Positions 1 through 64,000 of a stretch of DNA of 64,000 bases are shown in pieces. Position 1 is the first letter of the stretch; every line of letters starts with the position of its first letter. Both the position numbers and the translations under genes were made by a program. Below the pieces are notes generated by a model, which saw only the letters and a program-made list of their open reading frames with translations, was not told the DNA's origin and ran no database searches. Origin of the DNA: Anaerococcus sp. mt242 (GTDB lineage: Bacteria; Bacillota; Clostridia; Tissierellales; Peptoniphilaceae); the NCBI RefSeq assembly GCF_016798225.1, contig NZ_JAEUYX010000004.1, positions 1 to 64,000 of the forward strand, read 5' to 3'.

Positions 1-10
1 TTTTGGCATG

Positions 11-48
11 AAAAAAACCCCTCAATCCATATTCCGGATTTTGGGGTT
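11..48 (-). terminator. Intrinsic terminator at left edge
   Basis: Arms AACCCC and GGGGTT (16-21 and 43-48), with a second pairing AATCC/GGATT inside, form a hairpin. On the minus strand it is followed by a run of seven T. No convincing minus-strand gene ends just to its right, so what it terminates is unclear. Confidence 0.5.
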
Positions 49-405
49 CAGCTCAGTTTTATCCTAGCTTTTTTAATTGTATAATTTCCAATGACTAATT
101 ATCTAATCTCCTAATTTTAATATAAATTTATTATTTATATATACTATTCATTTTAAGTTTTAAAGATATTCAGCTACTGTTTTATAATAGATAGTATATA
201 ATTTTATTTACATTAAATGCTACCTCATAACAAAATACCAATTTGTGTACTTTTAAATATAGTTGTTAAAAAGATAATTTTTGAGCTTGAATACTATATA
301 ACCAGAAGTAAGATTATATTAAATAACCGAAAAAGTTACAAGAAAAGAGACAATGTTGTTAAAACCCATTTATATGGTAAGTATTTTTTGAGGAGAAACA
401 AAGAG
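49..405. other. AT-rich stretch without a supported gene
   Basis: This stretch is very AT-rich. An open frame continues upstream of the gene at 406, but it has no ribosome binding site and an unconvincing composition. I see no RNA gene or repeat here. A promoter for the gene at 406 probably lies here, but I cannot place it confidently. Confidence 0.4.
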
Positions 406-690
406 ATGGATGATGACAAAAAAAGTAAGTCAATGCTATTAAAGTTAATGTGGTTAGACTTTATATTTGGGGTAATAGGGATTATTATAGCTCGTAATAT
501 AACACCAAGTAATGTTTCAGACCTCATTTTAAGTAGGACCGGAGGGAATGTCTATACGGTGGATGTAAACTATTATACGTATTTCTTAATTAAGCCACCT
601 TTACTTATATACTCTATTCATAGAATATATACTGGCTTAAAAAAACTAATAATTTATAGTCCAAATTTTGCTAAAAAATCTGACAAGTAA
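406..690 (+). CDS. Small membrane protein of unknown function
   Basis: A 94-residue protein with two hydrophobic segments, about residues 11-30 and 58-75, and charged ends (MDDDKKSK at the start, KKSDK at the end). The frame is open back to 217, but the ATG at 406 is chosen because AGGAG lies ten bases before it and the upstream extension is lysine-rich, low-complexity and lacks a binding site. I recognise no family. It stands alone, convergent with the S41 peptidase, and shares a bidirectional terminator with it. Existence as a gene is likely; function is unknown. Confidence 0.55.
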   Translation: MDDDKKSKSMLLKLMWLDFIFGVIGIIIARNITPSNVSDLILSRTGGNVYTVDVNYYTYFLIKPPLLIYSIHRIYTGLKKLIIYSPNFAKKSDK

Positions 691-718
691 ATTTTGAATA
701 TAAAATTTGTAATAAAAA

Positions 719-751
719 ATATGAGAATTTGATAAATTCTCATATTTTTTT
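719..751. terminator. Bidirectional intrinsic terminator
   Basis: A perfect 12-bp stem (719-730 with 734-745) with a three-base loop is followed by a T run on both strands. It separates the convergent small membrane protein gene and S41 peptidase gene. Confidence 0.85.
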
Positions 752-780
752 ATTCTCTTATTATAATATTAAATTTATTT

Positions 781-2184
781 TTAAAAATTACCAGCTTCTA
801 TTTCTTCTATTGTTTCTATAGAGTTTTTAAAGGAAGATGATTCTATATCTGGAACTGTGCGTTTTTCTGCATTTATTGATCCGTCGGGCGCATAGCCTAG
901 AGTATTTGTATAGGTAAAAACTAGGCCTGAATTTGGCATAACATCATTTATCACTCCTAGGGTTATCCCATCTCCTCCGGTTGTCTCACCGATTAGGCTT
1001 GCTGATTCAGAATTTTTCATAAAGCTTGCCATGCCTTCAGCGGCTGAAAATACCGCTTTATCAACCATTAGATAAATATTTCCATCAAATCCATATTCTT
1101 TGTTAGATTCATCAGGGTTTACTGTAATCGTGTCTTTTATATAGTAGTCAAAGTTTTTAAGATCACTTGAATGTTCTAGCTTTACCCCTGAAATATCAAC
1201 ATTTTTTAGGGTTTCGATATTTAAGGTATCATCTGCTAAGATTAATTTGGCCCTATCTGAGTCTTTGAAAAATAAGTGGTTAGTTACTGATTTTGGGCTT
1301 TTTAGGATTTTTGGTAAAAGGAATTTTTGCCAATAATCCATATTGCCCCCGTAGTTTTCACGGATGTCTATTATTAGCGCCTTATAAAGGTGTTTATTTC
1401 TTAAAAACTCATCTAAAATCGCCTCATCTTGGCTAAATTTTTCTGGGTCAACCATAGAATTTATCTTTAAAATAGCAATTCCTTCTGCTGGACTTTCAAG
1501 ACTTAAATTCGTCTCTTGTTTTTTATTCATAAATGAAAGGGCTCTTTTTTGGGACTTTTGACCTGAATCTAACGTTTGCTCGCCATCTAGGTCGTAGCGA
1601 TTTCTCACTACTTGCTTGTTCATTTTTAAAAATTCATAATAAATTGATGGTGTATTCCAATTTTTGGAATAATATTTTAACGTGTTTTGAACATAAGCTT
1701 TATCTGCAATCCTAGCGTGGGAATTGTTAAGCTCTCCTATAATTCCTGTCATCTCGTCTATAAATTCTTGGTCAGTTTTTGCATTTTCTATGCGTTTAAG
1801 ATATTTATTATAAGAGCCAATAAAATCAACATTATACTCTCTTTTTAAAACTCCAAAAAATGGATAATTTGCCTTAAGCTCCTTAAAAACATAATTAAAA
1901 TCTTCTATCATTTCTTTATTTGTTAGATCTTCTGGTTTTTCTGGAGCGGGCAATTGTAATTTTGGTGGTGTTTGTAAGTCTTTATACCATTTTAAATAAG
2001 AGGCAATATCATATTTATCAATATTATCTGGGAAAAAAACATCATCATTACCGTTAAATCCCCCATCATTGACAATACTTTCGGTTCGCCTTGCTTCTAG
2101 TTGGTCTAATCTTCTTTTTGCACAAGAGGTACTTGTTAGCATAAAAACGAGGACTAGACAAAAAATCTTAATCTTATTTTTCAT
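781..2184 (-). CDS. S41 family peptidase lipoprotein
   Basis: A 467-residue lipoprotein. The N-terminus MKNKIKIF is followed by a hydrophobic stretch and the lipobox LTSTSC, so it should be anchored outside the membrane. The C-terminal half matches the C-terminal-processing-protease (S41) fold: the segment IDIRENYGGNMDYW, then VDKAVFSAAEG with the nucleophile Ser in the position typical of the family, then GETTGGDG. There is no clear PDZ domain, which places it with the TSP-like S41 hydrolases. The start is set at the ATG preceded by GAGGAGG, seven codons inside the longest frame. It overlaps the upstream small membrane protein gene by about 11 bases, so the two are probably translated together. 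The substrate is unknown. Confidence 0.8.
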   Translation of the reverse strand: MKNKIKIFCLVLVFMLTSTSCAKRRLDQLEARRTESIVNDGGFNGNDDVFFPDNIDKYDIASYLKWYKDLQTPPKLQLPAPEKPEDLTNKEMIEDFNYVFKELKANYPFFGVLKREYNVDFIGSYNKYLKRIENAKTDQEFIDEMTGIIGELNNSHARIADKAYVQNTLKYYSKNWNTPSIYYEFLKMNKQVVRNRYDLDGEQTLDSGQKSQKRALSFMNKKQETNLSLESPAEGIAILKINSMVDPEKFSQDEAILDEFLRNKHLYKALIIDIRENYGGNMDYWQKFLLPKILKSPKSVTNHLFFKDSDRAKLILADDTLNIETLKNVDISGVKLEHSSDLKNFDYYIKDTITVNPDESNKEYGFDGNIYLMVDKAVFSAAEGMASFMKNSESASLIGETTGGDGITLGVINDVMPNSGLVFTYTNTLGYAPDGSINAEKRTVPDIESSSFKNSIETIEEIEAGNF

Positions 2185-2527
2185 CAAATCCTCCTCTAAG
2201 TACATAATCCCTTTTTAACAAATCATAGATTACAGGGATATTTCCTATTGGATTTACAAGTGAAAAGACAACAATTGCAATAACGAGGATATTTAATCTT
2301 TTCCTCTCACTTCTTGCAATTGCACCTAGACTTACATTTCTAATTCTTAATACAGCTATCCCGTAAATAAATGCAAGGATTCCGAAGATAATTTCAAAGA
2401 TTTCTTTATAATAAATCCCAAATACCAAAACCCCAATACCAGCTAGTATCCAAATTACAGAACTTATCGTTTGCATTTTATTATATTTTTTTAATAAGTC
2501 TAAGTTTTCACTTCTTTTTCTTCTCAT
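2174..2527 (-). CDS. Small three-helix membrane protein
   Basis: A 117-residue protein with a basic N-terminus (MRRKRSENLD) and three hydrophobic segments: two adjacent at about 18-57 and one at about 80-100. The loops are positively charged. No family is recognised. It lies 15 bases after tsaD and overlaps the start of the S41 lipoprotein, so it is probably at the distal end of the tsa operon. A role linked to the neighbouring protease is only a guess. Confidence 0.6.
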   Translation of the reverse strand: MRRKRSENLDLLKKYNKMQTISSVIWILAGIGVLVFGIYYKEIFEIIFGILAFIYGIAVLRIRNVSLGAIARSERKRLNILVIAIVVFSLVNPIGNIPVIYDLLKRDYVLRGGFDEK

Positions 2528-2542
2528 AATTTATATTATATC

Positions 2543-3553
2543 TTAAATTTCTAAATTTGGGTAAACTTTCATAAATTTATCAGATACTTCACCTGCTTGA
2601 TAGTTTAAATACCCTGCCATGGCAATCATTGCTGCATTGTCTGTGCAAAGTTCAAGGGATGGATAATAAAATTTGATATTTTCTTTGGCACATTCTTCTG
2701 CCATACGTTCCCTTAATCTACTATTTGCTGCAACTCCGCCACTTAGGGCAAATTTGTCAAAGCCTGTTTCTTTTAAAAGTCTCATGGATTTTTCTACCAA
2801 AACATCCACAACTGCCTCTTGAAAACTTGCAGCAAGGTCTGCCTTATTGATTTCATTTCCCTTTTGTTCTTCTTGGTTCATATGGTTTAAGACCGCTGTT
2901 TTAAGTCCTGAAAAAGAAAAATCATATGAATCTTTTTCAAGTCTTACCCTTGGAAAATCTATGGCAGATCCATTTCCTTCTTTGGCAAGTTTATCAATTT
3001 TTGGACCACCTGGATAGCCAAGCCCCATTTTTCTTGCAACTTTGTCATAGGATTCACCCGCTGCATCATCACGAGTTTTGCCTACTACTTCATAATCTGT
3101 ATAAGAATTTACTTTTACTAGATAAGTGTGGCCACCGCTTACTACTAGGGTTACAAAGGGTGGTTCTAAATCCTTGTGGGCAAGATAATTTGCACAAATG
3201 TGGCCTTGCATATGGTTTGTACCAATCATTGGTTTATTTGTTGCAAGGGATAAGGCCTTTGCTGCAGAAATTCCGACCAAAAGTGAACCCATAAGTCCTG
3301 GCCCCTTGGTTACAGAAATCAAATCTATATCATCATAGCTAAGATTTGTATCATCCAAGGCTTTTTTTATCAAAGGATTTATAGCTTCTAGATGTTTTCT
3401 ACTTGCAATCTCTGGCACTACCCCACCAAAAAGTGTATGAATGTCAATTTGAGATGATATTAAATTTATTAAAAGCTCTCTATCATTTTTAAGAATTGCT
3501 ACACAGCTGTCATCACAGCTGGTTTCAATCCCCATAGTATAAAAATCTGTCAT
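2543..3553 (-). CDS. tsaD: tRNA threonylcarbamoyladenosine transferase TsaD
   Basis: A 336-residue Kae1/TsaD protein of normal length. It transfers the threonylcarbamoyl group from its adenylate to A37 of ANN-decoding tRNAs, working with TsaB and TsaE. The N-terminal ASKHA motif GIETSCDD is present. The metal-binding histidines appear as H114-MQG-H118, and LVVSGGHTYL and the C-terminal ALSGGVAANSRLR are typical of the family. Its ATG shares one base with the rimI stop (TAATG), so translation is coupled. The tsaE-tsaB-rimI-tsaD order is the classic Firmicutes arrangement, which makes the assignment firm. Confidence 0.96.
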   Translation of the reverse strand: MTDFYTMGIETSCDDSCVAILKNDRELLINLISSQIDIHTLFGGVVPEIASRKHLEAINPLIKKALDDTNLSYDDIDLISVTKGPGLMGSLLVGISAAKALSLATNKPMIGTNHMQGHICANYLAHKDLEPPFVTLVVSGGHTYLVKVNSYTDYEVVGKTRDDAAGESYDKVARKMGLGYPGGPKIDKLAKEGNGSAIDFPRVRLEKDSYDFSFSGLKTAVLNHMNQEEQKGNEINKADLAASFQEAVVDVLVEKSMRLLKETGFDKFALSGGVAANSRLRERMAEECAKENIKFYYPSLELCTDNAAMIAMAGYLNYQAGEVSDKFMKVYPNLEI

Positions 3554-3987
3554 TACAATTCCTTTTTCATATTGTAGGCATCTGCGCCAATTTTCTGGTA
3601 ATAATTTTTCCTGATGCCCATTACTTCAAAACCAAATTTTTTGTATAAATTGATTGCTGCAGTATTTTTTGTAGAAACTTCTAGCCAAATTTCTTTTATA
3701 TTTTTTGAAAGACTTGTTTCTACTAGGTGGTTTAAGAGGCTTGTGGCAATTCCCTTTTTTTGAAAATCACGATCCACTGCTATGGTAAATATTTCCGCCT
3801 CATCCATTACATGGCTTGATATATAAAAACCAACCACCTTGCCGTCTACTTCTGCAACATAATGATTTAAAAATGAATTAGATTTCAAATCTTTTATAAG
3901 ATTTTTCTTAGACCACGGTTCAAAAAATGCCTGGTTTTCTATGTTATAAACCTCATCTGCATCTGAAATTTCCATTTTTCTAATCAT
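3553..3987 (-). CDS. rimI: Ribosomal protein S18-alanine N-acetyltransferase RimI
   Basis: A 144-residue GNAT acetyltransferase. The fold shows MEISDADEVYNIENQAF at the start, the acetyl-CoA loop FQKKGIATSLL, and the C-terminal strand-turn NTAAINLYKKFGFEVMGIRKNYY. RimI acetylates the N-terminus of ribosomal protein S18 in E. coli; in Firmicutes the partner may be broader. The frame is open 30 codons further upstream into tsaB, but the ATG two bases after the tsaB stop, preceded by AAGGTG, gives the usual RimI length. It sits between tsaB and tsaD as in many low-GC genomes. Confidence 0.92.
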   Translation of the reverse strand: MIRKMEISDADEVYNIENQAFFEPWSKKNLIKDLKSNSFLNHYVAEVDGKVVGFYISSHVMDEAEIFTIAVDRDFQKKGIATSLLNHLVETSLSKNIKEIWLEVSTKNTAAINLYKKFGFEVMGIRKNYYQKIGADAYNMKKEL

Positions 3988-3988
3988 T

Positions 3989-4660
3989 TTACACCTTATT
4001 CTTTTTCTCGTATTCTCTTTCTGCTTGGGATTTTCTAAGATAATTTGGGCTAATTTCAAATAAATCTGGACTATCATTTATATGAATAAGTCCTAATCTT
4101 ACAAGAGACTTGCCAATACAATTATTAAAATTTATAGGCAAAGTGTGGGCACTTTTAAATTGCTCACAATATTTTCCGCTGATTTCTCCTATAAGCTCTA
4201 CGTCCTCTTTTAAATCATCAACAAGTTTTATAAAATCTTCTATTTCATATAGGTCTTCTTTTATGATTTCATTATAATCCTTATCATAAACTGCTGCATA
4301 AACCCTATTGCCCCTAGCATCTAGCATAGGTGCTTTTAGTTTTTCACTTGAAGAATTATTTGCAAGGGCCAAAAGCGTGCTAATTGGTATAAGTTTTTTT
4401 TCATTTACTTGCGCTAGAGTTTTTGCCACAGTCATTCCAATTCTAAGACCTGTAAAAGATCCTGGCCCCTTAGAGATTACAAAGGCATCTATGTCTTTGA
4501 TAGTCATCCCTAATAAATCCAATAAATTTTCAATCATAGGAACCAAGGATTCACTGTGAGTTTTTTGCTGGTTTACATTAAAATCCCCAATAATTTCATT
4601 ATTACTTGCAATAGTTACTGTAGAAATCATAGTTGAGGTGTCAATTGCTAAAATATTCAT
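3989..4660 (-). CDS. tsaB: tRNA t6A biosynthesis protein TsaB
   Basis: A 223-residue TsaB/YeaZ homologue. It forms the dimer platform that binds TsaD and TsaE in bacterial t6A synthesis. The N-terminal LAIDTSTMISTV and the motif KGPGSFTGLRIGMTVAKTLA are diagnostic for this degenerate ASKHA protein. The gene overlaps tsaE by 20 bases and its stop lies just before the rimI start. The start ATG follows a GGGGG-rich binding site inside the tsaE tail. Confidence 0.95.
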   Translation of the reverse strand: MNILAIDTSTMISTVTIASNNEIIGDFNVNQQKTHSESLVPMIENLLDLLGMTIKDIDAFVISKGPGSFTGLRIGMTVAKTLAQVNEKKLIPISTLLALANNSSSEKLKAPMLDARGNRVYAAVYDKDYNEIIKEDLYEIEDFIKLVDDLKEDVELIGEISGKYCEQFKSAHTLPINFNNCIGKSLVRLGLIHINDSPDLFEISPNYLRKSQAEREYEKKNKV

Positions 4661-5087
4661 TTATCTCTTGCCCCCTTTTTGTATCATCTAGGATTTTAAT
4701 CTCACGAGTATCTTTATCTATTTTTGAAATCTCAACATTTATCATATCTTTTGGCAAGAAATCTCCTCCATTTTCTGCCCACTCTATAAAAGTAATGGCA
4801 TCATCTGGATAAAAATATGTTTCAAAGTCGATTTCTAAAAGCTCATCAGGATTCTCTATTCTATATAAATCAAGGTGGTAGATGGTTTTATCTCCATCGT
4901 AAATATTTACTATAGAAAATGTCGGAGAGGAGCTATCTTTTATATTAAAATACTCAGCAATAAAGTTGGTAAGGGTGGTTTTGCCAGCACCCATATCTCC
5001 TATTAAATTTATAACATCATTTTCTTTTAGAAGGGATGCAAATTTATATGCAAAGCCCTTCATTTCATTTAAATTACTTATAATCAT
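4641..5087 (-). CDS. tsaE: tRNA t6A biosynthesis ATPase TsaE
   Basis: A 148-residue P-loop ATPase. The Walker A motif GDMGAGKTT lies at residues 30-38. The switch region SSPTFSIVNIY and the conserved HLDLYRIENPDELLEI and FIEWAENG follow. TsaE drives turnover of the TsaBD complex. It is the first gene of the tsaE-tsaB-rimI-tsaD operon. The ATG follows AGAGGA, and a TATAAT-like box lies about 20 bases upstream, just past the ribU terminator. Confidence 0.95.
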   Translation of the reverse strand: MIISNLNEMKGFAYKFASLLKENDVINLIGDMGAGKTTLTNFIAEYFNIKDSSSPTFSIVNIYDGDKTIYHLDLYRIENPDELLEIDFETYFYPDDAITFIEWAENGGDFLPKDMINVEISKIDKDTREIKILDDTKRGQEINEYFSN

Positions 5088-5123
5088 AAATCCTCTTTAT
5101 CTTAAGTATTATACTATTTATAA

Positions 5124-5153
5124 TAAAAAAATCCCTAGATATAAGCTAGGGAT
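5124..5153 (-). terminator. Terminator of ribU
   Basis: The eight-base arms ATCCCTAG and CTAGGGAT are followed on the minus strand by seven T. It lies directly after the ribU stop. Confidence 0.85.
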
Positions 5154-5163
5154 GACTTTAAAT

Positions 5164-5760
5164 TTAAAATTTAAGCGATGGTGATATGCGTTTATAAAGC
5201 ACTTGGGTAACCAAGGATTCGATAGCACCTTTTATAATATTAAATGGAGCTACTGAAAAAATCATAAGTGTGATGTAATTATTTACTAGTGAATTACCAG
5301 GAATCATACCTGCAAATGCTTCAAGATCCATATTCATCACCTTGCCATAGATTGGGAAAACTACAAAGGCATTTGATAAAGTTGCAACTGCACTCATAGC
5401 AATGACACCCAAAACTAGGGCTAAAATCGAATTTTTGCGTGTTTTTTTGTCGCGATAAATAAGTGAAGATACCAAAACAAAGGTAGATCCCACAACAAAG
5501 TTAGATAGTTCCCCAACACCGCCTGTCATAGTTTTACTTAGGTTAAGGACATTTTTAATAAGCTGAATTAAAACACCATACAAAGGTCCCATGGCAAAAC
5601 CACCAATTAGCGCCGGTACATCAGCTAAATCAACTTTCATAAAAGGTGGAGCTATTGGAATAGGCAATTGAATAAACATCAATAAATATGAGATGCCTGC
5701 TAAAATACCAACTTTTACCATTCTGTCTAAACTAAATGATTTACTTCTTCTTTGAATCAT
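5164..5760 (-). CDS. ribU: Riboflavin ECF transporter substrate-binding subunit RibU
   Basis: A 198-residue integral membrane protein with about six hydrophobic segments. It matches RibU by LAGISYLLMFIQLPIP near the start and the sequence KVDLADVPALIGGFAMGP, which is typical of the S-components that use a shared ECF energy module. It should import riboflavin. The shared EcfA/A'/T module is not in this window. Regulation is clear: an FMN riboswitch and a terminator lie between the promoter and the AGGAGG site, so expression falls when FMN is plentiful. The start ATG is seven bases after that site. Confidence 0.93.
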   Translation of the reverse strand: MIQRRSKSFSLDRMVKVGILAGISYLLMFIQLPIPIAPPFMKVDLADVPALIGGFAMGPLYGVLIQLIKNVLNLSKTMTGGVGELSNFVVGSTFVLVSSLIYRDKKTRKNSILALVLGVIAMSAVATLSNAFVVFPIYGKVMNMDLEAFAGMIPGNSLVNNYITLMIFSVAPFNIIKGAIESLVTQVLYKRISPSLKF

Positions 5761-5781
5761 AATTACCTCCTAAAATGGGCA

Positions 5782-5807
5782 ATAAAAAATGCCCTGATCT
5801 TGGGGCA
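5782..5807 (-). terminator. Expression-platform terminator of the FMN riboswitch
   Basis: On the minus strand, arms TGCCC and GGGCA are followed by six T. The hairpin lies between the riboswitch aptamer and the ribU binding site. It is the expected off-state terminator. Confidence 0.85.
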
Positions 5808-5830
5808 CGAAAAAAATACAAAATATATAT

Positions 5831-5945
5831 ACTTCTCCCATCCAGACTATAACTGTCGGTTTTGGAATTGCACCAAATCAACCAAAAAAATGGCTCGCAG
5901 ACTATAACTGCCGGTTTAGGAATTTCACCTTACCCCGAAAACAAG
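5831..5945 (-). promoter_or_regulatory. FMN riboswitch (RFN element)
   Basis: Read on the minus strand, the segment contains the conserved RFN pieces in order: TTCGGGGTAAGGTGAAATTCC, ACCGGCAGTTATAGTCTGCG, AGCC, GATTTGGTG, AATTCCAAAACCGACAGT and TAGTCTGGATGGGAGAAG. It is a complete FMN aptamer upstream of ribU. A terminator immediately follows it. Confidence 0.96.
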
Positions 5946-6108
5946 CCCGTCCGGCTAGAGGAGGACCCTCCACGGAGTGGCCGCAAGGCGGCACGCCCGA
6001 GGAAACTTATCCGGCATATAGAGGACTCGTGCCAATTAGGCACGGAATTACCGCAGACGCCAAGATGATTACCTATTACCGTATGGACTTTTAATCTATT
6101 TAGTTCTT
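5944..6108 (-). ncRNA. Unidentified GC-rich structured leader before the FMN riboswitch
   Basis: This transcribed leader lies between the promoter and the RFN element and is far richer in G+C than its surroundings. It contains perfect hairpins: CGTGCC/GGCACG (6028-6044), GCCGC/GCGGC (5980-5992), GGAGG/CCTCC (5960-5971) and AGCC/GGCT (5944-5956). A second copy of CGTGCC on the transcript (plus coordinates 5990-5995) could compete for the same GGCACG, a switch-like feature. I do not recognise it as TPP, cobalamin, SAM, lysine, glycine, THF, SRP or RNase P RNA. Its identity is open. Confidence 0.55.
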
Positions 6109-6114
6109 GACAAT

Positions 6115-6143
6115 ATTATATCACAATCAAAACTCAATATCAA
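6115..6143 (-). promoter_or_regulatory. Promoter of the ribU transcript
   Basis: On the minus strand TTGATA (6138-6143) and TATAAT (6115-6120) are separated by exactly 17 bases. Transcription should start near 6108, so the mRNA has a leader of about 350 bases carrying the GC-rich element and the riboswitch. Confidence 0.85.
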
Positions 6144-6170
6144 TTACCTTTGAAAACAATTTCACAAAAA

Positions 6171-6833
6171 TCAATCTTTTGGTTTACAACTATCCAAAAC
6201 CCACTTATAGCCCTTGCGGTTTATGGTCTCTATTGGATTGAGATTTGCTTTTTTAAACTCAAGGCGGATTTTTCTGATATGTTCTCTTACAGACCTTTCT
6301 GTAGTCTTCATGCCTTTTTTGTTCATGGCTTCCACAATATCATCCTTGCTTAAAATTCTACTCATATTTGAAATTAAAACTGAGCAAATACTAATTTCAA
6401 ATTTGGTTAGGTCTAGGATATCATTCCCAATCCTAAATATGCCATTATCCTCCTCCATTGTACAAAACCCAAGTCGGACAATATTTGTATCATTGATCTC
6501 TTCTACTTTTTCAAATACTGAGTTAATAAATTCCTCACGAGTATTTGAATGGATGACAAAGTCTTTATCATCTAGTTTTTGCTCATAAGGATTGTCTGTG
6601 TTTCTCTCTGTTAGATAAATAACAGGTGTAGTAGTTGTTTGCTTTATGTATTGAATCACCTGCAGACACTTATTGTAAGTCATATCAACCAAAATTAAAT
6701 CGTATTCACTAAGGTCTAGACCTATCAGATCTTCCATTTGTTCAAATTTATGTATAACTACTTCGTTTTTATCAAATTGGGAATTTAAGAGAGATGAAAC
6801 ACCGTTTTCGTATTCGACTGATGCTATTTTCAT
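6171..6833 (-). CDS. Orphan OmpR-type response regulator with degenerate receiver
   Basis: A 220-residue protein with an N-terminal receiver-like domain (1-110) and a C-terminal winged-helix DNA-binding domain (about 125-215: LTKFEISICSVLISNMSRILSKDDI, then TERSVREHIRKIRLEF and INRKGYKW). The probable phospho-acceptor is D50 in LILVDMTYN. Two other hallmarks are weak. The acidic pair after the first strand is VEYEN, and the usual Lys after the fifth strand is replaced (DKDFVIHSN). No histidine kinase is nearby. The ATG follows AAGGAG. It may work without phosphorylation. Confidence 0.82.
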   Translation of the reverse strand: MKIASVEYENGVSSLLNSQFDKNEVVIHKFEQMEDLIGLDLSEYDLILVDMTYNKCLQVIQYIKQTTTTPVIYLTERNTDNPYEQKLDDKDFVIHSNTREEFINSVFEKVEEINDTNIVRLGFCTMEEDNGIFRIGNDILDLTKFEISICSVLISNMSRILSKDDIVEAMNKKGMKTTERSVREHIRKIRLEFKKANLNPIETINRKGYKWVLDSCKPKD

Positions 6834-6943
6834 ATCTACTCCTTTTCTTCATTAATTATAGCCTTTTGGCATAAAAATGTAAAGATTTTTTATATAAATT
6901 TGCATTGCATTAATATAAAATACAAATTTGACTGAACTTTGTC

Positions 6944-6974
6944 AAGAAAAAAAAAGACTTGCCTTTGGCAAGTC
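6944..6974 (-). terminator. Terminator after gpmA
   Basis: GACTTGCC pairs with GGCAAGTC around a three-base loop, followed on the minus strand by at least nine T. It ends the carD-to-gpmA transcription unit. Confidence 0.9.
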
Positions 6975-6986
6975 CTATATCAAAAT

Positions 6987-7676
6987 TTATAAATAGTATT
7001 TTTTAGTCATTTTTAAATCATCATCTAGTTCGTAAATTAGTGGTTGACCTGTTGGGATTTCTAAGTCCATAATATCTTCGTCAGAGATACCTTCGATGTG
7101 TTTAGCTAGTGCTCTTAGAGAGTTTCCGTGAGCTGCTACTAGAATTGTTTCATCTTTTAGTAGTTGTGGTGCAATATTATCAAAGAAATATGGTAAAGCT
7201 CTTTCTAGAGTAATTTTTAAGTTTTCTGCTGCTGGAATTACATCTTTTGGCAGATTTTTAAATTGTCTCATGTTTAGTTGTTCTTCTTGAGCTTCTTCTG
7301 ATAATGTTGGAGGAAGTGTATCATAAGATCTTCTCCAAATGTGAACTTGCTCATCCCCATATTTTTCTGCTGTTTCTGCTTTGTTTAATCCTTGTAGGGC
7401 GCCGTAGTGACGTTCGTTTAGTCTCCAAGATTTTTCTACTGGGACAAATAATTGTTCAGAATATTCTAGGACATAGTTACAAGTTTTGATTGCTCTTTTT
7501 AAGATTGATGTGTGAGCGTGGTCAAAAACTATGCCGGCTTCTTTTATTTTTTTACCAGCTTCGATTGCTTCTTGTTGGCCTTGTTCAGATAAATCTACAT
7601 CTACCCAGCCTGTGAATTTATTTGCAAGATTCCATTCACTTTGGCCGTGTCTTACCATTACTAATGTTTTTGTCAT
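6987..7676 (-). CDS. gpmA: 2,3-bisphosphoglycerate-dependent phosphoglycerate mutase
   Basis: A 229-residue dPGM. It interconverts 3- and 2-phosphoglycerate in glycolysis. The phosphohistidine motif [11 protein letters not shown] is at residues 7-17. [22 protein letters not shown] and the second catalytic histidine in [14 protein letters not shown] are present. Length matches the family. Its first base coincides with the end of the mreB gene, indicating coupling. The ATG follows AGGAGAAG. Confidence 0.95.
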
Positions 7677-8725
7677 TATCTTCTCCTTAGTTTTTCATTA
7701 TTTTCTAACTCTTTTTGCTTAGCTTTTACGGAATCATCAGCACCTTGGTCAATCTCATCAAGCCATGTTAGTGCTCGTCCTGTACCAATTACTACGCACT
7801 GGTCAGCATTTTCCGCAATATTTACATCTATTTGAAATTTATCAGCCAGTCTTTGGCGTAAGCCAATTGTGTATGCCCCACCACCTGTCAAAATAATTTG
7901 TTTTTCGTAAATATCTGCTGCAAGCTCTGGAGGAGTTACCTCTAATACTTTTTTTACCCCATCTACAATCAAATCAACATAAGGCTTGATAGCAAGCTCT
8001 ATTTCTCCCACAGGTACAAAAACTTTTTGTGGAAGTCCAGTTGAAATTTCTCGTCCTGTAACTTCGATAGATCCATCAAAGTCGGTAGTTCCTGCTTTAA
8101 TTTTCACTTCCTCAGCCTTATTATCTCCTAGGAGTAGTCCATATCTTTTTCTAATATAATCTTTAATTGCAGTATCAAAAGTAAGACCAGCAACTGGCAC
8201 TGATGTACTTGCTATAATTTGTCCCATAGAAATTACAGCTATATCAGTAGTTCCCCCACCAATATCTACTATTAATTCTCCACCAGCATCTGTAATATCA
8301 ATTCCAGCACCAATTGCGGCTGCTAAGGCCTCTTCTATTAGGTATGTTCTGTGAGCTCCTGCATTTTCGCTTGCTTGAAGAACCGCTCTTTTTTCAACTT
8401 GAGTTGCCCTACTTGGCACACAAATTAGTACGTCTGGTTTTAAAAGAGCTTTGCTTAATGACTTATCTAAAAAATATTTTAGCATACGTTCAGTAGATGG
8501 AAAGTCCGCTATGACTCCGTCTTTTAAGGGCATAACTGCTTTTACATTTCCTGGAGTTCTACCAACTAGTTTTTTGGCTTCATCTCCCACAGCAAGTATT
8601 TCATCTTTTAAAACATCAACGGCAATTACTGATGGCTCACTAAGGACAACTCCCTTGTTATTTACAAAAACTAAAACTTTGGCTGTACCAAGGTCTATAG
8701 CTACACTTCTTCTAATCCTCGCCAT
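7676..8725 (-). CDS. mreB: MreB/Mbl-family actin-like protein
   Basis: A 349-residue bacterial actin. Diagnostic motifs are the phosphate-1 loop [50 protein letters not shown], the phosphate-2 loop [14 protein letters not shown], and the adenosine motif [20 protein letters not shown]. It should form filaments that guide cell-wall synthesis. It lies between metK and gpmA with no mreC or mreD nearby, so it may be an Mbl- or MreBH-like paralogue. The length is slightly above the usual 330-340, with an extra charged C-terminus. Confidence 0.9.
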
Positions 8726-8733
8726 TTTTTCTC

Positions 8734-9906
8734 CTAATATTTTTTAAGTTCATCTACCTTATCAAGGGCTTCCCAGGTAAATTCTGGATTGTTTCTACCA
8801 AAATGACCGTAGCTTGATGTATTTTTATAAATTGGTCTTAGTAGATCCAAATTATCAATAATTGCTTGTGGTCTAAAGTCAAAGTTTTCTTTTACAATTT
8901 CTAAAAGTCTTTCATCTTCGTATTTGCCTGTTCCAAAACTATCAACATATATTGAAAGTGGACGGGCAACACCAATTGCATAGGAAATACCGATTTCAAG
9001 TCTATCAGCAAGACCTGCTGCAACCATATTTTTAGCTGCATATCTTGCCATATAAGCTGCAGATCTATCTACTTTTGTAGGGTCTTTTCCTGAAAATGCT
9101 CCACCACCAGATTTTGAATATCCACCGTAGGTATCTACAATTATTTTTCTACCAGTAAGCCCGCTATCGCCTTTTGGCCCACCGATTACAAATTTACCTG
9201 TTGGATTTACGTAAATTTTAGTATTTTCATCAATTAAAGATGGATCGATAACTTTATTTATTACTTCAGCTATGATATCTTCCCTAATTTGATCAAGGGA
9301 TACATCTTCTGTATGTTGGGCAGAAATTACTATATTGTCAATACGAACTAGTTTATCATCATCATATTCTACTGTCACTTGAGTTTTGCCATCTGGTCTT
9401 AGGTAGTCAAGAACTTTATTTTTACGAACTTCTGTAAGTCTTTGAGCAAGCTTATGGGCATAGTTTATAGAAACTGGCATATATTCTTCAGTTTCATTAT
9501 CTGCATATCCAAAGATAATTCCTTGATCTCCCGCCCCTATTTGATCGTATTTATCATTTGTTGACTTAAATTCTTGGGCACTATTTACCCCTTGGGCAAT
9601 ATCTGGTGATTGCTCAATTAAAGATGTAAGAACGGCTACATTTGAGTGATCAAATCCAATATTTGGATCATCATATCCAATTTCTTTTATAGTTTGGCGG
9701 ACGATTTGTTCTACTGGTGCATAAGCTGTTGTAGAAATTTCTCCAACTACTAAAACTAGGCCTGTTGATGTTACAGTTTCACAGGCTACTCTTGCATTTT
9801 TATCTTGTTTTAAACACTCATCTAAGATTGCATCAGAAATTCTATCACAAACTTTATCTGGGTGTCCTTCTGTTACTGATTCACTAGCTATAAATCTACG
9901 CATCAT
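8734..9906 (-). CDS. metK: S-adenosylmethionine synthetase
   Basis: A 390-residue MetK. It makes S-adenosylmethionine from methionine and ATP. Family signatures include [15 protein letters not shown] at the start, [12 protein letters not shown], and [19 protein letters not shown]. Length is normal. The start could be the first ATG or the next codon, also ATG, which has better spacing from GAGGAG. It overlaps the ispF stop by four bases. No SAM riboswitch precedes it; it is transcribed within the carD-led series. Confidence 0.96.
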
Positions 9907-10376
9907 TTCTCCTCTAATATTACAACTGCACGAGCTTCAATTCCTAGACCCTCTCCAGTAAAACCAAGGCCTTCACTTGTGGATGCCTTAATGGATACAT
10001 TATCTGGGTCAGTTTTTAAGTGCTCTGCTAATAAGTTTTTAATTTTATCTCGTCTTGGGCTGATTTTTGGCATTTCACAAATGATAACCGTATCAAGATT
10101 GCCAATTTTATAGCCCATTTGTTCCATAAGCTCAACTACATGATCAAGTAGTTTTAAGGAAGATATATCCTTATATTGAGGGTCGGTATCTGGAAATAAT
10201 TTTCCTATATCATCTTTAGCTAAAGCCCCTAAAATCGCATCCATAATGGCATGGATTAAAACATCTGCATCAGAATGCCCCAAAAGGCCCTTTTCATAAT
10301 CAAATTTGATGCCACCTAGGATTAAATCTCTATTTTCTACTAGCCTATGAACATCATAGCCTATTCCAATTTTCAT
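9903..10376 (-). CDS. ispF: 2-C-methyl-D-erythritol 2,4-cyclodiphosphate synthase
   Basis: A 157-residue IspF of normal size. It performs the cyclising step of the non-mevalonate isoprenoid pathway. The metal-binding motif [27 protein letters not shown] and the C-terminal [20 protein letters not shown] are all present. It overlaps ispD by four bases and metK by four, an operon arrangement. IspD and IspF work two steps apart in the same pathway. Confidence 0.96.
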
Positions 10377-11095
10377 TTATTTTCCTCAATTTCTTCTTGA
10401 TTTTTTATATAAGCTCTTGCAAATAGGATATCTTCATTTGTGGTAATTTTGATATTTGAATACTCTCCCTCCACTACCTTTACTGGAGTTTCCCTATCAA
10501 AAAACTCAAATAGCTGGCTGTCATCAGTTATTTTAAATTCGCTTTTTACGTATTTTTCATACATAGAAAAGATAGTTTTTTTATCAAAGGCTTGGGGAGT
10601 TTGGACATTATAAACAAAGGCCCTATTTGGTGTAAAATCAACAACCATATTTTCATCCAAAATCTTTACCGTATCCTTAGTTTTTGTTGCAGTTATCACT
10701 GCCTTATATTCTTTTAGTTCACAAAGAGTTTTATAAAAAAGCTCTCTACTTGCAAAAGGTCTTACCCCATCGTGGGTTAAGACCAATTTACAATCTTTAT
10801 TTAAGGCTTTTAGCCCTTCAAATGTCGATAGCTCGCGTGTGCTGCTACCATAAACATATCTTACTTTTTTAGAAAATTTGTCATTTTTTAGTATTGATTT
10901 GATAATATCTTCATCTTCTTTTCTGATGACTAAAATTATTTCATCAAATTCATCTATACTTGTTACAGTTTCTAAAGTACGTTCGATTATTTTTTTATCA
11001 TCTATGTTTAAAAAGGGTTTGTTGATATCGCTATTCATACGTCTGCCTGAGCCTGCAGATGTGATTATAGCTGATAAAAATTTGCCATCAAACAT
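10373..11095 (-). CDS. ispD: 2-C-methyl-D-erythritol 4-phosphate cytidylyltransferase
   Basis: A 240-residue nucleotidyltransferase. It couples CTP to methylerythritol phosphate. The nucleotide-binding start AIITSAGSGRRMNSDINKPFL, the motif LTHDGVRPFASRELF and the C-terminal VQTPQAFDKKTIFSMYEK plus TDDSQLFEF fit IspD. It starts one base before the stop of the PIN/TRAM gene upstream and overlaps ispF. The yacL-ispD-ispF order is common in Firmicutes. Confidence 0.94.
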   Translation of the reverse strand: MFDGKFLSAIITSAGSGRRMNSDINKPFLNIDDKKIIERTLETVTSIDEFDEIILVIRKEDEDIIKSILKNDKFSKKVRYVYGSSTRELSTFEGLKALNKDCKLVLTHDGVRPFASRELFYKTLCELKEYKAVITATKTKDTVKILDENMVVDFTPNRAFVYNVQTPQAFDKKTIFSMYEKYVKSEFKITDDSQLFEFFDRETPVKVVEGEYSNIKITTNEDILFARAYIKNQEEIEENK

Positions 11096-12196
11096 TTATT
11101 CCCCTTCACTTTTTACAAATATCATACGTCCTGCAGAAGTTTGTAAAACACTGGTTACAACAGCATTTATAGTTTGATCGATAAATTTATCTCCATCTTC
11201 TACTACTACCATTGTACCATCGTCAAGATATCCTACACCTTGATTTTTACTCTTTCCTTCCTTGATGACATCAATTCTCATGCGTTCACCAGGGATTACA
11301 ACTGGTTTTAGGGCATTTGCAAGATCGTTTATATTTAAAACAGGTATGCCTTGGACATCTGCAACCTTGTTTAGATTATAGTCATTTGTAAATACTTTTG
11401 CTCCCAAATCTATGGCAAGTTTTAGCAATTTGCTATCTACTTCCTTAATATCAGGATAGTCTTGGTCTGTTATTTTTAAATTTATCTTATCTGACTTTTT
11501 AATAGCATTTACGATATCTAGTCCCCTGCGACCACGTTCACGTTTAAGATCATCTGGACTATCTGCAATGTGTTGGAGTTCTTCTAATACAAATTCAGAA
11601 ATGATTAGGTCTCCTTCTAAAAAGTCTGTTTCGATAATATCTACTATTCTACCATCAATAATTACTGATGTATCAAGTACTTTTGGACTTGCTGGAGATT
11701 TGCTCCTATCAAGTTTAAAAGTAGATTTTAAGTCTTTACTATCCTTACTAGTTTTAAACAAGTTGACAAAATCATCGCTATTTTTAGCTGCCACTCTCCA
11801 ACCTAAAAAACCTAAACCAAGATATAATAAAATAGATAATAGCACAAAAATTGAATTGCCCACATAAGGTAATTGTAGGCTGGTTAAAGGTCTTGAGATT
11901 AAAGTTGCAATTAAAATACCTAGTATTGCACCAACTGTTCCAACTATCAGTTTGCTTGCCGGTATGTCACTCATTTGGCCTTCAAGATTTGAAATACTGG
12001 CTATAAACTTATTTGCAAAGGATGCAAATATTACATAAAATATTACCCCACCAATTAGGCCTGCTATGACATTTGCAATAATAAATATAATGCCGCTTGG
12101 TTCAATAATGAAACTTGCGGCATTGACTACATTTAAAATTACTATGCCAAGGACTACCCCAATTAGCGTGATAAGAATTTCAAAAATTCTTTTCAT
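11096..12196 (-). CDS. PIN/TRAM domain membrane protein (YacL family)
   Basis: A 366-residue protein with four N-terminal hydrophobic segments (residues 5-145). A PIN ribonuclease-like domain follows (about 175-300: LDTSVIIDGRIVDI, LEELQHIADS, DSKLLKLAIDLGAKVFTNDYNLNKVA), then a C-terminal TRAM domain (about 305-365, VVEDGDKFID). The acidic residues of the PIN active site are visible. The family is YacL of Bacillus, whose precise function is not settled; nuclease activity is inferred from the fold. It lies between carD and ispD as usual. Confidence 0.9.
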   Translation of the reverse strand: MKRIFEILITLIGVVLGIVILNVVNAASFIIEPSGIIFIIANVIAGLIGGVIFYVIFASFANKFIASISNLEGQMSDIPASKLIVGTVGAILGILIATLISRPLTSLQLPYVGNSIFVLLSILLYLGLGFLGWRVAAKNSDDFVNLFKTSKDSKDLKSTFKLDRSKSPASPKVLDTSVIIDGRIVDIIETDFLEGDLIISEFVLEELQHIADSPDDLKRERGRRGLDIVNAIKKSDKINLKITDQDYPDIKEVDSKLLKLAIDLGAKVFTNDYNLNKVADVQGIPVLNINDLANALKPVVIPGERMRIDVIKEGKSKNQGVGYLDDGTMVVVEDGDKFIDQTINAVVTSVLQTSAGRMIFVKSEGE

Positions 12197-12211
12197 AACA
12201 CTCCTTGTTTT

Positions 12212-12691
12212 TTAAAGTCCGATAGACTCATCTATCATTTGTTCAGCTTTTTCTTTATCTAGAGAACCTGCCATGACCAATTCGCTAGCCATGATTCTTC
12301 TTGCTCTATTTAACAATTTCTTTTCTGTGGTTGATAAACCTTTTTCCTTATCCAAAATTGTAAGATTTCTAACCATCTTTGCAATTTCAAAAATATCGCC
12401 TGACTTAATAATTTCTTGATTTTCTCTGTATCTTACATTCCAGTTGTTAGACATTTCTGTTGGTTCATCATCCAAAATCTTAAGTACTTCATCGCCTTCT
12501 TCTTTGCCGATGACATCTCTTATGTTCATTTTGTCAATATTTGCTATTGGAATTGAAATATCCATAGAACCAATTGGCATTTTTAGGATGTAATAATCTT
12601 TTACTTCTCCCAAAAATTCCTTTTTTTCAATAGAATCAATAGTACCCGCACCGTGGTTCGGATATACGATTTTATCGCCGATTTTAAACAT
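12212..12691 (-). CDS. carD: CarD-family transcriptional regulator
   Basis: A 159-residue CarD/CdnL-like protein. The N-terminal RNA-polymerase-interacting domain is seen as MFKIGDKIVYPNHGAGTIDSIE, and the conserved YYILKMPIGSMDISIPI follows. The helical C-terminal half, rich in Lys and Glu, matches the DNA-binding part. Relatives bind the RNAP beta subunit and stabilise open promoter complexes. It is the first gene of the operon, directly after a good sigma-A promoter, with AGGAGG before the ATG. Confidence 0.92.
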   Translation of the reverse strand: MFKIGDKIVYPNHGAGTIDSIEKKEFLGEVKDYYILKMPIGSMDISIPIANIDKMNIRDVIGKEEGDEVLKILDDEPTEMSNNWNVRYRENQEIIKSGDIFEIAKMVRNLTILDKEKGLSTTEKKLLNRARRIMASELVMAGSLDKEKAEQMIDESIGL

Positions 12692-12716
12692 TTTTACCTC
12701 CTAGGTTCTCACTATT

Positions 12717-12745
12717 ATTATAACAAATTTGAACCCTTTAGTAAA
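12717..12745 (-). promoter_or_regulatory. Promoter of the carD operon
   Basis: On the minus strand TTTACT (12740-12745) and TATAAT (12717-12722) are 17 bases apart. Transcription should begin about 25 bases before the carD ATG. Confidence 0.75.
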
Positions 12746-12770
12746 TAAAATAAACTTTTGATAAAATCTG

Positions 12771-13676
12771 TTAAATCCTAGACCTAAGTCCTGTTCTCAT
12801 TCTAATTTTTTGTCTTAATACCCTAATATCAGCTAGGGTTGTTGACCCTCCATATTCTCCATCTAGGGACCAGGCTACTTTTTGATTAGTTCTTACTATA
12901 AATTCGCTACCTTGGCGAAAGATTAGCATATCATTTTCTTTTCTATTTGTTAGACCAAAAACTATTTTATTTATATCAGCAAGAGATTGAGGTCGTTTTA
13001 CCATGGTTAGCTCAAAAATCCCATCGGAAAGTCCTACATTTTCACCAGTTATGCCTACAAAACCACCGACAGAAACAGAATTTGTAACCATAAAGTGGAT
13101 AAATTCTCCACCTATGATTTCGCCATTTACTTCCACTTCCATTTTATATGCTGGTATGTTAACTAGAGGTAAAGTTTGCTTTAATCCTTCAAAAATATAG
13201 GCAGAACGGCCAAAAATATTTTTTACATCTTGTCCTGTGCTATAAGAAACTTCTGCAATAGTTCCAAAGGCTGCTACATATACAAAATACTTTTCATCTA
13301 GTCTTCCAATATCTATATTTTTCTGGTAACCACGGCTAGCAACTTTTGTTGCTTTTTCAATATCTGCAGGAATATTTAATGATTTTGAAAAATCATTTGT
13401 TGATCCTGTTGGAATATATCCTACCAGCGGATTTATATCAGCTTTACAAACTGCAGATATAACTTCATCAAGGGTTCCATCTCCACCACTTACAAAGATT
13501 TCATCAAAACGATGACCCATTTTTTCTACTATGTAGCGAGCATCCCCTCGACTTTGAGTTGCATAAATGCTTGTTAAATATTCTCTTTCGCTAAGATAAT
13601 CTACTATCCACGGCAAGTATTCATTTATAATCCTTTGGCCACTATTTGGATTGTAGACAAAAAGGGCATCTTTCAT
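12771..13676 (-). CDS. Diacylglycerol/lipid kinase (DagK/YegS/BmrU family)
   Basis: A 301-residue lipid kinase. The catalytic domain shows FVYNPNSG, the GGDGTLDEV nucleotide motif, and GYIPTGSTNDFSKSL. The C-terminal part has WSLDGEYGG, as in Firmicutes DgkB-like enzymes that return diacylglycerol to phosphatidic acid during lipoteichoic acid turnover. The exact substrate cannot be read from sequence. It is monocistronic, with its ATG preceded by AAGGAG. The glycolipid glucosyltransferases further along the window use the same diacylglycerol pool. Confidence 0.9.
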   Translation of the reverse strand: MKDALFVYNPNSGQRIINEYLPWIVDYLSEREYLTSIYATQSRGDARYIVEKMGHRFDEIFVSGGDGTLDEVISAVCKADINPLVGYIPTGSTNDFSKSLNIPADIEKATKVASRGYQKNIDIGRLDEKYFVYVAAFGTIAEVSYSTGQDVKNIFGRSAYIFEGLKQTLPLVNIPAYKMEVEVNGEIIGGEFIHFMVTNSVSVGGFVGITGENVGLSDGIFELTMVKRPQSLADINKIVFGLTNRKENDMLIFRQGSEFIVRTNQKVAWSLDGEYGGSTTLADIRVLRQKIRMRTGLRSRI

Positions 13677-13732
13677 GGCATCTCCTTTATTTCTTTATTT
13701 AAGAAAAATATACACTTTATCGGATTTTTGTA

Positions 13733-13759
13733 AATAAAAAAGATGCCAATCTGGCATCT
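13733..13759 (-). terminator. Terminator of the GntR/ABC operon
   Basis: AGATGCCA pairs with TGGCATCT around a three-base loop; TTTTTT follows on the minus strand. It lies just after the permease stop. Confidence 0.88.
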
Positions 13760-13762
13760 AAT

Positions 13763-14551
13763 TTACGCTACGGATAGCTTGTCTTTATGGATTTTAAAAG
13801 TTGATATATAAAATATTGCTGTGATAATTAGGTTAAATAAACTTGGCAGAATCACTGTTTTCAAAAATGGTGCATTTTCCGCTACTTCAACCCTCAATTC
13901 TCCTGAAGTGGCAGTTGTCATATAGTCAGCTAAAATCCACCCTTGGAATTTAGAGAAAGTATATCCAACAATTATAAATATAATTGAAAATACAATTGCT
14001 GAAGCAGACTTTGAAGCTCCAAATATTCTAAGATGTCCTGCTGTGTTTGCAAAAGTAATCATAGCTGCAAAAGCAAGCCCAAGCATAAATAAATTTAGAA
14101 TAACTCCAAAAAATATTTTGCTATCCATCTGGCTAATAGTAGTTGATATATCTCTAAGCATTTGCCAAATGCTGATTGCTTCAGTTGATTGAGTTCTCAT
14201 CAACAATATAAAATTTATAAACATAGAAACAATAATTACCAAGCCTAAAAGTATATAATTTATATATCTTGCTCCTGTTACTTGACTCGCATCAAATGGC
14301 AATGCTGAGTAAAATGATGCATTATCAGAATAAAATCTCTTGTCATCATTTTTAGTCATAATTACCAGAGCAATAAGTGGTCCTATTACTAAAAGTATCC
14401 CAGAAAGTACCAATGCAATACCGACTAATGCTGAGTTATTAAAAACATTGATTAACTGAGAAAAAATCATAACTGCAGCTAAGGGTAAAAATAACCACAA
14501 AATTATAGATTTAATATCTTCCTTAAAAATTTGTCCGAGTAATTTTCCCAT
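13763..14551 (-). CDS. ABC transporter permease (exporter type)
   Basis: A 262-residue membrane protein with about six hydrophobic segments, pairing with the adjacent ATPase. It begins MGKLLGQIFKEDIKSIILWLF and resembles ABC-2-type permeases encoded beside YtrA-like regulators. The substrate is unknown; relatives often respond to cell-envelope stress. Its start shares a base with the ATPase stop, indicating translational coupling. Confidence 0.75.
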   Translation of the reverse strand: MGKLLGQIFKEDIKSIILWLFLPLAAVMIFSQLINVFNNSALVGIALVLSGILLVIGPLIALVIMTKNDDKRFYSDNASFYSALPFDASQVTGARYINYILLGLVIIVSMFINFILLMRTQSTEAISIWQMLRDISTTISQMDSKIFFGVILNLFMLGLAFAAMITFANTAGHLRIFGASKSASAIVFSIIFIIVGYTFSKFQGWILADYMTTATSGELRVEVAENAPFLKTVILPSLFNLIITAIFYISTFKIHKDKLSVA

Positions 14552-15234
14552 TACATAACCTCCGTAAAGTAATCTTCTACACCCATTTGATGTTTTAATC
14601 TTATATCGTCTACAGTTTCATTTATAATTATTTGTCCATTTTTTACAAAAACAGCCCTATCCAAAATTTTTTCAATTTCAGCAATCAAATGAGTAGATAT
14701 TAGCAAAATTCCATTATAATCAAAATTTTCAATAATAGTATTTATTACCATCTTCCTTGATTTTGGATCAACACCGCTTATTGGCTCATCTAATAAATAA
14801 ATTTTTGCTTGTCGGCTAAGTGTTAGGGCAATTTGGATTTTTTCTCGCATACCCTTTGAACATTCTCCAAGTTTTAATTCACTTGAAATATCAAAACCCT
14901 TTATCAGTTCATAAAATTTGTTGCTATCAAAATCATCATAAAATTTCTCATATATGCTAACCACTTCATCTATTTTTGTTTTTTTATCCAAAGGCAAGTG
15001 GTCTGGTTGATAAGAAACTATAGTATTTGTACGCCCTCCTGGTTTAGAGCCATTTATTTTGACAGAACCCATATAGTCTCTTTCAAGTCCTGCAAGTATT
15101 CTAAGTAAAGTTGTTTTACCAGATCCATTTTCTCCGACAAGACCAATTATTTGACCATCTTCTAAAGTTAAATTTACATTATCAAGGGCTGCCTTACCGC
15201 CATAAACCTTGGTTAAATTTTTTATCTCAATCAT
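14551..15234 (-). CDS. ABC transporter ATP-binding protein
   Basis: A 227-residue ABC ATPase. Walker A GENGSGKTTLL is near residue 34, and the signature reads GECSKGMREKIQIAL, a degenerate form of LSGG common in exporter ATPases. Walker B IYLLDEP and the H-loop STH follow. It overlaps the regulator by eight bases and the permease by one, forming a three-gene operon. By analogy with YtrB it should energise export; the substrate cannot be inferred. Confidence 0.88.
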   Translation of the reverse strand: MIEIKNLTKVYGGKAALDNVNLTLEDGQIIGLVGENGSGKTTLLRILAGLERDYMGSVKINGSKPGGRTNTIVSYQPDHLPLDKKTKIDEVVSIYEKFYDDFDSNKFYELIKGFDISSELKLGECSKGMREKIQIALTLSRQAKIYLLDEPISGVDPKSRKMVINTIIENFDYNGILLISTHLIAEIEKILDRAVFVKNGQIIINETVDDIRLKHQMGVEDYFTEVM

Positions 15235-15592
15235 TTTTCTCCTCCCAATATTTTTTTAATTGGTTAATCGCTTCATCTTTTTTTAAGTTTAAACTTTCTG
15301 CACCGCTTATAAAATCATCCGCTATTTTATAAAAAGAATTATCTTCTAATTTAGAAATTAAGTTTTGATCATCTGTTACAAATCTGCCGGCAGTCCTACG
15401 AGTTTCTGTAAGACCGGCTCGCTCAAGCTCTGCTAGTGCCTTTTGGACAGTATTTGGATTTACCTGATAAAGACTTGCTAGATTTCTCACAGAATCAATC
15501 TTAGAGCCAGCTTGCCATTCACCAGTTGATATTTTTACCTTAAAATCTTCTAGAAGTTGCAGATAAATCGGTCTTGATGCATCAAATTCCAT
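15227..15592 (-). CDS. GntR-family regulator (YtrA type)
   Basis: A 121-residue regulator consisting of the GntR winged helix (RPIYLQLLEDFKVKISTGEWQAGSKIDSVRNLASLYQVNPNTVQKALAELERAGL) plus a short helical tail, the layout of the YtrA subgroup. The ATG at 15592 is preferred over an ATG 12 bases upstream because that one lies inside the GGAGGTG binding site. It heads an operon with an ABC ATPase and permease. An inverted repeat just after the promoter is the likely autoregulatory site. Confidence 0.9.
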   Translation of the reverse strand: MEFDASRPIYLQLLEDFKVKISTGEWQAGSKIDSVRNLASLYQVNPNTVQKALAELERAGLTETRRTAGRFVTDDQNLISKLEDNSFYKIADDFISGAESLNLKKDEAINQLKKYWEEKND

Positions 15593-15618
15593 CCGCACCT
15601 CCATTTATTTTTGTATTA

Positions 15619-15640
15619 TTGTATTACTATCTTAGTACAA
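15619..15640 (-). promoter_or_regulatory. Probable GntR/YtrA operator
   Basis: An inverted repeat with arms TTGTA and TACAA (extended TTGTACTA against AGTAATACAA on the minus strand) lies immediately downstream of the -10 box. The position fits repression by the regulator encoded next. Confidence 0.65.
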
Positions 15641-15644
15641 TAAT

Positions 15645-15673
15645 ATTATAACCGCTATATTTTATTTTTGCAA
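15645..15673 (-). promoter_or_regulatory. Promoter of the GntR/ABC operon
   Basis: TTGCAA (15668-15673) and TATAAT (15645-15650) on the minus strand are separated by 17 bases. Confidence 0.8.
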
Positions 15674-15721
15674 GTAGAAAAATAAAAAAATATTAGATAG
15701 AAAAAAATATCAAAATTTAGA

Positions 15722-15748
15722 TAAAAAAAGCAACCTCTATGGGTTGCA
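15722..15748 (-). terminator. Terminator of thiT
   Basis: GCAACC and GGTTGC form the stem, and the minus strand continues with seven T. It lies 14 bases past the thiT stop. Confidence 0.85.
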
Positions 15749-15761
15749 AATTTTATTTCAC

Positions 15762-16322
15762 TTATAAATCTAGTAAATCTTTTGTAATGAAATTCTTTAA
15801 TAAGAATAGTATTACTAGGGCAATTGCGTATTCTACCGCTAAATATGATGCATTATAAACTATTGAATATACTAAAGCATTTTGTCCTTCTGGAGCATAT
15901 GATGAGAAAAATACTACACCTGATAATACGTGTGTTATATATCTTGCAATAATTGCAATAAATGTTCCTTTTAATACTGGAGCAAATGAACGTGTCCTTT
16001 TAAATTCATCTGAGAAAAGTCCTGATAGACCAATTAGTCCGTATGGTAATGGGTAATCTAGGATTGCTTGTATAGGGTGAATTATATATCCACCAAACAT
16101 CATATCTAAGATTCCATATACAGCTCCGATTAAAAATCCTTTTTTAGCACCGTATCTAAGTGAAAATATGATTAGTGGAATCATTTGGCCCGGTGTGATT
16201 TCTCCACCTTGTGGCATTTTAAATAATGTAAAACGCGCTAAAACAAATGATAGGGCAATTGCAAGTGCACCTTCCACTAGCATCTTAGTTGTCCAAGATG
16301 ATTTTGTCTGATTATTTTGCAT
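15762..16322 (-). CDS. thiT: Thiamine ECF transporter subunit ThiT
   Basis: A 186-residue membrane protein with six hydrophobic segments. It matches ThiT by MLVEGALAIALSFVLARFTLFKMPQGGEITPGQMIPLI and RYGAKKGFLIGAVYG, where family members bind thiamine. The TPP riboswitch in its leader supports thiamine as the ligand. The start is placed at the ATG after AAGGAGG, seven codons inside the longest open frame. It is a single-gene unit with its own promoter and terminator and depends on a shared energising module encoded elsewhere. Confidence 0.95.
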   Translation of the reverse strand: MQNNQTKSSWTTKMLVEGALAIALSFVLARFTLFKMPQGGEITPGQMIPLIIFSLRYGAKKGFLIGAVYGILDMMFGGYIIHPIQAILDYPLPYGLIGLSGLFSDEFKRTRSFAPVLKGTFIAIIARYITHVLSGVVFFSSYAPEGQNALVYSIVYNASYLAVEYAIALVILFLLKNFITKDLLDL

Positions 16323-16359
16323 AAAAAATACCTCCTTTTGCACATACTTATAGAGGTTT

Positions 16360-16430
16360 AGACACTTTCCTCCGCAAGCATTACCTTGACCAGGTTAAGG
16401 GTATGTTCTCAGCCTTGTGGCACCCCTAGT
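16360..16430 (-). promoter_or_regulatory. TPP riboswitch (THI element)
   Basis: The minus strand contains AGGGGTGCC, GGCTGAGA, ACCCTTAACCTGGTCAAGGTAATG and GCGGAGGAAAGT in the canonical order of the TPP aptamer. No separate terminator is visible before thiT, and AAGGAGG follows closely, so control of translation initiation is likely. Confidence 0.95.
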
Positions 16431-16438
16431 GCATATTT

Positions 16439-16467
16439 ATTATATTACATAAATAAAAAAATGCAAA
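16439..16467 (-). promoter_or_regulatory. Promoter of thiT
   Basis: TTTGCA (16462-16467) and TATAAT (16439-16444) on the minus strand with a 17-base spacer, directly before the TPP riboswitch. Confidence 0.75.
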
Positions 16468-16488
16468 AATAAAAGGGCAGAGCGCCCT
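16463..16488 (-). terminator. Terminator after the SH3 lipoprotein gene
   Basis: AGGGC and GCCCT form a short GC-rich stem overlapping the stop codon. On the minus strand TTTTATTTTT follows. Confidence 0.75.
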
Positions 16489-16804
16489 ATATTTCTTTTA
16501 GATATTTTGTTTTTATATATAAAGAATCACCGTTAAAATCTACCCTTATAAAGCCATTTTCACTTTCACTTAAAATCTTAACAACCGTTCCTTCATCCAA
16601 TTTATCATATGCAGTAGATTCATCCATTTCTGCATAAATATCAGTTTTTTCACTTACTTCATAAAGTCCACCAATTTGTGGACTATCTTGTTTTTGATCT
16701 TGCTTTTGATTTTGATAAATTTCTATGTTTTGATCCTGGTAACTGTCCTCATTCTTGCAAGAAGTTAACATAATAAGGCAAAGAATTAGTAAAACTTTTT
16801 TAAT
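16487..16804 (-). CDS. Small lipoprotein with SH3-like domain, probable ATT start
   Basis: The frame from the first ATG begins MLTSCKNEDS, which has a lipobox Cys but no signal peptide. Reading upstream in frame gives IKKVLLILCLIMLTSC, a normal lipoprotein signal, with no ATG, GTG or TTG before a stop. The best start is therefore ATT at 16804-16802, seven bases after AGGGGTG and overlapping the stop of the gene before it. The mature part has a Gln/Asp-rich linker and a bacterial SH3-like domain (TVVKILSESENGFIRVDFNGDSLYIKTKYL). It may bind cell-wall material. Existence is likely; the start codon is inferred. Confidence 0.7.
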   Translation of the reverse strand: MKKVLLILCLIMLTSCKNEDSYQDQNIEIYQNQKQDQKQDSPQIGGLYEVSEKTDIYAEMDESTAYDKLDEGTVVKILSESENGFIRVDFNGDSLYIKTKYLKEI

Positions 16805-17816
16805 AATAAATCACCCCTAAAAGATCAATCCCAAGTCTTTTTAGTTCTTTTACTGCGTTTTTCAAATCATTTTTTAATGCATTTTTTGAAACTAAAAGGA
16901 TTTTGTAATCTTCGTATTCTGCAAGATCAATTGCATCTGAGCTATTGAAATTTGATTCCTTAATTAAAATATAAGGATAATTTGCTTTCAGTCCCTTTAA
17001 TTCTTCTAAAATATTTTTCTCACTTTGAGGGTTAATCTCTACTGCGTTTAGTACTTCTGAAATATCTGTACTAATATTTTTGTTATCATTATTTTTATTA
17101 AGCTCGGATATACCTATCACGGCAGAACCTGCATTTGTTTTTATTTTTCTTTTTACTTTTGCAAGCTCAGCTTCCTTATCTTTTGTAAGATCAGCTAAAA
17201 CTTCGTAATCTAGTTCACGAATATCATCAGCAGAGCTTATCTTATCTGAAATTAGTTCTCTAAGTATAAGAAGTAATATTCCAATTAGTGCTCCTACTAT
17301 TAAGCCTAAAACCGCAAAAATTATGCCACGTAACTTTGAGGCCTTATTTACAACTACATTTTGTAAATACTCGATATTTTCCATACGCAGATAATTTCTT
17401 GCATAAGACCTAAATTCTTCTGCAATTAATGTTAGTGTATCTTCTGCTCGTTTTTCATTTGAATCTTTGTAAGTCAAACTAATTACCCCGCCTTGAGGGT
17501 TGACATCATAATCAAAGTTTTTTGAAACCATTTTGCTATCCCAATCTGGATCTATTTTCTCTGTAACAGTTTCAAATAAATTTTCTGATTCTAAAAACTG
17601 AGAATATACATTGGCAAGTTTTTCATTTAAAATCAGCTTATTATAGGTAATTGGCTCATCATCATTACTTGTTACAATCAATACAGCCTCAGCCTCATAA
17701 TCTCCTGGCAAGATATTTTGGGTAAAATAAGCCAAAAATCCAATTAGTAGGGCTGGAATAATAATCAGCCATTTATTTTTTTTGATTGCTTTTCTAATTT
17801 CTTGTGTTGTTAACAT
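16800..17816 (-). CDS. Wzz/YveK-type polysaccharide chain-length protein
   Basis: A 338-residue protein with an N-terminal membrane helix (about 14-32), an extracytoplasmic helical region, and a second helix near 170-187, the layout of Wzz/capsule chain-length regulators. The segment DYEAEAVLIVTSNDDEP is typical of the N-terminal Wzz domain. The cytoplasmic tail lacks a Walker ATPase, so a separate tyrosine kinase would be needed; none is nearby. It lies nine bases after the EpsG-like gene, so the two probably act in one surface polysaccharide pathway. Confidence 0.75.
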   Translation of the reverse strand: MLTTQEIRKAIKKNKWLIIIPALLIGFLAYFTQNILPGDYEAEAVLIVTSNDDEPITYNKLILNEKLANVYSQFLESENLFETVTEKIDPDWDSKMVSKNFDYDVNPQGGVISLTYKDSNEKRAEDTLTLIAEEFRSYARNYLRMENIEYLQNVVVNKASKLRGIIFAVLGLIVGALIGILLLILRELISDKISSADDIRELDYEVLADLTKDKEAELAKVKRKIKTNAGSAVIGISELNKNNDNKNISTDISEVLNAVEINPQSEKNILEELKGLKANYPYILIKESNFNSSDAIDLAEYEDYKILLVSKNALKNDLKNAVKELKRLGIDLLGVIYY

Positions 17817-17825
17817 AAATCTCTC

Positions 17826-18944
17826 CTATTTTAATGAGTGAATTGCATTTAAATTTGTAAAGAAAAAGTCATAGCTTGGCGCCTTTGCCATTAAGAAAAT
17901 GGCGTATGGGATTAGGAAAAACACTACCGCAAGGGCAATTAAAAATTTGCCTAGCTTATCTATATTTTTTACTTTTTCTAAGACTAAAGGTATATAAATG
18001 ATTTCCAAAATTGTAAAAAATGTTGAAAATCTAAAGGCTATGGCTGTTGATGACCTAAATACTAAAAGTACTAAAAGAGCAAACCACATAGCCTTGATAC
18101 TTGCTTCTTCTAGGGAAAATTTTTCAAAATCTTCTTTCTTAAAGTACATCAATGTAGTGATAAATAAGGCTGCTGCAAAAATTATCCTTGGATCATAAAA
18201 CTTCATTGCCCCAGCAAATTGTCCAGTAAAGGTGTAGTTTAAAACCTTAGTTGCCATTCGCCCCAAACCAATTGCCGATAAAATTTGGGCAAGGATTCTA
18301 AACATTAAGCTAGAAAAAACTGATGCCAGCAAAGCAGCACCTGCAGTTAGTATCTTAAAAAATCTACCAATATCAAAGGCCATAAAAAATAAAAATGGCA
18401 ACAGTATTACGCTAGCCCTATGAAAAGTCATAGCAAATAAGAAAAATAATAAGCTTTTAAAAAACTTTTTGCTGACAAAAGAATCTATACTCAAAAGCCC
18501 AAGTCCTATGGCAGTTGCAGTTCTTGCCGTTTGCATATCAAATTGGATAAAAATTGGCAAAAATATAATTGCAGATAAAAATGGATTTGCACTTTTCTTT
18601 ATGGATATATATGCCACTGGTATTATGGAAAGGGCATTCATAATTACAATTATCCACTGCCTTGAAAGGTTAAGAATATTTATCAAATAAGAAAATAATC
18701 TAAAGGCAAACTCTACTGGATAGGAAAAGTTTAAAACTTTTGAAAAATCTACTCCAATATCTTTTGCAAACCACAGGTAGTTGTAATAATCTGCATCTCC
18801 AGATCCTCTAAAAGCTGCAAAGGCAAACATTATAAAAAACATCAGTCCAGCAGCAAGATTTTTCTTGTTTTTGTCCTTAAATTTTATGAAATTGTTGATT
18901 AAAAATAAGCAAAGCTCACTTAAAGTAAATAATGCAAATCCCAT
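17826..18944 (-). CDS. EpsG-like polysaccharide polymerase
   Basis: A 372-residue membrane protein with about ten hydrophobic segments. The early FAAFRGSGDADYYNYLWFAKD resembles the EpsG/Wzy pattern (FR.G..DY..Y). Members are thought to polymerise surface polysaccharide repeat units. It is followed by a Wzz-like gene, which supports the assignment. No glycosyltransferase or flippase is adjacent, so this looks like a detached part of a larger pathway. Confidence 0.7.
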   Translation of the reverse strand: MGFALFTLSELCLFLINNFIKFKDKNKKNLAAGLMFFIMFAFAAFRGSGDADYYNYLWFAKDIGVDFSKVLNFSYPVEFAFRLFSYLINILNLSRQWIIVIMNALSIIPVAYISIKKSANPFLSAIIFLPIFIQFDMQTARTATAIGLGLLSIDSFVSKKFFKSLLFFLFAMTFHRASVILLPFLFFMAFDIGRFFKILTAGAALLASVFSSLMFRILAQILSAIGLGRMATKVLNYTFTGQFAGAMKFYDPRIIFAAALFITTLMYFKKEDFEKFSLEEASIKAMWFALLVLLVFRSSTAIAFRFSTFFTILEIIYIPLVLEKVKNIDKLGKFLIALAVVFFLIPYAIFLMAKAPSYDFFFTNLNAIHSLK

Positions 18945-19007
18945 ATTTTCCCCTTAATATGAAATATTATATCATTGCCTTAAAATTTTAAAAAGAATTT
19001 TAGGCAA

Positions 19008-19051
19008 AAAAATAAAAAACAGGTCTGAAATATTCATTTAATCAGACCTGT
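19008..19051 (-). terminator. Terminator of the serine hydrolase-esterase gene
   Basis: CAGGTCTGA pairs with TCAGACCTG around a longer AT-rich loop; TTTTTTATTTTTTT follows on the minus strand. Confidence 0.85.
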
Positions 19052-19062
19052 ATATTATTATT

Positions 19063-21696
19063 TTATTCTAAGGATTCACTTGTCCATTTATAAAAGTCAT
19101 AGGCAATATTTTTCCAATAGTTCCAGTTGTGCTCATTTTCTTTTGAATCTATTTTAAACTCAGTATTAATATTACTTAGTTTTAAAGCATCTACAAATTT
19201 ATTTACATCATCAAATGGTACAGTTGAGTCACCTAATGAAGTTCTTATATAAAAGTCAACATTTGAATTATTTTTTATATAAGTTTCTGGATGCATTTTT
19301 TGATAAAAATCATCAGACCATGGCTTATTAGCTTCTTTAAAAGCGTGATTATTTTTTCTTATATTATTATCTTCATCAAGCTTATACCAAACAGCTGGAG
19401 ATATCAAGGTTGCTTTTGAAAATTTGTCAGGATACTTAAGGGCAAATCTTGCTGCACCATATCCACCCATAGATATGCCACCAATAGCTCGAGAGTTTCT
19501 AGAGTTTTTTGTATTGTAAGTTTTATCAATATATGGAATTAAATCTTCCATAATAGCTTTCTCCATTTTCATACCATCGTTTTGATCAATATAAAAACTA
19601 TTAAATCCATCTGGAAATACTACTATCATATCTTTGCCAGTTTTTTTAATAACTTTATCCAAGATAGTTTTAGAGTCAAATCTCTCCAATAAATTTGTAT
19701 GATTGCCTCCCAATCCGTGTAACATGTATAAAACTGGATAACCACCAGCTTTTTTAGGATCGTAATTTTTTGGTAGATATACATTGTAGTTCCAATCGAG
19801 TTTTAAATTTGGAGAATAAAGTGTGCTAGTTACTCTTTGACTTGGTTTTTCTTCTTTTAAAATATTATCAGCTTTTTTAAATTCTTCTAAAATATTATTT
19901 ACTTCTATTAGAGTCTTATATTTTTCCTTATAATAGTCATTTACATTTTTTAAAGCAATATAGTCATTAATTTGGCCAATATTAAAGTAGTCATCATTTT
20001 CTCTAATTAATCTTTCTTTGCCCTTTAAAAGCTCATCTGATAAGGCAATAATTTGTTCTGGAGAGGACTCTTGTAATGATTTATAAAGCAAAGTTGTAAT
20101 TGCTCCATATCCCGCTGATAAGGATTGGTCTGAATAAAATACATTTGGATTGTTTTCCTTATTTAAAACTGGAGAATTTTTCTTATTTGTAAGTAAAGTT
20201 ATAACCATATTTTCTACTGGATCTATAACTGTTAATGTACCAGTCCAACCAGTATGACCATAGGTTTTTGAGCTAGCAAGATTTGAAAATGCCCATGCGT
20301 ACTTACCATTTCCCATAAGTCTCCAACCTAAACCATAAGATGGATCGATTTGTTTTGGTCTAGTAAATAAATCTTGAGTTTCTTTATCCCAAAAAATAAT
20401 ATCCCCATATTTTCCATTATTTAACATAATATTAGCAAGTTTTGATAAATCTCTGGCATTTGAAAATAAACCCGCATGTCCACTTATCCCATTCATAGAG
20501 TAAAATGCTTTTTCATCGTGGACTTGACCCCAAATTGTATCCCTTCTAATATTGTTAAAATGAACTTCGCCATCTCTCGTATTTCCATTTAGTTCAGTGG
20601 CTGCTGTGTCATGTTTTTCAAAACCATTTTCCAAAGGATTAAATGTAGTTCTAGTAAGCCCAAGAGGTCTTACAAAACTTTCATTGAAATATTCATCTAA
20701 TTGCATTCCTGTAACTTTTTCAATAATAAAACCTAAAAGCATATAATCTACATCAGAATATATAGTATCTTTTCCAGGTTCATATTTAAGAGGTGTTTTA
20801 AAAATCATATTTAGAGTATAATTTCTATTTTGAGAATACAAGTTATTTTTCCCGTTTTTTACACCATCATCTTTATCATATTTTTCATTATGATACTGAG
20901 GATCTGCTGGAAAACCTGCCTGGTGCATCAAAATATCTCTTATACTTATATTATTTTTTCCCTTTATGATATCAGCATCAGAATCTTTAAAATCGTCAAA
21001 ATATTTATTTACCTTATCATCTAAGTTTATTTTTCCTTCATAAACTAATTTTTGAAGAGAGTAGTTAGTAACATACATTTTTGTATTGCTAGCTAGATCA
21101 AACATAGTTAAGTCATCAACTCTATCTCTTTTTTCCTTTTCAATTGGTCTTCCATCTTTATAATAATTATTTTTATATCCAAAATTATGATTATAAATTT
21201 CTTTATTATCTTTCATTATAGAGATTTGACCACCAGCAAAGTCTTTCTTAACTTCTTCATCTAAAATTTTTTCAAGCAAATCAGTGGTGCCTTTATCCAA
21301 TGTCTCTTTTTTTGTTTCTAAAGGCTTTTCTTCTTTACTTGCTTTAATACTTACATTAGTTTGATCTTTAGAATCTAGGACATCTAAGTAATTCTTACCA
21401 TCAGCTATATTTTCATCTACCTCTTTTTGATCAGATACTTTCTTTCCATTCAAATAAATTTCACTATCGTCAAAATCATCAATTTCAACTTCGCTTTCCC
21501 CTTTTTTTGCATCAAAAGCAAAAGATGAATTTAGTAATATGGAATCGTCATATTCACTTATATCTTTGGGAAACGAATAATCATAATAGATAATGTTTTC
21601 ATTAGTTGAATCCTCATTACTATAATTGACATCAGAAGCAAAAGAAACGCCTGGAAATAGTAAAGCTACAGATAATATCAAAATGCTTTTTTTCAC
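19063..21696 (-). CDS. Secreted serine beta-lactamase-fold hydrolase fused to an esterase domain
   Basis: An 877-residue exported protein. The start is GTG at 21696, five bases after AAGGAGG, giving the signal peptide KKSILILSVALLFPGVSFASD. After an acidic linker comes a beta-lactamase/transpeptidase-like domain (about 135-540): SxxK in LASNTKMY, a YSD triad in IYSDVDYML, and HTGWTG. The C-terminal third (about 640-877) is an esterase-D-like alpha/beta hydrolase: VLYMLHGLGGN, nucleophile GGISMGGYG, and a final His in NEHNWNYW. The two catalytic modules in one chain suggest processing of cell-wall or acylated substrates outside the cell. It is monocistronic. The substrate cannot be told. Confidence 0.85.
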   Translation of the reverse strand: MKKSILILSVALLFPGVSFASDVNYSNEDSTNENIIYYDYSFPKDISEYDDSILLNSSFAFDAKKGESEVEIDDFDDSEIYLNGKKVSDQKEVDENIADGKNYLDVLDSKDQTNVSIKASKEEKPLETKKETLDKGTTDLLEKILDEEVKKDFAGGQISIMKDNKEIYNHNFGYKNNYYKDGRPIEKEKRDRVDDLTMFDLASNTKMYVTNYSLQKLVYEGKINLDDKVNKYFDDFKDSDADIIKGKNNISIRDILMHQAGFPADPQYHNEKYDKDDGVKNGKNNLYSQNRNYTLNMIFKTPLKYEPGKDTIYSDVDYMLLGFIIEKVTGMQLDEYFNESFVRPLGLTRTTFNPLENGFEKHDTAATELNGNTRDGEVHFNNIRRDTIWGQVHDEKAFYSMNGISGHAGLFSNARDLSKLANIMLNNGKYGDIIFWDKETQDLFTRPKQIDPSYGLGWRLMGNGKYAWAFSNLASSKTYGHTGWTGTLTVIDPVENMVITLLTNKKNSPVLNKENNPNVFYSDQSLSAGYGAITTLLYKSLQESSPEQIIALSDELLKGKERLIRENDDYFNIGQINDYIALKNVNDYYKEKYKTLIEVNNILEEFKKADNILKEEKPSQRVTSTLYSPNLKLDWNYNVYLPKNYDPKKAGGYPVLYMLHGLGGNHTNLLERFDSKTILDKVIKKTGKDMIVVFPDGFNSFYIDQNDGMKMEKAIMEDLIPYIDKTYNTKNSRNSRAIGGISMGGYGAARFALKYPDKFSKATLISPAVWYKLDEDNNIRKNNHAFKEANKPWSDDFYQKMHPETYIKNNSNVDFYIRTSLGDSTVPFDDVNKFVDALKLSNINTEFKIDSKENEHNWNYWKNIAYDFYKWTSESLE

Positions 21697-21830
21697 AATT
21701 ACCTCCTTATATGAAAACTTTTTCAAGATTATTTTATAACATCCGAAATAATATTTCAACATAAATTTATATCATTTAAATAAATTATTCAACATTTTAA
21801 TTTACTTATAATATTAAACAAATTCTAAAT

Positions 21831-21860
21831 TTAACACTAACTTTACAATTCTTTTATAAA
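21831..21860 (+). promoter_or_regulatory. Possible promoter of the structured small RNA
   Basis: TTAACA (21831-21836) and TATAAA (21855-21860) with an 18-base spacer. It would start a transcript near 21867 that ends at the terminator at 22114. Confidence 0.45.
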
Positions 21861-21861
21861 T

Positions 21862-22114
21862 GCAAAACATTTATGCATTAACATAAATACCAAGGAAACA
21901 GTTTGAAGCTGACAGATTGATTTTCATCGCAAATGCGTGCTCTTCCTTAATAATAAATTTGTGTCAACTGTTTACCTTTCCGGGTACAAAAGTCTTAAAC
22001 CCTCAAACTTTTGTGCTTCTCTCACAAACTTAAAAACTCTTCTTAGCATAAATTTTTGCAAAAAATTTTAGTGAGAGTAATCAACAGTCAAGCTGCGGCC
22101 TTGGCTGTTTTTTT
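21862..22114 (+). ncRNA. Unassigned structured small RNA with terminator
   Basis: No protein frame covers this interval, yet it is full of helices. A 12-bp stem (21892-21903 with 21966-21978, one bulge) encloses further pairings. ACAAAAGT/ACTTTTGT (21986-21993, 22007-22014) forms a hairpin whose loop holds ACCC, able to pair with GGGT just outside it, giving a pseudoknot. CTCTCAC/GTGAGAG pairs 22019-22025 with 22071-22077. A terminator stem (22085-22092/22100-22107) and seven T close the RNA. The 5' segment AGCTGAC..TTGATT (21907-21922) can alternatively pair with 22079-22094, disrupting the terminator. I do not recognise it as a T-box, tmRNA, RNase P or a common riboswitch; a 6S RNA is possible. 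Confidence 0.6.
22085..22114 (+). terminator. Terminator of the structured small RNA
   Basis: CAGTCAAG and CTTGGCTG form the stem with a short GC-rich loop, followed by seven T on the plus strand. Confidence 0.85.
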
Positions 22115-22173
22115 GTATAAAAAATTATTTTGATATATTTCCTTAATAATAAATCATAAAAATTTTAGCTCTT

Positions 22174-22202
22174 TTGAATGTAACAAATAAATATGCTAAA
22201 AT
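22174..22202 (+). promoter_or_regulatory. Promoter giving an apparently leaderless mRNA
   Basis: TTGAAT (22174-22179) and TAAAAT (22197-22202) are 17 bases apart, with an extended TG motif before the -10. The ATG of the next gene begins at the seventh base after the -10, and no Shine-Dalgarno sequence is present. Confidence 0.7.
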
Positions 22203-22208
22203 AATACT

Positions 22209-22625
22209 ATGAATAATATTAATTTAGCAAAGACTACACTATTAGAAAATAACCATTCTATAGTTGTAGTTAAAGAAGATAAAGTTGTTTATAAGTCGGA
22301 TAAAAATGGCTTATTACCTATTATCGATATTTATGACAGTGATGAAAACATCTTAAAGGGTGCAGCTGTTGCAGATAAAGTTATAGGTAGGGCTGCCGCA
22401 CTTATTTTGATAAAGGCAAATATAAGTGAACTTTACACAGAGCTTATATCAGAAAATGCCATTAGTATTCTGGATGATACAAATATTAAGTATCAATATA
22501 ATAAGAAAGTAAAGGAGATTAGGAATAGGGATAACACTGATATGTGTCCTATGGAAAAACTTTCCCTAAGCACAGATGATGCTGATCAGTTAATAGCAAA
22601 AGTTAAGGAGAAAATTAATAAATGA
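22209..22625 (+). CDS. DUF1893 domain protein
   Basis: A 138-residue cytoplasmic protein. The core SIVVVKEDKVVYKSDKNGLLPIIDIY, followed by LKGAAVADKVIGRAAALILIKANISELYTELISENAISIL, matches DUF1893, a deaminase-like fold without known reaction. The family is often encoded beside ECF-type membrane proteins, as here, where the stop overlaps the start of the next gene by four bases. There is no ribosome binding site, and the promoter places the transcription start at the ATG. Function is unknown. Confidence 0.8.
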   Translation: MNNINLAKTTLLENNHSIVVVKEDKVVYKSDKNGLLPIIDIYDSDENILKGAAVADKVIGRAAALILIKANISELYTELISENAISILDDTNIKYQYNKKVKEIRNRDNTDMCPMEKLSLSTDDADQLIAKVKEKINK

Positions 22626-23161
22626 ATACAAAAAAATTAGTATATTCAGCAGTTTTCTTGGCTTTAGGGATATTATTTCCAATGATATTTCACACTTTAG
22701 GCCTACCTGGCCAAGTACTATTGCCAATGCATATTCCTATTTTTCTAGGAGCTTTAACACTTGGACCTATTCCAGGTTTATTAATTGGTTTAGTAACCCC
22801 AATCTTATCAAGCCTACTTACTGGTATGCCTCCAATGGTGCCTATGGTTCCAATTATGGTTTTTGAGTTAGCGGCTTATGGATTTTTTGCTGGATATTTT
22901 TACGAAAAATACCAAAAAAATGTATTTCTTCCTTTAATCGGAGCTATGATTATTGGTAGAATTGTAGCAGGAATTGTTGCATCTATTGTATTTAATGTAT
23001 TTAATATGGAAGCTATCAGCATCATTCCATTTATAACTGGATCATTTGTAAAGGGACTTCCTGGAATAATTTTAGCACTTGTCCTAGTGCCTCTTGTCTA
23101 TAGATGGATGCCAGCTAATATTAAAAACGATTACAATCCAACAACAAATAGGATTACTTAA
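22622..23161 (+). CDS. ECF transporter S component, ligand unknown
   Basis: A 179-residue membrane protein with about six hydrophobic segments. LVYSAVFLALGILFPMIF and HIPIFLGALTLGPIPGLLIGLVTPILSSLLTGMPP are typical of substrate-binding subunits of ECF vitamin transporters. It overlaps the DUF1893 gene in ATGA fashion, so the two proteins are made together. There is no riboswitch to reveal the ligand. It is distinct from the RibU and ThiT encoded elsewhere in the window. Confidence 0.85.
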   Translation: MNTKKLVYSAVFLALGILFPMIFHTLGLPGQVLLPMHIPIFLGALTLGPIPGLLIGLVTPILSSLLTGMPPMVPMVPIMVFELAAYGFFAGYFYEKYQKNVFLPLIGAMIIGRIVAGIVASIVFNVFNMEAISIIPFITGSFVKGLPGIILALVLVPLVYRWMPANIKNDYNPTTNRIT

Positions 23162-23164
23162 TAA

Positions 23165-23191
23165 AAAAAAGACCTTTCTAGGTCTTTTTTT
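23165..23191. terminator. Bidirectional terminator
   Basis: AAAAAAGACC and GGTCTTTTTT form the stem with a six-base loop, and T runs exist on both strands. It separates the convergent ECF and DUF4097 genes. Confidence 0.88.
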
Positions 23192-23192
23192 A

Positions 23193-24254
23193 TTATCTAA
23201 GATTTATTTTACCAAAGGCTGCTGATGCAAAGATTTCTATATCTGTTTTTTCTAGATTTGTAGAAACTTCATAGCCTTTTTCTTTTTGCATTTTGTTTTT
23301 AAATTTATCGCTTAAGTTTAATCCTTGGCTTAAAACCTCTGCTTTTATTTCGCCAGTGTATGATTCGCTATCTATTACGATATTACCAAATCCTGAGTTT
23401 AAGTCGATTTTTTCGCTTTCTTTGATATTATAAATTCTAATATTTCCAGAATCTGTGTCTGCAAATAAGTTTTTAGTATTTAGGCCATCAACTCTAATAT
23501 TTCCGCTAACTGCATCAATTTCTGCTTTTTCACCGCTGATATTAGCAAGATAAATAGATCCATTTACATTATCAATTGTTAAATCACCATTTGTATTTTT
23601 GATATCAACTTTTCCATTTGTATTTTGAATGTCGATATCTCCTTGAGAGTTAATAACATTTACTTTTGCATTGATTGAGTTAATGCTGGTATCTGTAAAG
23701 TCAACATCTTCAATTTCGATATTACCATTTACTAGGTTGATATTTAGATTTTCGTATAAATTTTTGCCTAGGGCAATTTTTATAATTGAAGTTGCTTCAA
23801 GGTTGTGATAGGCTTCATTGACACTGATATTTAAATCATTTTCAATGATTTCGATATCTAAATAATCAAGAAGTTCACCTTTTTTTGACCAAATATCTTG
23901 GTTAATTGTAATAGCAGAGTCATTTGCTCGCTCGATTAAAATTTTACCAGATGGGATATCAATATTGATGTTATTGATTTCATCATCAATTCTCATTTCT
24001 TTATTTGTATTTACTTGACCTTTGATGTTGTATTGGTTGATGTCAATATTTTCTAGGTCAATATTTGAAAGTGATTCAAAAGCATCAGTTGTTTTTTTGA
24101 TAACACTTTCGATAGATTGGTTAATCCTTGCCATAAAGTCGCTATCATTACGGCCTTTTTTATTGCCAATGGCACTTAGTAAGTCGTTTGCTTCTTCGAC
24201 AGTGATTTTACCTTCCTTAAGCATTTCTAAAATTAATTGTTTTTCATCATTCAT
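23193..24254 (-). CDS. DUF4097-type beta-strand-repeat protein
   Basis: A 353-residue protein. Residues 1-30 (LILEMLKEGKITVEEANDLLSAI) form the short helical module found at the start of YvlB/LiaX-like proteins. From about 90 on, short strands recur with the pattern N-G-x-I-x-I (for example NTNGDLTIDNVNGSIYL), predicting a right-handed parallel beta-helix. There is no signal peptide or membrane segment. It overlaps the DUF2089 regulator by eight bases, a pairing common in Firmicutes and often tied to envelope-stress sensing. The exact role is unknown. Confidence 0.8.
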   Translation of the reverse strand: MNDEKQLILEMLKEGKITVEEANDLLSAIGNKKGRNDSDFMARINQSIESVIKKTTDAFESLSNIDLENIDINQYNIKGQVNTNKEMRIDDEINNINIDIPSGKILIERANDSAITINQDIWSKKGELLDYLDIEIIENDLNISVNEAYHNLEATSIIKIALGKNLYENLNINLVNGNIEIEDVDFTDTSINSINAKVNVINSQGDIDIQNTNGKVDIKNTNGDLTIDNVNGSIYLANISGEKAEIDAVSGNIRVDGLNTKNLFADTDSGNIRIYNIKESEKIDLNSGFGNIVIDSESYTGEIKAEVLSQGLNLSDKFKNKMQKEKGYEVSTNLEKTDIEIFASAAFGKINLR

Positions 24255-24603
24255 CTTTTAATTCCTCCAATAATTCACGTGCTTGGTCAGCTGTGATTTC
24301 ACCATTATCAAGCATATTAAGGATATCTAGACGGCTTTCTTTTTTATCGATTTTACCACCTAGTTTTGCTACTAATTTATCTATTCTATTTCTAACTGTT
24401 GGATAAGAAATACCGATTTCTTCTCCTACATCTTTAATAGATCCTCTTTTTTGTAAAAATAATTCTATAAATTCTTTATCTTCTTTATCAAGTCTTGAAA
24501 AGTTATCAATTTCAAACTCACCACTTACTTCTGTATAGCAACTATTACATCTATATGATGTGATGATCATCTCGTCACCACAGTTTGGACATTTATTAAT
24601 CAT
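24247..24603 (-). CDS. DUF2089 zinc-ribbon helix-turn-helix regulator
   Basis: A 118-residue DNA-binding protein. A zinc ribbon opens it (CPNCG at 5-9, CNSC at 19-22), followed by a helix-turn-helix (FLQKRGSIKDVGEEIGISYPTVRNRIDKLV). The C-terminus ILNMLDNGEITADQARELLEEL is the same kind of helical module that starts the downstream DUF4097 protein. That points to a regulator and partner that may interact through matching modules. It is the first gene of the pair. Confidence 0.85.
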   Translation of the reverse strand: MINKCPNCGDEMIITSYRCNSCYTEVSGEFEIDNFSRLDKEDKEFIELFLQKRGSIKDVGEEIGISYPTVRNRIDKLVAKLGGKIDKKESRLDILNMLDNGEITADQARELLEELKDE

Positions 24604-24732
24604 TGATAGCCTCCTTTTGATAATAATATACTATCACTTTTAATTTTTGTAAAGTCTATTTTAATATTTTTAATATTTTTTGTTATATTTTTAAATTTAT
24701 GAATTACAATTTGATGAATCATACTTTTGAGC

Positions 24733-24763
24733 AAATAAAAAAAGACTTGAATTTTCAAGTCTT
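24733..24763 (-). terminator. Terminator of the 24762-25454 gene
   Basis: AAGACTTGAA pairs with TTCAAGTCTT; TTTTTTTATTT follows on the minus strand. Confidence 0.85.
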
Positions 24764-25454
24764 ATAAATAATCTTTCATCCAATATGATTTTAATGTACG
24801 GACTATCCATAATATGGTATTTACCATAACAACTGCCAAAAATAGCATTCCTAATAGTAAAAATGATGCCATGCTTATATCATTATTAAATATTTTTGGG
24901 GGAAGAAAATTATATAAAAATGCTGATACAAAGAAAAATACTATCCATTTTATGCTGGTTTTTAAATTGCCATCAAAATCTGGAAATATAAATTGCTTTT
25001 TGCCATAGCGATTTGCAAAATCATCTCTTTTTCTTCTTAGTTCTTCACGTTTATTTTTATCTGCTTGGTCAATTTTTGCTGAGTAATAGTGCTCCATGTC
25101 TTCATTACTTGTAGCATATTTTAGCAAGTTATCAACTTCATTTTGGCTGTTATCTTGATTTAGAATTTTGCTGGTAATGGATGCTTTTGATTTGTAGGTC
25201 TTGCGTTCTTCTCTTAAATCTTTTAACTTTTGGATATCTCTTGTATCTAGCAAAAGTTTTTCTGTTTCAGCCTCATATTTTCTTTGGTATTTCAAAATAT
25301 TTGTAAAAATAAATACAAATACCAATATGACAAACATTTGGGCTATTAAAACCATTATCTCTCCTGCATTAAAAATTGTTGCAAGGCCCATAAATAGGGC
25401 TGGGATCAGGATTGTAATAATGGAAAGACCCAAAAATTTTAAAATAGATCTCAT
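24762..25454 (-). CDS. Membrane protein of unknown function, end of glycolipid operon
   Basis: A 230-residue protein with two N-terminal hydrophobic helices (about 5-55), a charged central region predicted to be coiled coil (60-150), and two C-terminal helices (about 165-220). No family is recognised. Its start overlaps the end of the glucosyltransferase gene by four bases, so it is co-transcribed with two enzymes of glycolipid synthesis. A role in the same pathway is only inference. Confidence 0.65.
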   Translation of the reverse strand: MRSILKFLGLSIITILIPALFMGLATIFNAGEIMVLIAQMFVILVFVFIFTNILKYQRKYEAETEKLLLDTRDIQKLKDLREERKTYKSKASITSKILNQDNSQNEVDNLLKYATSNEDMEHYYSAKIDQADKNKREELRRKRDDFANRYGKKQFIFPDFDGNLKTSIKWIVFFFVSAFLYNFLPPKIFNNDISMASFLLLGMLFLAVVMVNTILWIVRTLKSYWMKDYL

Positions 25455-26452
25455 AAATTAAGTACCTTTTCGTAACACTCCACCAGACGTTTGCCGGTGT
25501 TTTCTATAGATTTTTCGGCAGCTTTTTTATAGCCCTCTTCTTTTAATGATGGTAATTGTCCCTCTAGTATTCCTTTTATTTTTGTTTCAAAATCATCAAT
25601 TGAAGACCCCTTATAAATATTTTTGCCATCTACATAATCATTTTCAAATATTTCTATATCACGAATTAGAATGTCTGCCTTACAAGCTAGGGCTTCTAAA
25701 AGCACTATTCCTTCTGTCTCTTCGTGGGTTAAAAATACATATAAGTCTGATCCGCTGTAAGCTTCTCTAAGGTCAGTACTTGAAATATAGCCTGGAAAAT
25801 GTAGATTTGAAGGGACTTTTTCAATTAATTTTTTAATTTCTGCTGGCATTACTGCATGATTTAGCTTACCGAACCAGACAAATTCGTATTCTGGCATCTT
25901 CTTAGCTAAGTAAACAAAATCATCAATACCCTTTCTTTTAATAGGCAAACCTACTGATATTATAGATTTTTTACTCTTATCTAAGCCATACTTATCATAA
26001 AAATTGTCCCTATCAAAATCCCTATCTTGCCAAAAATCTAAGTCAATCCCATTTGAAACGACTTCAATAGGTCTTTTTAGATCATAGGATTCTAAAATTT
26101 CCTTAGAATAATCAGTAGGGGTTAAAATCAAATCTCCTTTGTTGTAGCAATATTCTAGCCATTTTTTAAAGGCGGGGGCAATTTGATTTGAAAAGGTAAA
26201 AGAATTTTTAAAGTCTTCCTTTGTAGAGTGGGCATGATAGATTACCTTTTTCCCCTTTCTTTTTGCTTTTTCTGCAAAGCTCACAGATTTTGGAAAAACT
26301 GTATTTATGTGGACAATATCAAAATCTTCCTTCTCATTTAGGGTAAAATTGCAATCCACAAGTGATAAGGCCTTGATTTGGTGGTCAATTGCCTTGCCTA
26401 CTCCACTTTCTTTAACTGTATCATAATCTTTTGTATATAAAAGAACTTTCAT
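25451..26452 (-). CDS. GT4 glycosyltransferase, probable diglucosyl-diacylglycerol synthase
   Basis: A 333-residue retaining glycosyltransferase of family GT4. The start MKVLLYTKDYDTVKESGVGKAIDHQIKAL resembles the glucosyl-diacylglycerol glucosyltransferases (Acholeplasma alDGS, streptococcal LafB type), which add the second glucose to make the glycolipid anchor of lipoteichoic acid. The donor-site motif LTHEETEGIVLLEALA has the E(x7)E spacing. The ATG is chosen over an upstream TTG. The gene overlaps the preceding glycosyltransferase by about 30 bases. Membrane association would be peripheral. Confidence 0.82.
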   Translation of the reverse strand: MKVLLYTKDYDTVKESGVGKAIDHQIKALSLVDCNFTLNEKEDFDIVHINTVFPKSVSFAEKAKRKGKKVIYHAHSTKEDFKNSFTFSNQIAPAFKKWLEYCYNKGDLILTPTDYSKEILESYDLKRPIEVVSNGIDLDFWQDRDFDRDNFYDKYGLDKSKKSIISVGLPIKRKGIDDFVYLAKKMPEYEFVWFGKLNHAVMPAEIKKLIEKVPSNLHFPGYISSTDLREAYSGSDLYVFLTHEETEGIVLLEALACKADILIRDIEIFENDYVDGKNIYKGSSIDDFETKIKGILEGQLPSLKEEGYKKAAEKSIENTGKRLVECYEKVLNL

Positions 26453-27581
26453 AATCAAACTCGTTTATTGCTTTCTCATATAAATTTTCACACTTGCGAC
26501 CAAAACTTTCTACAGAGAAATTATCTAAAGCATATTTTCTAGCATTTGCTGATAATTCTTTTTGGTAGTCTGGATCTTCTAAAACTTTATAAATATATTC
26601 TTTGTATTCATCAAAATTATTAAATCTAAATCCATTAAAGCCATTTTTTAAAACACCATCTAGGGACTCATCATCACGGCAAACGGCAACTAAACCATTT
26701 GAAAGTGCTTCATAATAAGTAAGTCCTTGGGTTTCTGAAGTGGATGATGTAGTAAATATATCTGCTGCTTGGTAATATTTATTTACCTCACTTGGATCAA
26801 CCATGCCCACAAAATGAGCATTTGCCTTTATTTTTTCATTATAAGCTATAAGCTTATCATTGTGAGGGCCACCACCTACTATAAAAAATTCAATATTAGG
26901 ATCATCTAGCCTATGGTAAAAATCTATCAATTCCTCAATATTTTTCTCCTCGCCCAAACGTCCTAGATATAATAATATTTTTTTATCCTTTGGTATATCA
27001 AGCTCATCCCTTAAATCCTCATCATATAATTTTCCAATATGGACTCCGGTTGGAATTACTGCAATTTTTTCTCTATCTATATTATAAGACTCTAAAATAT
27101 TTGCAGTTTTTTCAGTAGGGGCAATCATATAATCGCACATATCTGAAAAGTTTTTGCTAAAGGCTGCCACAATTTTTACACCTGCGCGTTTATTTTTTGT
27201 AAAATAGTGGGTGTAATCTTCATACACTGTATGATAGGTGTGGACAAGGGGGATATTTAAAATTTTTGCCAAAGTTTTTCCCATTACAAATGTAGAAAAC
27301 TCACATTGGCTGTGAACAATGTCTGGCTCCCATTTTCTGATATTTCTTAAATGAGTTTTGGCCAAAATATTTGTAATACGAGCTTCTGGATATATTCTTT
27401 TTGCAGAAAGAGATCCTATGTAGTACACTTCCTCAGTTTGATAACTAGAAATGGTGTTTGAAAGTGTTAAGACTCTTACTTCGTGACCTTGACTTTCTAA
27501 ATAATTTTTTAAATTTAATACTGATCTAACTACCCCGTTTACAACAGGATAGTACCAATCGCTTGTTATAAGTATTTTCAT
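26421..27581 (-). CDS. GT4 glycosyltransferase, probable diacylglycerol glucosyltransferase
   Basis: A 386-residue GT4 enzyme. MKILITSDWYYPVVNGVVRSVLNLKNYLESQGHEVRVLT and VHSQCEFSTFVMGKTLAKILNIPLVHTYHTVYEDY match the 1,2-diacylglycerol 3-glucosyltransferases (alMGS/LafA type). The C-terminal donor site has TSSTSETQGLTYYEALS. Together with the next gene it should build mono- and then diglucosyl diacylglycerol on the inner membrane face. It is the first gene of the three-gene operon. Confidence 0.85.
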   Translation of the reverse strand: MKILITSDWYYPVVNGVVRSVLNLKNYLESQGHEVRVLTLSNTISSYQTEEVYYIGSLSAKRIYPEARITNILAKTHLRNIRKWEPDIVHSQCEFSTFVMGKTLAKILNIPLVHTYHTVYEDYTHYFTKNKRAGVKIVAAFSKNFSDMCDYMIAPTEKTANILESYNIDREKIAVIPTGVHIGKLYDEDLRDELDIPKDKKILLYLGRLGEEKNIEELIDFYHRLDDPNIEFFIVGGGPHNDKLIAYNEKIKANAHFVGMVDPSEVNKYYQAADIFTTSSTSETQGLTYYEALSNGLVAVCRDDESLDGVLKNGFNGFRFNNFDEYKEYIYKVLEDPDYQKELSANARKYALDNFSVESFGRKCENLYEKAINEFDYESSFIYKRL

Positions 27582-27681
27582 AAATTCCTCTCATATTACT
27601 ATATTAGCTATTGATCCTTTTTACAATTCATCTTTAATTATCAATTTATTTTAGTATAGTTTATTTGAAATGAGGTGAAAA

Positions 27682-28032
27682 ATGGGACCCCTAATTGCAA
27701 CTGACATCATGCTTTTAATATTTAGTATTTATATAGGAATATTTTTTAGGCAATTTCATAGTGGCTATCCAGAAATGAAAGTAGGTTTTCACTTATGGGA
27801 AGTTTGCTATAATCAGGATACTTGGGAATACGGCAACAAATTTGCAGGCAATCTTTCAATTATCCTAGGCATATTATTTTTTGGAATTATTTATCCTATT
27901 TGCCTATATCTTAAGCTTGAAAGATCCTATATGACAGGCCTTATAATTATATTAACAATCCTTTTTCTTTTGCTATTATTTCTTATAGTGAAAATAAGGA
28001 TGCGCAAAAAATTTAATCTAAAAGATAAATAA
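27682..28032 (+). CDS. SdpI-like membrane protein
   Basis: A 116-residue protein with three hydrophobic segments (about 4-22, 54-75, 85-105). The stretch YNQDTWEYGNKFAGNLSIILGI resembles the W..AN.F.G signature of the SdpI/YhfL family, members of which include the immunity protein against the SDP toxin. No toxin gene is nearby, so immunity is not claimed. It is a lone gene with GAGGTG five bases before its ATG and its own terminator. Confidence 0.65.
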   Translation: MGPLIATDIMLLIFSIYIGIFFRQFHSGYPEMKVGFHLWEVCYNQDTWEYGNKFAGNLSIILGILFFGIIYPICLYLKLERSYMTGLIIILTILFLLLLFLIVKIRMRKKFNLKDK

Positions 28033-28060
28033 GACGGTGCTCATACTGTCTTATTTTTTT
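28031..28060 (+). terminator. Terminator after the SdpI-like gene
   Basis: AAGACGGT pairs with ACTGTCTT (one G-T pair), followed by TATTTTTTT on the plus strand. It overlaps the end of the convergent permease gene. Confidence 0.8.
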
Positions 28061-29640
28061 ATCCTAAAAGTATTTTTGCCATAAATTTTAACTAGTGTAT
28101 GAAAAATAATTATTAAAATAAGCATTATAGTGCTTACAATAATTAAAGTTAATTGTCCCTTAGATGTTTTTCCAATAATCAATGGAATAAAAATTACATT
28201 TGCATAATTTAATATATTGTATAAAACTTTGTAGCCATGTCCAACATTAGCAGCCTCAAAGTTAAAGGGTTGGAAAATATAGTAGATAAATAATTCAAAG
28301 GCCATATAAAATAAAAAACTTGCTAGCACAAAAATCTCACATACAATTAAATTTTTAATGCCTAGTGCTGGGAAAAGTATAAAAGCTAAAGCATTTATCA
28401 AAATCCCCGATAAAAGGCCAATTAAATTTATCTTTAATAAAGATTTATACCTAAGCTTATACATGGCAAAAATTGCCTCTTCCTCCTTATAAAACCCATA
28501 TTGGAGCAAGGACCTATCGCAGTTTAAAAACATAGCCCTGCTAGAATTTGGATTGTTAAAAAGTATCGATACAAATATTGATTGAGTTAATAGCAAAATA
28601 TTTTCCATAGCAAAGTTAGATTCACCAAATTTATACTTTGTAAATCCTAGGGCAAGGGCAGCTATAGCAAAGATAATACCAGCTTTTTTTAAAATTGGTT
28701 TGCCAAGAAGTCTCTTGTGCCTTGTAAAAAATAAATTGTTTAAAAGTTCATAGCCACTTCCATTTTCTTTTTTACCAGCTTCTATGTCAGTATCTTTTAA
28801 GGCCAAGCTATCATTGGCAATTTGATCAAAATCTAGACTTATATTAACTTCTTCGTCCTTTGCATCCTCTAATACCTTGCCATAGTCATCTAATTTTAAT
28901 AGATATTTCATTGCAAAAATAGATCCTATAAGGCTAATTACAAATATTACCAGCAATATAAGAGTGTTATAAGTCTTTACATTCATAAGGATTACAAAAA
29001 GAATTATAAAGGATAGGATGTTTACCCACCACTTATCCGCATAAATTTCCTTTTGATTATTTGAAATCCTTAGTGTAAAGGTGTTTGAAATTATTCTTAC
29101 AAATGCAAGGATAAAGCTTAGTAAAAATCCATTTTTGAGACCTAGAAATATCGCAAAAGCAAAGGCTCTTCCAAATCCTATCCTAAGGGGGTCAAAAACT
29201 CCTCTGATTAATCCACTTTCTTTAGGTGCCAATCTGTACTGATTATTTAGATTACGCATATCAACCTTATTTCCCGCAATGCTGTTTGAATTTATGGCAG
29301 CACTTAGGTAAAAGGCTAAAAATGATAGGTTTGAGAGGGATAGGTCGACAAATTGATTAGTCCCTAGTCCATCAAATTGTCCTGGAGTTTTTATAAGCCA
29401 AAGGATAAATCCCACAAAAGCCAAAGCCATAAAGTAAGCAACAACGCTTTTTAAAATCTGACCCAGAACAGAAAATATGGGCCCTAGGGCATAGACAAGT
29501 TTTTTTAATCCATAGGCCCTATATTTTTCTCCTGTATATTTGCCAATTATTGGTAGATGATGGAAAAAATAAATAATTTGGTTGATATTTTTGGCCAGAT
29601 TTGCGTTTTCTATAATCCTATATTTTTTGTAATATTCCAT
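28051..29640 (-). CDS. ABC exporter membrane protein
   Basis: A 529-residue protein with about twelve hydrophobic segments and a charged central loop (about 255-300). It begins MEYYKKYRIIENANLAKN after AAGGAGG; a longer frame upstream overlaps the ATPase gene and is not used. It fits the large putative ABC-exporter permeases of Clostridia encoded beside a short ATPase. The transported substrate is unknown. It starts right after the ATPase stop. Confidence 0.75.
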   Translation of the reverse strand: MEYYKKYRIIENANLAKNINQIIYFFHHLPIIGKYTGEKYRAYGLKKLVYALGPIFSVLGQILKSVVAYFMALAFVGFILWLIKTPGQFDGLGTNQFVDLSLSNLSFLAFYLSAAINSNSIAGNKVDMRNLNNQYRLAPKESGLIRGVFDPLRIGFGRAFAFAIFLGLKNGFLLSFILAFVRIISNTFTLRISNNQKEIYADKWWVNILSFIILFVILMNVKTYNTLILLVIFVISLIGSIFAMKYLLKLDDYGKVLEDAKDEEVNISLDFDQIANDSLALKDTDIEAGKKENGSGYELLNNLFFTRHKRLLGKPILKKAGIIFAIAALALGFTKYKFGESNFAMENILLLTQSIFVSILFNNPNSSRAMFLNCDRSLLQYGFYKEEEAIFAMYKLRYKSLLKINLIGLLSGILINALAFILFPALGIKNLIVCEIFVLASFLFYMAFELFIYYIFQPFNFEAANVGHGYKVLYNILNYANVIFIPLIIGKTSKGQLTLIIVSTIMLILIIIFHTLVKIYGKNTFRIKK

Positions 29641-29641
29641 A

Positions 29642-30343
29642 CTAATCCTCCTTTTGGAGTAGGTCAATGACCCTATCTTCAAAATCAGGATTATTTTTTA
29701 TTTCCCTATCCACTTCCTCTATTTGACCCTTATGTAATAAAACTATCTCATCTGATATGTCCTTGGCTAGGTCTAAAATGTGGGTTGAAAATATTATAAT
29801 ATGATCATGTTTTATAGACTTTATGAGGTCTTTCATTTCTTTTTGAACAACTACATCTAGGGAATTAAGGGGCTCATCCATTAAAATAACTCTTGGTTTT
29901 AGTATAAGAAACATCATCATTTGAATCTTATTTCTCATCCCAGTCGAATATCCTTGGATAAGTCTATCCTTATCATCTTCATCAAATTTTACTAGGTCAA
30001 AATAATAATTAGGATCAAGGGACCCTGCAATTCTTTTTCTATTTACATCTATAAAAAAATTTATAAACTCCCTAGCAGTTAAAAATCTTGGTAACTCTGG
30101 CTCTGCTAGCATAAAGAATACATCCTTACTATCAAGATTTATTTTTTCGTCATTATCTATTAGATAAATCTCCCCACTATCTTTTTTAAGTTCTTTTGCA
30201 ATCAAAGAAAAAAGAGTAGTCTTTCCAGCTCCATTTCTTCCCAAAAGAGCATAGATAATCCCTTGGTCAAATGTAGCATCTAAATTTCTTAAGACACTCT
30301 TTTCTTCAAATTGTTTTGATAAGTTTTCGATTACTAATTTCAT
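29642..30343 (-). CDS. ABC transporter ATP-binding protein
   Basis: A 233-residue ABC ATPase. Walker A GRNGAGKTTLF, the signature GYSTGMRNKIQMMMF (an LSGG variant), Walker B VILMDEP and the H-loop STHILD are present. The start is set at the ATG after GGGAG, four codons inside the longest frame. It should drive the large permease encoded next. No regulator is attached. Confidence 0.87.
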   Translation of the reverse strand: MKLVIENLSKQFEEKSVLRNLDATFDQGIIYALLGRNGAGKTTLFSLIAKELKKDSGEIYLIDNDEKINLDSKDVFFMLAEPELPRFLTAREFINFFIDVNRKRIAGSLDPNYYFDLVKFDEDDKDRLIQGYSTGMRNKIQMMMFLILKPRVILMDEPLNSLDVVVQKEMKDLIKSIKHDHIIIFSTHILDLAKDISDEIVLLHKGQIEEVDREIKNNPDFEDRVIDLLQKED

Positions 30344-30460
30344 TTTTTCTCCCATCCCAAGATTATTTCACAATAAGGATATCAGAGAAAAATTATAATA
30401 TCTAGTTTTATTAATAGTATTTAATAACATTTTAAATATATTTAATAAATTAACGCTTTA

Positions 30461-31111
30461 TTATAGCCTTTTTATAGATGTAATTTCACTTGGTTCATCT
30501 ATAATTGCATTTGGATTTTCTGCCTCTAGCACATTACGATCTCTAAAGCCCCATGAACATCCTATGGTAAATATGCTAGCATTTCTCCCGCATCTCATAT
30601 CTACTTCACTATCGCCAAAGTATAAAATATCTGAAAATGGCACATCAAAATGGTTGGCGATAATCATAATGCCTTCTGGAGATGGCTTTCTTTTATAATC
30701 TTCCCTATAACCTAGGATGTAGTCAAAATATTTTTCGCCAAAAATAGATTTTAACACTCTATTACTGGTTTCATCTGGCTTATTAGAAAAAGCAGCTAAT
30801 ATTTCCCCATTTTCCTTTAACTTATCCAAGGACTCTTTGACTCCATCAAAGGGTTTGGTTAGATGTAGGGGATCGTTGTTGTAAGACTCGTTGTATCTAT
30901 TATAGATTTCTTCTTTTAATAGCTCATCTCCGGTAAATCCAACATAATTTAAAGTTTTATCCAACAAAACTCTGGGGCCATTGCCGACAAACTCTCTAGT
31001 TTTTTCTTTGGGAACTGATTTTAATCCGTATTTTTTGAAAGTTTCGTTTATATGAAAGTTTATTGAATCAATAGTATTTAAAAGTGTCCCGTCGATGTCA
31101 AATATATACAT
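30461..31111 (-). CDS. HAD-family hydrolase, phosphoglycolate phosphatase-like
   Basis: A 216-residue HAD phosphatase. Motif I is DIDGTLLNT with nucleophile D4 and acid D6. Motif II lies in AAFSNKP, motif III in YKRKPSPEG, and motif IV in YFGDSEVDMRCGRNA. A helical cap lies between motifs I and II, as in phosphoglycolate phosphatase and pyrophosphatase PpaX. The substrate cannot be fixed from sequence. It is monocistronic and divergent from pncB. Confidence 0.88.
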   Translation of the reverse strand: MYIFDIDGTLLNTIDSINFHINETFKKYGLKSVPKEKTREFVGNGPRVLLDKTLNYVGFTGDELLKEEIYNRYNESYNNDPLHLTKPFDGVKESLDKLKENGEILAAFSNKPDETSNRVLKSIFGEKYFDYILGYREDYKRKPSPEGIMIIANHFDVPFSDILYFGDSEVDMRCGRNASIFTIGCSWGFRDRNVLEAENPNAIIDEPSEITSIKRL

Positions 31112-31300
31112 TTTACCTCCTTTACAAAATTTAAGCTCTTAGTCTATCTTTACCCTAATAGAATAATATTTTAATAATATTTTGGATAAAGTATGAGAAA
31201 AGGGCATAATTATTGGTAAGAATAATTTTGCAAATGTTTGCAATTTTGTCCCATTGTATATACAATGAAAGAAGAAAAAGATTTTGAAAAGAGGGTTTTT

Positions 31301-32746
31301 ATGAGTAATGTAAGAAATTTATCCATGCTCAGTGATTTTTATGAATTTACCATGGCCAATGCATATTTTAACCATGGTATGAAGGATACAATTGCTGTTT
31401 TTGATGCATTTTATAGGACAAATCCTGATGAAGGAGGATATTCCATCTTTGCAGGTTTAAATGATGTGATTGATTTTATAGAAAATCTACATTTTACAGA
31501 AGATGATATAGCTTATCTAAAAGAAGTGGGAGATTTTTCAGATGGTTTCCTAGACTATCTTCGTGATTTTAAATTCACAGGTGATGTATGGGCCTTTCCT
31601 GAAGGATCAGTTATGTTTCCAAATGAGCCAATCATCACAGTTAAGGCACCAATTATAGAATGCTCTATAGTAGAAACTTACCTATTGCTTTCTATGAATT
31701 TTAATTCGCTGATAGCTACAAAAACAAGTAGAATAGTAAAAGCAGCTGGCGACAGGCTCGTAATGGAATTTGGTGCTCGCCGTGCCCAAGGTGCAGATGC
31801 TTCTCTAACAGGAGCTCGTGCTGCTTTTATAGCTGGCGCACCAGTATCAAGTAATACTCTTTCTGCAAAAACATATGGTTTTAAGCCATCTGGAACTATG
31901 GCCCATGCTTGGATTCAAGCCTTTGATAGTGAGTATGAAGCATTTAAAATTTATGCAGAAACTTATCCAGAAAATTGTACTCTACTAATTGATACCTACG
32001 ATACAATTAATAGTGGATTGCCAAATGCCATGCGTGTATTTAGAGAAGTTTTGGAACCAAAAGGGCTTACTGGTGGGGTAAGACTTGACTCTGGAGACCT
32101 TGCATACTTATCCAAAGAAATTAGAAAAATCCTAGATGATAATGGATTTACAGATACTAAAATCGTTGCAAGTAACTCACTAGACGAATTTAAAATCAAC
32201 TCCTTAACTGCCCAAGGAGCAAAAATCGATGCCTTTGGTATTGGTGAAAGACTTATAACTAGTAAATCTGATCCAGTTTTTGGTGGAGTTTATAAACTGG
32301 TAGGAATATACGAAGATGATGAATTAAAAGCTCGTATTAAAGTTTCTGAAAACGTAGAAAAAATTACAACACCAGGATTTAAAAAAGTTTACAGACTTTA
32401 TGATAAGGAAACTGGCAAGGCAGAAGCTGACTATATCACTCTTCGTGAAGAAGAAGTTGATGAAAGCAAACCACTAGTTATCTTTGATCCATTATTTACT
32501 TGGAAAATGAAAAAAATGGACAATTACGAAGCGCGTCTTATGCAAGTTCCTATTTTTGAAAACGGAAAATTAGTCTATGACCAACCATCTATAGAAGAAA
32601 TCCACGACTACTGCAAAAAAGAACTAGATAGTATATGGGATGAGGTAAAAAGATTTGACCAACCGCACAATTATTATGTAGACTTATCCCAAGACCTATG
32701 GAGTCTAAAGCAAAATCTAATTTTAGAGGCTAAAAGAGGATTATAG
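31301..32746 (+). CDS. pncB: Nicotinate phosphoribosyltransferase
   Basis: A 481-residue NAPRTase. It converts nicotinate and PRPP to nicotinate mononucleotide for NAD salvage. DFYEFTMANAYF near the start, FGARRAQGADASLTGARAAFIAG, the substrate region YGFKPSGTMAHAWIQAF and the phosphate-binding TGGVRLDSGDLAYLSKEIR are characteristic. The ATG after GAGGG is chosen over an upstream ATG that adds 21 unrelated residues. It is a single gene, ended by a bidirectional terminator shared with the glycan locus. Confidence 0.95.
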   Translation: MSNVRNLSMLSDFYEFTMANAYFNHGMKDTIAVFDAFYRTNPDEGGYSIFAGLNDVIDFIENLHFTEDDIAYLKEVGDFSDGFLDYLRDFKFTGDVWAFPEGSVMFPNEPIITVKAPIIECSIVETYLLLSMNFNSLIATKTSRIVKAAGDRLVMEFGARRAQGADASLTGARAAFIAGAPVSSNTLSAKTYGFKPSGTMAHAWIQAFDSEYEAFKIYAETYPENCTLLIDTYDTINSGLPNAMRVFREVLEPKGLTGGVRLDSGDLAYLSKEIRKILDDNGFTDTKIVASNSLDEFKINSLTAQGAKIDAFGIGERLITSKSDPVFGGVYKLVGIYEDDELKARIKVSENVEKITTPGFKKVYRLYDKETGKAEADYITLREEEVDESKPLVIFDPLFTWKMKKMDNYEARLMQVPIFENGKLVYDQPSIEEIHDYCKKELDSIWDEVKRFDQPHNYYVDLSQDLWSLKQNLILEAKRGL

Positions 32747-32763
32747 ATAAATATTTTTTATAG

Positions 32764-32794
32764 AAAAAGGAGACTAGCTAAAAGTCTCCTTTTT
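32764..32794. terminator. Bidirectional terminator
   Basis: AAAAAGGAGACT and AGTCTCCTTTTT form a 12-bp stem with T runs on both sides. It ends pncB and the left-hand unit of the glycan locus. Confidence 0.9.
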
Positions 32795-33647
32795 CATATT
32801 CTTCTTTAGCAAGTATATAGCCACCTATAAGTCCTGCTTCATTTCCTAAATTTGGGAATACTATATATTCTTCACTACTTGGTAAAATCAAATACTCTCC
32901 TTTGATTTTATCAAATTCCTCTCTAATTTTTTCTATCATACCATCCTTATTTGCAACTCCTCCACCGATTATTATTATATGAGGTCTTAAAATTGCAGTA
33001 TAAGTATATAAAACTTTAGCAATATATCTTGCTGTTATTAAAAAAGCAGGATGATCAATATCTAACTCTTCACCCTTGCTACCCGCTCGTTTTTCAATAG
33101 CAGGACCTGAACAGAGTCCTTCAAAACAGGAATCGTGATAGTCACAAACGCTTTTAAAGTTATCATCAATTTCTCTTGATATTTCAATATGTCCCATTTC
33201 TGGATGAGAAAAGCCTTCGACTATCATTCCATCAACTATAAATGATCCACCTATGCCTGTTCCAATTGTTAAATACAAAGAACTCTTCTTATTTCTAGCA
33301 GCTCCTAAGAAAAATTCTCCTATCCCAGATGCTCCAACATCTGTAGTAAGTCTGATTGGGATATCCAAATTATTCTTTAAAGTTCCTATCAAGTCAAAGT
33401 TTCTCCAAAGTTTTTTTGGTGTTGATAAAATGTAACCATAACTTTTAGAATCTTTATCCAAATCAATAGGTCCAAAAGCTCCTACTCCTATAGATTTTAT
33501 CTTCTCTGTTTTAAAAAAATCGCTTACTTGTTCTAAATTTCTATTTGGATCTTCTGTTTTTATCCTTATTTCTTTTATTATTTTTCCATTCTCATCAAAT
33601 ATGGCGCACCTAATTTTTGTACCACCTAATTCTATTGAACCATACAT
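32778..33647 (-). CDS. ROK sugar kinase, fructo-/mannokinase type
   Basis: A 289-residue ROK kinase. The ATP loop is IELGGTKIRCAIFDENG, and the substrate region has TIGTGIGG and HPEMGHIEI. The zinc-binding signature CDYHDSCFEGLCSGPAIEKR matches the fructokinase/mannokinase subgroup (Bacillus GmuE/YdhR type), which suggests that it phosphorylates free mannose released from glycans. The nearby ManA would then give fructose-6-phosphate. It lies one base after the GH92 gene, last in its operon. Substrate assignment is inferred. Confidence 0.85.
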   Translation of the reverse strand: MYGSIELGGTKIRCAIFDENGKIIKEIRIKTEDPNRNLEQVSDFFKTEKIKSIGVGAFGPIDLDKDSKSYGYILSTPKKLWRNFDLIGTLKNNLDIPIRLTTDVGASGIGEFFLGAARNKKSSLYLTIGTGIGGSFIVDGMIVEGFSHPEMGHIEISREIDDNFKSVCDYHDSCFEGLCSGPAIEKRAGSKGEELDIDHPAFLITARYIAKVLYTYTAILRPHIIIIGGGVANKDGMIEKIREEFDKIKGEYLILPSSEEYIVFPNLGNEAGLIGGYILAKEEYEKGDF

Positions 33648-33648
33648 A

Positions 33649-35760
33649 TTATTCTCCTGTTTCTGGCACTAGGCCTAAAGTAAATTTAATTTCACTTGCA
33701 TTTATAAATTCTCTATGAGACATTTTTCTGTCCCTGTAAACTTTACCATTAACTTTCATTGTTTTGATAAATTTCTTTTGATGGTAATTTTCTTCAGTAG
33801 TTATTTTTAAAATATTTCTATTTGCAAGTTTTACATTTATTTCATCAAAAAATGGAATACCTATTATATATTCTTCTTTCCCTGGCGCAACTGGATATAT
33901 ACCGAGACTAGATAGTATAAACCAAGAACTAAGTGAGCCGTTGTCTTCATCGCCTGGATATCCCTTAAAATCATAGGAAAAATAATTTAGTAAAAGTTCC
34001 TTTACTAAAAGTTGTGTTTTATAAGGCTTATCTACATAATAATATAAATAAGGCAAATGAAATGAAGGTTGGTTTGATATTGCTATTTGACCAAAGTGTG
34101 CAACTTCTAATTCTTTCATTTCATGGATTACTTCTCCATACGATCCAACTTTGAAATCGGATGTCTCATTTGCTATTTCATCAAGTTTATCTTCAAAGGC
34201 CTTTTTTGATCCAAATAAACTGACAATACCTTCAATGTCATGGTAAGCATTAAAACTATTTTGAAAAGCAGCTCCTTCAGTATAAGGCGAACCCCAACTA
34301 AATTTATCAAACTCTTCAGTAAAATTACCATTTCTATCCTTGGCCCTAAACCATCCTATATCTTTATCAAAAAGATTTTGATAAGCTTTAGATTTTTTAT
34401 AGTAAGTATTTGCTAATTCATCTTTAGCTAAGATTTCAGCTACTTTTCCTATAGAAAAATCTGACAAGCTATTATCTAAAGTTTGGTTTACTGATTCGTG
34501 TAAATCAGCTGGTACATATCCTAATTCATCCATCAGATTTGCACCAAATCTGCCATACTTACTCTTATTATTTTCTGGTTTTGCGGACTTTATCATTGCT
34601 TCTAGCAGTATTTCTGACTTATCATTTCCTATTTTTTTTGATAAAAGATCAGCTATAGTATTATCAACTAAAGTTCCTGGCATCATTGATCTCTCATCTG
34701 GCGATAGCCATTTTGGTAAAAATCCGGTATCTATATAAGTATTTATAATTCCTTCTAAAAGATCTTCTAAAAATTTGGTGTCAATTAAACTAAGAAGAGG
34801 AAATAAAGTTTTTTGCCCATCCCAAAATCCTATATTTGTAAACAACTTTCCATTTTTTATTGTTTTATTAAAAGTATCATAGTGGATTTCTTTATCGTCT
34901 TTATCAATTTCAAAAAATCTCATAGGAAATAAGTACGCTCTATATAAGCAGTGGTAGAAAAATTTTCTTTGTTTTTCCTTGCTGTATGAATTGTATTTTT
35001 GGTATAAATCATCTTCTTTTCTTATATTTATTTCAAAATTATTAAAAACTTTTTCCCATTTTTTACTTGTAGATGAAACTAATTTTTCAAAATCTTTTTC
35101 TAATCGTTGATGATTTATAATAGCTTGGTCGATTGAAATAAATGAAGTGCTTATATATAAATTTGTATTTTTACTATCAGTTATTATTTTATAAGCAGAT
35201 TCCGTATTTTTTAAGTCAAAATCATTATCTAAGTCAATTACAATATACATTGTAAAATCTTCATCTTCGCTATCATAGCAATTTTTTACACTCCCTAAAA
35301 TTAGCTTATCTTTTTTTTCAAGAAAAAGACCATCTGCATATATTAAAAAATTCGCTTTTGTATTTGCCTTATAGCTAATAATTCCAGAATAAATATCATT
35401 AGTAATTTCTGCTATTGACCCATCTTCATATATTATTTTATTATAATTAGGCCTAAAAATAGAGCTAGTGGTATCATATTTAATATTTTTTTCTAAATCA
35501 AAAGGGAGTATTGTAAGATATGAATAATCCCCCATCCATGGGCTAGGTTGATGGGTTAATCTGAAACCTTTAAAGTTATCTTCATTTGGATTAAACCACC
35601 ATTCATTTTTATCAACATTACTTTGCACTGCAAAATAATTTGTTCCATGAGGCACACCTACTAATGGTAAGGTATTTCCATTAGAAAATTCTCTTTTAGA
35701 GTCCGTTCCAATCCTTGTATCAGTAAATCTAAAATCATTTAAAATTTCTTTTATAGACAT
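33649..35760 (-). CDS. GH92 alpha-mannosidase
   Basis: A 703-residue glycoside hydrolase of family 92. TLPLVGVPHGTN near the start, SPWMGDYSYLT, NIGFWDGQKTLFPLLSLID, and the calcium/catalytic region GYPGDEDNGSLSSWFILSSLGIYPVAPG are characteristic. The family removes terminal alpha-mannose, most often alpha-1,2-linked, from high-mannose N-glycans. There is no signal peptide, so it should act in the cytoplasm on imported glycan, as the pneumococcal homologue is thought to do. It lies between the GH1 gene and the mannokinase-type ROK gene. Confidence 0.93.
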   Translation of the reverse strand: MSIKEILNDFRFTDTRIGTDSKREFSNGNTLPLVGVPHGTNYFAVQSNVDKNEWWFNPNEDNFKGFRLTHQPSPWMGDYSYLTILPFDLEKNIKYDTTSSIFRPNYNKIIYEDGSIAEITNDIYSGIISYKANTKANFLIYADGLFLEKKDKLILGSVKNCYDSEDEDFTMYIVIDLDNDFDLKNTESAYKIITDSKNTNLYISTSFISIDQAIINHQRLEKDFEKLVSSTSKKWEKVFNNFEINIRKEDDLYQKYNSYSKEKQRKFFYHCLYRAYLFPMRFFEIDKDDKEIHYDTFNKTIKNGKLFTNIGFWDGQKTLFPLLSLIDTKFLEDLLEGIINTYIDTGFLPKWLSPDERSMMPGTLVDNTIADLLSKKIGNDKSEILLEAMIKSAKPENNKSKYGRFGANLMDELGYVPADLHESVNQTLDNSLSDFSIGKVAEILAKDELANTYYKKSKAYQNLFDKDIGWFRAKDRNGNFTEEFDKFSWGSPYTEGAAFQNSFNAYHDIEGIVSLFGSKKAFEDKLDEIANETSDFKVGSYGEVIHEMKELEVAHFGQIAISNQPSFHLPYLYYYVDKPYKTQLLVKELLLNYFSYDFKGYPGDEDNGSLSSWFILSSLGIYPVAPGKEEYIIGIPFFDEINVKLANRNILKITTEENYHQKKFIKTMKVNGKVYRDRKMSHREFINASEIKFTLGLVPETGE

Positions 35761-35775
35761 ATAATTTTTTCCTAT

Positions 35776-37158
35776 TTAAAGTTCAAAACCATTATTTTCA
35801 CTTAATTTCTTAAACCATTGACCTGACTTCTTTATTTTTCTTTGGCCAGTATTTAAATCTAATTCTACAAGACCATATCTATTTTTATAGGCATTTAGCC
35901 AGCTCCAGCAATCTATAAAAGTCCAAAGTTGATAACCCTTACAGTTTGCTCCCTCATTGATAGCCTTACTTAGCCAGTATAGGTGTTCTTTTATAAAATC
36001 AATCCTATAATCATCTTTTATCTGCCCATTTTCTCTAAATCTTTCTTCATTTTCAACACCCATACCATTTTCTGAAACTATCCACTCTATGTTTTTATAA
36101 TTGTCACGGATATTTATTGCAATATCATAAAGGGCTTTTGGATATATTTCCCAACCTCTATATGGATTCATACGTTTGCCTGGCATATCATAAGTTAAAT
36201 AATATTTGCTAGGCATAAAAAGTGCATCCTCTTTATATTGATAAGGATTTTCCCTCACTCTTAGGGGCTGATAATAGTTTACTCCTAGAAAATCAATAGT
36301 ATTTTCTTTTATAATTTCAAGCTCTTCTTGGCTATATTCCGGAGTGAGTTTTTCATTTTTTATTAAGTTAATAAGTTTTTCAGGATATTTTCCAAAGACT
36401 GAAGGATCTAGAAATGAGGATTTATTGATTAATTCTGCCATTTCTGCTGCTTTTAAATCACCATTATTGTTGCTTCTTGGATAAGCTGGTGTTAGATTTA
36501 AAATTATTCCAATTTTTTTATTAAAATCCATTTCTTTATAGTTTTTAATAGCTAAGGCTGAAGCAAGCTGAGTGTTAAATGCTGCTTGGACTGCTTTTTT
36601 AGGATCTACTTCTGCTGGATAGTGATAACCATAAAGATATTGGCATTCTACTTGGACTATCGGCTCATTAAAGGTAAACCAACCATCTACTAAATCATCA
36701 AAAAGTTCAAAGCATTTTCTAGCATAATCCTTATAAGCTTCTACGGTTTTTTTATTAGTCCAGCCACCTATATCCATAAGATACATTGGCAAGTCAAAGT
36801 GAAATAAGTTTATATAAAGAGTAATATTTTTTTTGCGAATCCTAGAAAAATAATCTCTATAAAAACTAACAGCTTTTTGATTTATCTTTCCATCTATATC
36901 TGGTATAAGCCTAGCCCAGTTTATAGATGTCCTATAAACATTTTGTCCAGTTTCTTCTAACAAGTCTACATCAGTTTTATAATTGTTATAAATATCTGTC
37001 GTTTTACTTGGCCCTACTTGCTTATAAAATTTATACGGATCTATTTTATACCAATAGTCCCATATATTCTCAGATTTATTGTCTATATTTCCTGCACCTT
37101 CTGACTGAGTGGCTGATGTAGCCGTTCCATATAAAAATCCTTTAGGAAATTTAATCAT
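35776..37158 (-). CDS. GH1 glycosidase, possibly a 6-phospho-beta-glycosidase
   Basis: A 460-residue family GH1 enzyme. Acid/base Glu165 lies in FTFNEP and nucleophile Glu363 in SENGMG. At the site where beta-glucosidases have Glu (NFEW), this protein has FIDCWSW, with Ser419, followed by Lys425 and Tyr428. Loss of that Glu to Ser is a mark of 6-phospho-beta-glycosidases. The neighbouring ROK kinase gene, ten bases upstream, could supply a phosphorylated disaccharide. In this locus it is the only candidate to cleave the Man-beta-1,4-GlcNAc core. Family is certain; substrate is inferred. Confidence 0.88.
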   Translation of the reverse strand: MIKFPKGFLYGTATSATQSEGAGNIDNKSENIWDYWYKIDPYKFYKQVGPSKTTDIYNNYKTDVDLLEETGQNVYRTSINWARLIPDIDGKINQKAVSFYRDYFSRIRKKNITLYINLFHFDLPMYLMDIGGWTNKKTVEAYKDYARKCFELFDDLVDGWFTFNEPIVQVECQYLYGYHYPAEVDPKKAVQAAFNTQLASALAIKNYKEMDFNKKIGIILNLTPAYPRSNNNGDLKAAEMAELINKSSFLDPSVFGKYPEKLINLIKNEKLTPEYSQEELEIIKENTIDFLGVNYYQPLRVRENPYQYKEDALFMPSKYYLTYDMPGKRMNPYRGWEIYPKALYDIAINIRDNYKNIEWIVSENGMGVENEERFRENGQIKDDYRIDFIKEHLYWLSKAINEGANCKGYQLWTFIDCWSWLNAYKNRYGLVELDLNTGQRKIKKSGQWFKKLSENNGFEL

Positions 37159-37168
37159 AATTCCTCCT

Positions 37169-38047
37169 TTACTTTAATAATCTTTTTTCTTCTATAGATT
37201 GTTTTAAATTTGCGTAGGCCCCGTATAAGTTATTATCATTAAAAAACGATACAGGGCTAATCTCTATATCTATAGATTTGAAAACCCCTGTGTTTAATTT
37301 GTTTTTAATCTCTCTTACAAATCTCTCATCACTAGAAATAGCCCCTCCTAAATAAATTATTTCTGGATTTACAGTATAAAAAATATTGTATATTCCCATG
37401 GCTAAGTAAGTAAACATCTGGTCTACTTCTGTAAAATAAGGTTCTTTTTTTTGCATGTATTTATCAAAAATTAAATACGTACTTTCATCTATACCATATT
37501 TTTTTATCATTTTTCGCCTGATATTTGGTAGAGTTGCTAGTTTAGAAAAATTATCAAAATTACCTTCTTCATTTTTTAAAAGCATATAGCCAAATTCTCC
37601 AGCTTCTAAGCTTTTACCTTTTATAATTTTGCCATTTTTTGTTATAGCTCCACCTATACCAGAGCCTATAATTAAAAAAGCTAGATAATTTTTATCAACT
37701 TTCCCATAAAAAATCTCCGCTAAGGCAGCACAATTTGCATCATTTTCAATGGCCACTGGGAGATTAAATTTATTTTTTATTTCCATGGCAAAATTATATT
37801 CTGTAATAAACTCAACTGCGGATTTTCCATAAATATTGCCTGTAGAAGAATCAACAGTTCCTGGAGAAGAAAATCCTATGCCATCAAGCTTGTGGTTTTT
37901 AGCAAAAGAATTAATTTTATCTTCAAAAAACTTTAAAAGATCATCCATATTTTTCTCCTGTTTTGAAGAAAATTTTTCAACTATTTTATCATTTTCTATC
38001 AAAGCATATTTATTGCTTGAACCACCTATATCAAATACTAAATACAA
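37169..38047 (-). CDS. ROK sugar kinase, beta-glucoside-kinase-like
   Basis: A 292-residue ROK protein with no DNA-binding domain, so a kinase rather than a regulator. The ATP motif FDIGGSSNKYALIEN, the sugar site VAIENDANCAALAE, IIGSGIGG and AGEFGYML are visible; the cysteine zinc site of the other ROK protein is absent. It starts with TTG. It is followed closely by the GH1 gene, the pairing seen for beta-glucoside kinase BglK, which phosphorylates disaccharides at the non-reducing O6. It is divergent from the RpiR regulator, 44 bases away. Substrate is unproven. Confidence 0.82.
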   Translation of the reverse strand: MYLVFDIGGSSNKYALIENDKIVEKFSSKQEKNMDDLLKFFEDKINSFAKNHKLDGIGFSSPGTVDSSTGNIYGKSAVEFITEYNFAMEIKNKFNLPVAIENDANCAALAEIFYGKVDKNYLAFLIIGSGIGGAITKNGKIIKGKSLEAGEFGYMLLKNEEGNFDNFSKLATLPNIRRKMIKKYGIDESTYLIFDKYMQKKEPYFTEVDQMFTYLAMGIYNIFYTVNPEIIYLGGAISSDERFVREIKNKLNTGVFKSIDIEISPVSFFNDNNLYGAYANLKQSIEEKRLLK

Positions 38048-38091
38048 TTTTTATCTCCTGTGTTATAATTTACTTGTAGAAAGGAGCTACA
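38048..38091. promoter_or_regulatory. Short divergent control region of the glycan locus
   Basis: Only 44 bases separate the divergent ROK kinase and RpiR regulator genes. It holds GGAG-type binding sites for both and a TATAAT on the plus strand (TGTTATAATTTAC) that could serve the regulator. Promoters for both directions must overlap each other or the coding regions. Confidence 0.5.
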
Positions 38092-38826
38092 ATGACTGTT
38101 AGTTCTTATGAATTTATCATGGATATCATAAGTTCCAATGATATTAGCCTTTCAAAATCTGAAGAAAGCATTTTAAATACCTTAAAAATAAATAACTACG
38201 ATATTACAAATTTTGATATAGCAGATTTTGCTAAAACTTTTTTTGTTTCAAATGCCACTGTAACTCGCTTTTCTCAAAAGCTTGGTTTTTCTGGATATCA
38301 AGAACTAAGATATGCCATTAGTGAAACAAAAGAAGTCTCTATATACAAAAGCCAAGATATATATCTAAATATGGTTAGTTCTTTTAAAGAATTGCCAGAA
38401 AGGACTATTAAGCTTATAAAAAGTTTAAATAATTTTCCAAAAATAGCTATAATTGGCATAGGTTCATCTGGGCTTTGCGCAAATGAATTTGTCTATAAGC
38501 TAAGAGAGCTTGATTTATTTACTTCAGATTATGCCAAAGAGCCTTATTCGATAAATCTTTTAACAAAAAATTTAAGCTATAATGACCTTTTGATTGCTAT
38601 CTCCTTAAGTGGGGAAAATCACACAATATTAGAAGGCGTAAATAACGCTATTGATAAAGGAGCCCCAGTTTTTTCCATAACTAGAAACTACGATTCCAGT
38701 TTAGGAAAAAAATCCGATTACATAATACGCACTCCTGCTTACCCTAATCATAGTTATGAAATATCAAAAATGGCACCTATTCTCATTACTATGGATATAA
38801 TTTGTGAGATTTATCAAAACAATTAG
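38092..38826 (+). CDS. RpiR-family regulator with SIS domain
   Basis: A 244-residue regulator. The N-terminal helix-turn-helix (residues 25-80) shows FDIADFAKTFFVSNATVTRFSQKLGFSGYQELRYAI. The C-terminal SIS sugar-phosphate domain (about 105-240) has IAIIGIGSSGLCANEFVYKL and LLIAISLSGENHTILEGV. It should sense a sugar phosphate and control the N-glycan genes around it. It is the only plus-strand gene of the locus, splitting it, and its stop overlaps the GH125 stop by four bases. AAGGAG precedes its ATG. Confidence 0.9.
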   Translation: MTVSSYEFIMDIISSNDISLSKSEESILNTLKINNYDITNFDIADFAKTFFVSNATVTRFSQKLGFSGYQELRYAISETKEVSIYKSQDIYLNMVSSFKELPERTIKLIKSLNNFPKIAIIGIGSSGLCANEFVYKLRELDLFTSDYAKEPYSINLLTKNLSYNDLLIAISLSGENHTILEGVNNAIDKGAPVFSITRNYDSSLGKKSDYIIRTPAYPNHSYEISKMAPILITMDIICEIYQNN

Positions 38827-40100
38827 TTTTTAATTATTTCTAATCCTAGATAATTTAAAATAGCCTCACAAAACATAGAATTTGACCAAGAAAACCAATC
38901 TCTTGTGTATTTATTAGGATCATCTTTGTCAAATCCTTCATGCATAAGATAGGTATTTGCATGTGTATTTTCAAAATATTTTAGTATTTTATTTTTCTCA
39001 CCTTCATTTGTACTTGTCATCATTTGTATACTTAAAGCTATATGCCAGATATAATCTTCTGGCGTATGGTCTGATCCTATTCCATCTGCTGCTCTTCCCA
39101 TAAAATAATTTTTATTTTTATTTGATAAAATGGCTTTTCTAGTATTTTTATAAAGAGAATTATCCCTATCTATATATTGCAAATATGGTAAAGATAATAA
39201 AGATGGTACATTTGCATCATCCATAAATAAATACTTTCCTAATCCATCTACTTCATAAGCAAATATTTCTCCAAAATCTGGATCATTTATTATTCCATAG
39301 TCTTTTATTCCTTGATTGATTTCTGTTGCAAGATTTCGCATTTTTTCTGCTAATTGCTTATCTTTTTTTGCATCAATAAGACAACTAGCTAATTTGTTTA
39401 AAGTAACCACTGCAAAAGCATTTGCAGGAATCAAGTATTGGTAAAGGCAGGAATCATCACTTGGTCTAAAACCTGTCCAGCTCATACCAGTATAAGCAAC
39501 TTCCGTTCCTCTTTTTCCAGTTCTTAAAGAATCTGTCTCTTTCCATGGATTTGGTCTTTCAAACTCGTAGCTAGATCTGCTATGGTCTTGTTCTAAGGCA
39601 ATTAAATCTACTATATTTTTTAATATTCTAATAAATTCATAATCAAAAATAGAATTATCCTTAGTTTTTTCATAGTAAAGGTAAGCAGTTTGCATTACAT
39701 AACATAAGGAATCAAGTTCGTATTTTCTCTCCCAAACCCAATCAGACTCAAAATCTGTTATATCTTCCTTGCTCCAAGAACGTCCATTAGCCTTTATATT
39801 AAAAGCATTGGCATAGTAGTCCTTGTCTACTAAAAAAATTTGCCTTTTTAATACTTTTTTTATTAAATCATCAGCCTCTTTACTATCTATATAAAAAAGT
39901 GGTCTGATTTGTCCGCTTGAATCTCTTAACCACATGGCATCAATATCGCCTGTGATTACAAAAGCATCATTTCTATCTGTAAGTTTTATAGTTGTGGTAA
40001 AGGTATTTTTTATAGCAATAGCAAATATTTTTTTTATTTCATCACTTAACTTATCAGAATTATTTACATATTCTATAAGGGGATTTACTATATTTTCCAT
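38823..40100 (-). CDS. GH125 exo-alpha-1,6-mannosidase
   Basis: A 425-residue glycoside hydrolase of family 125. The family signatures ITGDIDAMWLRDSSGQIRPL and GMSWTGFRPSDDSCLYQYLIPANAFAV are present, and the C-terminal half has DDANVPSLLSLPYL and GIGSDHTPEDYIWHIA. Known members remove alpha-1,6-linked mannose from N-glycan cores. There is no signal peptide. It follows GH38 after 15 bases and would continue the degradation of the mannose branches. Confidence 0.92.
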   Translation of the reverse strand: MENIVNPLIEYVNNSDKLSDEIKKIFAIAIKNTFTTTIKLTDRNDAFVITGDIDAMWLRDSSGQIRPLFYIDSKEADDLIKKVLKRQIFLVDKDYYANAFNIKANGRSWSKEDITDFESDWVWERKYELDSLCYVMQTAYLYYEKTKDNSIFDYEFIRILKNIVDLIALEQDHSRSSYEFERPNPWKETDSLRTGKRGTEVAYTGMSWTGFRPSDDSCLYQYLIPANAFAVVTLNKLASCLIDAKKDKQLAEKMRNLATEINQGIKDYGIINDPDFGEIFAYEVDGLGKYLFMDDANVPSLLSLPYLQYIDRDNSLYKNTRKAILSNKNKNYFMGRAADGIGSDHTPEDYIWHIALSIQMMTSTNEGEKNKILKYFENTHANTYLMHEGFDKDDPNKYTRDWFSWSNSMFCEAILNYLGLEIIKN

Positions 40101-40115
40101 ATATTAGCCTCCTAA

Positions 40116-42746
40116 TTATATATCTAACTTTATGGTTCTAATTTCAAAGGCATCTAGGGTATTTTTATCTACTGTTTTTTCTTCTTTTTTATCGCCCAAA
40201 ATACTATATATTACACCATCTGCATTTATATTTTTTTCTTTATCATCTGGATTATAAGCTCTAAAAATTGCTTCTTTCTTATCATTTCTGTAAAGGACTG
40301 AATATAGGTTTTCACCAAGATCTACATTTGGGATTATATTTTCTTTTTGATTTGCAATATTTTTACCTAGCTTAACATCAAAAAACGGCACTCTCTCAGT
40401 CAAGGCTCTTTGAATAGATGTATTCGCTTTTTCAGAAAATATATCTAAATATAAATCAAATTCCATTTCTGCCTTATCTCCTAAAAGTTGAGCTTCAGGT
40501 GTTGGAAAATATCCCCAATCTCCTAATTCACCAATAGATCTAAATAAGGTTAGATACAAGCCTTCATTTTTTACCTGCTCATATTCAGCTATACCTAAGC
40601 TAGAAATAGTAAATCCGTTGTCTTTTTCGTCTTTTACTTGAACATATCTATTTAAATTTTGAGAATAATCAGGATTTACCCATGTTTTTGGTGGATACAT
40701 ATCTCTTTTTACAGTTTCAAAAATAGATTCTGCATGAATAACTGAAGTATCTAAACTATGACCAAAAAGTATCCTCATCCTGTGGTCTTTAGCAATATTC
40801 TTTAGTTTTATATGGCAATCAATAGTTCTTTTTTTGTCATAAATCCTTATAGTTTTTTCAACTATCATATCAACATACTCTTCTGATCTGTTAGACTTTC
40901 TGTTAGTAATATCTACAAGAGTTATTTGTTCCTCTTTTAAGCTATCTGCCGCTGATTTTGGAATGGATATCTTCTCTTTTAACTTTATAGTAAATTTATC
41001 TGAACTTTTGTGAATATCTTTACTTATAAGTTTGCCACCTAAAATTCTTTTTTTATCATAAGACTGCCTATAAATATATTCGTTGCCTATGTCTCCACTA
41101 TCTTCTATCATAAAAATATTTTTGTATACGTTACCTGTACTTTTATTAGTAATATTTAAAGAAGCATTATCATTTATCCTAATCTCAAAATAATCATTTG
41201 AAATTACATCTTTTTTTACTTTTAAATCTTTAAATTTGCCTTCTCCTTTTACTAGCCTAAAGATTTTTTTCTCATAAGAATCTAGATCTGCTAAAAATGT
41301 TATATTTACCTGCCTTGCAAAATATGGTTTTCTAAATGAATCCTCTGGCAATTCATAGGAAAAATTAGTTCCCATATCTCTTATCTCGACTGCTATTTCA
41401 CATCCCTTTTGATCTATCAATTTTAGTTCTGGTAAGCTTACCGCCTTTAATTCATTGACAACTTTTCTAAAGTTTTCTCCAAAATATTCTTTTTTAAAAT
41501 CCAAATCAACACTAACTAGCCTACTTCTTTTATAAGGAAGGGTGTTTATTAGAGCAAAACTTATATCGTTAGAATCATTATAAGTATTATCTGCAATGAT
41601 TTCTCTTGCCTTATCATCCAAATAGTCTAAGGCCTCACTAGCATCCTTAAATCTTCTTTCGTTTCCATCATGCACTGAATCTATGGAGCATCCACATATG
41701 CTATCGTGAGGATGGTTTGATATTAATCTTTCATAGATATAATCAAAACTATCATTAGGATATAGTTCCTTATTTACAAAAATTGTATACAAAGGCTGGC
41801 TAATTTCTTCAAGTCTCATCTCTAAAGTTTTATTAGCTTTTTTCAAATAATACCTAGATGAGGAAGTGCCTTGTAAAGTATACCAGCCATCGGTAGCTTG
41901 AGAACGCAATTCTCCTTTGATTGTAGCAAGTTTATTTGGATCAACTTCTTTTTTTACAGCTTCATAATACTTATCTAAATTCGAGTGTATAAATTCATAG
42001 TCATCATATAGGCTATTTGCTTTTTCAATTATTTTTCCTATATTTTTTTGAACTGGTGAGTGGTCACAGCCATTCATTAAAAGAAGTTGGTTAGTGGATG
42101 CATATTTTTCCATATCTGCTATTTTTTGATCCATATATTTTTTGAGCCTAGCAGTTTCTATTGGTATATCTACTCCATTGCAATACCAATTTGCAAAAAG
42201 AATGCCTAAAACTTGCGAGCCATCTGGAGCTTGCCAAAATAATTCCGAATTTTTGGATGTAAAATCTTCTACAACTACATTGTTTAACCCAGTAGCTTTT
42301 ACTCCCCTGCCAAAATATGCAACATCTATATTAGCTTTATTAAGTATCTGAGCAGCTTGTCCAATATTTCCAAAAGTATCTGGGAAATATCCAATTTGTG
42401 CAGGCTTTCCTAATTTTTTAGACTTTTTAAGACCTAGTTGTAAATCTTTTATATTAGACTCAGCAGAAGTCAAAAATGCATCTTGTAAAATATACCAAGG
42501 GCCTATAATTATTTTTCCATCTTTTATTAGTCTATAGAGGATTTCCTTATTTTCTGGTTTTACTTTTAAATAATCTTCTATTGGTAAATATTGGCCATCA
42601 AATTGAAAGTACTTAAAGCTTTCATCTTCACAAGCCTCTATTACACCATCAACAAGATCTACTAATCTCATAGTATGATTTTCTAAAGGCATATACCATT
42701 CTCGATCCCAATGTGTATGGGATATTATATGAACTGTTTTTTTCAT
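40116..42746 (-). CDS. GH38 alpha-mannosidase
   Basis: An 876-residue family GH38 enzyme. The zinc-site start HIISHTHWDREWYMP, the nucleophile region IGYFPDTFGNIGQ, and SNHPHDSICGCSIDSVH are characteristic. Bacterial GH38 enzymes cleave alpha-1,3-mannose and related links in trimmed N-glycans. There is no signal peptide, indicating cytoplasmic action. It overlaps the GH84 gene by four bases and precedes GH125, so the three are one translational unit. Confidence 0.94.
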   Translation of the reverse strand: MKKTVHIISHTHWDREWYMPLENHTMRLVDLVDGVIEACEDESFKYFQFDGQYLPIEDYLKVKPENKEILYRLIKDGKIIIGPWYILQDAFLTSAESNIKDLQLGLKKSKKLGKPAQIGYFPDTFGNIGQAAQILNKANIDVAYFGRGVKATGLNNVVVEDFTSKNSELFWQAPDGSQVLGILFANWYCNGVDIPIETARLKKYMDQKIADMEKYASTNQLLLMNGCDHSPVQKNIGKIIEKANSLYDDYEFIHSNLDKYYEAVKKEVDPNKLATIKGELRSQATDGWYTLQGTSSSRYYLKKANKTLEMRLEEISQPLYTIFVNKELYPNDSFDYIYERLISNHPHDSICGCSIDSVHDGNERRFKDASEALDYLDDKAREIIADNTYNDSNDISFALINTLPYKRSRLVSVDLDFKKEYFGENFRKVVNELKAVSLPELKLIDQKGCEIAVEIRDMGTNFSYELPEDSFRKPYFARQVNITFLADLDSYEKKIFRLVKGEGKFKDLKVKKDVISNDYFEIRINDNASLNITNKSTGNVYKNIFMIEDSGDIGNEYIYRQSYDKKRILGGKLISKDIHKSSDKFTIKLKEKISIPKSAADSLKEEQITLVDITNRKSNRSEEYVDMIVEKTIRIYDKKRTIDCHIKLKNIAKDHRMRILFGHSLDTSVIHAESIFETVKRDMYPPKTWVNPDYSQNLNRYVQVKDEKDNGFTISSLGIAEYEQVKNEGLYLTLFRSIGELGDWGYFPTPEAQLLGDKAEMEFDLYLDIFSEKANTSIQRALTERVPFFDVKLGKNIANQKENIIPNVDLGENLYSVLYRNDKKEAIFRAYNPDDKEKNINADGVIYSILGDKKEEKTVDKNTLDAFEIRTIKLDI

Positions 42747-44044
42747 AAATTCTCTTTGCTTTCCATTAGTTTTTTATAAATTTCTTCTAAAACGCTAGAT
42801 GTTTTAACTACTCTATCTTCTATTTCATCTAAGCTAAACTCTTTATAAATTCTTACCTTACATTCTTTAGATTTTTTATAAAAGTCAGCAGCTTTAGAAT
42901 AATCTTTGTTTATAGCACATTTAACAGCTTTTAATAAGTATTTTAGACTTGTAAAAAATGAAATTACTTCTTTATAAAGATTTTGGTTACTATAATTACT
43001 TTCATAATTATCAATTGCCTCTAATTTTTGGTCTATCAAGTAAATTATTTTTTCATAATCTCTTGCTTTAAAAGCAGCTGCTAACCTACTATCTTCGAAA
43101 TACTTTTTATTTTCTTCTCTGCTATAGATATCTGATCCAAAGAAAGAATCTGCTATTAGATATAAATCATCTGCTACACCTTTATCTAAATATATAAGTC
43201 CTTTTTTAAAGACTTCTATTGCTTTATAATTACTCGGATCTTTTAAATATTCATTTATCTGAAAAATGGATAGTTTGGAAAGTTCTGCTTGATTCATAGG
43301 ATTTATTAAAAATGAATCAAAATTTAATGATCTGCTATCAAAAAATTCAAATACTTCCATAAAGATTTGATCTCTTTTATAATCATTTACCGGCCAATTA
43401 AACCATATATTTGGTTTTTGGTTAGCAAGTTTTATAAATTCTTCGTTTGCATCATATCTTAAAGGAGCTACTACATCATAACCTGTCCACATTATTTTTA
43501 AGTTTTTAATATTTTTAAATAAGTCAAAATATGAACATGCTTTATCATCAATCCAGCTTTGGTTGTACCATGGATGGACAAAGAGTAATTCTCTATTTTC
43601 AAAATCAGATATAAAATTTAATATATCTTTTACTAATTGTAGATGATATTCTCTTTGCTCATAAGCCTTTTTTTGATCGACATCATCCATGCAAAGGGCA
43701 AAAGATTTTATTCCTATACTATGTAATTGTTCATATTTTTTATATATACGTTCTATTTCGTTTTTATAATCAGAAAAATCAATTAAGTTTTGCCCTGGAT
43801 GTATAGCCCAGACAAAGTCTATATTTTTTCTTTGAGCAAGTTTTGCTAGTTTTTCTAGTTCTTTAAGCTTATTATCTGGATATAAATCTCTCCATTTTAC
43901 ATTGTGGTAAGGGTCATCTTTAGGTGCATATATATATTGGTTCATATTTATATCCGATAAGAAATTGATCATAGAATATCTTTGTTCAAAAGTCCATGGT
44001 ATTCCATAAAAACCTTCAATGACACCTTTTTTAATTTCTGTCAT
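42743..44044 (-). CDS. GH84 beta-N-acetylglucosaminidase
   Basis: A 433-residue protein made of little more than the GH84 catalytic domain. GVIEGFYGIPWTFEQR opens it, APKDDPYHNVKWRDLYP follows, and the catalytic Asp pair is in FALCMDDVDQ. It removes beta-linked GlcNAc by substrate-assisted catalysis. There is no signal peptide, unlike secreted clostridial NagJ/NagH hyaluronidases. In this locus it probably removes GlcNAc from antennae or from the chitobiose end. GGAG precedes its ATG, and a hairpin separates it from the binding-protein genes upstream. Confidence 0.92.
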   Translation of the reverse strand: MTEIKKGVIEGFYGIPWTFEQRYSMINFLSDINMNQYIYAPKDDPYHNVKWRDLYPDNKLKELEKLAKLAQRKNIDFVWAIHPGQNLIDFSDYKNEIERIYKKYEQLHSIGIKSFALCMDDVDQKKAYEQREYHLQLVKDILNFISDFENRELLFVHPWYNQSWIDDKACSYFDLFKNIKNLKIMWTGYDVVAPLRYDANEEFIKLANQKPNIWFNWPVNDYKRDQIFMEVFEFFDSRSLNFDSFLINPMNQAELSKLSIFQINEYLKDPSNYKAIEVFKKGLIYLDKGVADDLYLIADSFFGSDIYSREENKKYFEDSRLAAAFKARDYEKIIYLIDQKLEAIDNYESNYSNQNLYKEVISFFTSLKYLLKAVKCAINKDYSKAADFYKKSKECKVRIYKEFSLDEIEDRVVKTSSVLEEIYKKLMESKENL

Positions 44045-44130
44045 AGAAACTCCTTTTAATATTGAAAATATTTTTTTATTATCTTTAATCCTAATTTAAA
44101 AATGAAAATAAGTTCATTTTGCTATTTATA

Positions 44131-44165
44131 ATTAAAGACTTACACAAAAGTGTAAGTCTTTAATA
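44131..44165 (-). terminator. Hairpin between binding-protein and glycosidase genes
   Basis: A perfect inverted repeat (ATTAAAGACTTACAC against its complement, loop of about four bases) lies right after the binding-protein stop. The T run after it is poor (AATTATAAATAG), so it may be a weak terminator or an mRNA-stabilising hairpin that sets the ratio of transporter to enzyme. Confidence 0.65.
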
Positions 44166-45701
44166 TTAGTTCTTTTCACTGCTGAAAGTGTCAAGTTGAT
44201 TTTGGATTTCTTCTATTGCTTTATCAATGCCTGCTGTTTCTAGTTGGTCTAAAAACTCTTGATAGTAAGCATCATCAAATGCTCCAGTTTTAAGATTGTT
44301 GTAATATCTTTCAACTGTAGCTTGAATATTTTCTAATTCACCTTGGATATTTGTTTTATCAACTCTAAATCCTAGGGTTGGTGAAGCTACTAACTTATCT
44401 TCAAATTCTTTTACTTCTTCATCAAATTCAGGATCTCCAATTCCTACACCATCTGCCATAGGAGTTCTATTAAACATTGATAAGTATTGGAAGCTTGCTA
44501 CATCATATACTTCATCTTTTGTTCCAAGCTTTTTAACTTTTCCATCTTTTAATTCATAGTCTACTCCTTCAATACCGTATGATAATAGGTCTTGAAGTTT
44601 TTTATCTGTAAACATTCTTTCAACAAAGTCTAAAGCTTGGTCTTTGTATTCAGATTGGCTATTGATTCCAACTAATTTTCCTGTAGCTTTTTCATTATCT
44701 ACAGGAATAGATTCTCCTATTATAGAAGCTACTTTTGGTTCTTCTTCCTTTGACCAAATAGCCTCTGATCCAGGTTCTCCTTCGTATTCTCCTACAAGTG
44801 ATGCTTCATAAGCTCCTTTCGCTTCATCAGCTTGGATTTGTGGTGCATCTGGATTTATTAAACCATCGTCATAAAGCTTTTTCATTTGATCAATCTCTGC
44901 CTTAAAGTCAGGATCTTTATAAAGGTTGTAGGCTACTAATTTGCCATCTTTTTCTTTTACTCCTATACCTTTTTCAACTTCAAAAGCAGGATTTTCCCTT
45001 GCTAGTAAAAAGTCACTTGCAACATTGAATGGATATTCAACTTGATCTTCATTATCTTTTACTTCTTTTAAATATTCTTCTAGTTGTGTAGTATTTTGTA
45101 TATCTTGGTATGGTATGTCATACTTTTCTACATATTCTTTGTTCCATACAAATTGATTAGCTGCAACTACTCCAGGATACGCTGCTGGCAATGCATATAA
45201 AGGTCCATTTATTTTTGTACCTTCAATCATCCTATCATCTATTAATTCTTTAGCACCTTTAAGTTCATTATCTAAATAGTCAGACAAGTCTAAAAATGCG
45301 TTTTGGTCTGCTAGAGTTTTATAAGGACCTGCCCAACTAGATGTAAAGGCTAAATCCCAATCTTCTCCAGAGTTTACAGCTAGTTGTAATTTTTGTTGGT
45401 AATCTCCCCAATCATAAAATACTGTATTTATATGATATCCTGCATCTACGCTATCTAGGTATTCATTTGTTGCATCTACTACCTCTTGGTGATTAACTGG
45501 TTCTTCTCCTATATTAAAATATGTTAGTGTAGGTATATCACCACTATCACTTGTTGTTACATCATTAGCTTTTTCTGAGCTTGTAGTTCCTTTTTCACCG
45601 TTATCAGTATCTTTATTCTCAGAGTTATTTCCACAGCCAGTAACTCCAAGTGCTAATGCTAAAATTAAAGCAAATTTCTTTTTCAAATTAAATGTTTTCA
45701 T
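44166..45701 (-). CDS. Oligosaccharide-binding lipoprotein 1 (ABC importer)
   Basis: A 511-residue lipoprotein with signal FALILALALGVTGC. It has an acidic linker, then an LplA-like solute-binding fold (TLTYFNIGEEPVNHQ at the start, GEDWDLAFTSSWAGPYKTL, and a C-terminal helical tail). It should capture glycans outside the membrane for the two permeases in the same operon. It is clearly paralogous to the next binding protein along the whole length, so a tandem duplication is evident. A hairpin immediately follows the gene. Confidence 0.9.
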   Translation of the reverse strand: MKTFNLKKKFALILALALGVTGCGNNSENKDTDNGEKGTTSSEKANDVTTSDSGDIPTLTYFNIGEEPVNHQEVVDATNEYLDSVDAGYHINTVFYDWGDYQQKLQLAVNSGEDWDLAFTSSWAGPYKTLADQNAFLDLSDYLDNELKGAKELIDDRMIEGTKINGPLYALPAAYPGVVAANQFVWNKEYVEKYDIPYQDIQNTTQLEEYLKEVKDNEDQVEYPFNVASDFLLARENPAFEVEKGIGVKEKDGKLVAYNLYKDPDFKAEIDQMKKLYDDGLINPDAPQIQADEAKGAYEASLVGEYEGEPGSEAIWSKEEEPKVASIIGESIPVDNEKATGKLVGINSQSEYKDQALDFVERMFTDKKLQDLLSYGIEGVDYELKDGKVKKLGTKDEVYDVASFQYLSMFNRTPMADGVGIGDPEFDEEVKEFEDKLVASPTLGFRVDKTNIQGELENIQATVERYYNNLKTGAFDDAYYQEFLDQLETAGIDKAIEEIQNQLDTFSSEKN

Positions 45702-45773
45702 ACTCTTCTCCTTATGAAAATGTATTATTTTAATAAGATATAAATATATAACTTAATTAAAATCTCATTAAAT

Positions 45774-47270
45774 TTATTTATCTTCCCATTTATCTAATTG
45801 TTCTTGAACATCTTTTACTAATTTATCTATGCCTGCAATATCAAGTTTTTCTAAAAACTCTTGGTAGTATTCTTCGCTAAAGGCTCCAGTTTTTATATTC
45901 CTTTCGTATTGCTCAATGACTTCTTCTACATTTTCTGCTTCTTTTTCATTGCCAGTTTTATCAAAGTTAAATCCTAAAATTGGTGAAGCTTCTACCCTGT
46001 CTAAGTATGTATCAAGCATTTCCTTTTTACTTTTTTCATCTGTGTTAGCATTTACAGTTGGTGTCATCATTTCTGATGCTAAAAATGTAAATCCTGGTAC
46101 TTCGTAGCCGCTATCTTCTATAATATCAACTTTTTCATCAACTAAATTATAGTGTTTGCCTTCTATACCATAAACTAAATATCTCATTAGTTCTGGGTCA
46201 CTATACATTCTATTTAAAAAGTCCATAGCTTCTTTGGCGTGTTCAGTTTGAGAATTTATTGCTGCAAGAGATCCAGTTGCTTTTTCATTTGTAACTAGGG
46301 CTTTATCTTCTGCAAATGAAGAAACCACTTCAGTATTATAGCTTCTGGACCATATGTTATCAGGATTTACTCCTCCCTCACCTTTTGCTACAAGAAAAGT
46401 ATCCCCTGATTGGGCATTGGATGCTTCTAGCTGTGGAGCTGACGGATCGATATAACCTTTATCCATATAATCTTTCATAGTAAAGGCTAAATCTTTTACC
46501 TCTTTGTTAGCCCATTTATTATATGCAATAAGCTTTCCATTTTCATTTTTTACTGCCACTCCTGGTGTAGCTACAGATTGTGGATCTTTTGTCTGAAATA
46601 TATAATCACTAAGCACAACAAATGGATATTCTACACTAGCTTCTTTTTCTTTAACTTCCTTTAAATATGGTTCTAAGTCAGACTCTGTTTTTATATCATC
46701 AATAGGAATATCATATTTATCCACATATTCTTTGTTCCAGATAAAGTAATCAGCTGGTACTATATTTTCTGCTGTAGCTGGTACTCCATAAAGTCTACCA
46801 TTTATGCTAGCTCCTTTTATAACTTCATCAGAAGCAGAGTCTAAAATAGCTTTTCCATCTTCTTTTATAAGATCAGTTATGTCTAAAAACGCACCTTTTT
46901 CAGCCATATTCTTATAAGGTCCAGCCCAGCTGGCAGTAAATGCAATATCCCAATCATCTCCAGCATTGGATGCTAATTGCAATTTTTGCTGATAATCTCC
47001 CCAATCAAAATATTGGAAACTTATATGGTATCCTGCATCTTTGTTATCTAAGTATTGATTTATACTTTCTGCCACCTCATCTGTGTCTGCTTGTGGTGGT
47101 CCTACATTGTAATAAACCAATGTAGGCACTTCATCTGAATTATTTTCTTGCTGCTTTACTTGATTTTTAGAATTACTTTCATCATTTTCTGCTTGATTAC
47201 TACAAGCTCCTAATGATACTAACAAAGCTAGCAAGATAGCAACTTTTCCACTTTTTGAAAATATTTTCAT
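45774..47270 (-). CDS. Oligosaccharide-binding lipoprotein 2 (ABC importer)
   Basis: A 498-residue paralogue of the neighbouring binding protein. Signal VAILLALLVSLGAC ends in a lipobox Cys. TLVYYNVGPPQADTDEV, GDDWDIAFTASWAGPYKNM and GFNFDKTGNEKEAENVEEVIEQYERNIKTGAF align with the same segments of its partner. Two binding proteins sharing one set of permeases may recognise different glycan forms. It lies 30 bases downstream of the second permease gene. Confidence 0.9.
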   Translation of the reverse strand: MKIFSKSGKVAILLALLVSLGACSNQAENDESNSKNQVKQQENNSDEVPTLVYYNVGPPQADTDEVAESINQYLDNKDAGYHISFQYFDWGDYQQKLQLASNAGDDWDIAFTASWAGPYKNMAEKGAFLDITDLIKEDGKAILDSASDEVIKGASINGRLYGVPATAENIVPADYFIWNKEYVDKYDIPIDDIKTESDLEPYLKEVKEKEASVEYPFVVLSDYIFQTKDPQSVATPGVAVKNENGKLIAYNKWANKEVKDLAFTMKDYMDKGYIDPSAPQLEASNAQSGDTFLVAKGEGGVNPDNIWSRSYNTEVVSSFAEDKALVTNEKATGSLAAINSQTEHAKEAMDFLNRMYSDPELMRYLVYGIEGKHYNLVDEKVDIIEDSGYEVPGFTFLASEMMTPTVNANTDEKSKKEMLDTYLDRVEASPILGFNFDKTGNEKEAENVEEVIEQYERNIKTGAFSEEYYQEFLEKLDIAGIDKLVKDVQEQLDKWEDK

Positions 47271-47300
47271 ATACCCCTCTACCCCTCCTATATATAAAAT

Positions 47301-48227
47301 TTATTCTTTAACAGCCCCTAAAGTTAATCCACTTATAAAATATCTTTGGAAAAATGGATATGCAATAAGGATTGGTGCTGTCGTAATTACTACTATCGCC
47401 ATCTTTAAAGATTCTTGAGGCAGGGTTTTTCTAATCTCGCCTGCTAGTCCTCCCAAGGCATCTTTTCTAAGGGACAAAAAGTTTGTTGAGTTTTGAATTC
47501 TCATAAGCATATATTGAACAGGTATCTTATCTTCACTATCAATATATAACATAGCTTGATACCAGTCATTCCAATAAGCTAAAGTTAAAAATAATCCAAC
47601 TGTAGCAATTATCGGTAATGAAAGTGGCAAAATAATCTTAAAGAATATTTGCATCTCATTTGCCCCATCAATTGTTGCAGCTTCTACGAGTGCATTGGGT
47701 ATGCTTGTTTGAAAATATGTTCTCATTAAAATAATATTATATGAACCAACAAGTCCTGGTAAAATCAAAGCCCACATAGAATCTTTAAGTCCCAAAAACT
47801 GTGTCATAATTAAATAATTTGCTACAAGTCCTCCACTAAATAGCATAGGAATTGTAGATACTTTGGTAAAAAACCCTTTATATTCATAATCTTCTCTGGA
47901 TAAAGAATATGCATACATAGTGGTAAGAATTAAGGCAAGTATTACACCTACTACTGTAATAATAATTGAATTTTTGTATGACCTTGCTATTTGTCCACCA
48001 CTTTTAAATATGAACTTATAAGCTTCTAAGGAAAATTTTTCAGGTATTAAGGAATAACCATTTGATTTTATAGTGGCTTCATCTGTTATAGATATCATTA
48101 CCACAAACAAAAATGGTAGTATAGCGGATATAGTAAGAAGTATTAATACAATATTTAATACTACATTAGAAGTTTTACTTATCTTTAAAGGATCATATAC
48201 TTTTTTTTGTGTCTTTTCTTTTTGCAT
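47301..48227 (-). CDS. ABC importer permease (LplC/YtcP type)
   Basis: A 308-residue permease with six membrane helices. LNIVLILLTISAILPFLFVVMISITDE opens it, and the EAA loop for ATPase contact reads EAATIDGANEMQIFFKIILPLSLPIIA. The end GLTLGAVKE is typical of the family. It pairs with the LplB-type permease encoded just upstream. The families match those of the pneumococcal N-glycan transporter permeases. Confidence 0.92.
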   Translation of the reverse strand: MQKEKTQKKVYDPLKISKTSNVVLNIVLILLTISAILPFLFVVMISITDEATIKSNGYSLIPEKFSLEAYKFIFKSGGQIARSYKNSIIITVVGVILALILTTMYAYSLSREDYEYKGFFTKVSTIPMLFSGGLVANYLIMTQFLGLKDSMWALILPGLVGSYNIILMRTYFQTSIPNALVEAATIDGANEMQIFFKIILPLSLPIIATVGLFLTLAYWNDWYQAMLYIDSEDKIPVQYMLMRIQNSTNFLSLRKDALGGLAGEIRKTLPQESLKMAIVVITTAPILIAYPFFQRYFISGLTLGAVKE

Positions 48228-48235
48228 ATAAGCTC

Positions 48236-49249
48236 CTAGAATAGCGATCTTTGGGGATCATAACGTTTTACAATTTTATTAGAAAATAGAATTAAAATAG
48301 TACCAACAACTGATTGTAGTAGCGAAACTGCTGAAGATAATCCTATATCCCCTGTTTGTAAAAGCGCTCTAAATACATATGTATCAATTACATTTGTAAC
48401 ATTATATAATGGCCCTGAGTTTCTAGGCACTTGGAAAAACAAACCAAAATCTGCCCTAAATATATTTGCCAGTGATGTTACAAAAATTATTATAATGACA
48501 GGTTTTAAAAGTGGTATCGTAATTTTTTTTGTTTGCTGCCACTTAGTTGCGCCATCCATAGCTGCTGCTTCATAATAGGTCCTATCTATGCCCGAAAGAG
48601 CTGATAAGTAAACTACTGTATTATATCCTAGACCCTTCCACGAGTTAATAAGTACTAAAAAGAATGGCCAAAATTTTGTATTTGTATACCAGTTAATTTT
48701 ATCCCCACCAAGGCTAACTATCAGTCTATTTAACAAACCCTTATCAGGAGATAAGAATGCAAAAACTGCATAGCTTATTACAACCCATGATAAAAAGTGA
48801 GGCAAAAACATAGACGTTTGATAAAATTTAGCAGCCTTTTTGTTTAAAATCTCATGTAAGGCAATGGCAGTAAACATAGCTAAAACTATATTTAATACTA
48901 TGAAAATAAAATTGTAGCCAATAGTATTTCTAATAATTATCCAAGCATCCTTGCTTCTAAAGAAAAACTTAAAGTTATCTAGACCTACCCAATCACTTTT
49001 ATAGAGATTATAAAAGAAATTTTTAGAAAAAATTTTATATCTTTTAAATGGTATAATCAAGCCAAACATCGGCAAATAGGCAAATATTATAAACCAAATA
49101 AAAGCCGGCAAGGAAAATACTAAAAGGGGCAAATTTGTTTTAAACCTTTGTTTAAAAGGTTTCTTTTTTGCTTTTCTTTTATTTTCTATCCCAGGTTGGT
49201 TAGAAATAGCTGTTTCTTTCATTTGTTCTTTTGGTTGTTTATCTTCCAT
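48236..49249 (-). CDS. ABC importer permease (LplB/YteP type)
   Basis: A 337-residue permease with a charged N-terminal extension (about 35 residues) and six helices. LPLLVFSLPAFIWFIIFAYLPMFGLIIPF and the EAA loop EAAAMDGATKWQQTKKITIPLLKP are characteristic. It forms the translocation pore with the LplC-type partner, nine bases downstream. It imports oligosaccharide delivered by the two binding lipoproteins. Confidence 0.92.
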   Translation of the reverse strand: MEDKQPKEQMKETAISNQPGIENKRKAKKKPFKQRFKTNLPLLVFSLPAFIWFIIFAYLPMFGLIIPFKRYKIFSKNFFYNLYKSDWVGLDNFKFFFRSKDAWIIIRNTIGYNFIFIVLNIVLAMFTAIALHEILNKKAAKFYQTSMFLPHFLSWVVISYAVFAFLSPDKGLLNRLIVSLGGDKINWYTNTKFWPFFLVLINSWKGLGYNTVVYLSALSGIDRTYYEAAAMDGATKWQQTKKITIPLLKPVIIIIFVTSLANIFRADFGLFFQVPRNSGPLYNVTNVIDTYVFRALLQTGDIGLSSAVSLLQSVVGTILILFSNKIVKRYDPQRSLF

Positions 49250-49260
49250 CCCAGCCTCCT

Positions 49261-49902
49261 CTATAATTTCTTAATAGTATATTCATTTATAGTATTTACC
49301 ATAGCTGCAAATATTAAGATAAAGATAAGCAGCCAAAAATTATTATTTATTATAAGTCTTTCAAAAAGTTCCCATACAAGATAAACTATTATAGAATAGA
49401 AAAAATATCTATATGTAAGTATGAGTGAATTTTTAATAGTTTGAATAATTCCCATATATTTTCTATGAGAAGTTTGTAAGATTGTATAAAATATAATTCC
49501 CCTATAAAAATACAAGAGTATGATCGTTAATATTCCTATAATTCCATTTGTTGATGAAATTATTCTTAAAGAAGAATCTGCATAAAAATATAAGGAAAAA
49601 AGTAATACATAAAGCAAATATTTAGAAAGCCCATTCTCATCAAAAGTTTCTTTAAAATAAGATGCTAAGGTCTTTTTGTCATTTACAAAAGTAGCTGTAA
49701 AAGAATTTGCCTGTCTTTCTAAAGCAAATCCTATAAGTCCACTTAAGGGAACAAATAAGACTAAATATTTGCTAATATTTTCCGTCAAAAATAAATTTAG
49801 TAAAAATATGGGCAAAAGTATTAATGAGCTATAAAATATACTTACAAAAGCATATAAAATTACTTCACCCAGTTTATACATGCCCTTAGCAAATGATTCC
49901 AT
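49261..49902 (-). CDS. DUF624 (YesL-type) membrane protein
   Basis: A 213-residue membrane protein with about five hydrophobic segments. Its topology and its position between an importer ATPase and an LplB-type permease match the YesL family (DUF624), a common companion of complex-oligosaccharide ABC importers. The function is unknown; an accessory role in transport or sensing is inferred. It overlaps the ATPase gene by one base. Confidence 0.75.
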   Translation of the reverse strand: MESFAKGMYKLGEVILYAFVSIFYSSLILLPIFLLNLFLTENISKYLVLFVPLSGLIGFALERQANSFTATFVNDKKTLASYFKETFDENGLSKYLLYVLLFSLYFYADSSLRIISSTNGIIGILTIILLYFYRGIIFYTILQTSHRKYMGIIQTIKNSLILTYRYFFYSIIVYLVWELFERLIINNNFWLLIFILIFAAMVNTINEYTIKKL

Positions 49903-51017
49903 TAATTTATTCTCTTTTGCGTTTTACTATCAAATAAGTGGATATCATCAAAGTTTACAAATAACTTTATGCTATCACCAACATTTCTATCCTTAGACTT
50001 ACCAGAAACCTTTACTGCAATTTTATTATCTCCATCCTCTTCTATAGTTACTGAAGACTTTTTATCTTCTGCATAAATAATAGTTTCATCACCTAGCATT
50101 TCTATATTTACAATTTGAGCTTTAATATAATTTTCTCTCCCATCTAAATCATTTAGAGAAAATGCTTCTGGTCGTATACCTATAATTAAATCTTTATCTT
50201 TAAATGTTTTTAGTGCATCTTTATTTTTTTCAGAAAGATCAATACTATCATTGCCAACTATAAGTTTTCCTTGATCTATTTCTCCTTTAAAAAAGTTCAT
50301 AGGAGGAGATCCTATAAAATTTGCTACGAATACGTTTGCAGGATAATCATATATTTCTTCTGGACTTCCTATTTGTTGGATATAGCCGTCTTTCATAACC
50401 ACAATTCTGCTAGCCATTGACATAGCTTCTGTTTGATCGTGAGTTACATATATAGTTGTAGTATTTAAGCTATCATGGATTCTAGAAATTTCTGTTCTCA
50501 TTTGGCTACGAAGTTTGGCATCTAAGTTACTTAAGGGTTCATCCATTAAAAATATATCTGCCTGGCGAACAATAGCTCTACCTAAGGCTACCCTCTGCCT
50601 TTGCCCTCCTGATAAAGCAGCTGGTTTTCTATCTAAATAAGGCAATAATTCTAGCATTTCTGCTGCTTTTTTTACTTTTTCTTCGATTTCTTTTTTATCT
50701 TTTTTTTGAATTTGTAATCCAAAAGCCATATTGTCAAACACACTCATATGTGGATATAGAGCATAGTTTTGAAAAACCATAGCTATATTTCTATCTTTTG
50801 GATTTACTTCATTCATCAACTTATCATTTATGTAAAGTTCTCCACTACTTATCTCTTCAAGACCTGCTATCATTCTTAAAGTAGTCGATTTGCCACATCC
50901 AGATGGACCAACAAAAACTATAAATTCCTTATCAGCTATATCTAAATTGAAATCGTATACCGCTTGTACACCATTGGGATATATTTTATCAATATTTCTT
51001 AAACTTAATGTTGCCAA
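49902..51017 (-). CDS. Sugar ABC importer ATPase (MsmX/UgpC type)
   Basis: A 371-residue ATPase. Walker [12 protein letters not shown], the signature [17 protein letters not shown], Walker [17 protein letters not shown] and the switch His THDQTEAMS are present. The C-terminal regulatory domain (about 240-370) matches MsmX/MalK-like multitask ATPases. The start is TTG at 51017 after GAGGAGGG; the longer frame upstream is not needed and the choice gives the normal family length. It heads the operon, right after a consensus promoter. Confidence 0.94.
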
Positions 51018-51057
51018 CTTACCCTCCTCATTATAAAGAAATTCAGTTATTGTCATT

Positions 51058-51087
51058 TTTATAAGAGCAAGTTGATATTTTTGTCAA
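51058..51087 (-). promoter_or_regulatory. Promoter of the N-glycan import and degradation operon
   Basis: TTGACA (51082-51087) and TATAAA (51058-51063) on the minus strand with an 18-base spacer. An inverted repeat (TTGACAAAAATATCAA, 51072-51087) covers the -35 box and is a likely repressor site. Confidence 0.75.
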
Positions 51088-51189
51088 TCTTTTACTCTTT
51101 CTTATATAATTCTAAATTATCCCCTGATTTTTATCAACGATTTATTAAATATAGATTAAATTTTCATAAATTTTAAAAGTTTAAAAGTA

Positions 51190-51209
51190 TTATGAAATTA
51201 TTTTCATAA
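51190..51209. repeat. Perfect palindrome upstream of the glycan operon
   Basis: TTATGAAATTATTTTCATAA has eight-base arms around a four-base centre. It lies about 100 bases upstream of the -35 box and just before the manA terminator. Its GAAA..TTTC core resembles sites reported for RpiR-type regulators, which is an inference. Confidence 0.5.
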
Positions 51210-51234
51210 AAAAAAGAGCTCTATGACTCTTAAT
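51206..51234 (-). terminator. Terminator of manA
   Basis: AAGAG and CTCTT form a short stem overlapping the manA end; eight T follow on the minus strand. Confidence 0.7.
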
Positions 51235-52174
51235 TTTTTGCTATATTTGATGCGATTATTGTCAGCTCTCCGTCAAATTCGTAGCTAGATACTTCATTGG
51301 TTAGTATAAAAAAGTCTCCCTTTTTTATATCGTATTCTTCACCATCTACTCTTAAAATGCCTACTCCCTCAACAACTGACTCTAATAGGTAATCACTAGC
51401 TCTTACCAATTCTTTATGTCCGCTTACTTCTAATTTTCTTACTTCAAAAAACTCATTTTCAGTTAGTTTTGTTATTTTTATATTAGCAGATTCTTCTTGT
51501 TTTTGCTCATTACTTACTTCATTTAGTTTTATAGCTTCAATTGATTTGTCTATATGAAGCTCGCGCAGATTGCCTTCTTTATCTGGGCGATCGTAATCGT
51601 AGAGCCTATAGGTTATATCAGATGCTTGTTGGATTTCTAGTATTAGACATCCTTTTTTAATGGCATGGACTGTGCCTGCTGGCACAAAGAAAAAATCTCC
51701 CTTATTGGTTGGGACTTCTTTTAAAACATCATCCCATTTTTTATTTTCAATTTTTTTAATAGCTTCATCCTTGCTATCTACATTTAGTCCGTAAATGATT
51801 GAAGCAGGATTTTCATTTAATATATACCAGCATTCAGTCTTACCTCTTGAATTTTCAAGTTTTGCTCCCATTTCATCATCTGGGTGTACTTGTATAGATA
51901 AGTCATCTGTGGCATCAATTATTTTTATCAAAAGAGGAAAAGTTTCCTCGTCGTCTCCTCCAAATAACTCTTTGTGATTTTTATAAACATCTTTTAAAGA
52001 TTGGCCTGATAACTCTCCATTTATTACAACAGAGCTAGCCTCATCTATACCAGATATAGCCCAGTATTCACCAACGCTATCAGAATTTATATCATAATCA
52101 AATTCGTCTTTTAGTCGGGACCCGCCCCAAACTTTGTCAACAAACTTACCTTCTAAAATTAAAACTTTTTGCAT
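51230..52174 (-). CDS. manA: Mannose-6-phosphate isomerase, class I
   Basis: A 314-residue type I phosphomannose isomerase of the short Firmicutes form. The metal site is in DDLSIQVHPDDEMG and GKTECWYIL, and the active-site segment is FVPAGTVHAIKKGCLILEIQQASDITYRLYDYDR. It interconverts mannose-6-phosphate and fructose-6-phosphate, feeding mannose from glycan breakdown into glycolysis. It lies just upstream of the N-glycan operon and ten bases after the carboxypeptidase gene, so it is expressed with the latter. Confidence 0.94.
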   Translation of the reverse strand: MQKVLILEGKFVDKVWGGSRLKDEFDYDINSDSVGEYWAISGIDEASSVVINGELSGQSLKDVYKNHKELFGGDDEETFPLLIKIIDATDDLSIQVHPDDEMGAKLENSRGKTECWYILNENPASIIYGLNVDSKDEAIKKIENKKWDDVLKEVPTNKGDFFFVPAGTVHAIKKGCLILEIQQASDITYRLYDYDRPDKEGNLRELHIDKSIEAIKLNEVSNEQKQEESANIKITKLTENEFFEVRKLEVSGHKELVRASDYLLESVVEGVGILRVDGEEYDIKKGDFFILTNEVSSYEFDGELTIIASNIAKN

Positions 52175-52183
52175 ATTTTCTCC

Positions 52184-53044
52184 TTAAAGTCTAGATAAAA
52201 TATCAAGTGTGTCCTGGATTTGACCATCTCCTGGATTGTCGATGTCATCGTAAGGAGCACCCATGGTAACTATAATATATTCTTTCCCATTTTTGACAGA
52301 AAGTGTCGCCCAGCATAAACCAGCTTTATCAGTTGTACCAGATTTGCCACCAATTATTTCAAAACCATCTTGCTCATAATTTTCTAGCTTATCAAAAACT
52401 GTACTTGTCATATATAAACCTTCTGGGTGGTGATCATTTGGTGCAGTCAGATAGTCTTTCTTTGTAAATATCGCTCTAAAATTACCGTCTTCTAATGCAT
52501 TTTTTAATATCATTGCCATATCTTTTGCTGATGAATAATGCCCTATATCATCCATCCCATCTACATTTTGAAAATGGGTGTTTTTTAGTCCCCATTCCTC
52601 ACATTTTTCATTCATTAGTCCCACAAATCCTAGTTTTGATCCAGAAATATTAATTGCAAGTGAGTCAGCTGCTTCTCCTCCAGATGGAAGCATGGCTCCA
52701 TAAAGCAAATCACGATATGTAGTCATTTCTCCACCAAAAAAACCGGCCATAGATGCATTTTCAGCAACTAACTTCTGATAGGAGTCTGTATCTACTGGTG
52801 CATAAGCACTCAAATCGTTTATTTTTTCCAAGGCTACATAAACTGTCATCATTTTAGTAAGGGAAGCCATAGCTAGTTTATCATCTTCGTTTTTGCCTGT
52901 CACTTTTCTATCATCAGTCAAATTGTAAACATAAACTGCTTTTGAGTTGTACTCGTAGACCTCACGACTTTGGTGACGACTGAGTAAAAAAAGTCCTATG
53001 ATAAGTATTGGAATGAGTAATAGTGTATATGATTTCTTTTTCAT
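52184..53044 (-). CDS. D-alanyl-D-alanine carboxypeptidase (low-mass PBP)
   Basis: A 286-residue serine peptidase with an N-terminal signal anchor (TLLLIPILIIGLFLL). The SxxK motif is in MASLTKMMTVYVAL, the second motif appears as LPSGGEAADSLA where many relatives have SxN, and the third is GGKSGTTDKAG. It should trim pentapeptide stems in the cell wall. It precedes manA by nine bases; a functional link between the two is not evident. Confidence 0.87.
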   Translation of the reverse strand: MKKKSYTLLLIPILIIGLFLLSRHQSREVYEYNSKAVYVYNLTDDRKVTGKNEDDKLAMASLTKMMTVYVALEKINDLSAYAPVDTDSYQKLVAENASMAGFFGGEMTTYRDLLYGAMLPSGGEAADSLAINISGSKLGFVGLMNEKCEEWGLKNTHFQNVDGMDDIGHYSSAKDMAMILKNALEDGNFRAIFTKKDYLTAPNDHHPEGLYMTSTVFDKLENYEQDGFEIIGGKSGTTDKAGLCWATLSVKNGKEYIIVTMGAPYDDIDNPGDGQIQDTLDILSRL

Positions 53045-53114
53045 AGTATCCTCTGTTTTTACCTATACTATACAGTTTATTAATTGATATAAAAACAAAA
53101 GTTCTTTTATGGCA

Positions 53115-53143
53115 TAAAAAAAAGCAAGAACTTAAGTTCTTGC
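53115..53143 (-). terminator. Terminator after the flavoprotein gene
   Basis: GCAAGAACTT and AAGTTCTTGC form a perfect palindromic stem, followed by eight T on the minus strand. Confidence 0.85.
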
Positions 53144-53150
53144 CCTTTAA

Positions 53151-54995
53151 TTATTTTGTTTCTTCGATATAGCTTTTAGCGTTTTTAGCTGCATTTCTAC
53201 CAAATACTACTATATCTGTTACTGCATTTCCACCTAGTCTGTTGCCACCGTGGATACCACCTGTTACTTCTCCTGCAGCATACAATCCTGGTATAGAAGA
53301 TCCGTTAGCATCTTGGACTTCTGATTTTGTATTTACCTCTACACCACCCATTGTGTGGTGGATTCCTGGGGCTATTTGTACTGCATAGTATGGAGCTTTT
53401 GATAGGTCAGATTTTGAAGTTTCCATCCCCTCTCTACCAAAGTCAGGGTCCTTATTGTCAGCTGTTATTTTTATCCAGTCATTGATTGTTTTTTCAATAC
53501 TAGACTCATCACAACCTATTAAATCAGCAAGAGCTTTAAAGTCATCTGCTTTTTCTAAAAAGCCTTTTTCAAAGTATTTTTGGATGGTGCTTGATTGGTC
53601 CATCATGCCTTGGTCTACCACTAGCCAAGCGCTTTTGCCTTCTTGGTTAAGGATAGCTTCTGAAACCTTATCTCTAGTTTCTAGCTCATTAAAGAATCTT
53701 TCTCCCTTATTATTTACAAGGATAGCTCCTTCTCCCCTAAGTCCTTCTGATATTAGAGAACCATTTTTTTGAACTACTGTTGGGTGGATTTGGATTTGGT
53801 CCATATCTATAAAGTTTGCATTAGTATCTTTTAAGAAATCTATTGCATCACCTTGGATTGATTTAGCATTTGTAGACACATATCCCTTTAGGTCAGGTCT
53901 ATATTCTTCTATTCTTTCTTGGTTTGAACCAAAACCACCGCTAGCAACTATAACTGCATCTGCATTTACTGTTATGTCTTGGTCTTTATTTTTACCTTTT
54001 ACTCCAACTGCTTTGCCATCTTCCATTAGGATTTCATCTACTTGGGCATCATAGACTATCTCTACACCTTCTTCGATAGCTTTTTGAGTTAGTTTGTCTA
54101 CTAGGTATGATCCAACTGGTATGGATTTTCCGTTTTCATCTTTTGGCGCGTGAGTTCTCATCTCACTTTGTCCACCTGAGAATTTTAGGTCGGTAAATTC
54201 TACTCCATTTTCTTCTAACCAATCGATGGCATCAGAAGATTCTTCTGCCATTATTTTGACTAGCTCTTTGTTATTTAGGTTTTTTCCACCTTTCATAGTA
54301 TCATTTATAAATAAATCTACTGTATCAGGTATATTTTTTTCTGCTTGGAGTCTTGTTTCTGCGGCATTCATACCACCAGATGCATACGAAGTATTACCAC
54401 CTGTAATACCAGCTTTTTCTACAACCACTACTTTTTTACCTTGTTGGGCAAGATCAATCGCACTAGTAAGGCCTGCTCCTCCAGCACCCACTACGGCAAC
54501 ATCAGCATCATAGTTAGTTTTTACTTCTTTATCATCTTTATTTGCTTCTAAATTTTTAGCATCTATACCTGCTTTTTCTAAGGCCTTATTTACTGCTGAT
54601 AGATAAGATGCAGATGATATAGTTGCCCCACTTACGGTATCCAGGTCGGTAGAATTTTTGCTGATTGTTTCTTCTTTCAATCTTTTAAGAGCTTGAGATC
54701 CTACTGCCTTCGTTTCACTTTCTTCAATATTTATATCTTTTATTTTTCCATTTTCGATACTAACATCTACTTTTATATCTCCACCAAATCCTTCTGATTG
54801 GCCTTGGTAGTCACCAGATATGTCTGAATAATCTGCTACTTCTTTTTGATCTTTAGTATCTTCACTAGTAGTATCGTTACTTTTTTCTTCTATTGCTTGG
54901 TCTTTGTTAGTATTTTGGTCAGTATTTTCATTTTGACATCCTACAAGGCTAATACTTAGAGCTAATAGGATAGGCAGGCTTAGGTATTTTTTCAT
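53151..54995 (-). CDS. Extracellular fumarate-reductase-like flavoprotein with FMN-binding domain
   Basis: A 614-residue lipoprotein (signal ending SLVGC) in two parts. Residues 60-150 form an FMN-binding domain with the flavinylation-type motif DTVSGATISSASY. Residues 165-610 form a FAD-dependent reductase: dinucleotide fold DVAVVGAGGAGLTSAIDLAQQG, GGNTSYASGGMNA, HTMGGVEVNTKSEV and GLYAAGEVTGGIHGGNRLGGNA. The family includes soluble fumarate and urocanate reductases, here displayed outside the cell and probably fed electrons by flavin carriers. The ATG after AAGGAG is used. The electron acceptor is unknown. Confidence 0.9.
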   Translation of the reverse strand: MKKYLSLPILLALSISLVGCQNENTDQNTNKDQAIEEKSNDTTSEDTKDQKEVADYSDISGDYQGQSEGFGGDIKVDVSIENGKIKDINIEESETKAVGSQALKRLKEETISKNSTDLDTVSGATISSASYLSAVNKALEKAGIDAKNLEANKDDKEVKTNYDADVAVVGAGGAGLTSAIDLAQQGKKVVVVEKAGITGGNTSYASGGMNAAETRLQAEKNIPDTVDLFINDTMKGGKNLNNKELVKIMAEESSDAIDWLEENGVEFTDLKFSGGQSEMRTHAPKDENGKSIPVGSYLVDKLTQKAIEEGVEIVYDAQVDEILMEDGKAVGVKGKNKDQDITVNADAVIVASGGFGSNQERIEEYRPDLKGYVSTNAKSIQGDAIDFLKDTNANFIDMDQIQIHPTVVQKNGSLISEGLRGEGAILVNNKGERFFNELETRDKVSEAILNQEGKSAWLVVDQGMMDQSSTIQKYFEKGFLEKADDFKALADLIGCDESSIEKTINDWIKITADNKDPDFGREGMETSKSDLSKAPYYAVQIAPGIHHTMGGVEVNTKSEVQDANGSSIPGLYAAGEVTGGIHGGNRLGGNAVTDIVVFGRNAAKNAKSYIEETK

Positions 54996-55030
54996 ATATT
55001 CTCCTTGATAAATTATAAACAAAGTTCGGC

Positions 55031-55057
55031 AAAATAAAAGCTATCGAGTTGATAGCC
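55031..55057 (-). terminator. Terminator after the FMN-binding lipoprotein gene
   Basis: GGCTATC and GATAGCT form the stem, followed by TTTATTTT on the minus strand. Read-through into the flavoprotein gene is possible. Confidence 0.75.
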
Positions 55058-55064
55058 TTTAAAA

Positions 55065-55475
55065 TTATTTTGCGTTTGCGATTGCTTCGTCTACAGCTGA
55101 TTTGAATGCTTCAGATGTTACTGTTGCACCTGATACATTATCTACACCTTCTGTTCCGTTTGCTTCTACAATTGCATCTGTTAATTCTGGAATAGCTTTA
55201 GCTCCTATATCTTCTGATTCTGTGTGGTCTGTATCGATTGATTCGATAACACCATCTTTTCCAAAGTTAACTTTTACTTTGATGTCTCCACCGTAACCTG
55301 CAACTGTTGCTTCACCAGCTGATGGTTGAGCTTCTTCTGTTGGAACTGTTTCAGTGTTTTCAGCAGCATTTTTGTCTGCTGCATCTTTATTTTCTGCTGT
55401 GTTTGCATTGTTTCCACAAGCTGCAAATGTAAATGCCATAGCTGCTACTAGGGTAAATTTATTTAAGTTTTTCAT
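55065..55475 (-). CDS. FMN-binding domain lipoprotein
   Basis: A 136-residue lipoprotein (lipobox FTFAACGN) with an Ala/Asn/Glu-rich linker and one FMN-binding domain. The flavinylation-type motif DNVSGATVTSEAF is at the C-terminal side. Such small proteins carry a covalent FMN and pass electrons outside the membrane, like PplA in flavin-based extracellular electron transfer. It shares this domain with the flavoprotein encoded next and is probably its electron donor (inference). The ApbE flavin transferase is not in the window. Confidence 0.88.
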   Translation of the reverse strand: MKNLNKFTLVAAMAFTFAACGNNANTAENKDAADKNAAENTETVPTEEAQPSAGEATVAGYGGDIKVKVNFGKDGVIESIDTDHTESEDIGAKAIPELTDAIVEANGTEGVDNVSGATVTSEAFKSAVDEAIANAK

Positions 55476-55552
55476 AAAACTCTCCTTTTATATGTACGCC
55501 AATTTTGGCAAATTTTTTGCGAGATAGCTCGCATATGTCTTTTTGTATAAGT

Positions 55553-55581
55553 ATTATAACACATTTCTTGATAAAATCAAG
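55553..55581 (-). promoter_or_regulatory. Promoter and operator-like repeat of the FMN lipoprotein
   Basis: TTGATT (55575-55580) and TATAAT (55553-55558) on the minus strand lie 16 bases apart. The perfect inverted repeat CTTGATAAAATCAAG (55567-55581) covers the -35 box. A leader hairpin GCGAG/CTCGC follows at about 55520-55533. Confidence 0.65.
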
Positions 55582-55622
55582 ATTAACGATATTTTTTACT
55601 GAATATAAAATAATTTGATATT

Positions 55623-56068
55623 TCACTTACTATCTATATCTATTTTTGTTTCTTTAACCTCGCCTGTCCTGGCGTTAAATAAATATTCCTTGCCATAAGT
55701 CCTAATAAAATAATAATATATTTCCTTACTGTAAGGATTAAAGGAACTCATCTGATTAGTAGTATATGGGAGCAAATATGTGTCCTCACCATAGTTCTAT
55801 TCATAAAATTTTCCGCATAAGTTGTGCTGTATTTTGGCATGGAAAACATATATAGAACAGTAATTATGATTGTTAGCAGATATTTAGAATATTTAGGAGT
55901 TTTTTTTAATCTGATTTCCATAAAATACATTATAGATATTAGCAGGATAAATAAAGCAATATTTATGTGCTTATCAAAATATCTATGATTTACATACATA
56001 ATAAAAGCTATGGCAAGCCAAAAGAAAAGGTGATCTCATGAAAATCTTTCTTTAATAGTCTCCCACAT
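55623..56068 (-). pseudogene. Broken membrane-protein gene after radA
   Basis: Starting at ATG 56068 (GAGGG before it), the frame reads MWETIKERFS, meets TGA at 56038-56036, and continues in the same frame as DHLFFWLAIAFIMYVNHRYF through two membrane segments to NRTMVRTH. There the sensible sequence moves to another frame: NYGEDTYLLPYTT, then FNPYSKEIYYYFIRTYGKEYLFNARTGEVKETKIDIDSK and a stop at 55623. So one nonsense codon and one frameshift, near 55800, interrupt a protein of about 145 residues. The original family is unknown; the C-terminal part resembles a small extracytoplasmic domain. Confidence 0.7.
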
Positions 56069-56085
56069 ATGCCCTCGTTGATTTT

Positions 56086-57450
56086 CTATCTAAAACATTC
56101 ATCAATTACTTGTCTAATATTTGATTTTTGTAAGACCTTTATACCAGTAAATTCCTTTTCCTCAATAGAATTTCTTGCTACAAAGCATCTTTTATAGCCA
56201 AGTCTCTCTAGTTCCTTGATGCGTTGCTTGATTTGTGGTACTTTTTTAAGCTCTCCTGTAAGGCCTACTTCTGCAATAAAAACGGTTTTATCATCTATGG
56301 GCTTTTTAAGCAGAGAAGATGCAATAGACATCATTATGGCAAGATTTACCGAAGGCTCAGATAATTTTAGGCCACCAGTTGTTTTTATAATTACATTGTA
56401 ATCAAAAAGATTTAGACCAGCTCGCTCTTGAAGGATTGATATTAGGGTGTTTAGGTCATCTTTTCTTAGCGAATCCCCAATTCTTTGTGGATATGGCAAA
56501 AATGATTTGCTGACTAAGGACTCGATTTCCACTTCCAAAAGCCTAGAGCCTTCCTTGGTTACAGATATGGCTGACCCTTCGATTTCATTTTCACGGGCTG
56601 TAATAAAATACTCACTAGGATTAGATATTTCTATTAATCCATCCTCAGTCATTGAAAATAGGCCAATCTCACCAGTACGACCAAATCTATTTTTTGTAGA
56701 GGTTAGGACCCTTAAGTCCTCATCACTTTCACCATCTAAAACTAAAACTGTATCTACCAAATGCTCCAAGGTACGAAGTCCTGCCATTTCGTTGGCCTTG
56801 GTCATATGCCCAATCATTATTATTGCGCGTTTTTTGTACTCATCTTTGGCAATTTCCACCGCCTTGTTGGCTACCTCTATGGTTTGAGTTGGGCTTCCAG
56901 CCTTATTATCAAACTCTGCTAGGGTAAAAGTTTGGATAGAATCAAGAAAAACCACATCAGCATCGATATTTTTTATCTCGCTAACTGCACTATCCATAGA
57001 GTTTGTAGAAAGAATCCAGACATTTTCTGGCAAACTTTCCATAATCCTATCTGCACGGGATTTGATTTGACTTTCTGACTCCTCTCCAGATACATAAAGA
57101 ACTTTTAAGCCCTCATCTGCATATGCTTTTGATAATTGAAGTAAGAGTGTAGATTTTCCTGCACCTGGACGAGCTGTTAGGATTGTGACACTATCACGGA
57201 CAAGTCCTCCTCCAACTGCACGGTCAAATTCTTCAAAAGTTGACTTTATCCTTTCAGATTCGTTAATCTCAATGCTATTTAGTTTTTTTGCAGCCTTATC
57301 ATCCACCACTACACTGGCGCTTTTTTTGCTTTCCTTAACTGTTACTTCAACCAAGGATCCCCATTTGCCACACTCTGGGCATTTGCCCGCCCAAAGGGGT
57401 TGGGTGTGGCCGCAATTGGTGCATTCAAAGGCTTTTTTAATTTTTGCCAC
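56086..57450 (-). CDS. radA: DNA repair protein RadA (Sms)
   Basis: A 454-residue RadA. The zinc finger FECTNCGHTQPLWAGKCPECGKWGSL opens it. The RecA-like core has Walker A ARPGAGKSTLL, Walker B VVFLDSIQ and the RadA-specific TKNRFG motif. A Lon-like C-terminal domain (about 275-454) contains SVTKEGSRLLEVEIESLVSKS. It helps branch migration during recombination. Its ATG overlaps the stop of the glutamate-cysteine ligase gene. Confidence 0.95.
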   Translation of the reverse strand: MAKIKKAFECTNCGHTQPLWAGKCPECGKWGSLVEVTVKESKKSASVVVDDKAAKKLNSIEINESERIKSTFEEFDRAVGGGLVRDSVTILTARPGAGKSTLLLQLSKAYADEGLKVLYVSGEESESQIKSRADRIMESLPENVWILSTNSMDSAVSEIKNIDADVVFLDSIQTFTLAEFDNKAGSPTQTIEVANKAVEIAKDEYKKRAIIMIGHMTKANEMAGLRTLEHLVDTVLVLDGESDEDLRVLTSTKNRFGRTGEIGLFSMTEDGLIEISNPSEYFITARENEIEGSAISVTKEGSRLLEVEIESLVSKSFLPYPQRIGDSLRKDDLNTLISILQERAGLNLFDYNVIIKTTGGLKLSEPSVNLAIMMSIASSLLKKPIDDKTVFIAEVGLTGELKKVPQIKQRIKELERLGYKRCFVARNSIEEKEFTGIKVLQKSNIRQVIDECFR

Positions 57451-58739
57451 TAATTTTCCTTTATAAATTTATTTACTGAGTAATTGTAGATTGCTTTTTG
57501 TGGATCTTCTTTATATAAAGACTCATAGATATCACGTGGTGTCTGATCTTTTTTAAGAAGATCTTCTAATGGCTTGATATACTCACTATCTTCTTTTATC
57601 ATTTGTGTAATTTCAAGCATCCATTCAGAGATTTTTTTGTCTTTATATATGGTATCTATACCTTGCATTAATGCCTTATCTTTTAGTTTTTGTGATCTTT
57701 CATAAGTCATATCAGCAAATAATTGAGATAAAAACTGTAAAATTTCCTCATCATAGAACATATTTTTAATAAGGGCAACTGCTGCAAAATTGTAAGGATA
57801 AGGAACATTATCAGGCATCCTTACTTCTATATATGTTTTAACCCTTACATCAGGAAATACTATAGAAAGAGCGTGGTTAATCATATCTAGGCTCATATCT
57901 TCATTATCAAAAATTTCTTCAAAAGGAGTATTGCCTGTGTAAATATCCTTGCCATCTTTATGAATAAATATACTATCAGTAGCTAATATTTTTGCTGCAT
58001 ATTTTTCGTATGATAAGTCGCTATCAAAGGCAAAATCATAGATGCCAGAACGATTTTTGTCACAATTATCCCATATACTTTGGCGAAGATTGTGTTTTGG
58101 ATAAACCTCTCCCTCAAAAATATAGGCATTATCAAAAGTACTATATAAAAATATAGAAACTGCATTGGCAACAAAGAATTTCTTCTTAAAATCTGCCTCA
58201 TCTTTGTAATCTATTGCTACCTGTAGGCTTCCAGAGCCTTTCATCATATTAAATGGGCTTGATCCTCCAAAATCCTTAAAATATTGCGCCATATACTTAT
58301 ATCGTTCTTTAGGAATGAATGGTAAGTCATCAATCTTTGACTTTGGTTGGTAGCCTACTTGGGCTAATAATTGATTTTTCTTATCAAAAATAGGAACAAT
58401 CTGTCCCATAACTTTTTTATAATTATCAAAAAGTTCATCAACAGTTTTTTTAGCCCCATAAGCTACTTCAAATTGGGCAGCAGGCTCTATAGAAATAGCA
58501 AAATCACTTGCTGAAATACCCATGATATTCTCACCCTCATAAACTCCCTCATAGCCAAGTTTTTCAATCTCAGTTAGAGAATCACGGACACCACCCTTTT
58601 CTCCATAAGTGATAGTTTCCATAGTTTCAGCATTTATAGGAAAGTGCTCCACCTCAAAACCTACTTTGAAGTCTTCCACACTCTTTTCCCCAGATTTTAT
58701 ATAATCAACAATCGCATCAATTTTTTTATCGTAGTTCAT
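57450..58739 (-). CDS. gshA: Glutamate-cysteine ligase, GCS2 family
   Basis: A 429-residue member of the GCS2 (plant/alphaproteobacterial GshA) family. FKVGFEVEHFPINAETMETITYGEKGGVRD, SIEPAAQFEVAYGAKKTVDEL, NMMKGSGSLQVAIDY and DVRVKTYIEVRMPDNVPY correspond to the glutamate and metal sites. It would join glutamate and cysteine to gamma-glutamylcysteine. No glutathione synthetase follows; the thiol end product is therefore uncertain. It is first in an operon with radA. Confidence 0.85.
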   Translation of the reverse strand: MNYDKKIDAIVDYIKSGEKSVEDFKVGFEVEHFPINAETMETITYGEKGGVRDSLTEIEKLGYEGVYEGENIMGISASDFAISIEPAAQFEVAYGAKKTVDELFDNYKKVMGQIVPIFDKKNQLLAQVGYQPKSKIDDLPFIPKERYKYMAQYFKDFGGSSPFNMMKGSGSLQVAIDYKDEADFKKKFFVANAVSIFLYSTFDNAYIFEGEVYPKHNLRQSIWDNCDKNRSGIYDFAFDSDLSYEKYAAKILATDSIFIHKDGKDIYTGNTPFEEIFDNEDMSLDMINHALSIVFPDVRVKTYIEVRMPDNVPYPYNFAAVALIKNMFYDEEILQFLSQLFADMTYERSQKLKDKALMQGIDTIYKDKKISEWMLEITQMIKEDSEYIKPLEDLLKKDQTPRDIYESLYKEDPQKAIYNYSVNKFIKEN

Positions 58740-58841
58740 AATAGCCTCGATTCTTAAATTTCATTTATATTATTATACATTAATATTTAAAATTTTTTAT
58801 TAATGCTTTTTATATTTAAAATTATATATTAAAATATAGCT

Positions 58842-59297
58842 ATGAAAACAGCATTTTACACAACAGATATTGGGATAATCAAAATATCCTATAAGCAAAA
58901 AATAACAAAAATAGAATTAGTTGACCAAATTAACGAAAATAATGATAAAAGCAAAGAAACTAACGAAATTATTGACCAAATAAATGAATATTTAGACGGC
59001 AAAAGAAAAGAATTTAGCATTTATGATTTATGTAAAACCCATGGCACGGATTTTCAGCAAAAGGTCTGGCAAGAACTTTTAAATATCCCCTATGGACAAA
59101 CAAAAACCTATAAGGATATAGCAAAAAATATAGGTAATGAAAAGGCAGTCAGAGCAGTTGCAACTGCCATCGGCAAAAATCCCCTAATGATAATCACCCC
59201 CTGCCACAGAGTTATTGGCAGTGATGGAAAAATGCACGGTTATGCTTATGGACTTGATGTGAAAGAAAAATTACTTGACCTTGAAGATAATAATTAA
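58842..59297 (+). CDS. ogt: Methylated-DNA-protein-cysteine methyltransferase
   Basis: A 151-residue O6-alkylguanine-DNA alkyltransferase. The DNA-binding and active-site segment FQQKVWQELLNIPYGQTKTYKDIAKNIGNEKAVRAVATAIGKNP leads to the acceptor cysteine in TPCHRVIGSDGKMHGYAYG. It repairs O6-methylguanine in a single-use reaction. No Shine-Dalgarno sequence is visible; TAAAAT at 58830-58835 lies six bases before the ATG, so the mRNA may be leaderless. It is divergent from the gshA-radA operon. Confidence 0.94.
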   Translation: MKTAFYTTDIGIIKISYKQKITKIELVDQINENNDKSKETNEIIDQINEYLDGKRKEFSIYDLCKTHGTDFQQKVWQELLNIPYGQTKTYKDIAKNIGNEKAVRAVATAIGKNPLMIITPCHRVIGSDGKMHGYAYGLDVKEKLLDLEDNN

Positions 59298-59307
59298 ATC
59301 ACAGACA

Positions 59308-59333
59308 AAAAAGTAAGATAACCCTACTTTTCT
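59308..59333. terminator. Probable bidirectional terminator
   Basis: AAAAGTA and TACTTTT can pair around a nine-base loop between the convergent ogt and peptidase E genes. The stem is weak. Confidence 0.45.
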
Positions 59334-59955
59334 AGTACTCCACCCCAAAATCTACACTAAATTTATCTCCTCCTTTATGAATAATGGCGCTTTTGTTATC
59401 TATTGCTATTAGCTGGAGCCTTTGGCTATAAATCGTGTGGATTTTTTCTGCTGCTTCTTTGAAAGGTTCTTCGCCCCAGTGTGGGAGGGGATAAAAATTT
59501 ACTAAGTTTAGGGCCTTTGTTGATTTTAATTCGGAAGCGGCTTTTGGATCGTCCATGTATTTTATATATGCTATATCAGGGCTTGCAATTACTGATCCTG
59601 CTGATTCTCCAATATAGAGCATGCCCTCATCTACTTTTTCTTTGATTAATTCTAATAAATTTTTCTTTTTTAATTCTTGAAGCAAATAAAAAGTATTGCC
59701 GCCAGATACATATAATATTTTAGTATTTTTTATAATTTCTTTGACTTTTTTCTCATCTGTTTGACTTACTTCAAGCTCTGTTATTTCAAATCCCTGCTCT
59801 TTAAAATATTTGCGTGCATCCTCTACATACTGGGTGTATGGCGAAACTTCTGCTGCTGTTGCTATAAATGTTATTTCTTTTGCTTGATATTTTTTAATAA
59901 ATCTTTCAAAGGCATTTTTTGATCCTACTAGACTTGATGATAAAAATATGTTCAT
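59332..59955 (-). CDS. Peptidase E (S51) family protein
   Basis: A 207-residue S51-family protein. LYVSGGNTFYLLQEL and the nucleophile Ser in YIGESAGSVIASPDIAYI match peptidase E/cyanophycinase-like enzymes, and a histidine follows in FYPLPHWGEE. Peptidase E cleaves Asp-X dipeptides; the substrate here is not certain. It is preceded by a small membrane protein gene 32 bases upstream. Confidence 0.85.
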   Translation of the reverse strand: MNIFLSSSLVGSKNAFERFIKKYQAKEITFIATAAEVSPYTQYVEDARKYFKEQGFEITELEVSQTDEKKVKEIIKNTKILYVSGGNTFYLLQELKKKNLLELIKEKVDEGMLYIGESAGSVIASPDIAYIKYMDDPKAASELKSTKALNLVNFYPLPHWGEEPFKEAAEKIHTIYSQRLQLIAIDNKSAIIHKGGDKFSVDFGVEY

Positions 59956-59987
59956 TTTCTCTCCTTACTTATATATAGAAATTTCGA

Positions 59988-60413
59988 TCAATTTTTCCTG
60001 ATTCTTTTTCTACTTAGCATAATTATGACAAATAATATTATTAATAACAGCTCTACTATCCTTGCAAATATTGTATGTGGGGTAAACTGGACTTGCATTA
60101 TTGCAAGTGATAATAGGGTCAAAAATCCATTTAAGATTTTATAAATAATGCCAAAACTTGTTTTGGTGTAGCTATAAATTGTATAAATTATCAGCATTAT
60201 GGGATAGACTATTATAGAGTTTCGATAAAAGTTCACATTTGCCAGATAGTGCTCATAGTCTAACTTATAATAATTTGCCAGGTATTGTTCAAAAGATTGA
60301 GTACTCGATATAGCTCTTGCATGAAAAATGGTAAAAATAATTATTAGTATGGATATAATTAAAATCCCAATGCTTAATTTTCTTTCCTTTTCTATGTTTT
60401 TTATTCTTTGCAT
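59988..60413 (-). CDS. Small membrane protein of unknown function
   Basis: A 141-residue protein with four hydrophobic segments (about 14-32, 66-84, 92-106, 114-132) and basic ends (KNIEKERK, SRKRIRKN). No family is recognised. It is co-oriented with the peptidase E gene. The loop between helices one and two is rich in Tyr and Asn. Confidence 0.6.
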   Translation of the reverse strand: MQRIKNIEKERKLSIGILIISILIIIFTIFHARAISSTQSFEQYLANYYKLDYEHYLANVNFYRNSIIVYPIMLIIYTIYSYTKTSFGIIYKILNGFLTLLSLAIMQVQFTPHTIFARIVELLLIILFVIIMLSRKRIRKN

Positions 60414-60469
60414 ATATTCACCTTTTTAGTATTTTCTAGTCTATTATTACCCAAAAGCAGGTATTTATT

Positions 60470-60500
60470 TGTAAAATAAAACCACCCCATAGGGTGGCTT
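60470..60500 (-). terminator. Terminator of the mcsA-mcsB-clpC operon
   Basis: CCACCC and GGGTGG form a GC-rich stem followed by TTTTATTTT on the minus strand. Confidence 0.85.
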
Positions 60501-60520
60501 TGAGTAGCTATTTCTCATGA

Positions 60521-62953
60521 TTATTCTGCTGTTTCAGTAGCTAAGGCTTCCTTTTTTTGCCCTGCTACATTTTCAAAATTTAGTTCATCATCTTTTACTG
60601 ATAGGTGGATGATTGCATCTCTGTTGAGTTTATTATCTAGGATATCTTCTGCTAGTCTATCATCTATCATTTTTGTGATGTGGCGTTCTAGTGGTCTTGC
60701 ACCGTATTCTTCGTTAAATCCTTCTTTTGCTAGTAGTTTTACAACTTCATCATCATAAGTAATGTCAATATCTATGTTGTTTAATCTTTGTCTAGTTTTT
60801 TCTAACATTAGTTTTGTGATTTCTTCAATGTTTGCTTCACTTAGTGGGTTAAACATAATTACTTCATCTAATCTATTTAAAAACTCTGGAGCAAAGGCAT
60901 CTTTTACCTCACGTTCTATGATTTCACGGGTACGATCTGCATTTTTTTCTTCAGTTTTTCCTGTTTCAAAACCTATTGCTTGTTTTTCGTTTAGACTTGA
61001 TACACCAACGTTACTTGTCATGATTATGATTGTATTTTTAAAGTCTACTGTGCGGCCTTGACCATCTGTTAGCCTACCGTCATCTAAGATTTGTAATAAT
61101 AAATTAAATATATCTGGGTGGGCTTTTTCGATTTCATCAAATAGAATTACAGAATATGGATGATTTCTCACTTGTTCTGTTAATTGTCCGCCTTCTTCAT
61201 AGCCTACATATCCTGGAGGAGATCCTACTAGACGTGATACTGCAAATTTTTCCATATATTCACTCATATCCATACGGATTAGGTGCTCTTCTGATCCAAA
61301 TATATTTTCAGCTAAGGATTTTGCAAGATAAGTTTTTCCTACACCTGTTGGTCCTACAAATATAAATGATCCAATTGGTTTGGATGGGTCTTTTAGTCCA
61401 ACTCTAGCACGTTTTATAGCATGGGCTACTGACTCTATTGCTTCTTCTTGACCAATTACTGTGCCTTCTAGTTCCTTATCAAGGCTAGCGTATTTTTCTT
61501 TTTCATCTTCAGTTAATTTTGTAACTGGGACTTTGGACCAAGATGCAACAATGCTTGCAATATCATCAAAGCCTATAAATAAGTTTGGTTTATCCTTATT
61601 TTTCTTTTCGATTTCTGCTTCGATTTCAAATCTGGCTTGGTTGATTTGATCGCGCAGTTCTGCTGCTTTTTCAAAGTCTTGGTCTTTTACAGCTTGCTCT
61701 TTTTCATGAACTAGCTCATCAATTTTAGCTTGTGGATTTGTATCTGTTTCTTCTTCTTGATAAGCCTTAATGCGTACCTTACTCATAGCTTCATCGATAA
61801 CATCTATTGCCTTATCTGGCAAAAATCTATCGTTTATATATCTATCTGTTAGCTCAACTGCAGCCTTTATAGCTTCATCAGTCATTTCTACCCCATGGTG
61901 GGCCTCGTATTTATCTTTTACACCATAAATAATTTTTCTGGTGTCTGATAATGATGGCTCTTCTACTTGGATAGGTTGCATACGACGAGTTAGGGCGCTG
62001 TCTTTTTCTATATATTTTCTGTATTCTTCTATAGTTGTAGCACCGATTATTTGGATATCGCCTTTAGCAAGGACTGGTTTTAGGATATTTGCAGCATCCA
62101 TTGATCCTTCTGCCGCTCCTGCACCAAGCACCATGTGAAACTCATCTATAAACAATATTATGTCATCACGGGTTGCTAGCTCATCAAAAAGTTTTTTAAG
62201 TCTATCTTCAAAATCCCCACGGTATTTTGTTCCTGCAATCATGCTTGCAAGATCAAGGCTTAGTATGGTTTTATCCTCTATTATTTTTGGGACTTCCCCT
62301 TCTACAATTCTTTGGGCAAGACCTTCTGAAATAGCAGTTTTACCTACACCTGGCTCACCGATTAGGATAGGATTATTTTTTGTTCTACGCATCAAAATTT
62401 GGATGACACGTTCTATTTCATTATCTCGGCCTATAACCGGGTCGATTTTGCCTGACTCTGCTTCTTCGTTCAAGTCACGAGCAAATTTCGAAACATTTTC
62501 TGTTAGCTCACTTGCTGCTCCAACCATTTCCGGTTGGTCATTTAGTAACTCTTTTAGATTTCTTTTTACTACTTCTTTTTCAACTCCTGATAACAAAAAC
62601 ATAATGTTTGTTAGGGAGTCTTCGTCTTCTAGGATTGCAAATAATACATTTTCTTCTCCTGCAGAAGATTGACCGTATTTATTTGCATTTAGCCTTGCTA
62701 GTTCTAATATTTGTCTTACTTTTTTGCTGTATTCTGTTGCAGGGCGCATGGCTTGACCTTTACCAATGTTATTAATTACAACTTGGCGTAGCAAATCATA
62801 GTTTGCCCCAGCAGCCTCTAATGCTTTTGTCGCAACAGAACCTGTTTTCATTAATGCAAGGAGCAAATGCTCTGCACCTATATAATCGTGGTTTAGAGAG
62901 TAGCTTTCGCGCCTTGCCTGTTGGGTCAATTTATTTAATCTATTAGCTTCCAT
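60521..62953 (-). CDS. clpC: ATP-dependent Clp protease ATPase subunit ClpC
   Basis: An 810-residue class I Clp ATPase. The double N-domain (1-145) starts with [23 protein letters not shown]. The first ATPase domain has Walker [12 protein letters not shown] middle domain carries a UVR-like motif ([26 protein letters not shown]). The second ATPase domain has [13 protein letters not shown] and [25 protein letters not shown]. With ClpP it degrades stress-damaged proteins, and in Bacillus it recognises phosphoarginine tags. It overlaps mcsB by about 19 bases. Confidence 0.95.
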
Positions 62954-63921
62954 TGCCTCTCCTTAATATATGAGTTTAAAAACTCTGATCTTTCCGGGTC
63001 TTTTTTGCCCTTGTACTTATCTTTTGTTAAGTTAAAGATTAAATAATCTAGCTCATTGCTTGTTAAGTCAGTATTAAATCCAAGTTTGTTATATTTTTTT
63101 AGCTTATAAAGCTCATTTGCGATTGTATTTAAACTGCTTAGTTTGCCCGAGTTTAGAATATTTAAACTTATTGCTATTTGTTCTATTATGTCATCATCAG
63201 AAATATTATTTAGTAACTGATAATCTCTTCTAAATCTTCTTTCATTTCTTACAAGGGCATCAATATTTGCACTCATTTGTAGGACATAATCATCCATATC
63301 ATCGCGATAATTACCAAAATTTTTTACAAGATAGATATCATCTACATATCTATCATAATATCTTGGGATATATCTTGTGCCGTACATGCCATGGCTAAGT
63401 AAACCTTGTTTGAAACCATAATATGATTCTTCAGCATCTACTAGGGCAAATAAAAACATTTTTAATCTGATTTCTAGTCCTGCACCATTATTTCGCCCAT
63501 CACTAGTCAGATACCCATATTTGGCCTTAAAGGCAAAGTCAAATTTATTATCTAATTCCTTTTCAACCTCTATTGCTTTTTGATATGCTTTTTTGACATC
63601 CATATCAAAATTACGAATATTTATGGCAATATGATCGCGATCATTGATTGTTAAGATGTAATCATCTTTAAAAACTACTGCAATTTGCGCAAGTTTACTA
63701 GTCACATCTTCTGATAGGACCATATCATTTATTAGTTTATTTAAAGTATTATCATCTATTTCATTTAGCAAAACTAATTCATTTGGATAAATATCCCTCA
63801 TCATTTCCACAATCTTTTCACTATCTTCATAGGTCATAGTCGTTGGAAAATCAAAACCATTTATATTTCGTCTAATAGAAAGATTTGAATTTAGAATTAT
63901 ATCTTTTGCATAATCTATCAA
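62935..63921 (-). CDS. mcsB: McsB-like protein with degenerate arginine-kinase site
   Basis: A 328-residue homologue of protein arginine kinase McsB, shorter than the usual 350 or so. Position (between mcsA and clpC) and overall alignment are clear, for example NINGFDFP near residues 19-26 and KYGYLTS near 134-140. Key motifs differ. The ATP-phosphate motif SSRIRLARN reads NSNLSIRRN (11-19), so two arginines are lost. NEEDH reads NDRDH (93-97), and the CPTN of the catalytic loop reads DGRN (141-144). It starts with TTG after AAGGTG. Kinase activity is doubtful; a scaffold role with McsA and ClpC is possible. Confidence 0.82.
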   Translation of the reverse strand: MIDYAKDIILNSNLSIRRNINGFDFPTTMTYEDSEKIVEMMRDIYPNELVLLNEIDDNTLNKLINDMVLSEDVTSKLAQIAVVFKDDYILTINDRDHIAINIRNFDMDVKKAYQKAIEVEKELDNKFDFAFKAKYGYLTSDGRNNGAGLEIRLKMFLFALVDAEESYYGFKQGLLSHGMYGTRYIPRYYDRYVDDIYLVKNFGNYRDDMDDYVLQMSANIDALVRNERRFRRDYQLLNNISDDDIIEQIAISLNILNSGKLSSLNTIANELYKLKKYNKLGFNTDLTSNELDYLIFNLTKDKYKGKKDPERSEFLNSYIKERQWKLID

Positions 63922-64000
63922 TTTTTCACCTTCATATTTAAATCATCTAATTGCTCTTTTAAGTCAGCTGCTTGTTCATAATCCTCAGTTGCTATTGAAT
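63918..64000 (-). CDS. mcsA: McsA, C-terminal end only
   Basis: The last 26 codons of the gene, cut by the window edge: SIATEDYEQAADLKEQLDDLNMKVKN. The segment EDYEQAADLKEQLDDL is the UVR motif that ends McsA, the activator of McsB. Its TGA overlaps the TTG start of mcsB. The rest of the protein lies beyond the window. Confidence 0.85.
   Translation of the reverse strand, partial: SIATEDYEQAADLKEQLDDLNMKVKN

Follow-up and report, generated by a model that had tools for sequence, protein, structure and literature searches.

A gene cluster of Anaerococcus that probably imports host glycoprotein sugar trees and dismantles them inside the cell, with a layout suggesting phosphorylation before the core bond is broken

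Introduction

Anaerococcus is a genus of human skin and mucosa. In a 64,000-nucleotide stretch of DNA from Anaerococcus sp. mt242, referred to here as the window, an ABC importer, five glycosidases, two ROK kinases and a regulator lie together, raising the question of which sugar these genes serve and, if it is a host N-glycan, how the bond between the core β-mannose and GlcNAc is broken. This bond marks a gap in published schemes. The 2017 pneumococcal model stops at Man1GlcNAc because no β-1,4-mannosidase candidate was known (PMC5215778), and another account, in its accessible part, suggests ScrK for mannose and likewise ends at ManGlcNAc (PMC7075642). The families listed for the bond in a 2023 review, in the portion available, are GH2, GH5_18 and GH130 (PMC10154615), and Pfam matches to GH2, GH5 and GH130 were absent from the window genome. 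The original prediction described a complete cytoplasmic N-glycan locus different from described loci; its cytoplasmic N-glycan catabolism is upheld here, while its completeness and its novelty are not. The cluster probably brings host glycoprotein sugar trees into the cell and breaks them down there, and its layout suggests that the core bond may be broken after prior phosphorylation.

Locus architecture and conservation

Open reading frames were found at the coordinates originally predicted, and together with Pfam searches they bore out the gene content: an importer with two binding lipoproteins, GH84, GH38, GH125, RpiR, ROK2, GH1, GH92 and ROK1, adjoined as expected by manA (51230..52174, reverse strand; PF20511/PF21621), a type I mannose-6-phosphate isomerase converting Man6P to Fru6P. 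All genes lie on the reverse strand except that of the regulator. One label fared less well, as the protein at 49261..49902, proposed to be a DUF624 protein, gave no Pfam match at E 0.001, and its best match with E allowed up to 10 was an unrelated model at 0.018. It is a membrane protein with a hydrophobic N-terminus, and only position and hydrophobicity agree with the DUF624 idea.

A comparison with related genomes, suggested at the outset, found the whole gene order again in Anaerococcus octavius (L001), the nearest named species, and in A. provencensis (L002) with only GH92 missing. Furthermore, among 130 genomes of the family to which this Anaerococcus belongs, the arrangement GH38-GH125-RpiR-ROK2 was found in 18/18 of those having GH125, window counted. 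The locus is more than a chance association, since its gene order recurs among relatives.

Import and trimming of N-glycans

The importer comprises an MsmK/MalK-type ATPase (49902..51056; PF00005, OB_MalK, TOBE_2), two permeases (48236..49249 and 47301..48227; both PF00528, BPD_transp_1) and sugar-binding lipoproteins 2 (45774..47270) and 1 (44166..45701), followed on their 3' side by a terminator-like inverted repeat read by eye (44134..44165, reverse strand). Both binding proteins carry SBP_bac_8 and DUF3502 domains and, by a crude Kyte-Doolittle check, a hydrophobic N-terminus with a lipobox-like cysteine. For both, the nearest solved structure is the pneumococcal N-glycan binder NgtS (5swa; E 6.2e-42 for lipoprotein 2 and 7e-35 for lipoprotein 1), which was solved with Man5GlcNAc and Man1GlcNAc according to the available part of PMC5215778.

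The glycosidases comprise a GH84 exo-β-N-acetylglucosaminidase (42743..44044; PF07555, NAGidase, E 8e-78), a GH38 α-mannosidase (40116..42746; PF01074 and others, E 1.4e-28), a GH125 (38823..40100; PF06824, E 8e-137) and a GH92 (33649..35760; PF07971, E 2.3e-118), besides the GH1 discussed below. By homology, GH38 would act on α-1,3 linkages, as does the S. pyogenes enzyme in the accessible part of PMC2815779, and GH125 on α-1,6 linkages (PMC5215778, in part). GH92 would be α-1,2-specific, its W75, H546 and E547 aligning with Trp70, His540 and Glu541, the α-1,2 +1 subsite of SpGH92 as given in the available part of PMC5215778; in this alignment, positions 93, 563 and 564 of the 5swi chain were taken as 70, 540 and 541 by our own reckoning of a constant offset of 23. 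GH38 and GH125 stand side by side, as in streptococci, without export signals, and by the same crude check 0/5 glycosidases have a hydrophobic N-terminus, in agreement with the claim that none carries a signal peptide. No GH20 or GH29 match was found by Pfam between 32778 and 51056.

The NgtS-nearest binding proteins, the α-1,2-type GH92 and the GH38-GH125 pair lend good support to the degradation of imported N-glycans in the cell. The locus fits the Gram-positive cytoplasmic N-glycan loci in its adjacent GH38 and GH125 and its NgtS-type importer, from which N-glycan uptake is predicted. It is not complete, because GH85 and GH18 (PF00704) matches are absent from the whole window genome, where the enzyme releasing the glycan had been expected to be sought; the organism may thus use glycans released by others or another kind of enzyme. 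The same absence would suit a cluster serving other mannosides, such as solutes resembling mannosylglycerate or pieces of mannan from fungi or plants, instead of host N-glycans. Of the NCBIfam models, GH38 matches just the one for mannosylglycerate hydrolase, scoring 411.7 bits where the cut-off is 1138, and the GH1 clade described below is present in a β-mannan locus. That reading is improbable, given that NgtS is nearest to both binding proteins and that GH84, GH125 and an α-1,2-type GH92 are co-located.

A GH1 of the 6-phospho-β-glycosidase clade beside a ROK kinase

By sequence and fold, the GH1 enzyme (35776..37158; PF00232, E 2e-119) belongs to the 6-phospho-β-glycosidase clade. The top four of the 50 structural matches listed are 6-phospho-β-glycosidases by title (Z 52.5-52.8), one of them from S. 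pyogenes, and the others score Z 48.6 or less. The clade had been overlooked in the original prediction. The catalytic pair in the NEP and ENG motifs, E165 and E363, is invariant in 13 aligned rows, as are S419, N426 and Y428. The phosphate-binding motif of GH1 6-phospho enzymes is S-x6-K-x-Y; here the Ser (S419) and Tyr (Y428) are kept and the Lys position is Asn426, an Asn shared with 4b3k, 5foo and 5nav. Membership of this clade implies that a phosphorylated substrate would be needed. Pfam revealed no PTS protein in the set of 20 scanned from the locus and its surroundings, so the phosphate should come from a kinase, and the adjacent one is ROK2.

ROK2 (37169..38047; PF00480, E 2.7e-29; AF2 model pLDDT 90.8) is proposed to be a Man-β-1,4-GlcNAc 6-kinase. 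Its best match in both sequence and fold is 2gup, a pneumococcal ROK solved with sucrose, a disaccharide, to which the streptococcal N-glycan locus ROK matches at E 3.8e-175. ROK2 has a ROK domain with an invariant ENDxN aspartate (D103), and it lacks the ExGH sugar motif canonical for ROK proteins (PMC5458393), having EFGY instead, like 2gup and 4htl. ExGY is not diagnostic, being carried also by a ROK in a sialic-acid-type operon of the window genome. The β-glucoside kinase BglK acts before a 6-phospho-glycosidase. It resembles ROK2 in its ROK fold, with ExGY in 4htl, but ROK2 scores 133.5 bits on the BglK model NF042998 (cut-off 550) and is not filed as BglK. The 4htl entry itself bears the molecule name beta-glucoside kinase and the title putative N-acetylmannosamine kinase. 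The second kinase, ROK1 (32778..33647; PF00480, E 2.7e-57), is fructokinase-like, with ScrK as its best NCBIfam model (280 bits, below the cut-off of 400) and the canonical motif as EMGH; judging by sequence, it probably phosphorylates free mannose.

The same N-glycan locus could also be read with ROK2 as a kinase of GlcNAc or another free hexose and GH1 as an ordinary β-mannosidase on unphosphorylated Man-β-1,4-GlcNAc. GlcNAc from GH84 and from core cleavage does need phosphorylation, the fold matches of ROK2 include GlcNAc and ManNAc kinases, and the sialic-operon ROK shares ExGY. However, GH1 falls in the 6-phospho clade, several of whose members adjoin PTS genes, which bring in phosphorylated sugars, so that this reading is rather unlikely.

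The preferred manno substrate has points on both sides. Clade members are named 6-phospho-β-glucosidases where characterised, the PDB molecule names of the clade structures read beta-galactosidase or beta-glucosidase, and a literature search found no report of manno activity in the clade, all of which count against it. SPy1599 and LpBgl (4b3k, 5naq), both 6-phospho-β-glucosidases, share 48-49% identity, Z 52.5 and the SWxxxYxNRYG stretch with the window GH1; they are PTS-fed, unlike the window enzyme, for which a manno substrate and feeding by an ABC importer and kinase are proposed. In its favour are gene neighbourhoods: in Priestia the clade lies with a GH26 mannanase and manA, in Exiguobacterium with a phosphomannose isomerase gene, in Enterococcus with GH38 and ROK, and in E. 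faecium with ABC permeases, an α-galactosidase, an acetyl esterase and a ROK. Against the proposal, the clade also occurs with lactose/cellobiose-type PTS genes.

Co-occurrence with N-glycan genes

GH125 was found in 18/130 family genomes, precisely those that also carry the ROK2 clade, while the GH1 clade was found in 17/18 of these and 0/112 others, with identity limits chosen after the gaps had been seen (58 to 39% for GH1, 41 to 37% for ROK2). Across 147 streptococci, the GH1 clade is present in 77/77 genomes with GH125 and 22/70 without (23/70 when one partial match is counted), as raw counts that ignore kinship. On a tree, the linkage of this GH1 to N-glycan genes switches about five times. 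Two observations count against the pairing: one GH125 locus (G069, L038) has ROK2 without a clade GH1, and of 16 GH125 loci in other parts of the phylum, drawn from 9 genomes, 2/16 have a ROK2-like gene and 1/16 a GH1. As the clade also occurs with PTS genes and in streptococci lacking GH125, its role is wider.

GH1 and ROK2 might serve unrelated β-glucosides and be passengers in the locus, as the name of SPy1599-type enzymes and the PTS company of the clade in other bacteria could indicate. This is highly improbable, because in the 130 family genomes the GH1 clade occurs only alongside GH125 (17/17) and PTS proteins are missing from the 20 scanned in the window. The pair might instead phosphorylate and split antennary Gal-β-1,4-GlcNAc in a 6-phospho-β-galactosidase role, leaving the core uninvolved. 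Dual 6-phospho-galactosidase/glucosidase GH1 enzymes are known (PMC10360150, in part), and the window genome lacks a GH2 match. Yet the ROK2-GH1 pair is kept in four family loci without GH84 or ROK1 within the stretch read, a separate GH2 gene adjoins it in sister Anaerococcus loci, and the clade is linked to β-mannanase and manA in Bacillales, making an antennary target very unlikely.

Proposed pathway and regulation

In the scheme favoured here, N-glycan fragments would enter through the NgtS-like importer, and GH84 would take off antennary GlcNAc in the cytoplasm. By homology, mannose would then be removed by GH92 (α-1,2), GH38 (α-1,3) and GH125 (α-1,6), leaving Man-β-1,4-GlcNAc. ROK2 is hypothesised to place phosphate on the mannose O6 of this disaccharide, and a phospho-specific GH1 to split 6-phospho-Man-β-1,4-GlcNAc into mannose-6-phosphate and GlcNAc; ROK1 would act on free mannose, and ManA would turn Man6P into Fru6P. 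In β-mannan loci, the ROK product of such a route would be 6-phospho-mannobiose.

The RpiR-type regulator (38092..38826, forward strand; HTH_6 and SIS by Pfam) is divergent from ROK2 across a 44-base gap (38048-38091), and it may sense a sugar phosphate and control the transcription units. The pattern ATGAA-N6-TTCAT occurs upstream of the importer operon (51192..51207, forward) and of GH84-GH38-GH125 (44102..44117, forward), with 2 matches in 64 kb against 0.30 expected for a pattern picked after viewing the sequence. Similar sites lie upstream of the ATPase gene in 2/6 loci and of GH84 in 4/13, window counted in both, the latter against 0.03 expected from mononucleotide shuffles. We infer that the two sites are candidate RpiR operators. 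The whole scheme, from N-glycan import through ROK2/GH1 core cleavage to RpiR control, is slightly favoured, and the phosphorylate-then-cleave route for β-1,4-mannosides, by ROK and GH1 to Man6P, in Anaerococcus, its relatives and GH125-bearing streptococci is given an even chance.

Comparison with known systems

The claim that GH84 and a GH1/ROK pair set the locus apart does not hold. An S. pyogenes operon (Spy1600-1604) already has GH38 (Spy1604), GH84 (Spy1600), a GH1 gene and sugar transporters, and in the accessible part of its description Spy1604 and Spy1600 lack signal peptides and intracellular use is inferred (PMC2815779). Three related Streptococcus loci (L109-L111) combine GH84, GH1, GH125 and GH38 with a ROK2-type gene, as in Anaerococcus. 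In contrast to S. pyogenes, the Anaerococcus locus has the ATPase, ROK1 and manA in or beside the operon and RpiR instead of a two-component kinase, no two-component system being found by Pfam among the 20 window proteins scanned; S. pyogenes also has the GH18 EndoS (PMC2815779, in part), whereas the Anaerococcus genome has no PF00704 match.

The S. pneumoniae Carbohydrate Processing Locus (NgtS-P1-P2, EndoD) is alike in GH38, GH125, GH92, ROK and an NgtS-type importer. It differs, as far as the available portion of PMC5215778 goes, in having GH20C in place of GH84, a GH29, the GH85-type EndoD and scattered genes with a probably borrowed ATPase, whereas the Anaerococcus genes lie together. The Enterococcus faecium hylEfm region (PMC3039558) shares ABC permeases, a binding protein and GH84, but within the 19 kb stretch read GH20 and GH2 replace GH38, GH125, GH92 and GH1.

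In pneumococcus, RR07 jointly induces ManA, ScrK, BglA3 and the ROK of the locus, and BglA3 is a 6-phospho-β-glucosidase by the title of a paper cited there (PMC7075642, in part); the accessible portions of the published accounts assign no step to the streptococcal ROK and BglA3. Functions scattered yet co-induced in pneumococcus adjoin N-glycan genes in Anaerococcus, which names two enzymes as candidates.

Significance

What is new here is a GH1 of the 6-phospho-β-glycosidase clade, with ROK2 adjoining, in an ABC-importer locus, and the ROK2-GH1 pair is proposed to fill the published gap at Man-β-1,4-GlcNAc. If true, this would add to GH2, GH5_18 and GH130 one more way of breaking the N-glycan core bond, give a function to the pneumococcal locus ROK and the BglA3/SPy1599 group, and account for a 6-phospho enzyme in ABC-fed loci. 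For the organism itself, the findings suggest that Anaerococcus consumes N-glycans released by its neighbours.

Organization of the locus and its described relatives

Open reading frame (ORF) and Pfam scans confirmed the gene content originally predicted for the locus at 32778-51087, except for the DUF624 label on a membrane protein, which no Pfam model backs. On the minus strand, ManA is followed by the importer genes, in the order ATPase, membrane protein, permease, permease, binding protein and binding protein, then by GH84, GH38 and GH125, by an RpiR regulator on the opposite strand, and finally by ROK2 (37169-38047), GH1 (35776-37158), GH92 and ROK1 (32778-33647). A gap of 44 bases separates the divergent RpiR and ROK2 genes. 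The assembly totals 1.69 Mb in 42 contigs and is 98.5% complete; the window corresponds to its contig 37, and the absences given below for this genome come from Pfam profile searches of that assembly.

Several lines of evidence bear on the substrate of this system. For both binding proteins, the nearest solved structure is NgtS of S. pneumoniae (5swa/5swb, 5suo), and NgtS structures have been solved with Man1GlcNAc and Man5GlcNAc (PMC5215778). The structures nearest to GH92 are the alpha-1,2-mannosidases 7fe1, 6dwo and 7fe2, followed by SpGH92 (5swi). Its residues W75, H546 and E547 align with Trp70, His540 and Glu541 of SpGH92, which are described as determinants of alpha-1,2 specificity (PMC5215778). 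By homology, GH38 is a predicted alpha-1,3-mannosidase, like Spy1604 (PMC2815779), and GH125 a predicted alpha-1,6-mannosidase (PMC5215778). In a crude check, a hydrophobic N-terminus was found in both binding proteins and in none of the locus glycosidases. The NgtS-like binding proteins and the alpha-1,2-type residues of GH92 support the earlier assignment, and it is very likely that the locus serves N-glycan import and breakdown.

The presence of GH84 and of a GH1/ROK pair had been thought to set this locus apart from those described, a view that does not hold, since a S. pyogenes operon already has GH84 together with GH1, and three Streptococcus loci (L109-L111) have both along with a ROK2-type gene. 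The S. pyogenes operon combines GH38, GH84 and GH1 with transporters; its GH38 and GH84 lack a signal, and intracellular use of N-glycans was proposed (PMC2815779). A similar gene order has been noted for the hylEfm region of E. faecium (PMC3039558). The loci L109-L111 each carry GH84, GH1, GH125, GH38 and a ROK2-type gene, and the L110 GH1 aligns with 4b3k, the S. pyogenes structure, along 461 residues with a score of 1039 bits. A further Streptococcus locus (L123) has GH84 and no GH1 within the 20 kb read, and its genome (G538) encodes a GH1 elsewhere (60%).

Proposed cleavage of the core bond

Removal of mannose by GH38 and GH125 leaves Man-beta-1,4-GlcNAc, for which no candidate beta-1,4-mannosidase had been identified in S. 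pneumoniae (PMC5215778). Families GH2, GH5_18 and GH130 are named for the beta-1,4-mannose core bond in a 2023 review (PMC10154615). The window genome gave no match to the corresponding models PF02836 (GH2), PF00150 (GH5) and PF04041 (GH130), and a single match to GH1. A GH5 enzyme was also considered as an alternative in relatives and rejected, as most of the weak PF00150 matches are ORFs of GH1 size, some of them at known GH1 places.

The best four PDB chains for GH1 by sequence are 5nav, 5naq, 5foo and 4b3k (E 2.5e-137 or better). An AF2 model (pLDDT 88.3, with weak stretches at 169-179 and at 422-425) retrieved the same four structures at the top of a fold search, with Z scores of 52.5-52.8 and an rmsd of 1.6 over 453-455 residues, the other 46 of the 50 listed structures scoring 48.6 or less. 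The titles of these four, one of which is from S. pyogenes, refer to a 6-phospho-beta-glucosidase or -glycosidase, and three have beta-galactosidase or beta-glucosidase as molecule name. Residues E165, E363, S419, N426 and Y428 are invariant across 13 aligned members. Judged by sequence and modelled fold, the window GH1 is a member of the 6-phospho-beta-glycosidase clade. SPy1599 is reportedly the subject of Stepper 2013, and BglA3 that of Terra 2016.

Scans of 20 proteins encoded in the locus and its surroundings detected no PTS protein, so the phosphate on a GH1 substrate should come from a kinase. We propose that ROK2 would phosphorylate Man-beta-1,4-GlcNAc and that GH1 would then split the product into Man6P and GlcNAc; ManA would take up the product expected from such a 6-phospho-beta-mannosidase. 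This kinase-first route is, by a modest margin over even odds, the best account of finding both a GH1 of the phospho type and an additional ROK in a locus fed by an ABC importer. No report of a phospho-beta-mannosidase or a Man-beta-1,4-GlcNAc kinase was found among the papers listed by searches of open-licence literature.

The two ROK kinases

By both sequence and fold, ROK2 best matches 2gup, titled as a ROK family protein of S. pneumoniae TIGR4 in complex with sucrose (title truncated at 'sucros'), and then 4htl. The ROK of a pneumococcal-type streptococcal locus (L093) matches 2gup with an E value of 3.8e-175. At the ExGH position, ROK2 reads EFGY in all orthologues compared, namely 17 of the 18 family genomes and A. 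octavius L001 (probably the eighteenth, G020), and so do 2gup and 4htl. The ROKs of streptococcal loci have EFGY, EFGF or EYGC. An ExGY motif was rejected as a mark that establishes a disaccharide kinase, since a sialic-acid-type operon in this genome encodes a ROK with EIGY and further ROKs within or next to N-glycan-type loci show EFGF, EYGC, EVGL, EIGL or EFGC. The EFGY of ROK2 does not prove a disaccharide substrate. Read from its ORFs, that operon (contig C26, L125 1697-7136) comprises NanE-like, NanA-like, sodium symporter-like and YhcH-like genes with ROK and RpiR, the ROK having EIGYM in place of ExGH.

ROK1 keeps EMGH and is ScrK-like, and a ScrK-type kinase has been suggested for free mannose (PMC7075642). 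Identification of ROK2 as BglK and of ROK1 as ScrK was rejected, both scores being under the cut-off.

Co-occurrence with GH125

GH125 is present in 18 of the 130 Peptoniphilaceae genomes, and ROK2 (41% identity or more; next best 37%) in exactly these 18. A GH1 with 57% identity or more (next best 39%) is shared by 17 of the 18 and absent from the other 112 genomes; the exception, G069 (locus L038), has ROK2 and lacks a GH1 of the clade. In addition, GH38-GH125-RpiR-ROK2 is conserved in all 18, and GH84, GH92 and ROK1 are variably present. Four loci (L024, L025, L027 and L029) retain ROK2 and GH1 on either side of an additional ROK gene, and have neither GH84 nor ROK1 within the 19-20 kb read.

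Among 147 streptococci, the GH1 clade (48% identity or more, full length) was found in 99, comprising 77/77 genomes with GH125 and 22/70 without (Fisher p 6e-22, kinship ignored). This count leaves out matches under 48% and the partial match of G665, a genome without GH125 (59% over 270 residues), whose inclusion gives 23/70. At 54% or more, the clade is present in 75/77 and 15/70, respectively. Physical linkage alone cannot explain the association, because GH1 lies outside the N-glycan locus in some streptococci; in G420 it adjoins a GlmS-like ORF (L112), about 110 kb from GH125. A tree built from 40 GH1 rows groups the 17 family rows, including one identical pair, in a single clade (98/95). 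Across this tree, linkage with N-glycan genes switches about five times, and at least four of the switches fall on well-supported branches.

In S. pneumoniae, ectopic expression of the response regulator RR07 raised the locus ROK, GH38, GH125, GH92, EndoD, NgtS-P1-P2, BglA3, ManA and ScrK together, and the model, in the part of that paper available, stops at ManGlcNAc and gives the locus ROK no step (PMC7075642). BglA3 is a 6-phospho-beta-glucosidase according to the title of a paper cited there (PMC7075642). We infer that BglA3 corresponds to the GH1 linked to GlmS in L112, helped by the finding that GlmS and a 6-phospho-beta-glucosidase are neighbours in S. gordonii (PMC8386731).

Counter-evidence comes from 16 GH125 loci in nine further genomes of the phylum, where a ROK2-like gene was present in two and GH1 in one. 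An E. raffinosus locus (L023) was discarded as a GH1-less case, as four GH1 matches with E values of 1e-100 or better lie on its megaplasmid, the closest of them at 55% identity and about 120 kb away.

The GH1 clade in other contexts

Twelve further GH1 contexts were chosen from 59 plasmid records, an uneven sample. On a Priestia megaterium plasmid (L133 657-16852), a clade GH1 (54%) accompanies PTS lactose/cellobiose genes, a GH26 mannanase (PF02156, E 1.8e-115), a GH36 alpha-galactosidase, two esterases, ROK2-like and ROK1-like kinases and two manA genes, a set that points to a beta-mannan locus of galactomannan type. An Exiguobacterium plasmid has, next to a PTS and the clade GH1, an ORF matching phosphomannose isomerase as well as ROK (L134 2977-4776), likely an isomerase-kinase fusion. 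In E. faecium ef332, GH1 occurs with ABC permeases, an alpha-galactosidase, an acetyl esterase and an EFGY ROK; the copies of E. faecium SMVRE20 and of two E. raffinosus have a fructose-type PTS, GH38, RpiR and ROK as neighbours; and that of Niallia lies among ABC genes together with a ROK2-like gene. Klebsiella, Enterobacter and Latilactobacillus have it with PTS genes and no ROK among the matches listed, Pantoea has a ROK near a PTS-linked GH1, and Listeria innocua has a GntR gene only. Common to the N-glycan and beta-mannan loci is beta-1,4-linked mannose.

In a Streptococcus genome without GH125 (L114 9152-13420), a clade GH1 lies with a gene of the MupG (6-phospho-N-acetylmuramidase) family and a PTS EIIC; a small ORF resembling PTS IIB lies between these genes.

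Candidate regulatory sites and variation of the locus

The pattern ATGAA-N6-TTCAT, picked only after inspection of the sequence, has two matches in the 64 kb, against 0.30 expected (two sites reached in 4/100 shuffles), upstream of GH84 (44102-44117) and of the ATPase (51192-51207). Similar sites lie upstream of GH84 in 4/13 loci, of the ATPase in 2/6 and of GH38 in 1/17, the window included. It is put forward only as a candidate RpiR operator. A scripted scan of 37991-38120, which includes the ROK2-RpiR gap, found no inverted repeat above its set limits; an inverted repeat 3' of the binding-protein genes was seen by eye in the printed sequence.

In a contig scan covering two Anaerococcus species, the window GH84 showed 96% identity to its counterpart in A. 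octavius NCTC9810 and 64% identity to the one in A. provencensis. Locus proteins share 96-99% identity with A. octavius L001 (membrane protein 90%), and ManA and the next gene, directly outside the locus (51057-53044 vs L001 1004-4150), share 79%. This drop marks a possible recombination boundary. Adjoining the locus, 53151-55475 holds two FMN-binding-domain genes, one fused to an FAD-binding reductase, both with lipoprotein-like N-termini by eye.

Sister Anaerococcus loci carry, at the same site, genes for a GH29 alpha-L-fucosidase (A. provencensis L002, 18176-19543) and a 1142-aa GH2 protein (L030, 15619-19044), which are absent from the window locus. By gene content, Anaerococcus loci could differ in how far each trims a complex glycan. 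Two related loci outside Anaerococcus encode a beta-helix protein carrying a GLAA-B beta-barrel domain (L024 14827-16476; L025 4579-6270) between GH38 and the binding-protein gene, the place of GH84 in Anaerococcus.

Release of N-glycans

The original prediction had looked to the rest of the genome for a releasing endoglycosidase of family GH85 or GH18, and profile searches of the whole window genome with PF03644 and PF00704, the two models used, matched none. Among the 18 GH125-bearing family genomes, GH85 occurs in four (G034, G056, G057 and G067), GH18 above cut-off in three (G057, G059 and G067) and neither in 13. Most carriers of the locus, the window organism included, may use glycans freed by others.
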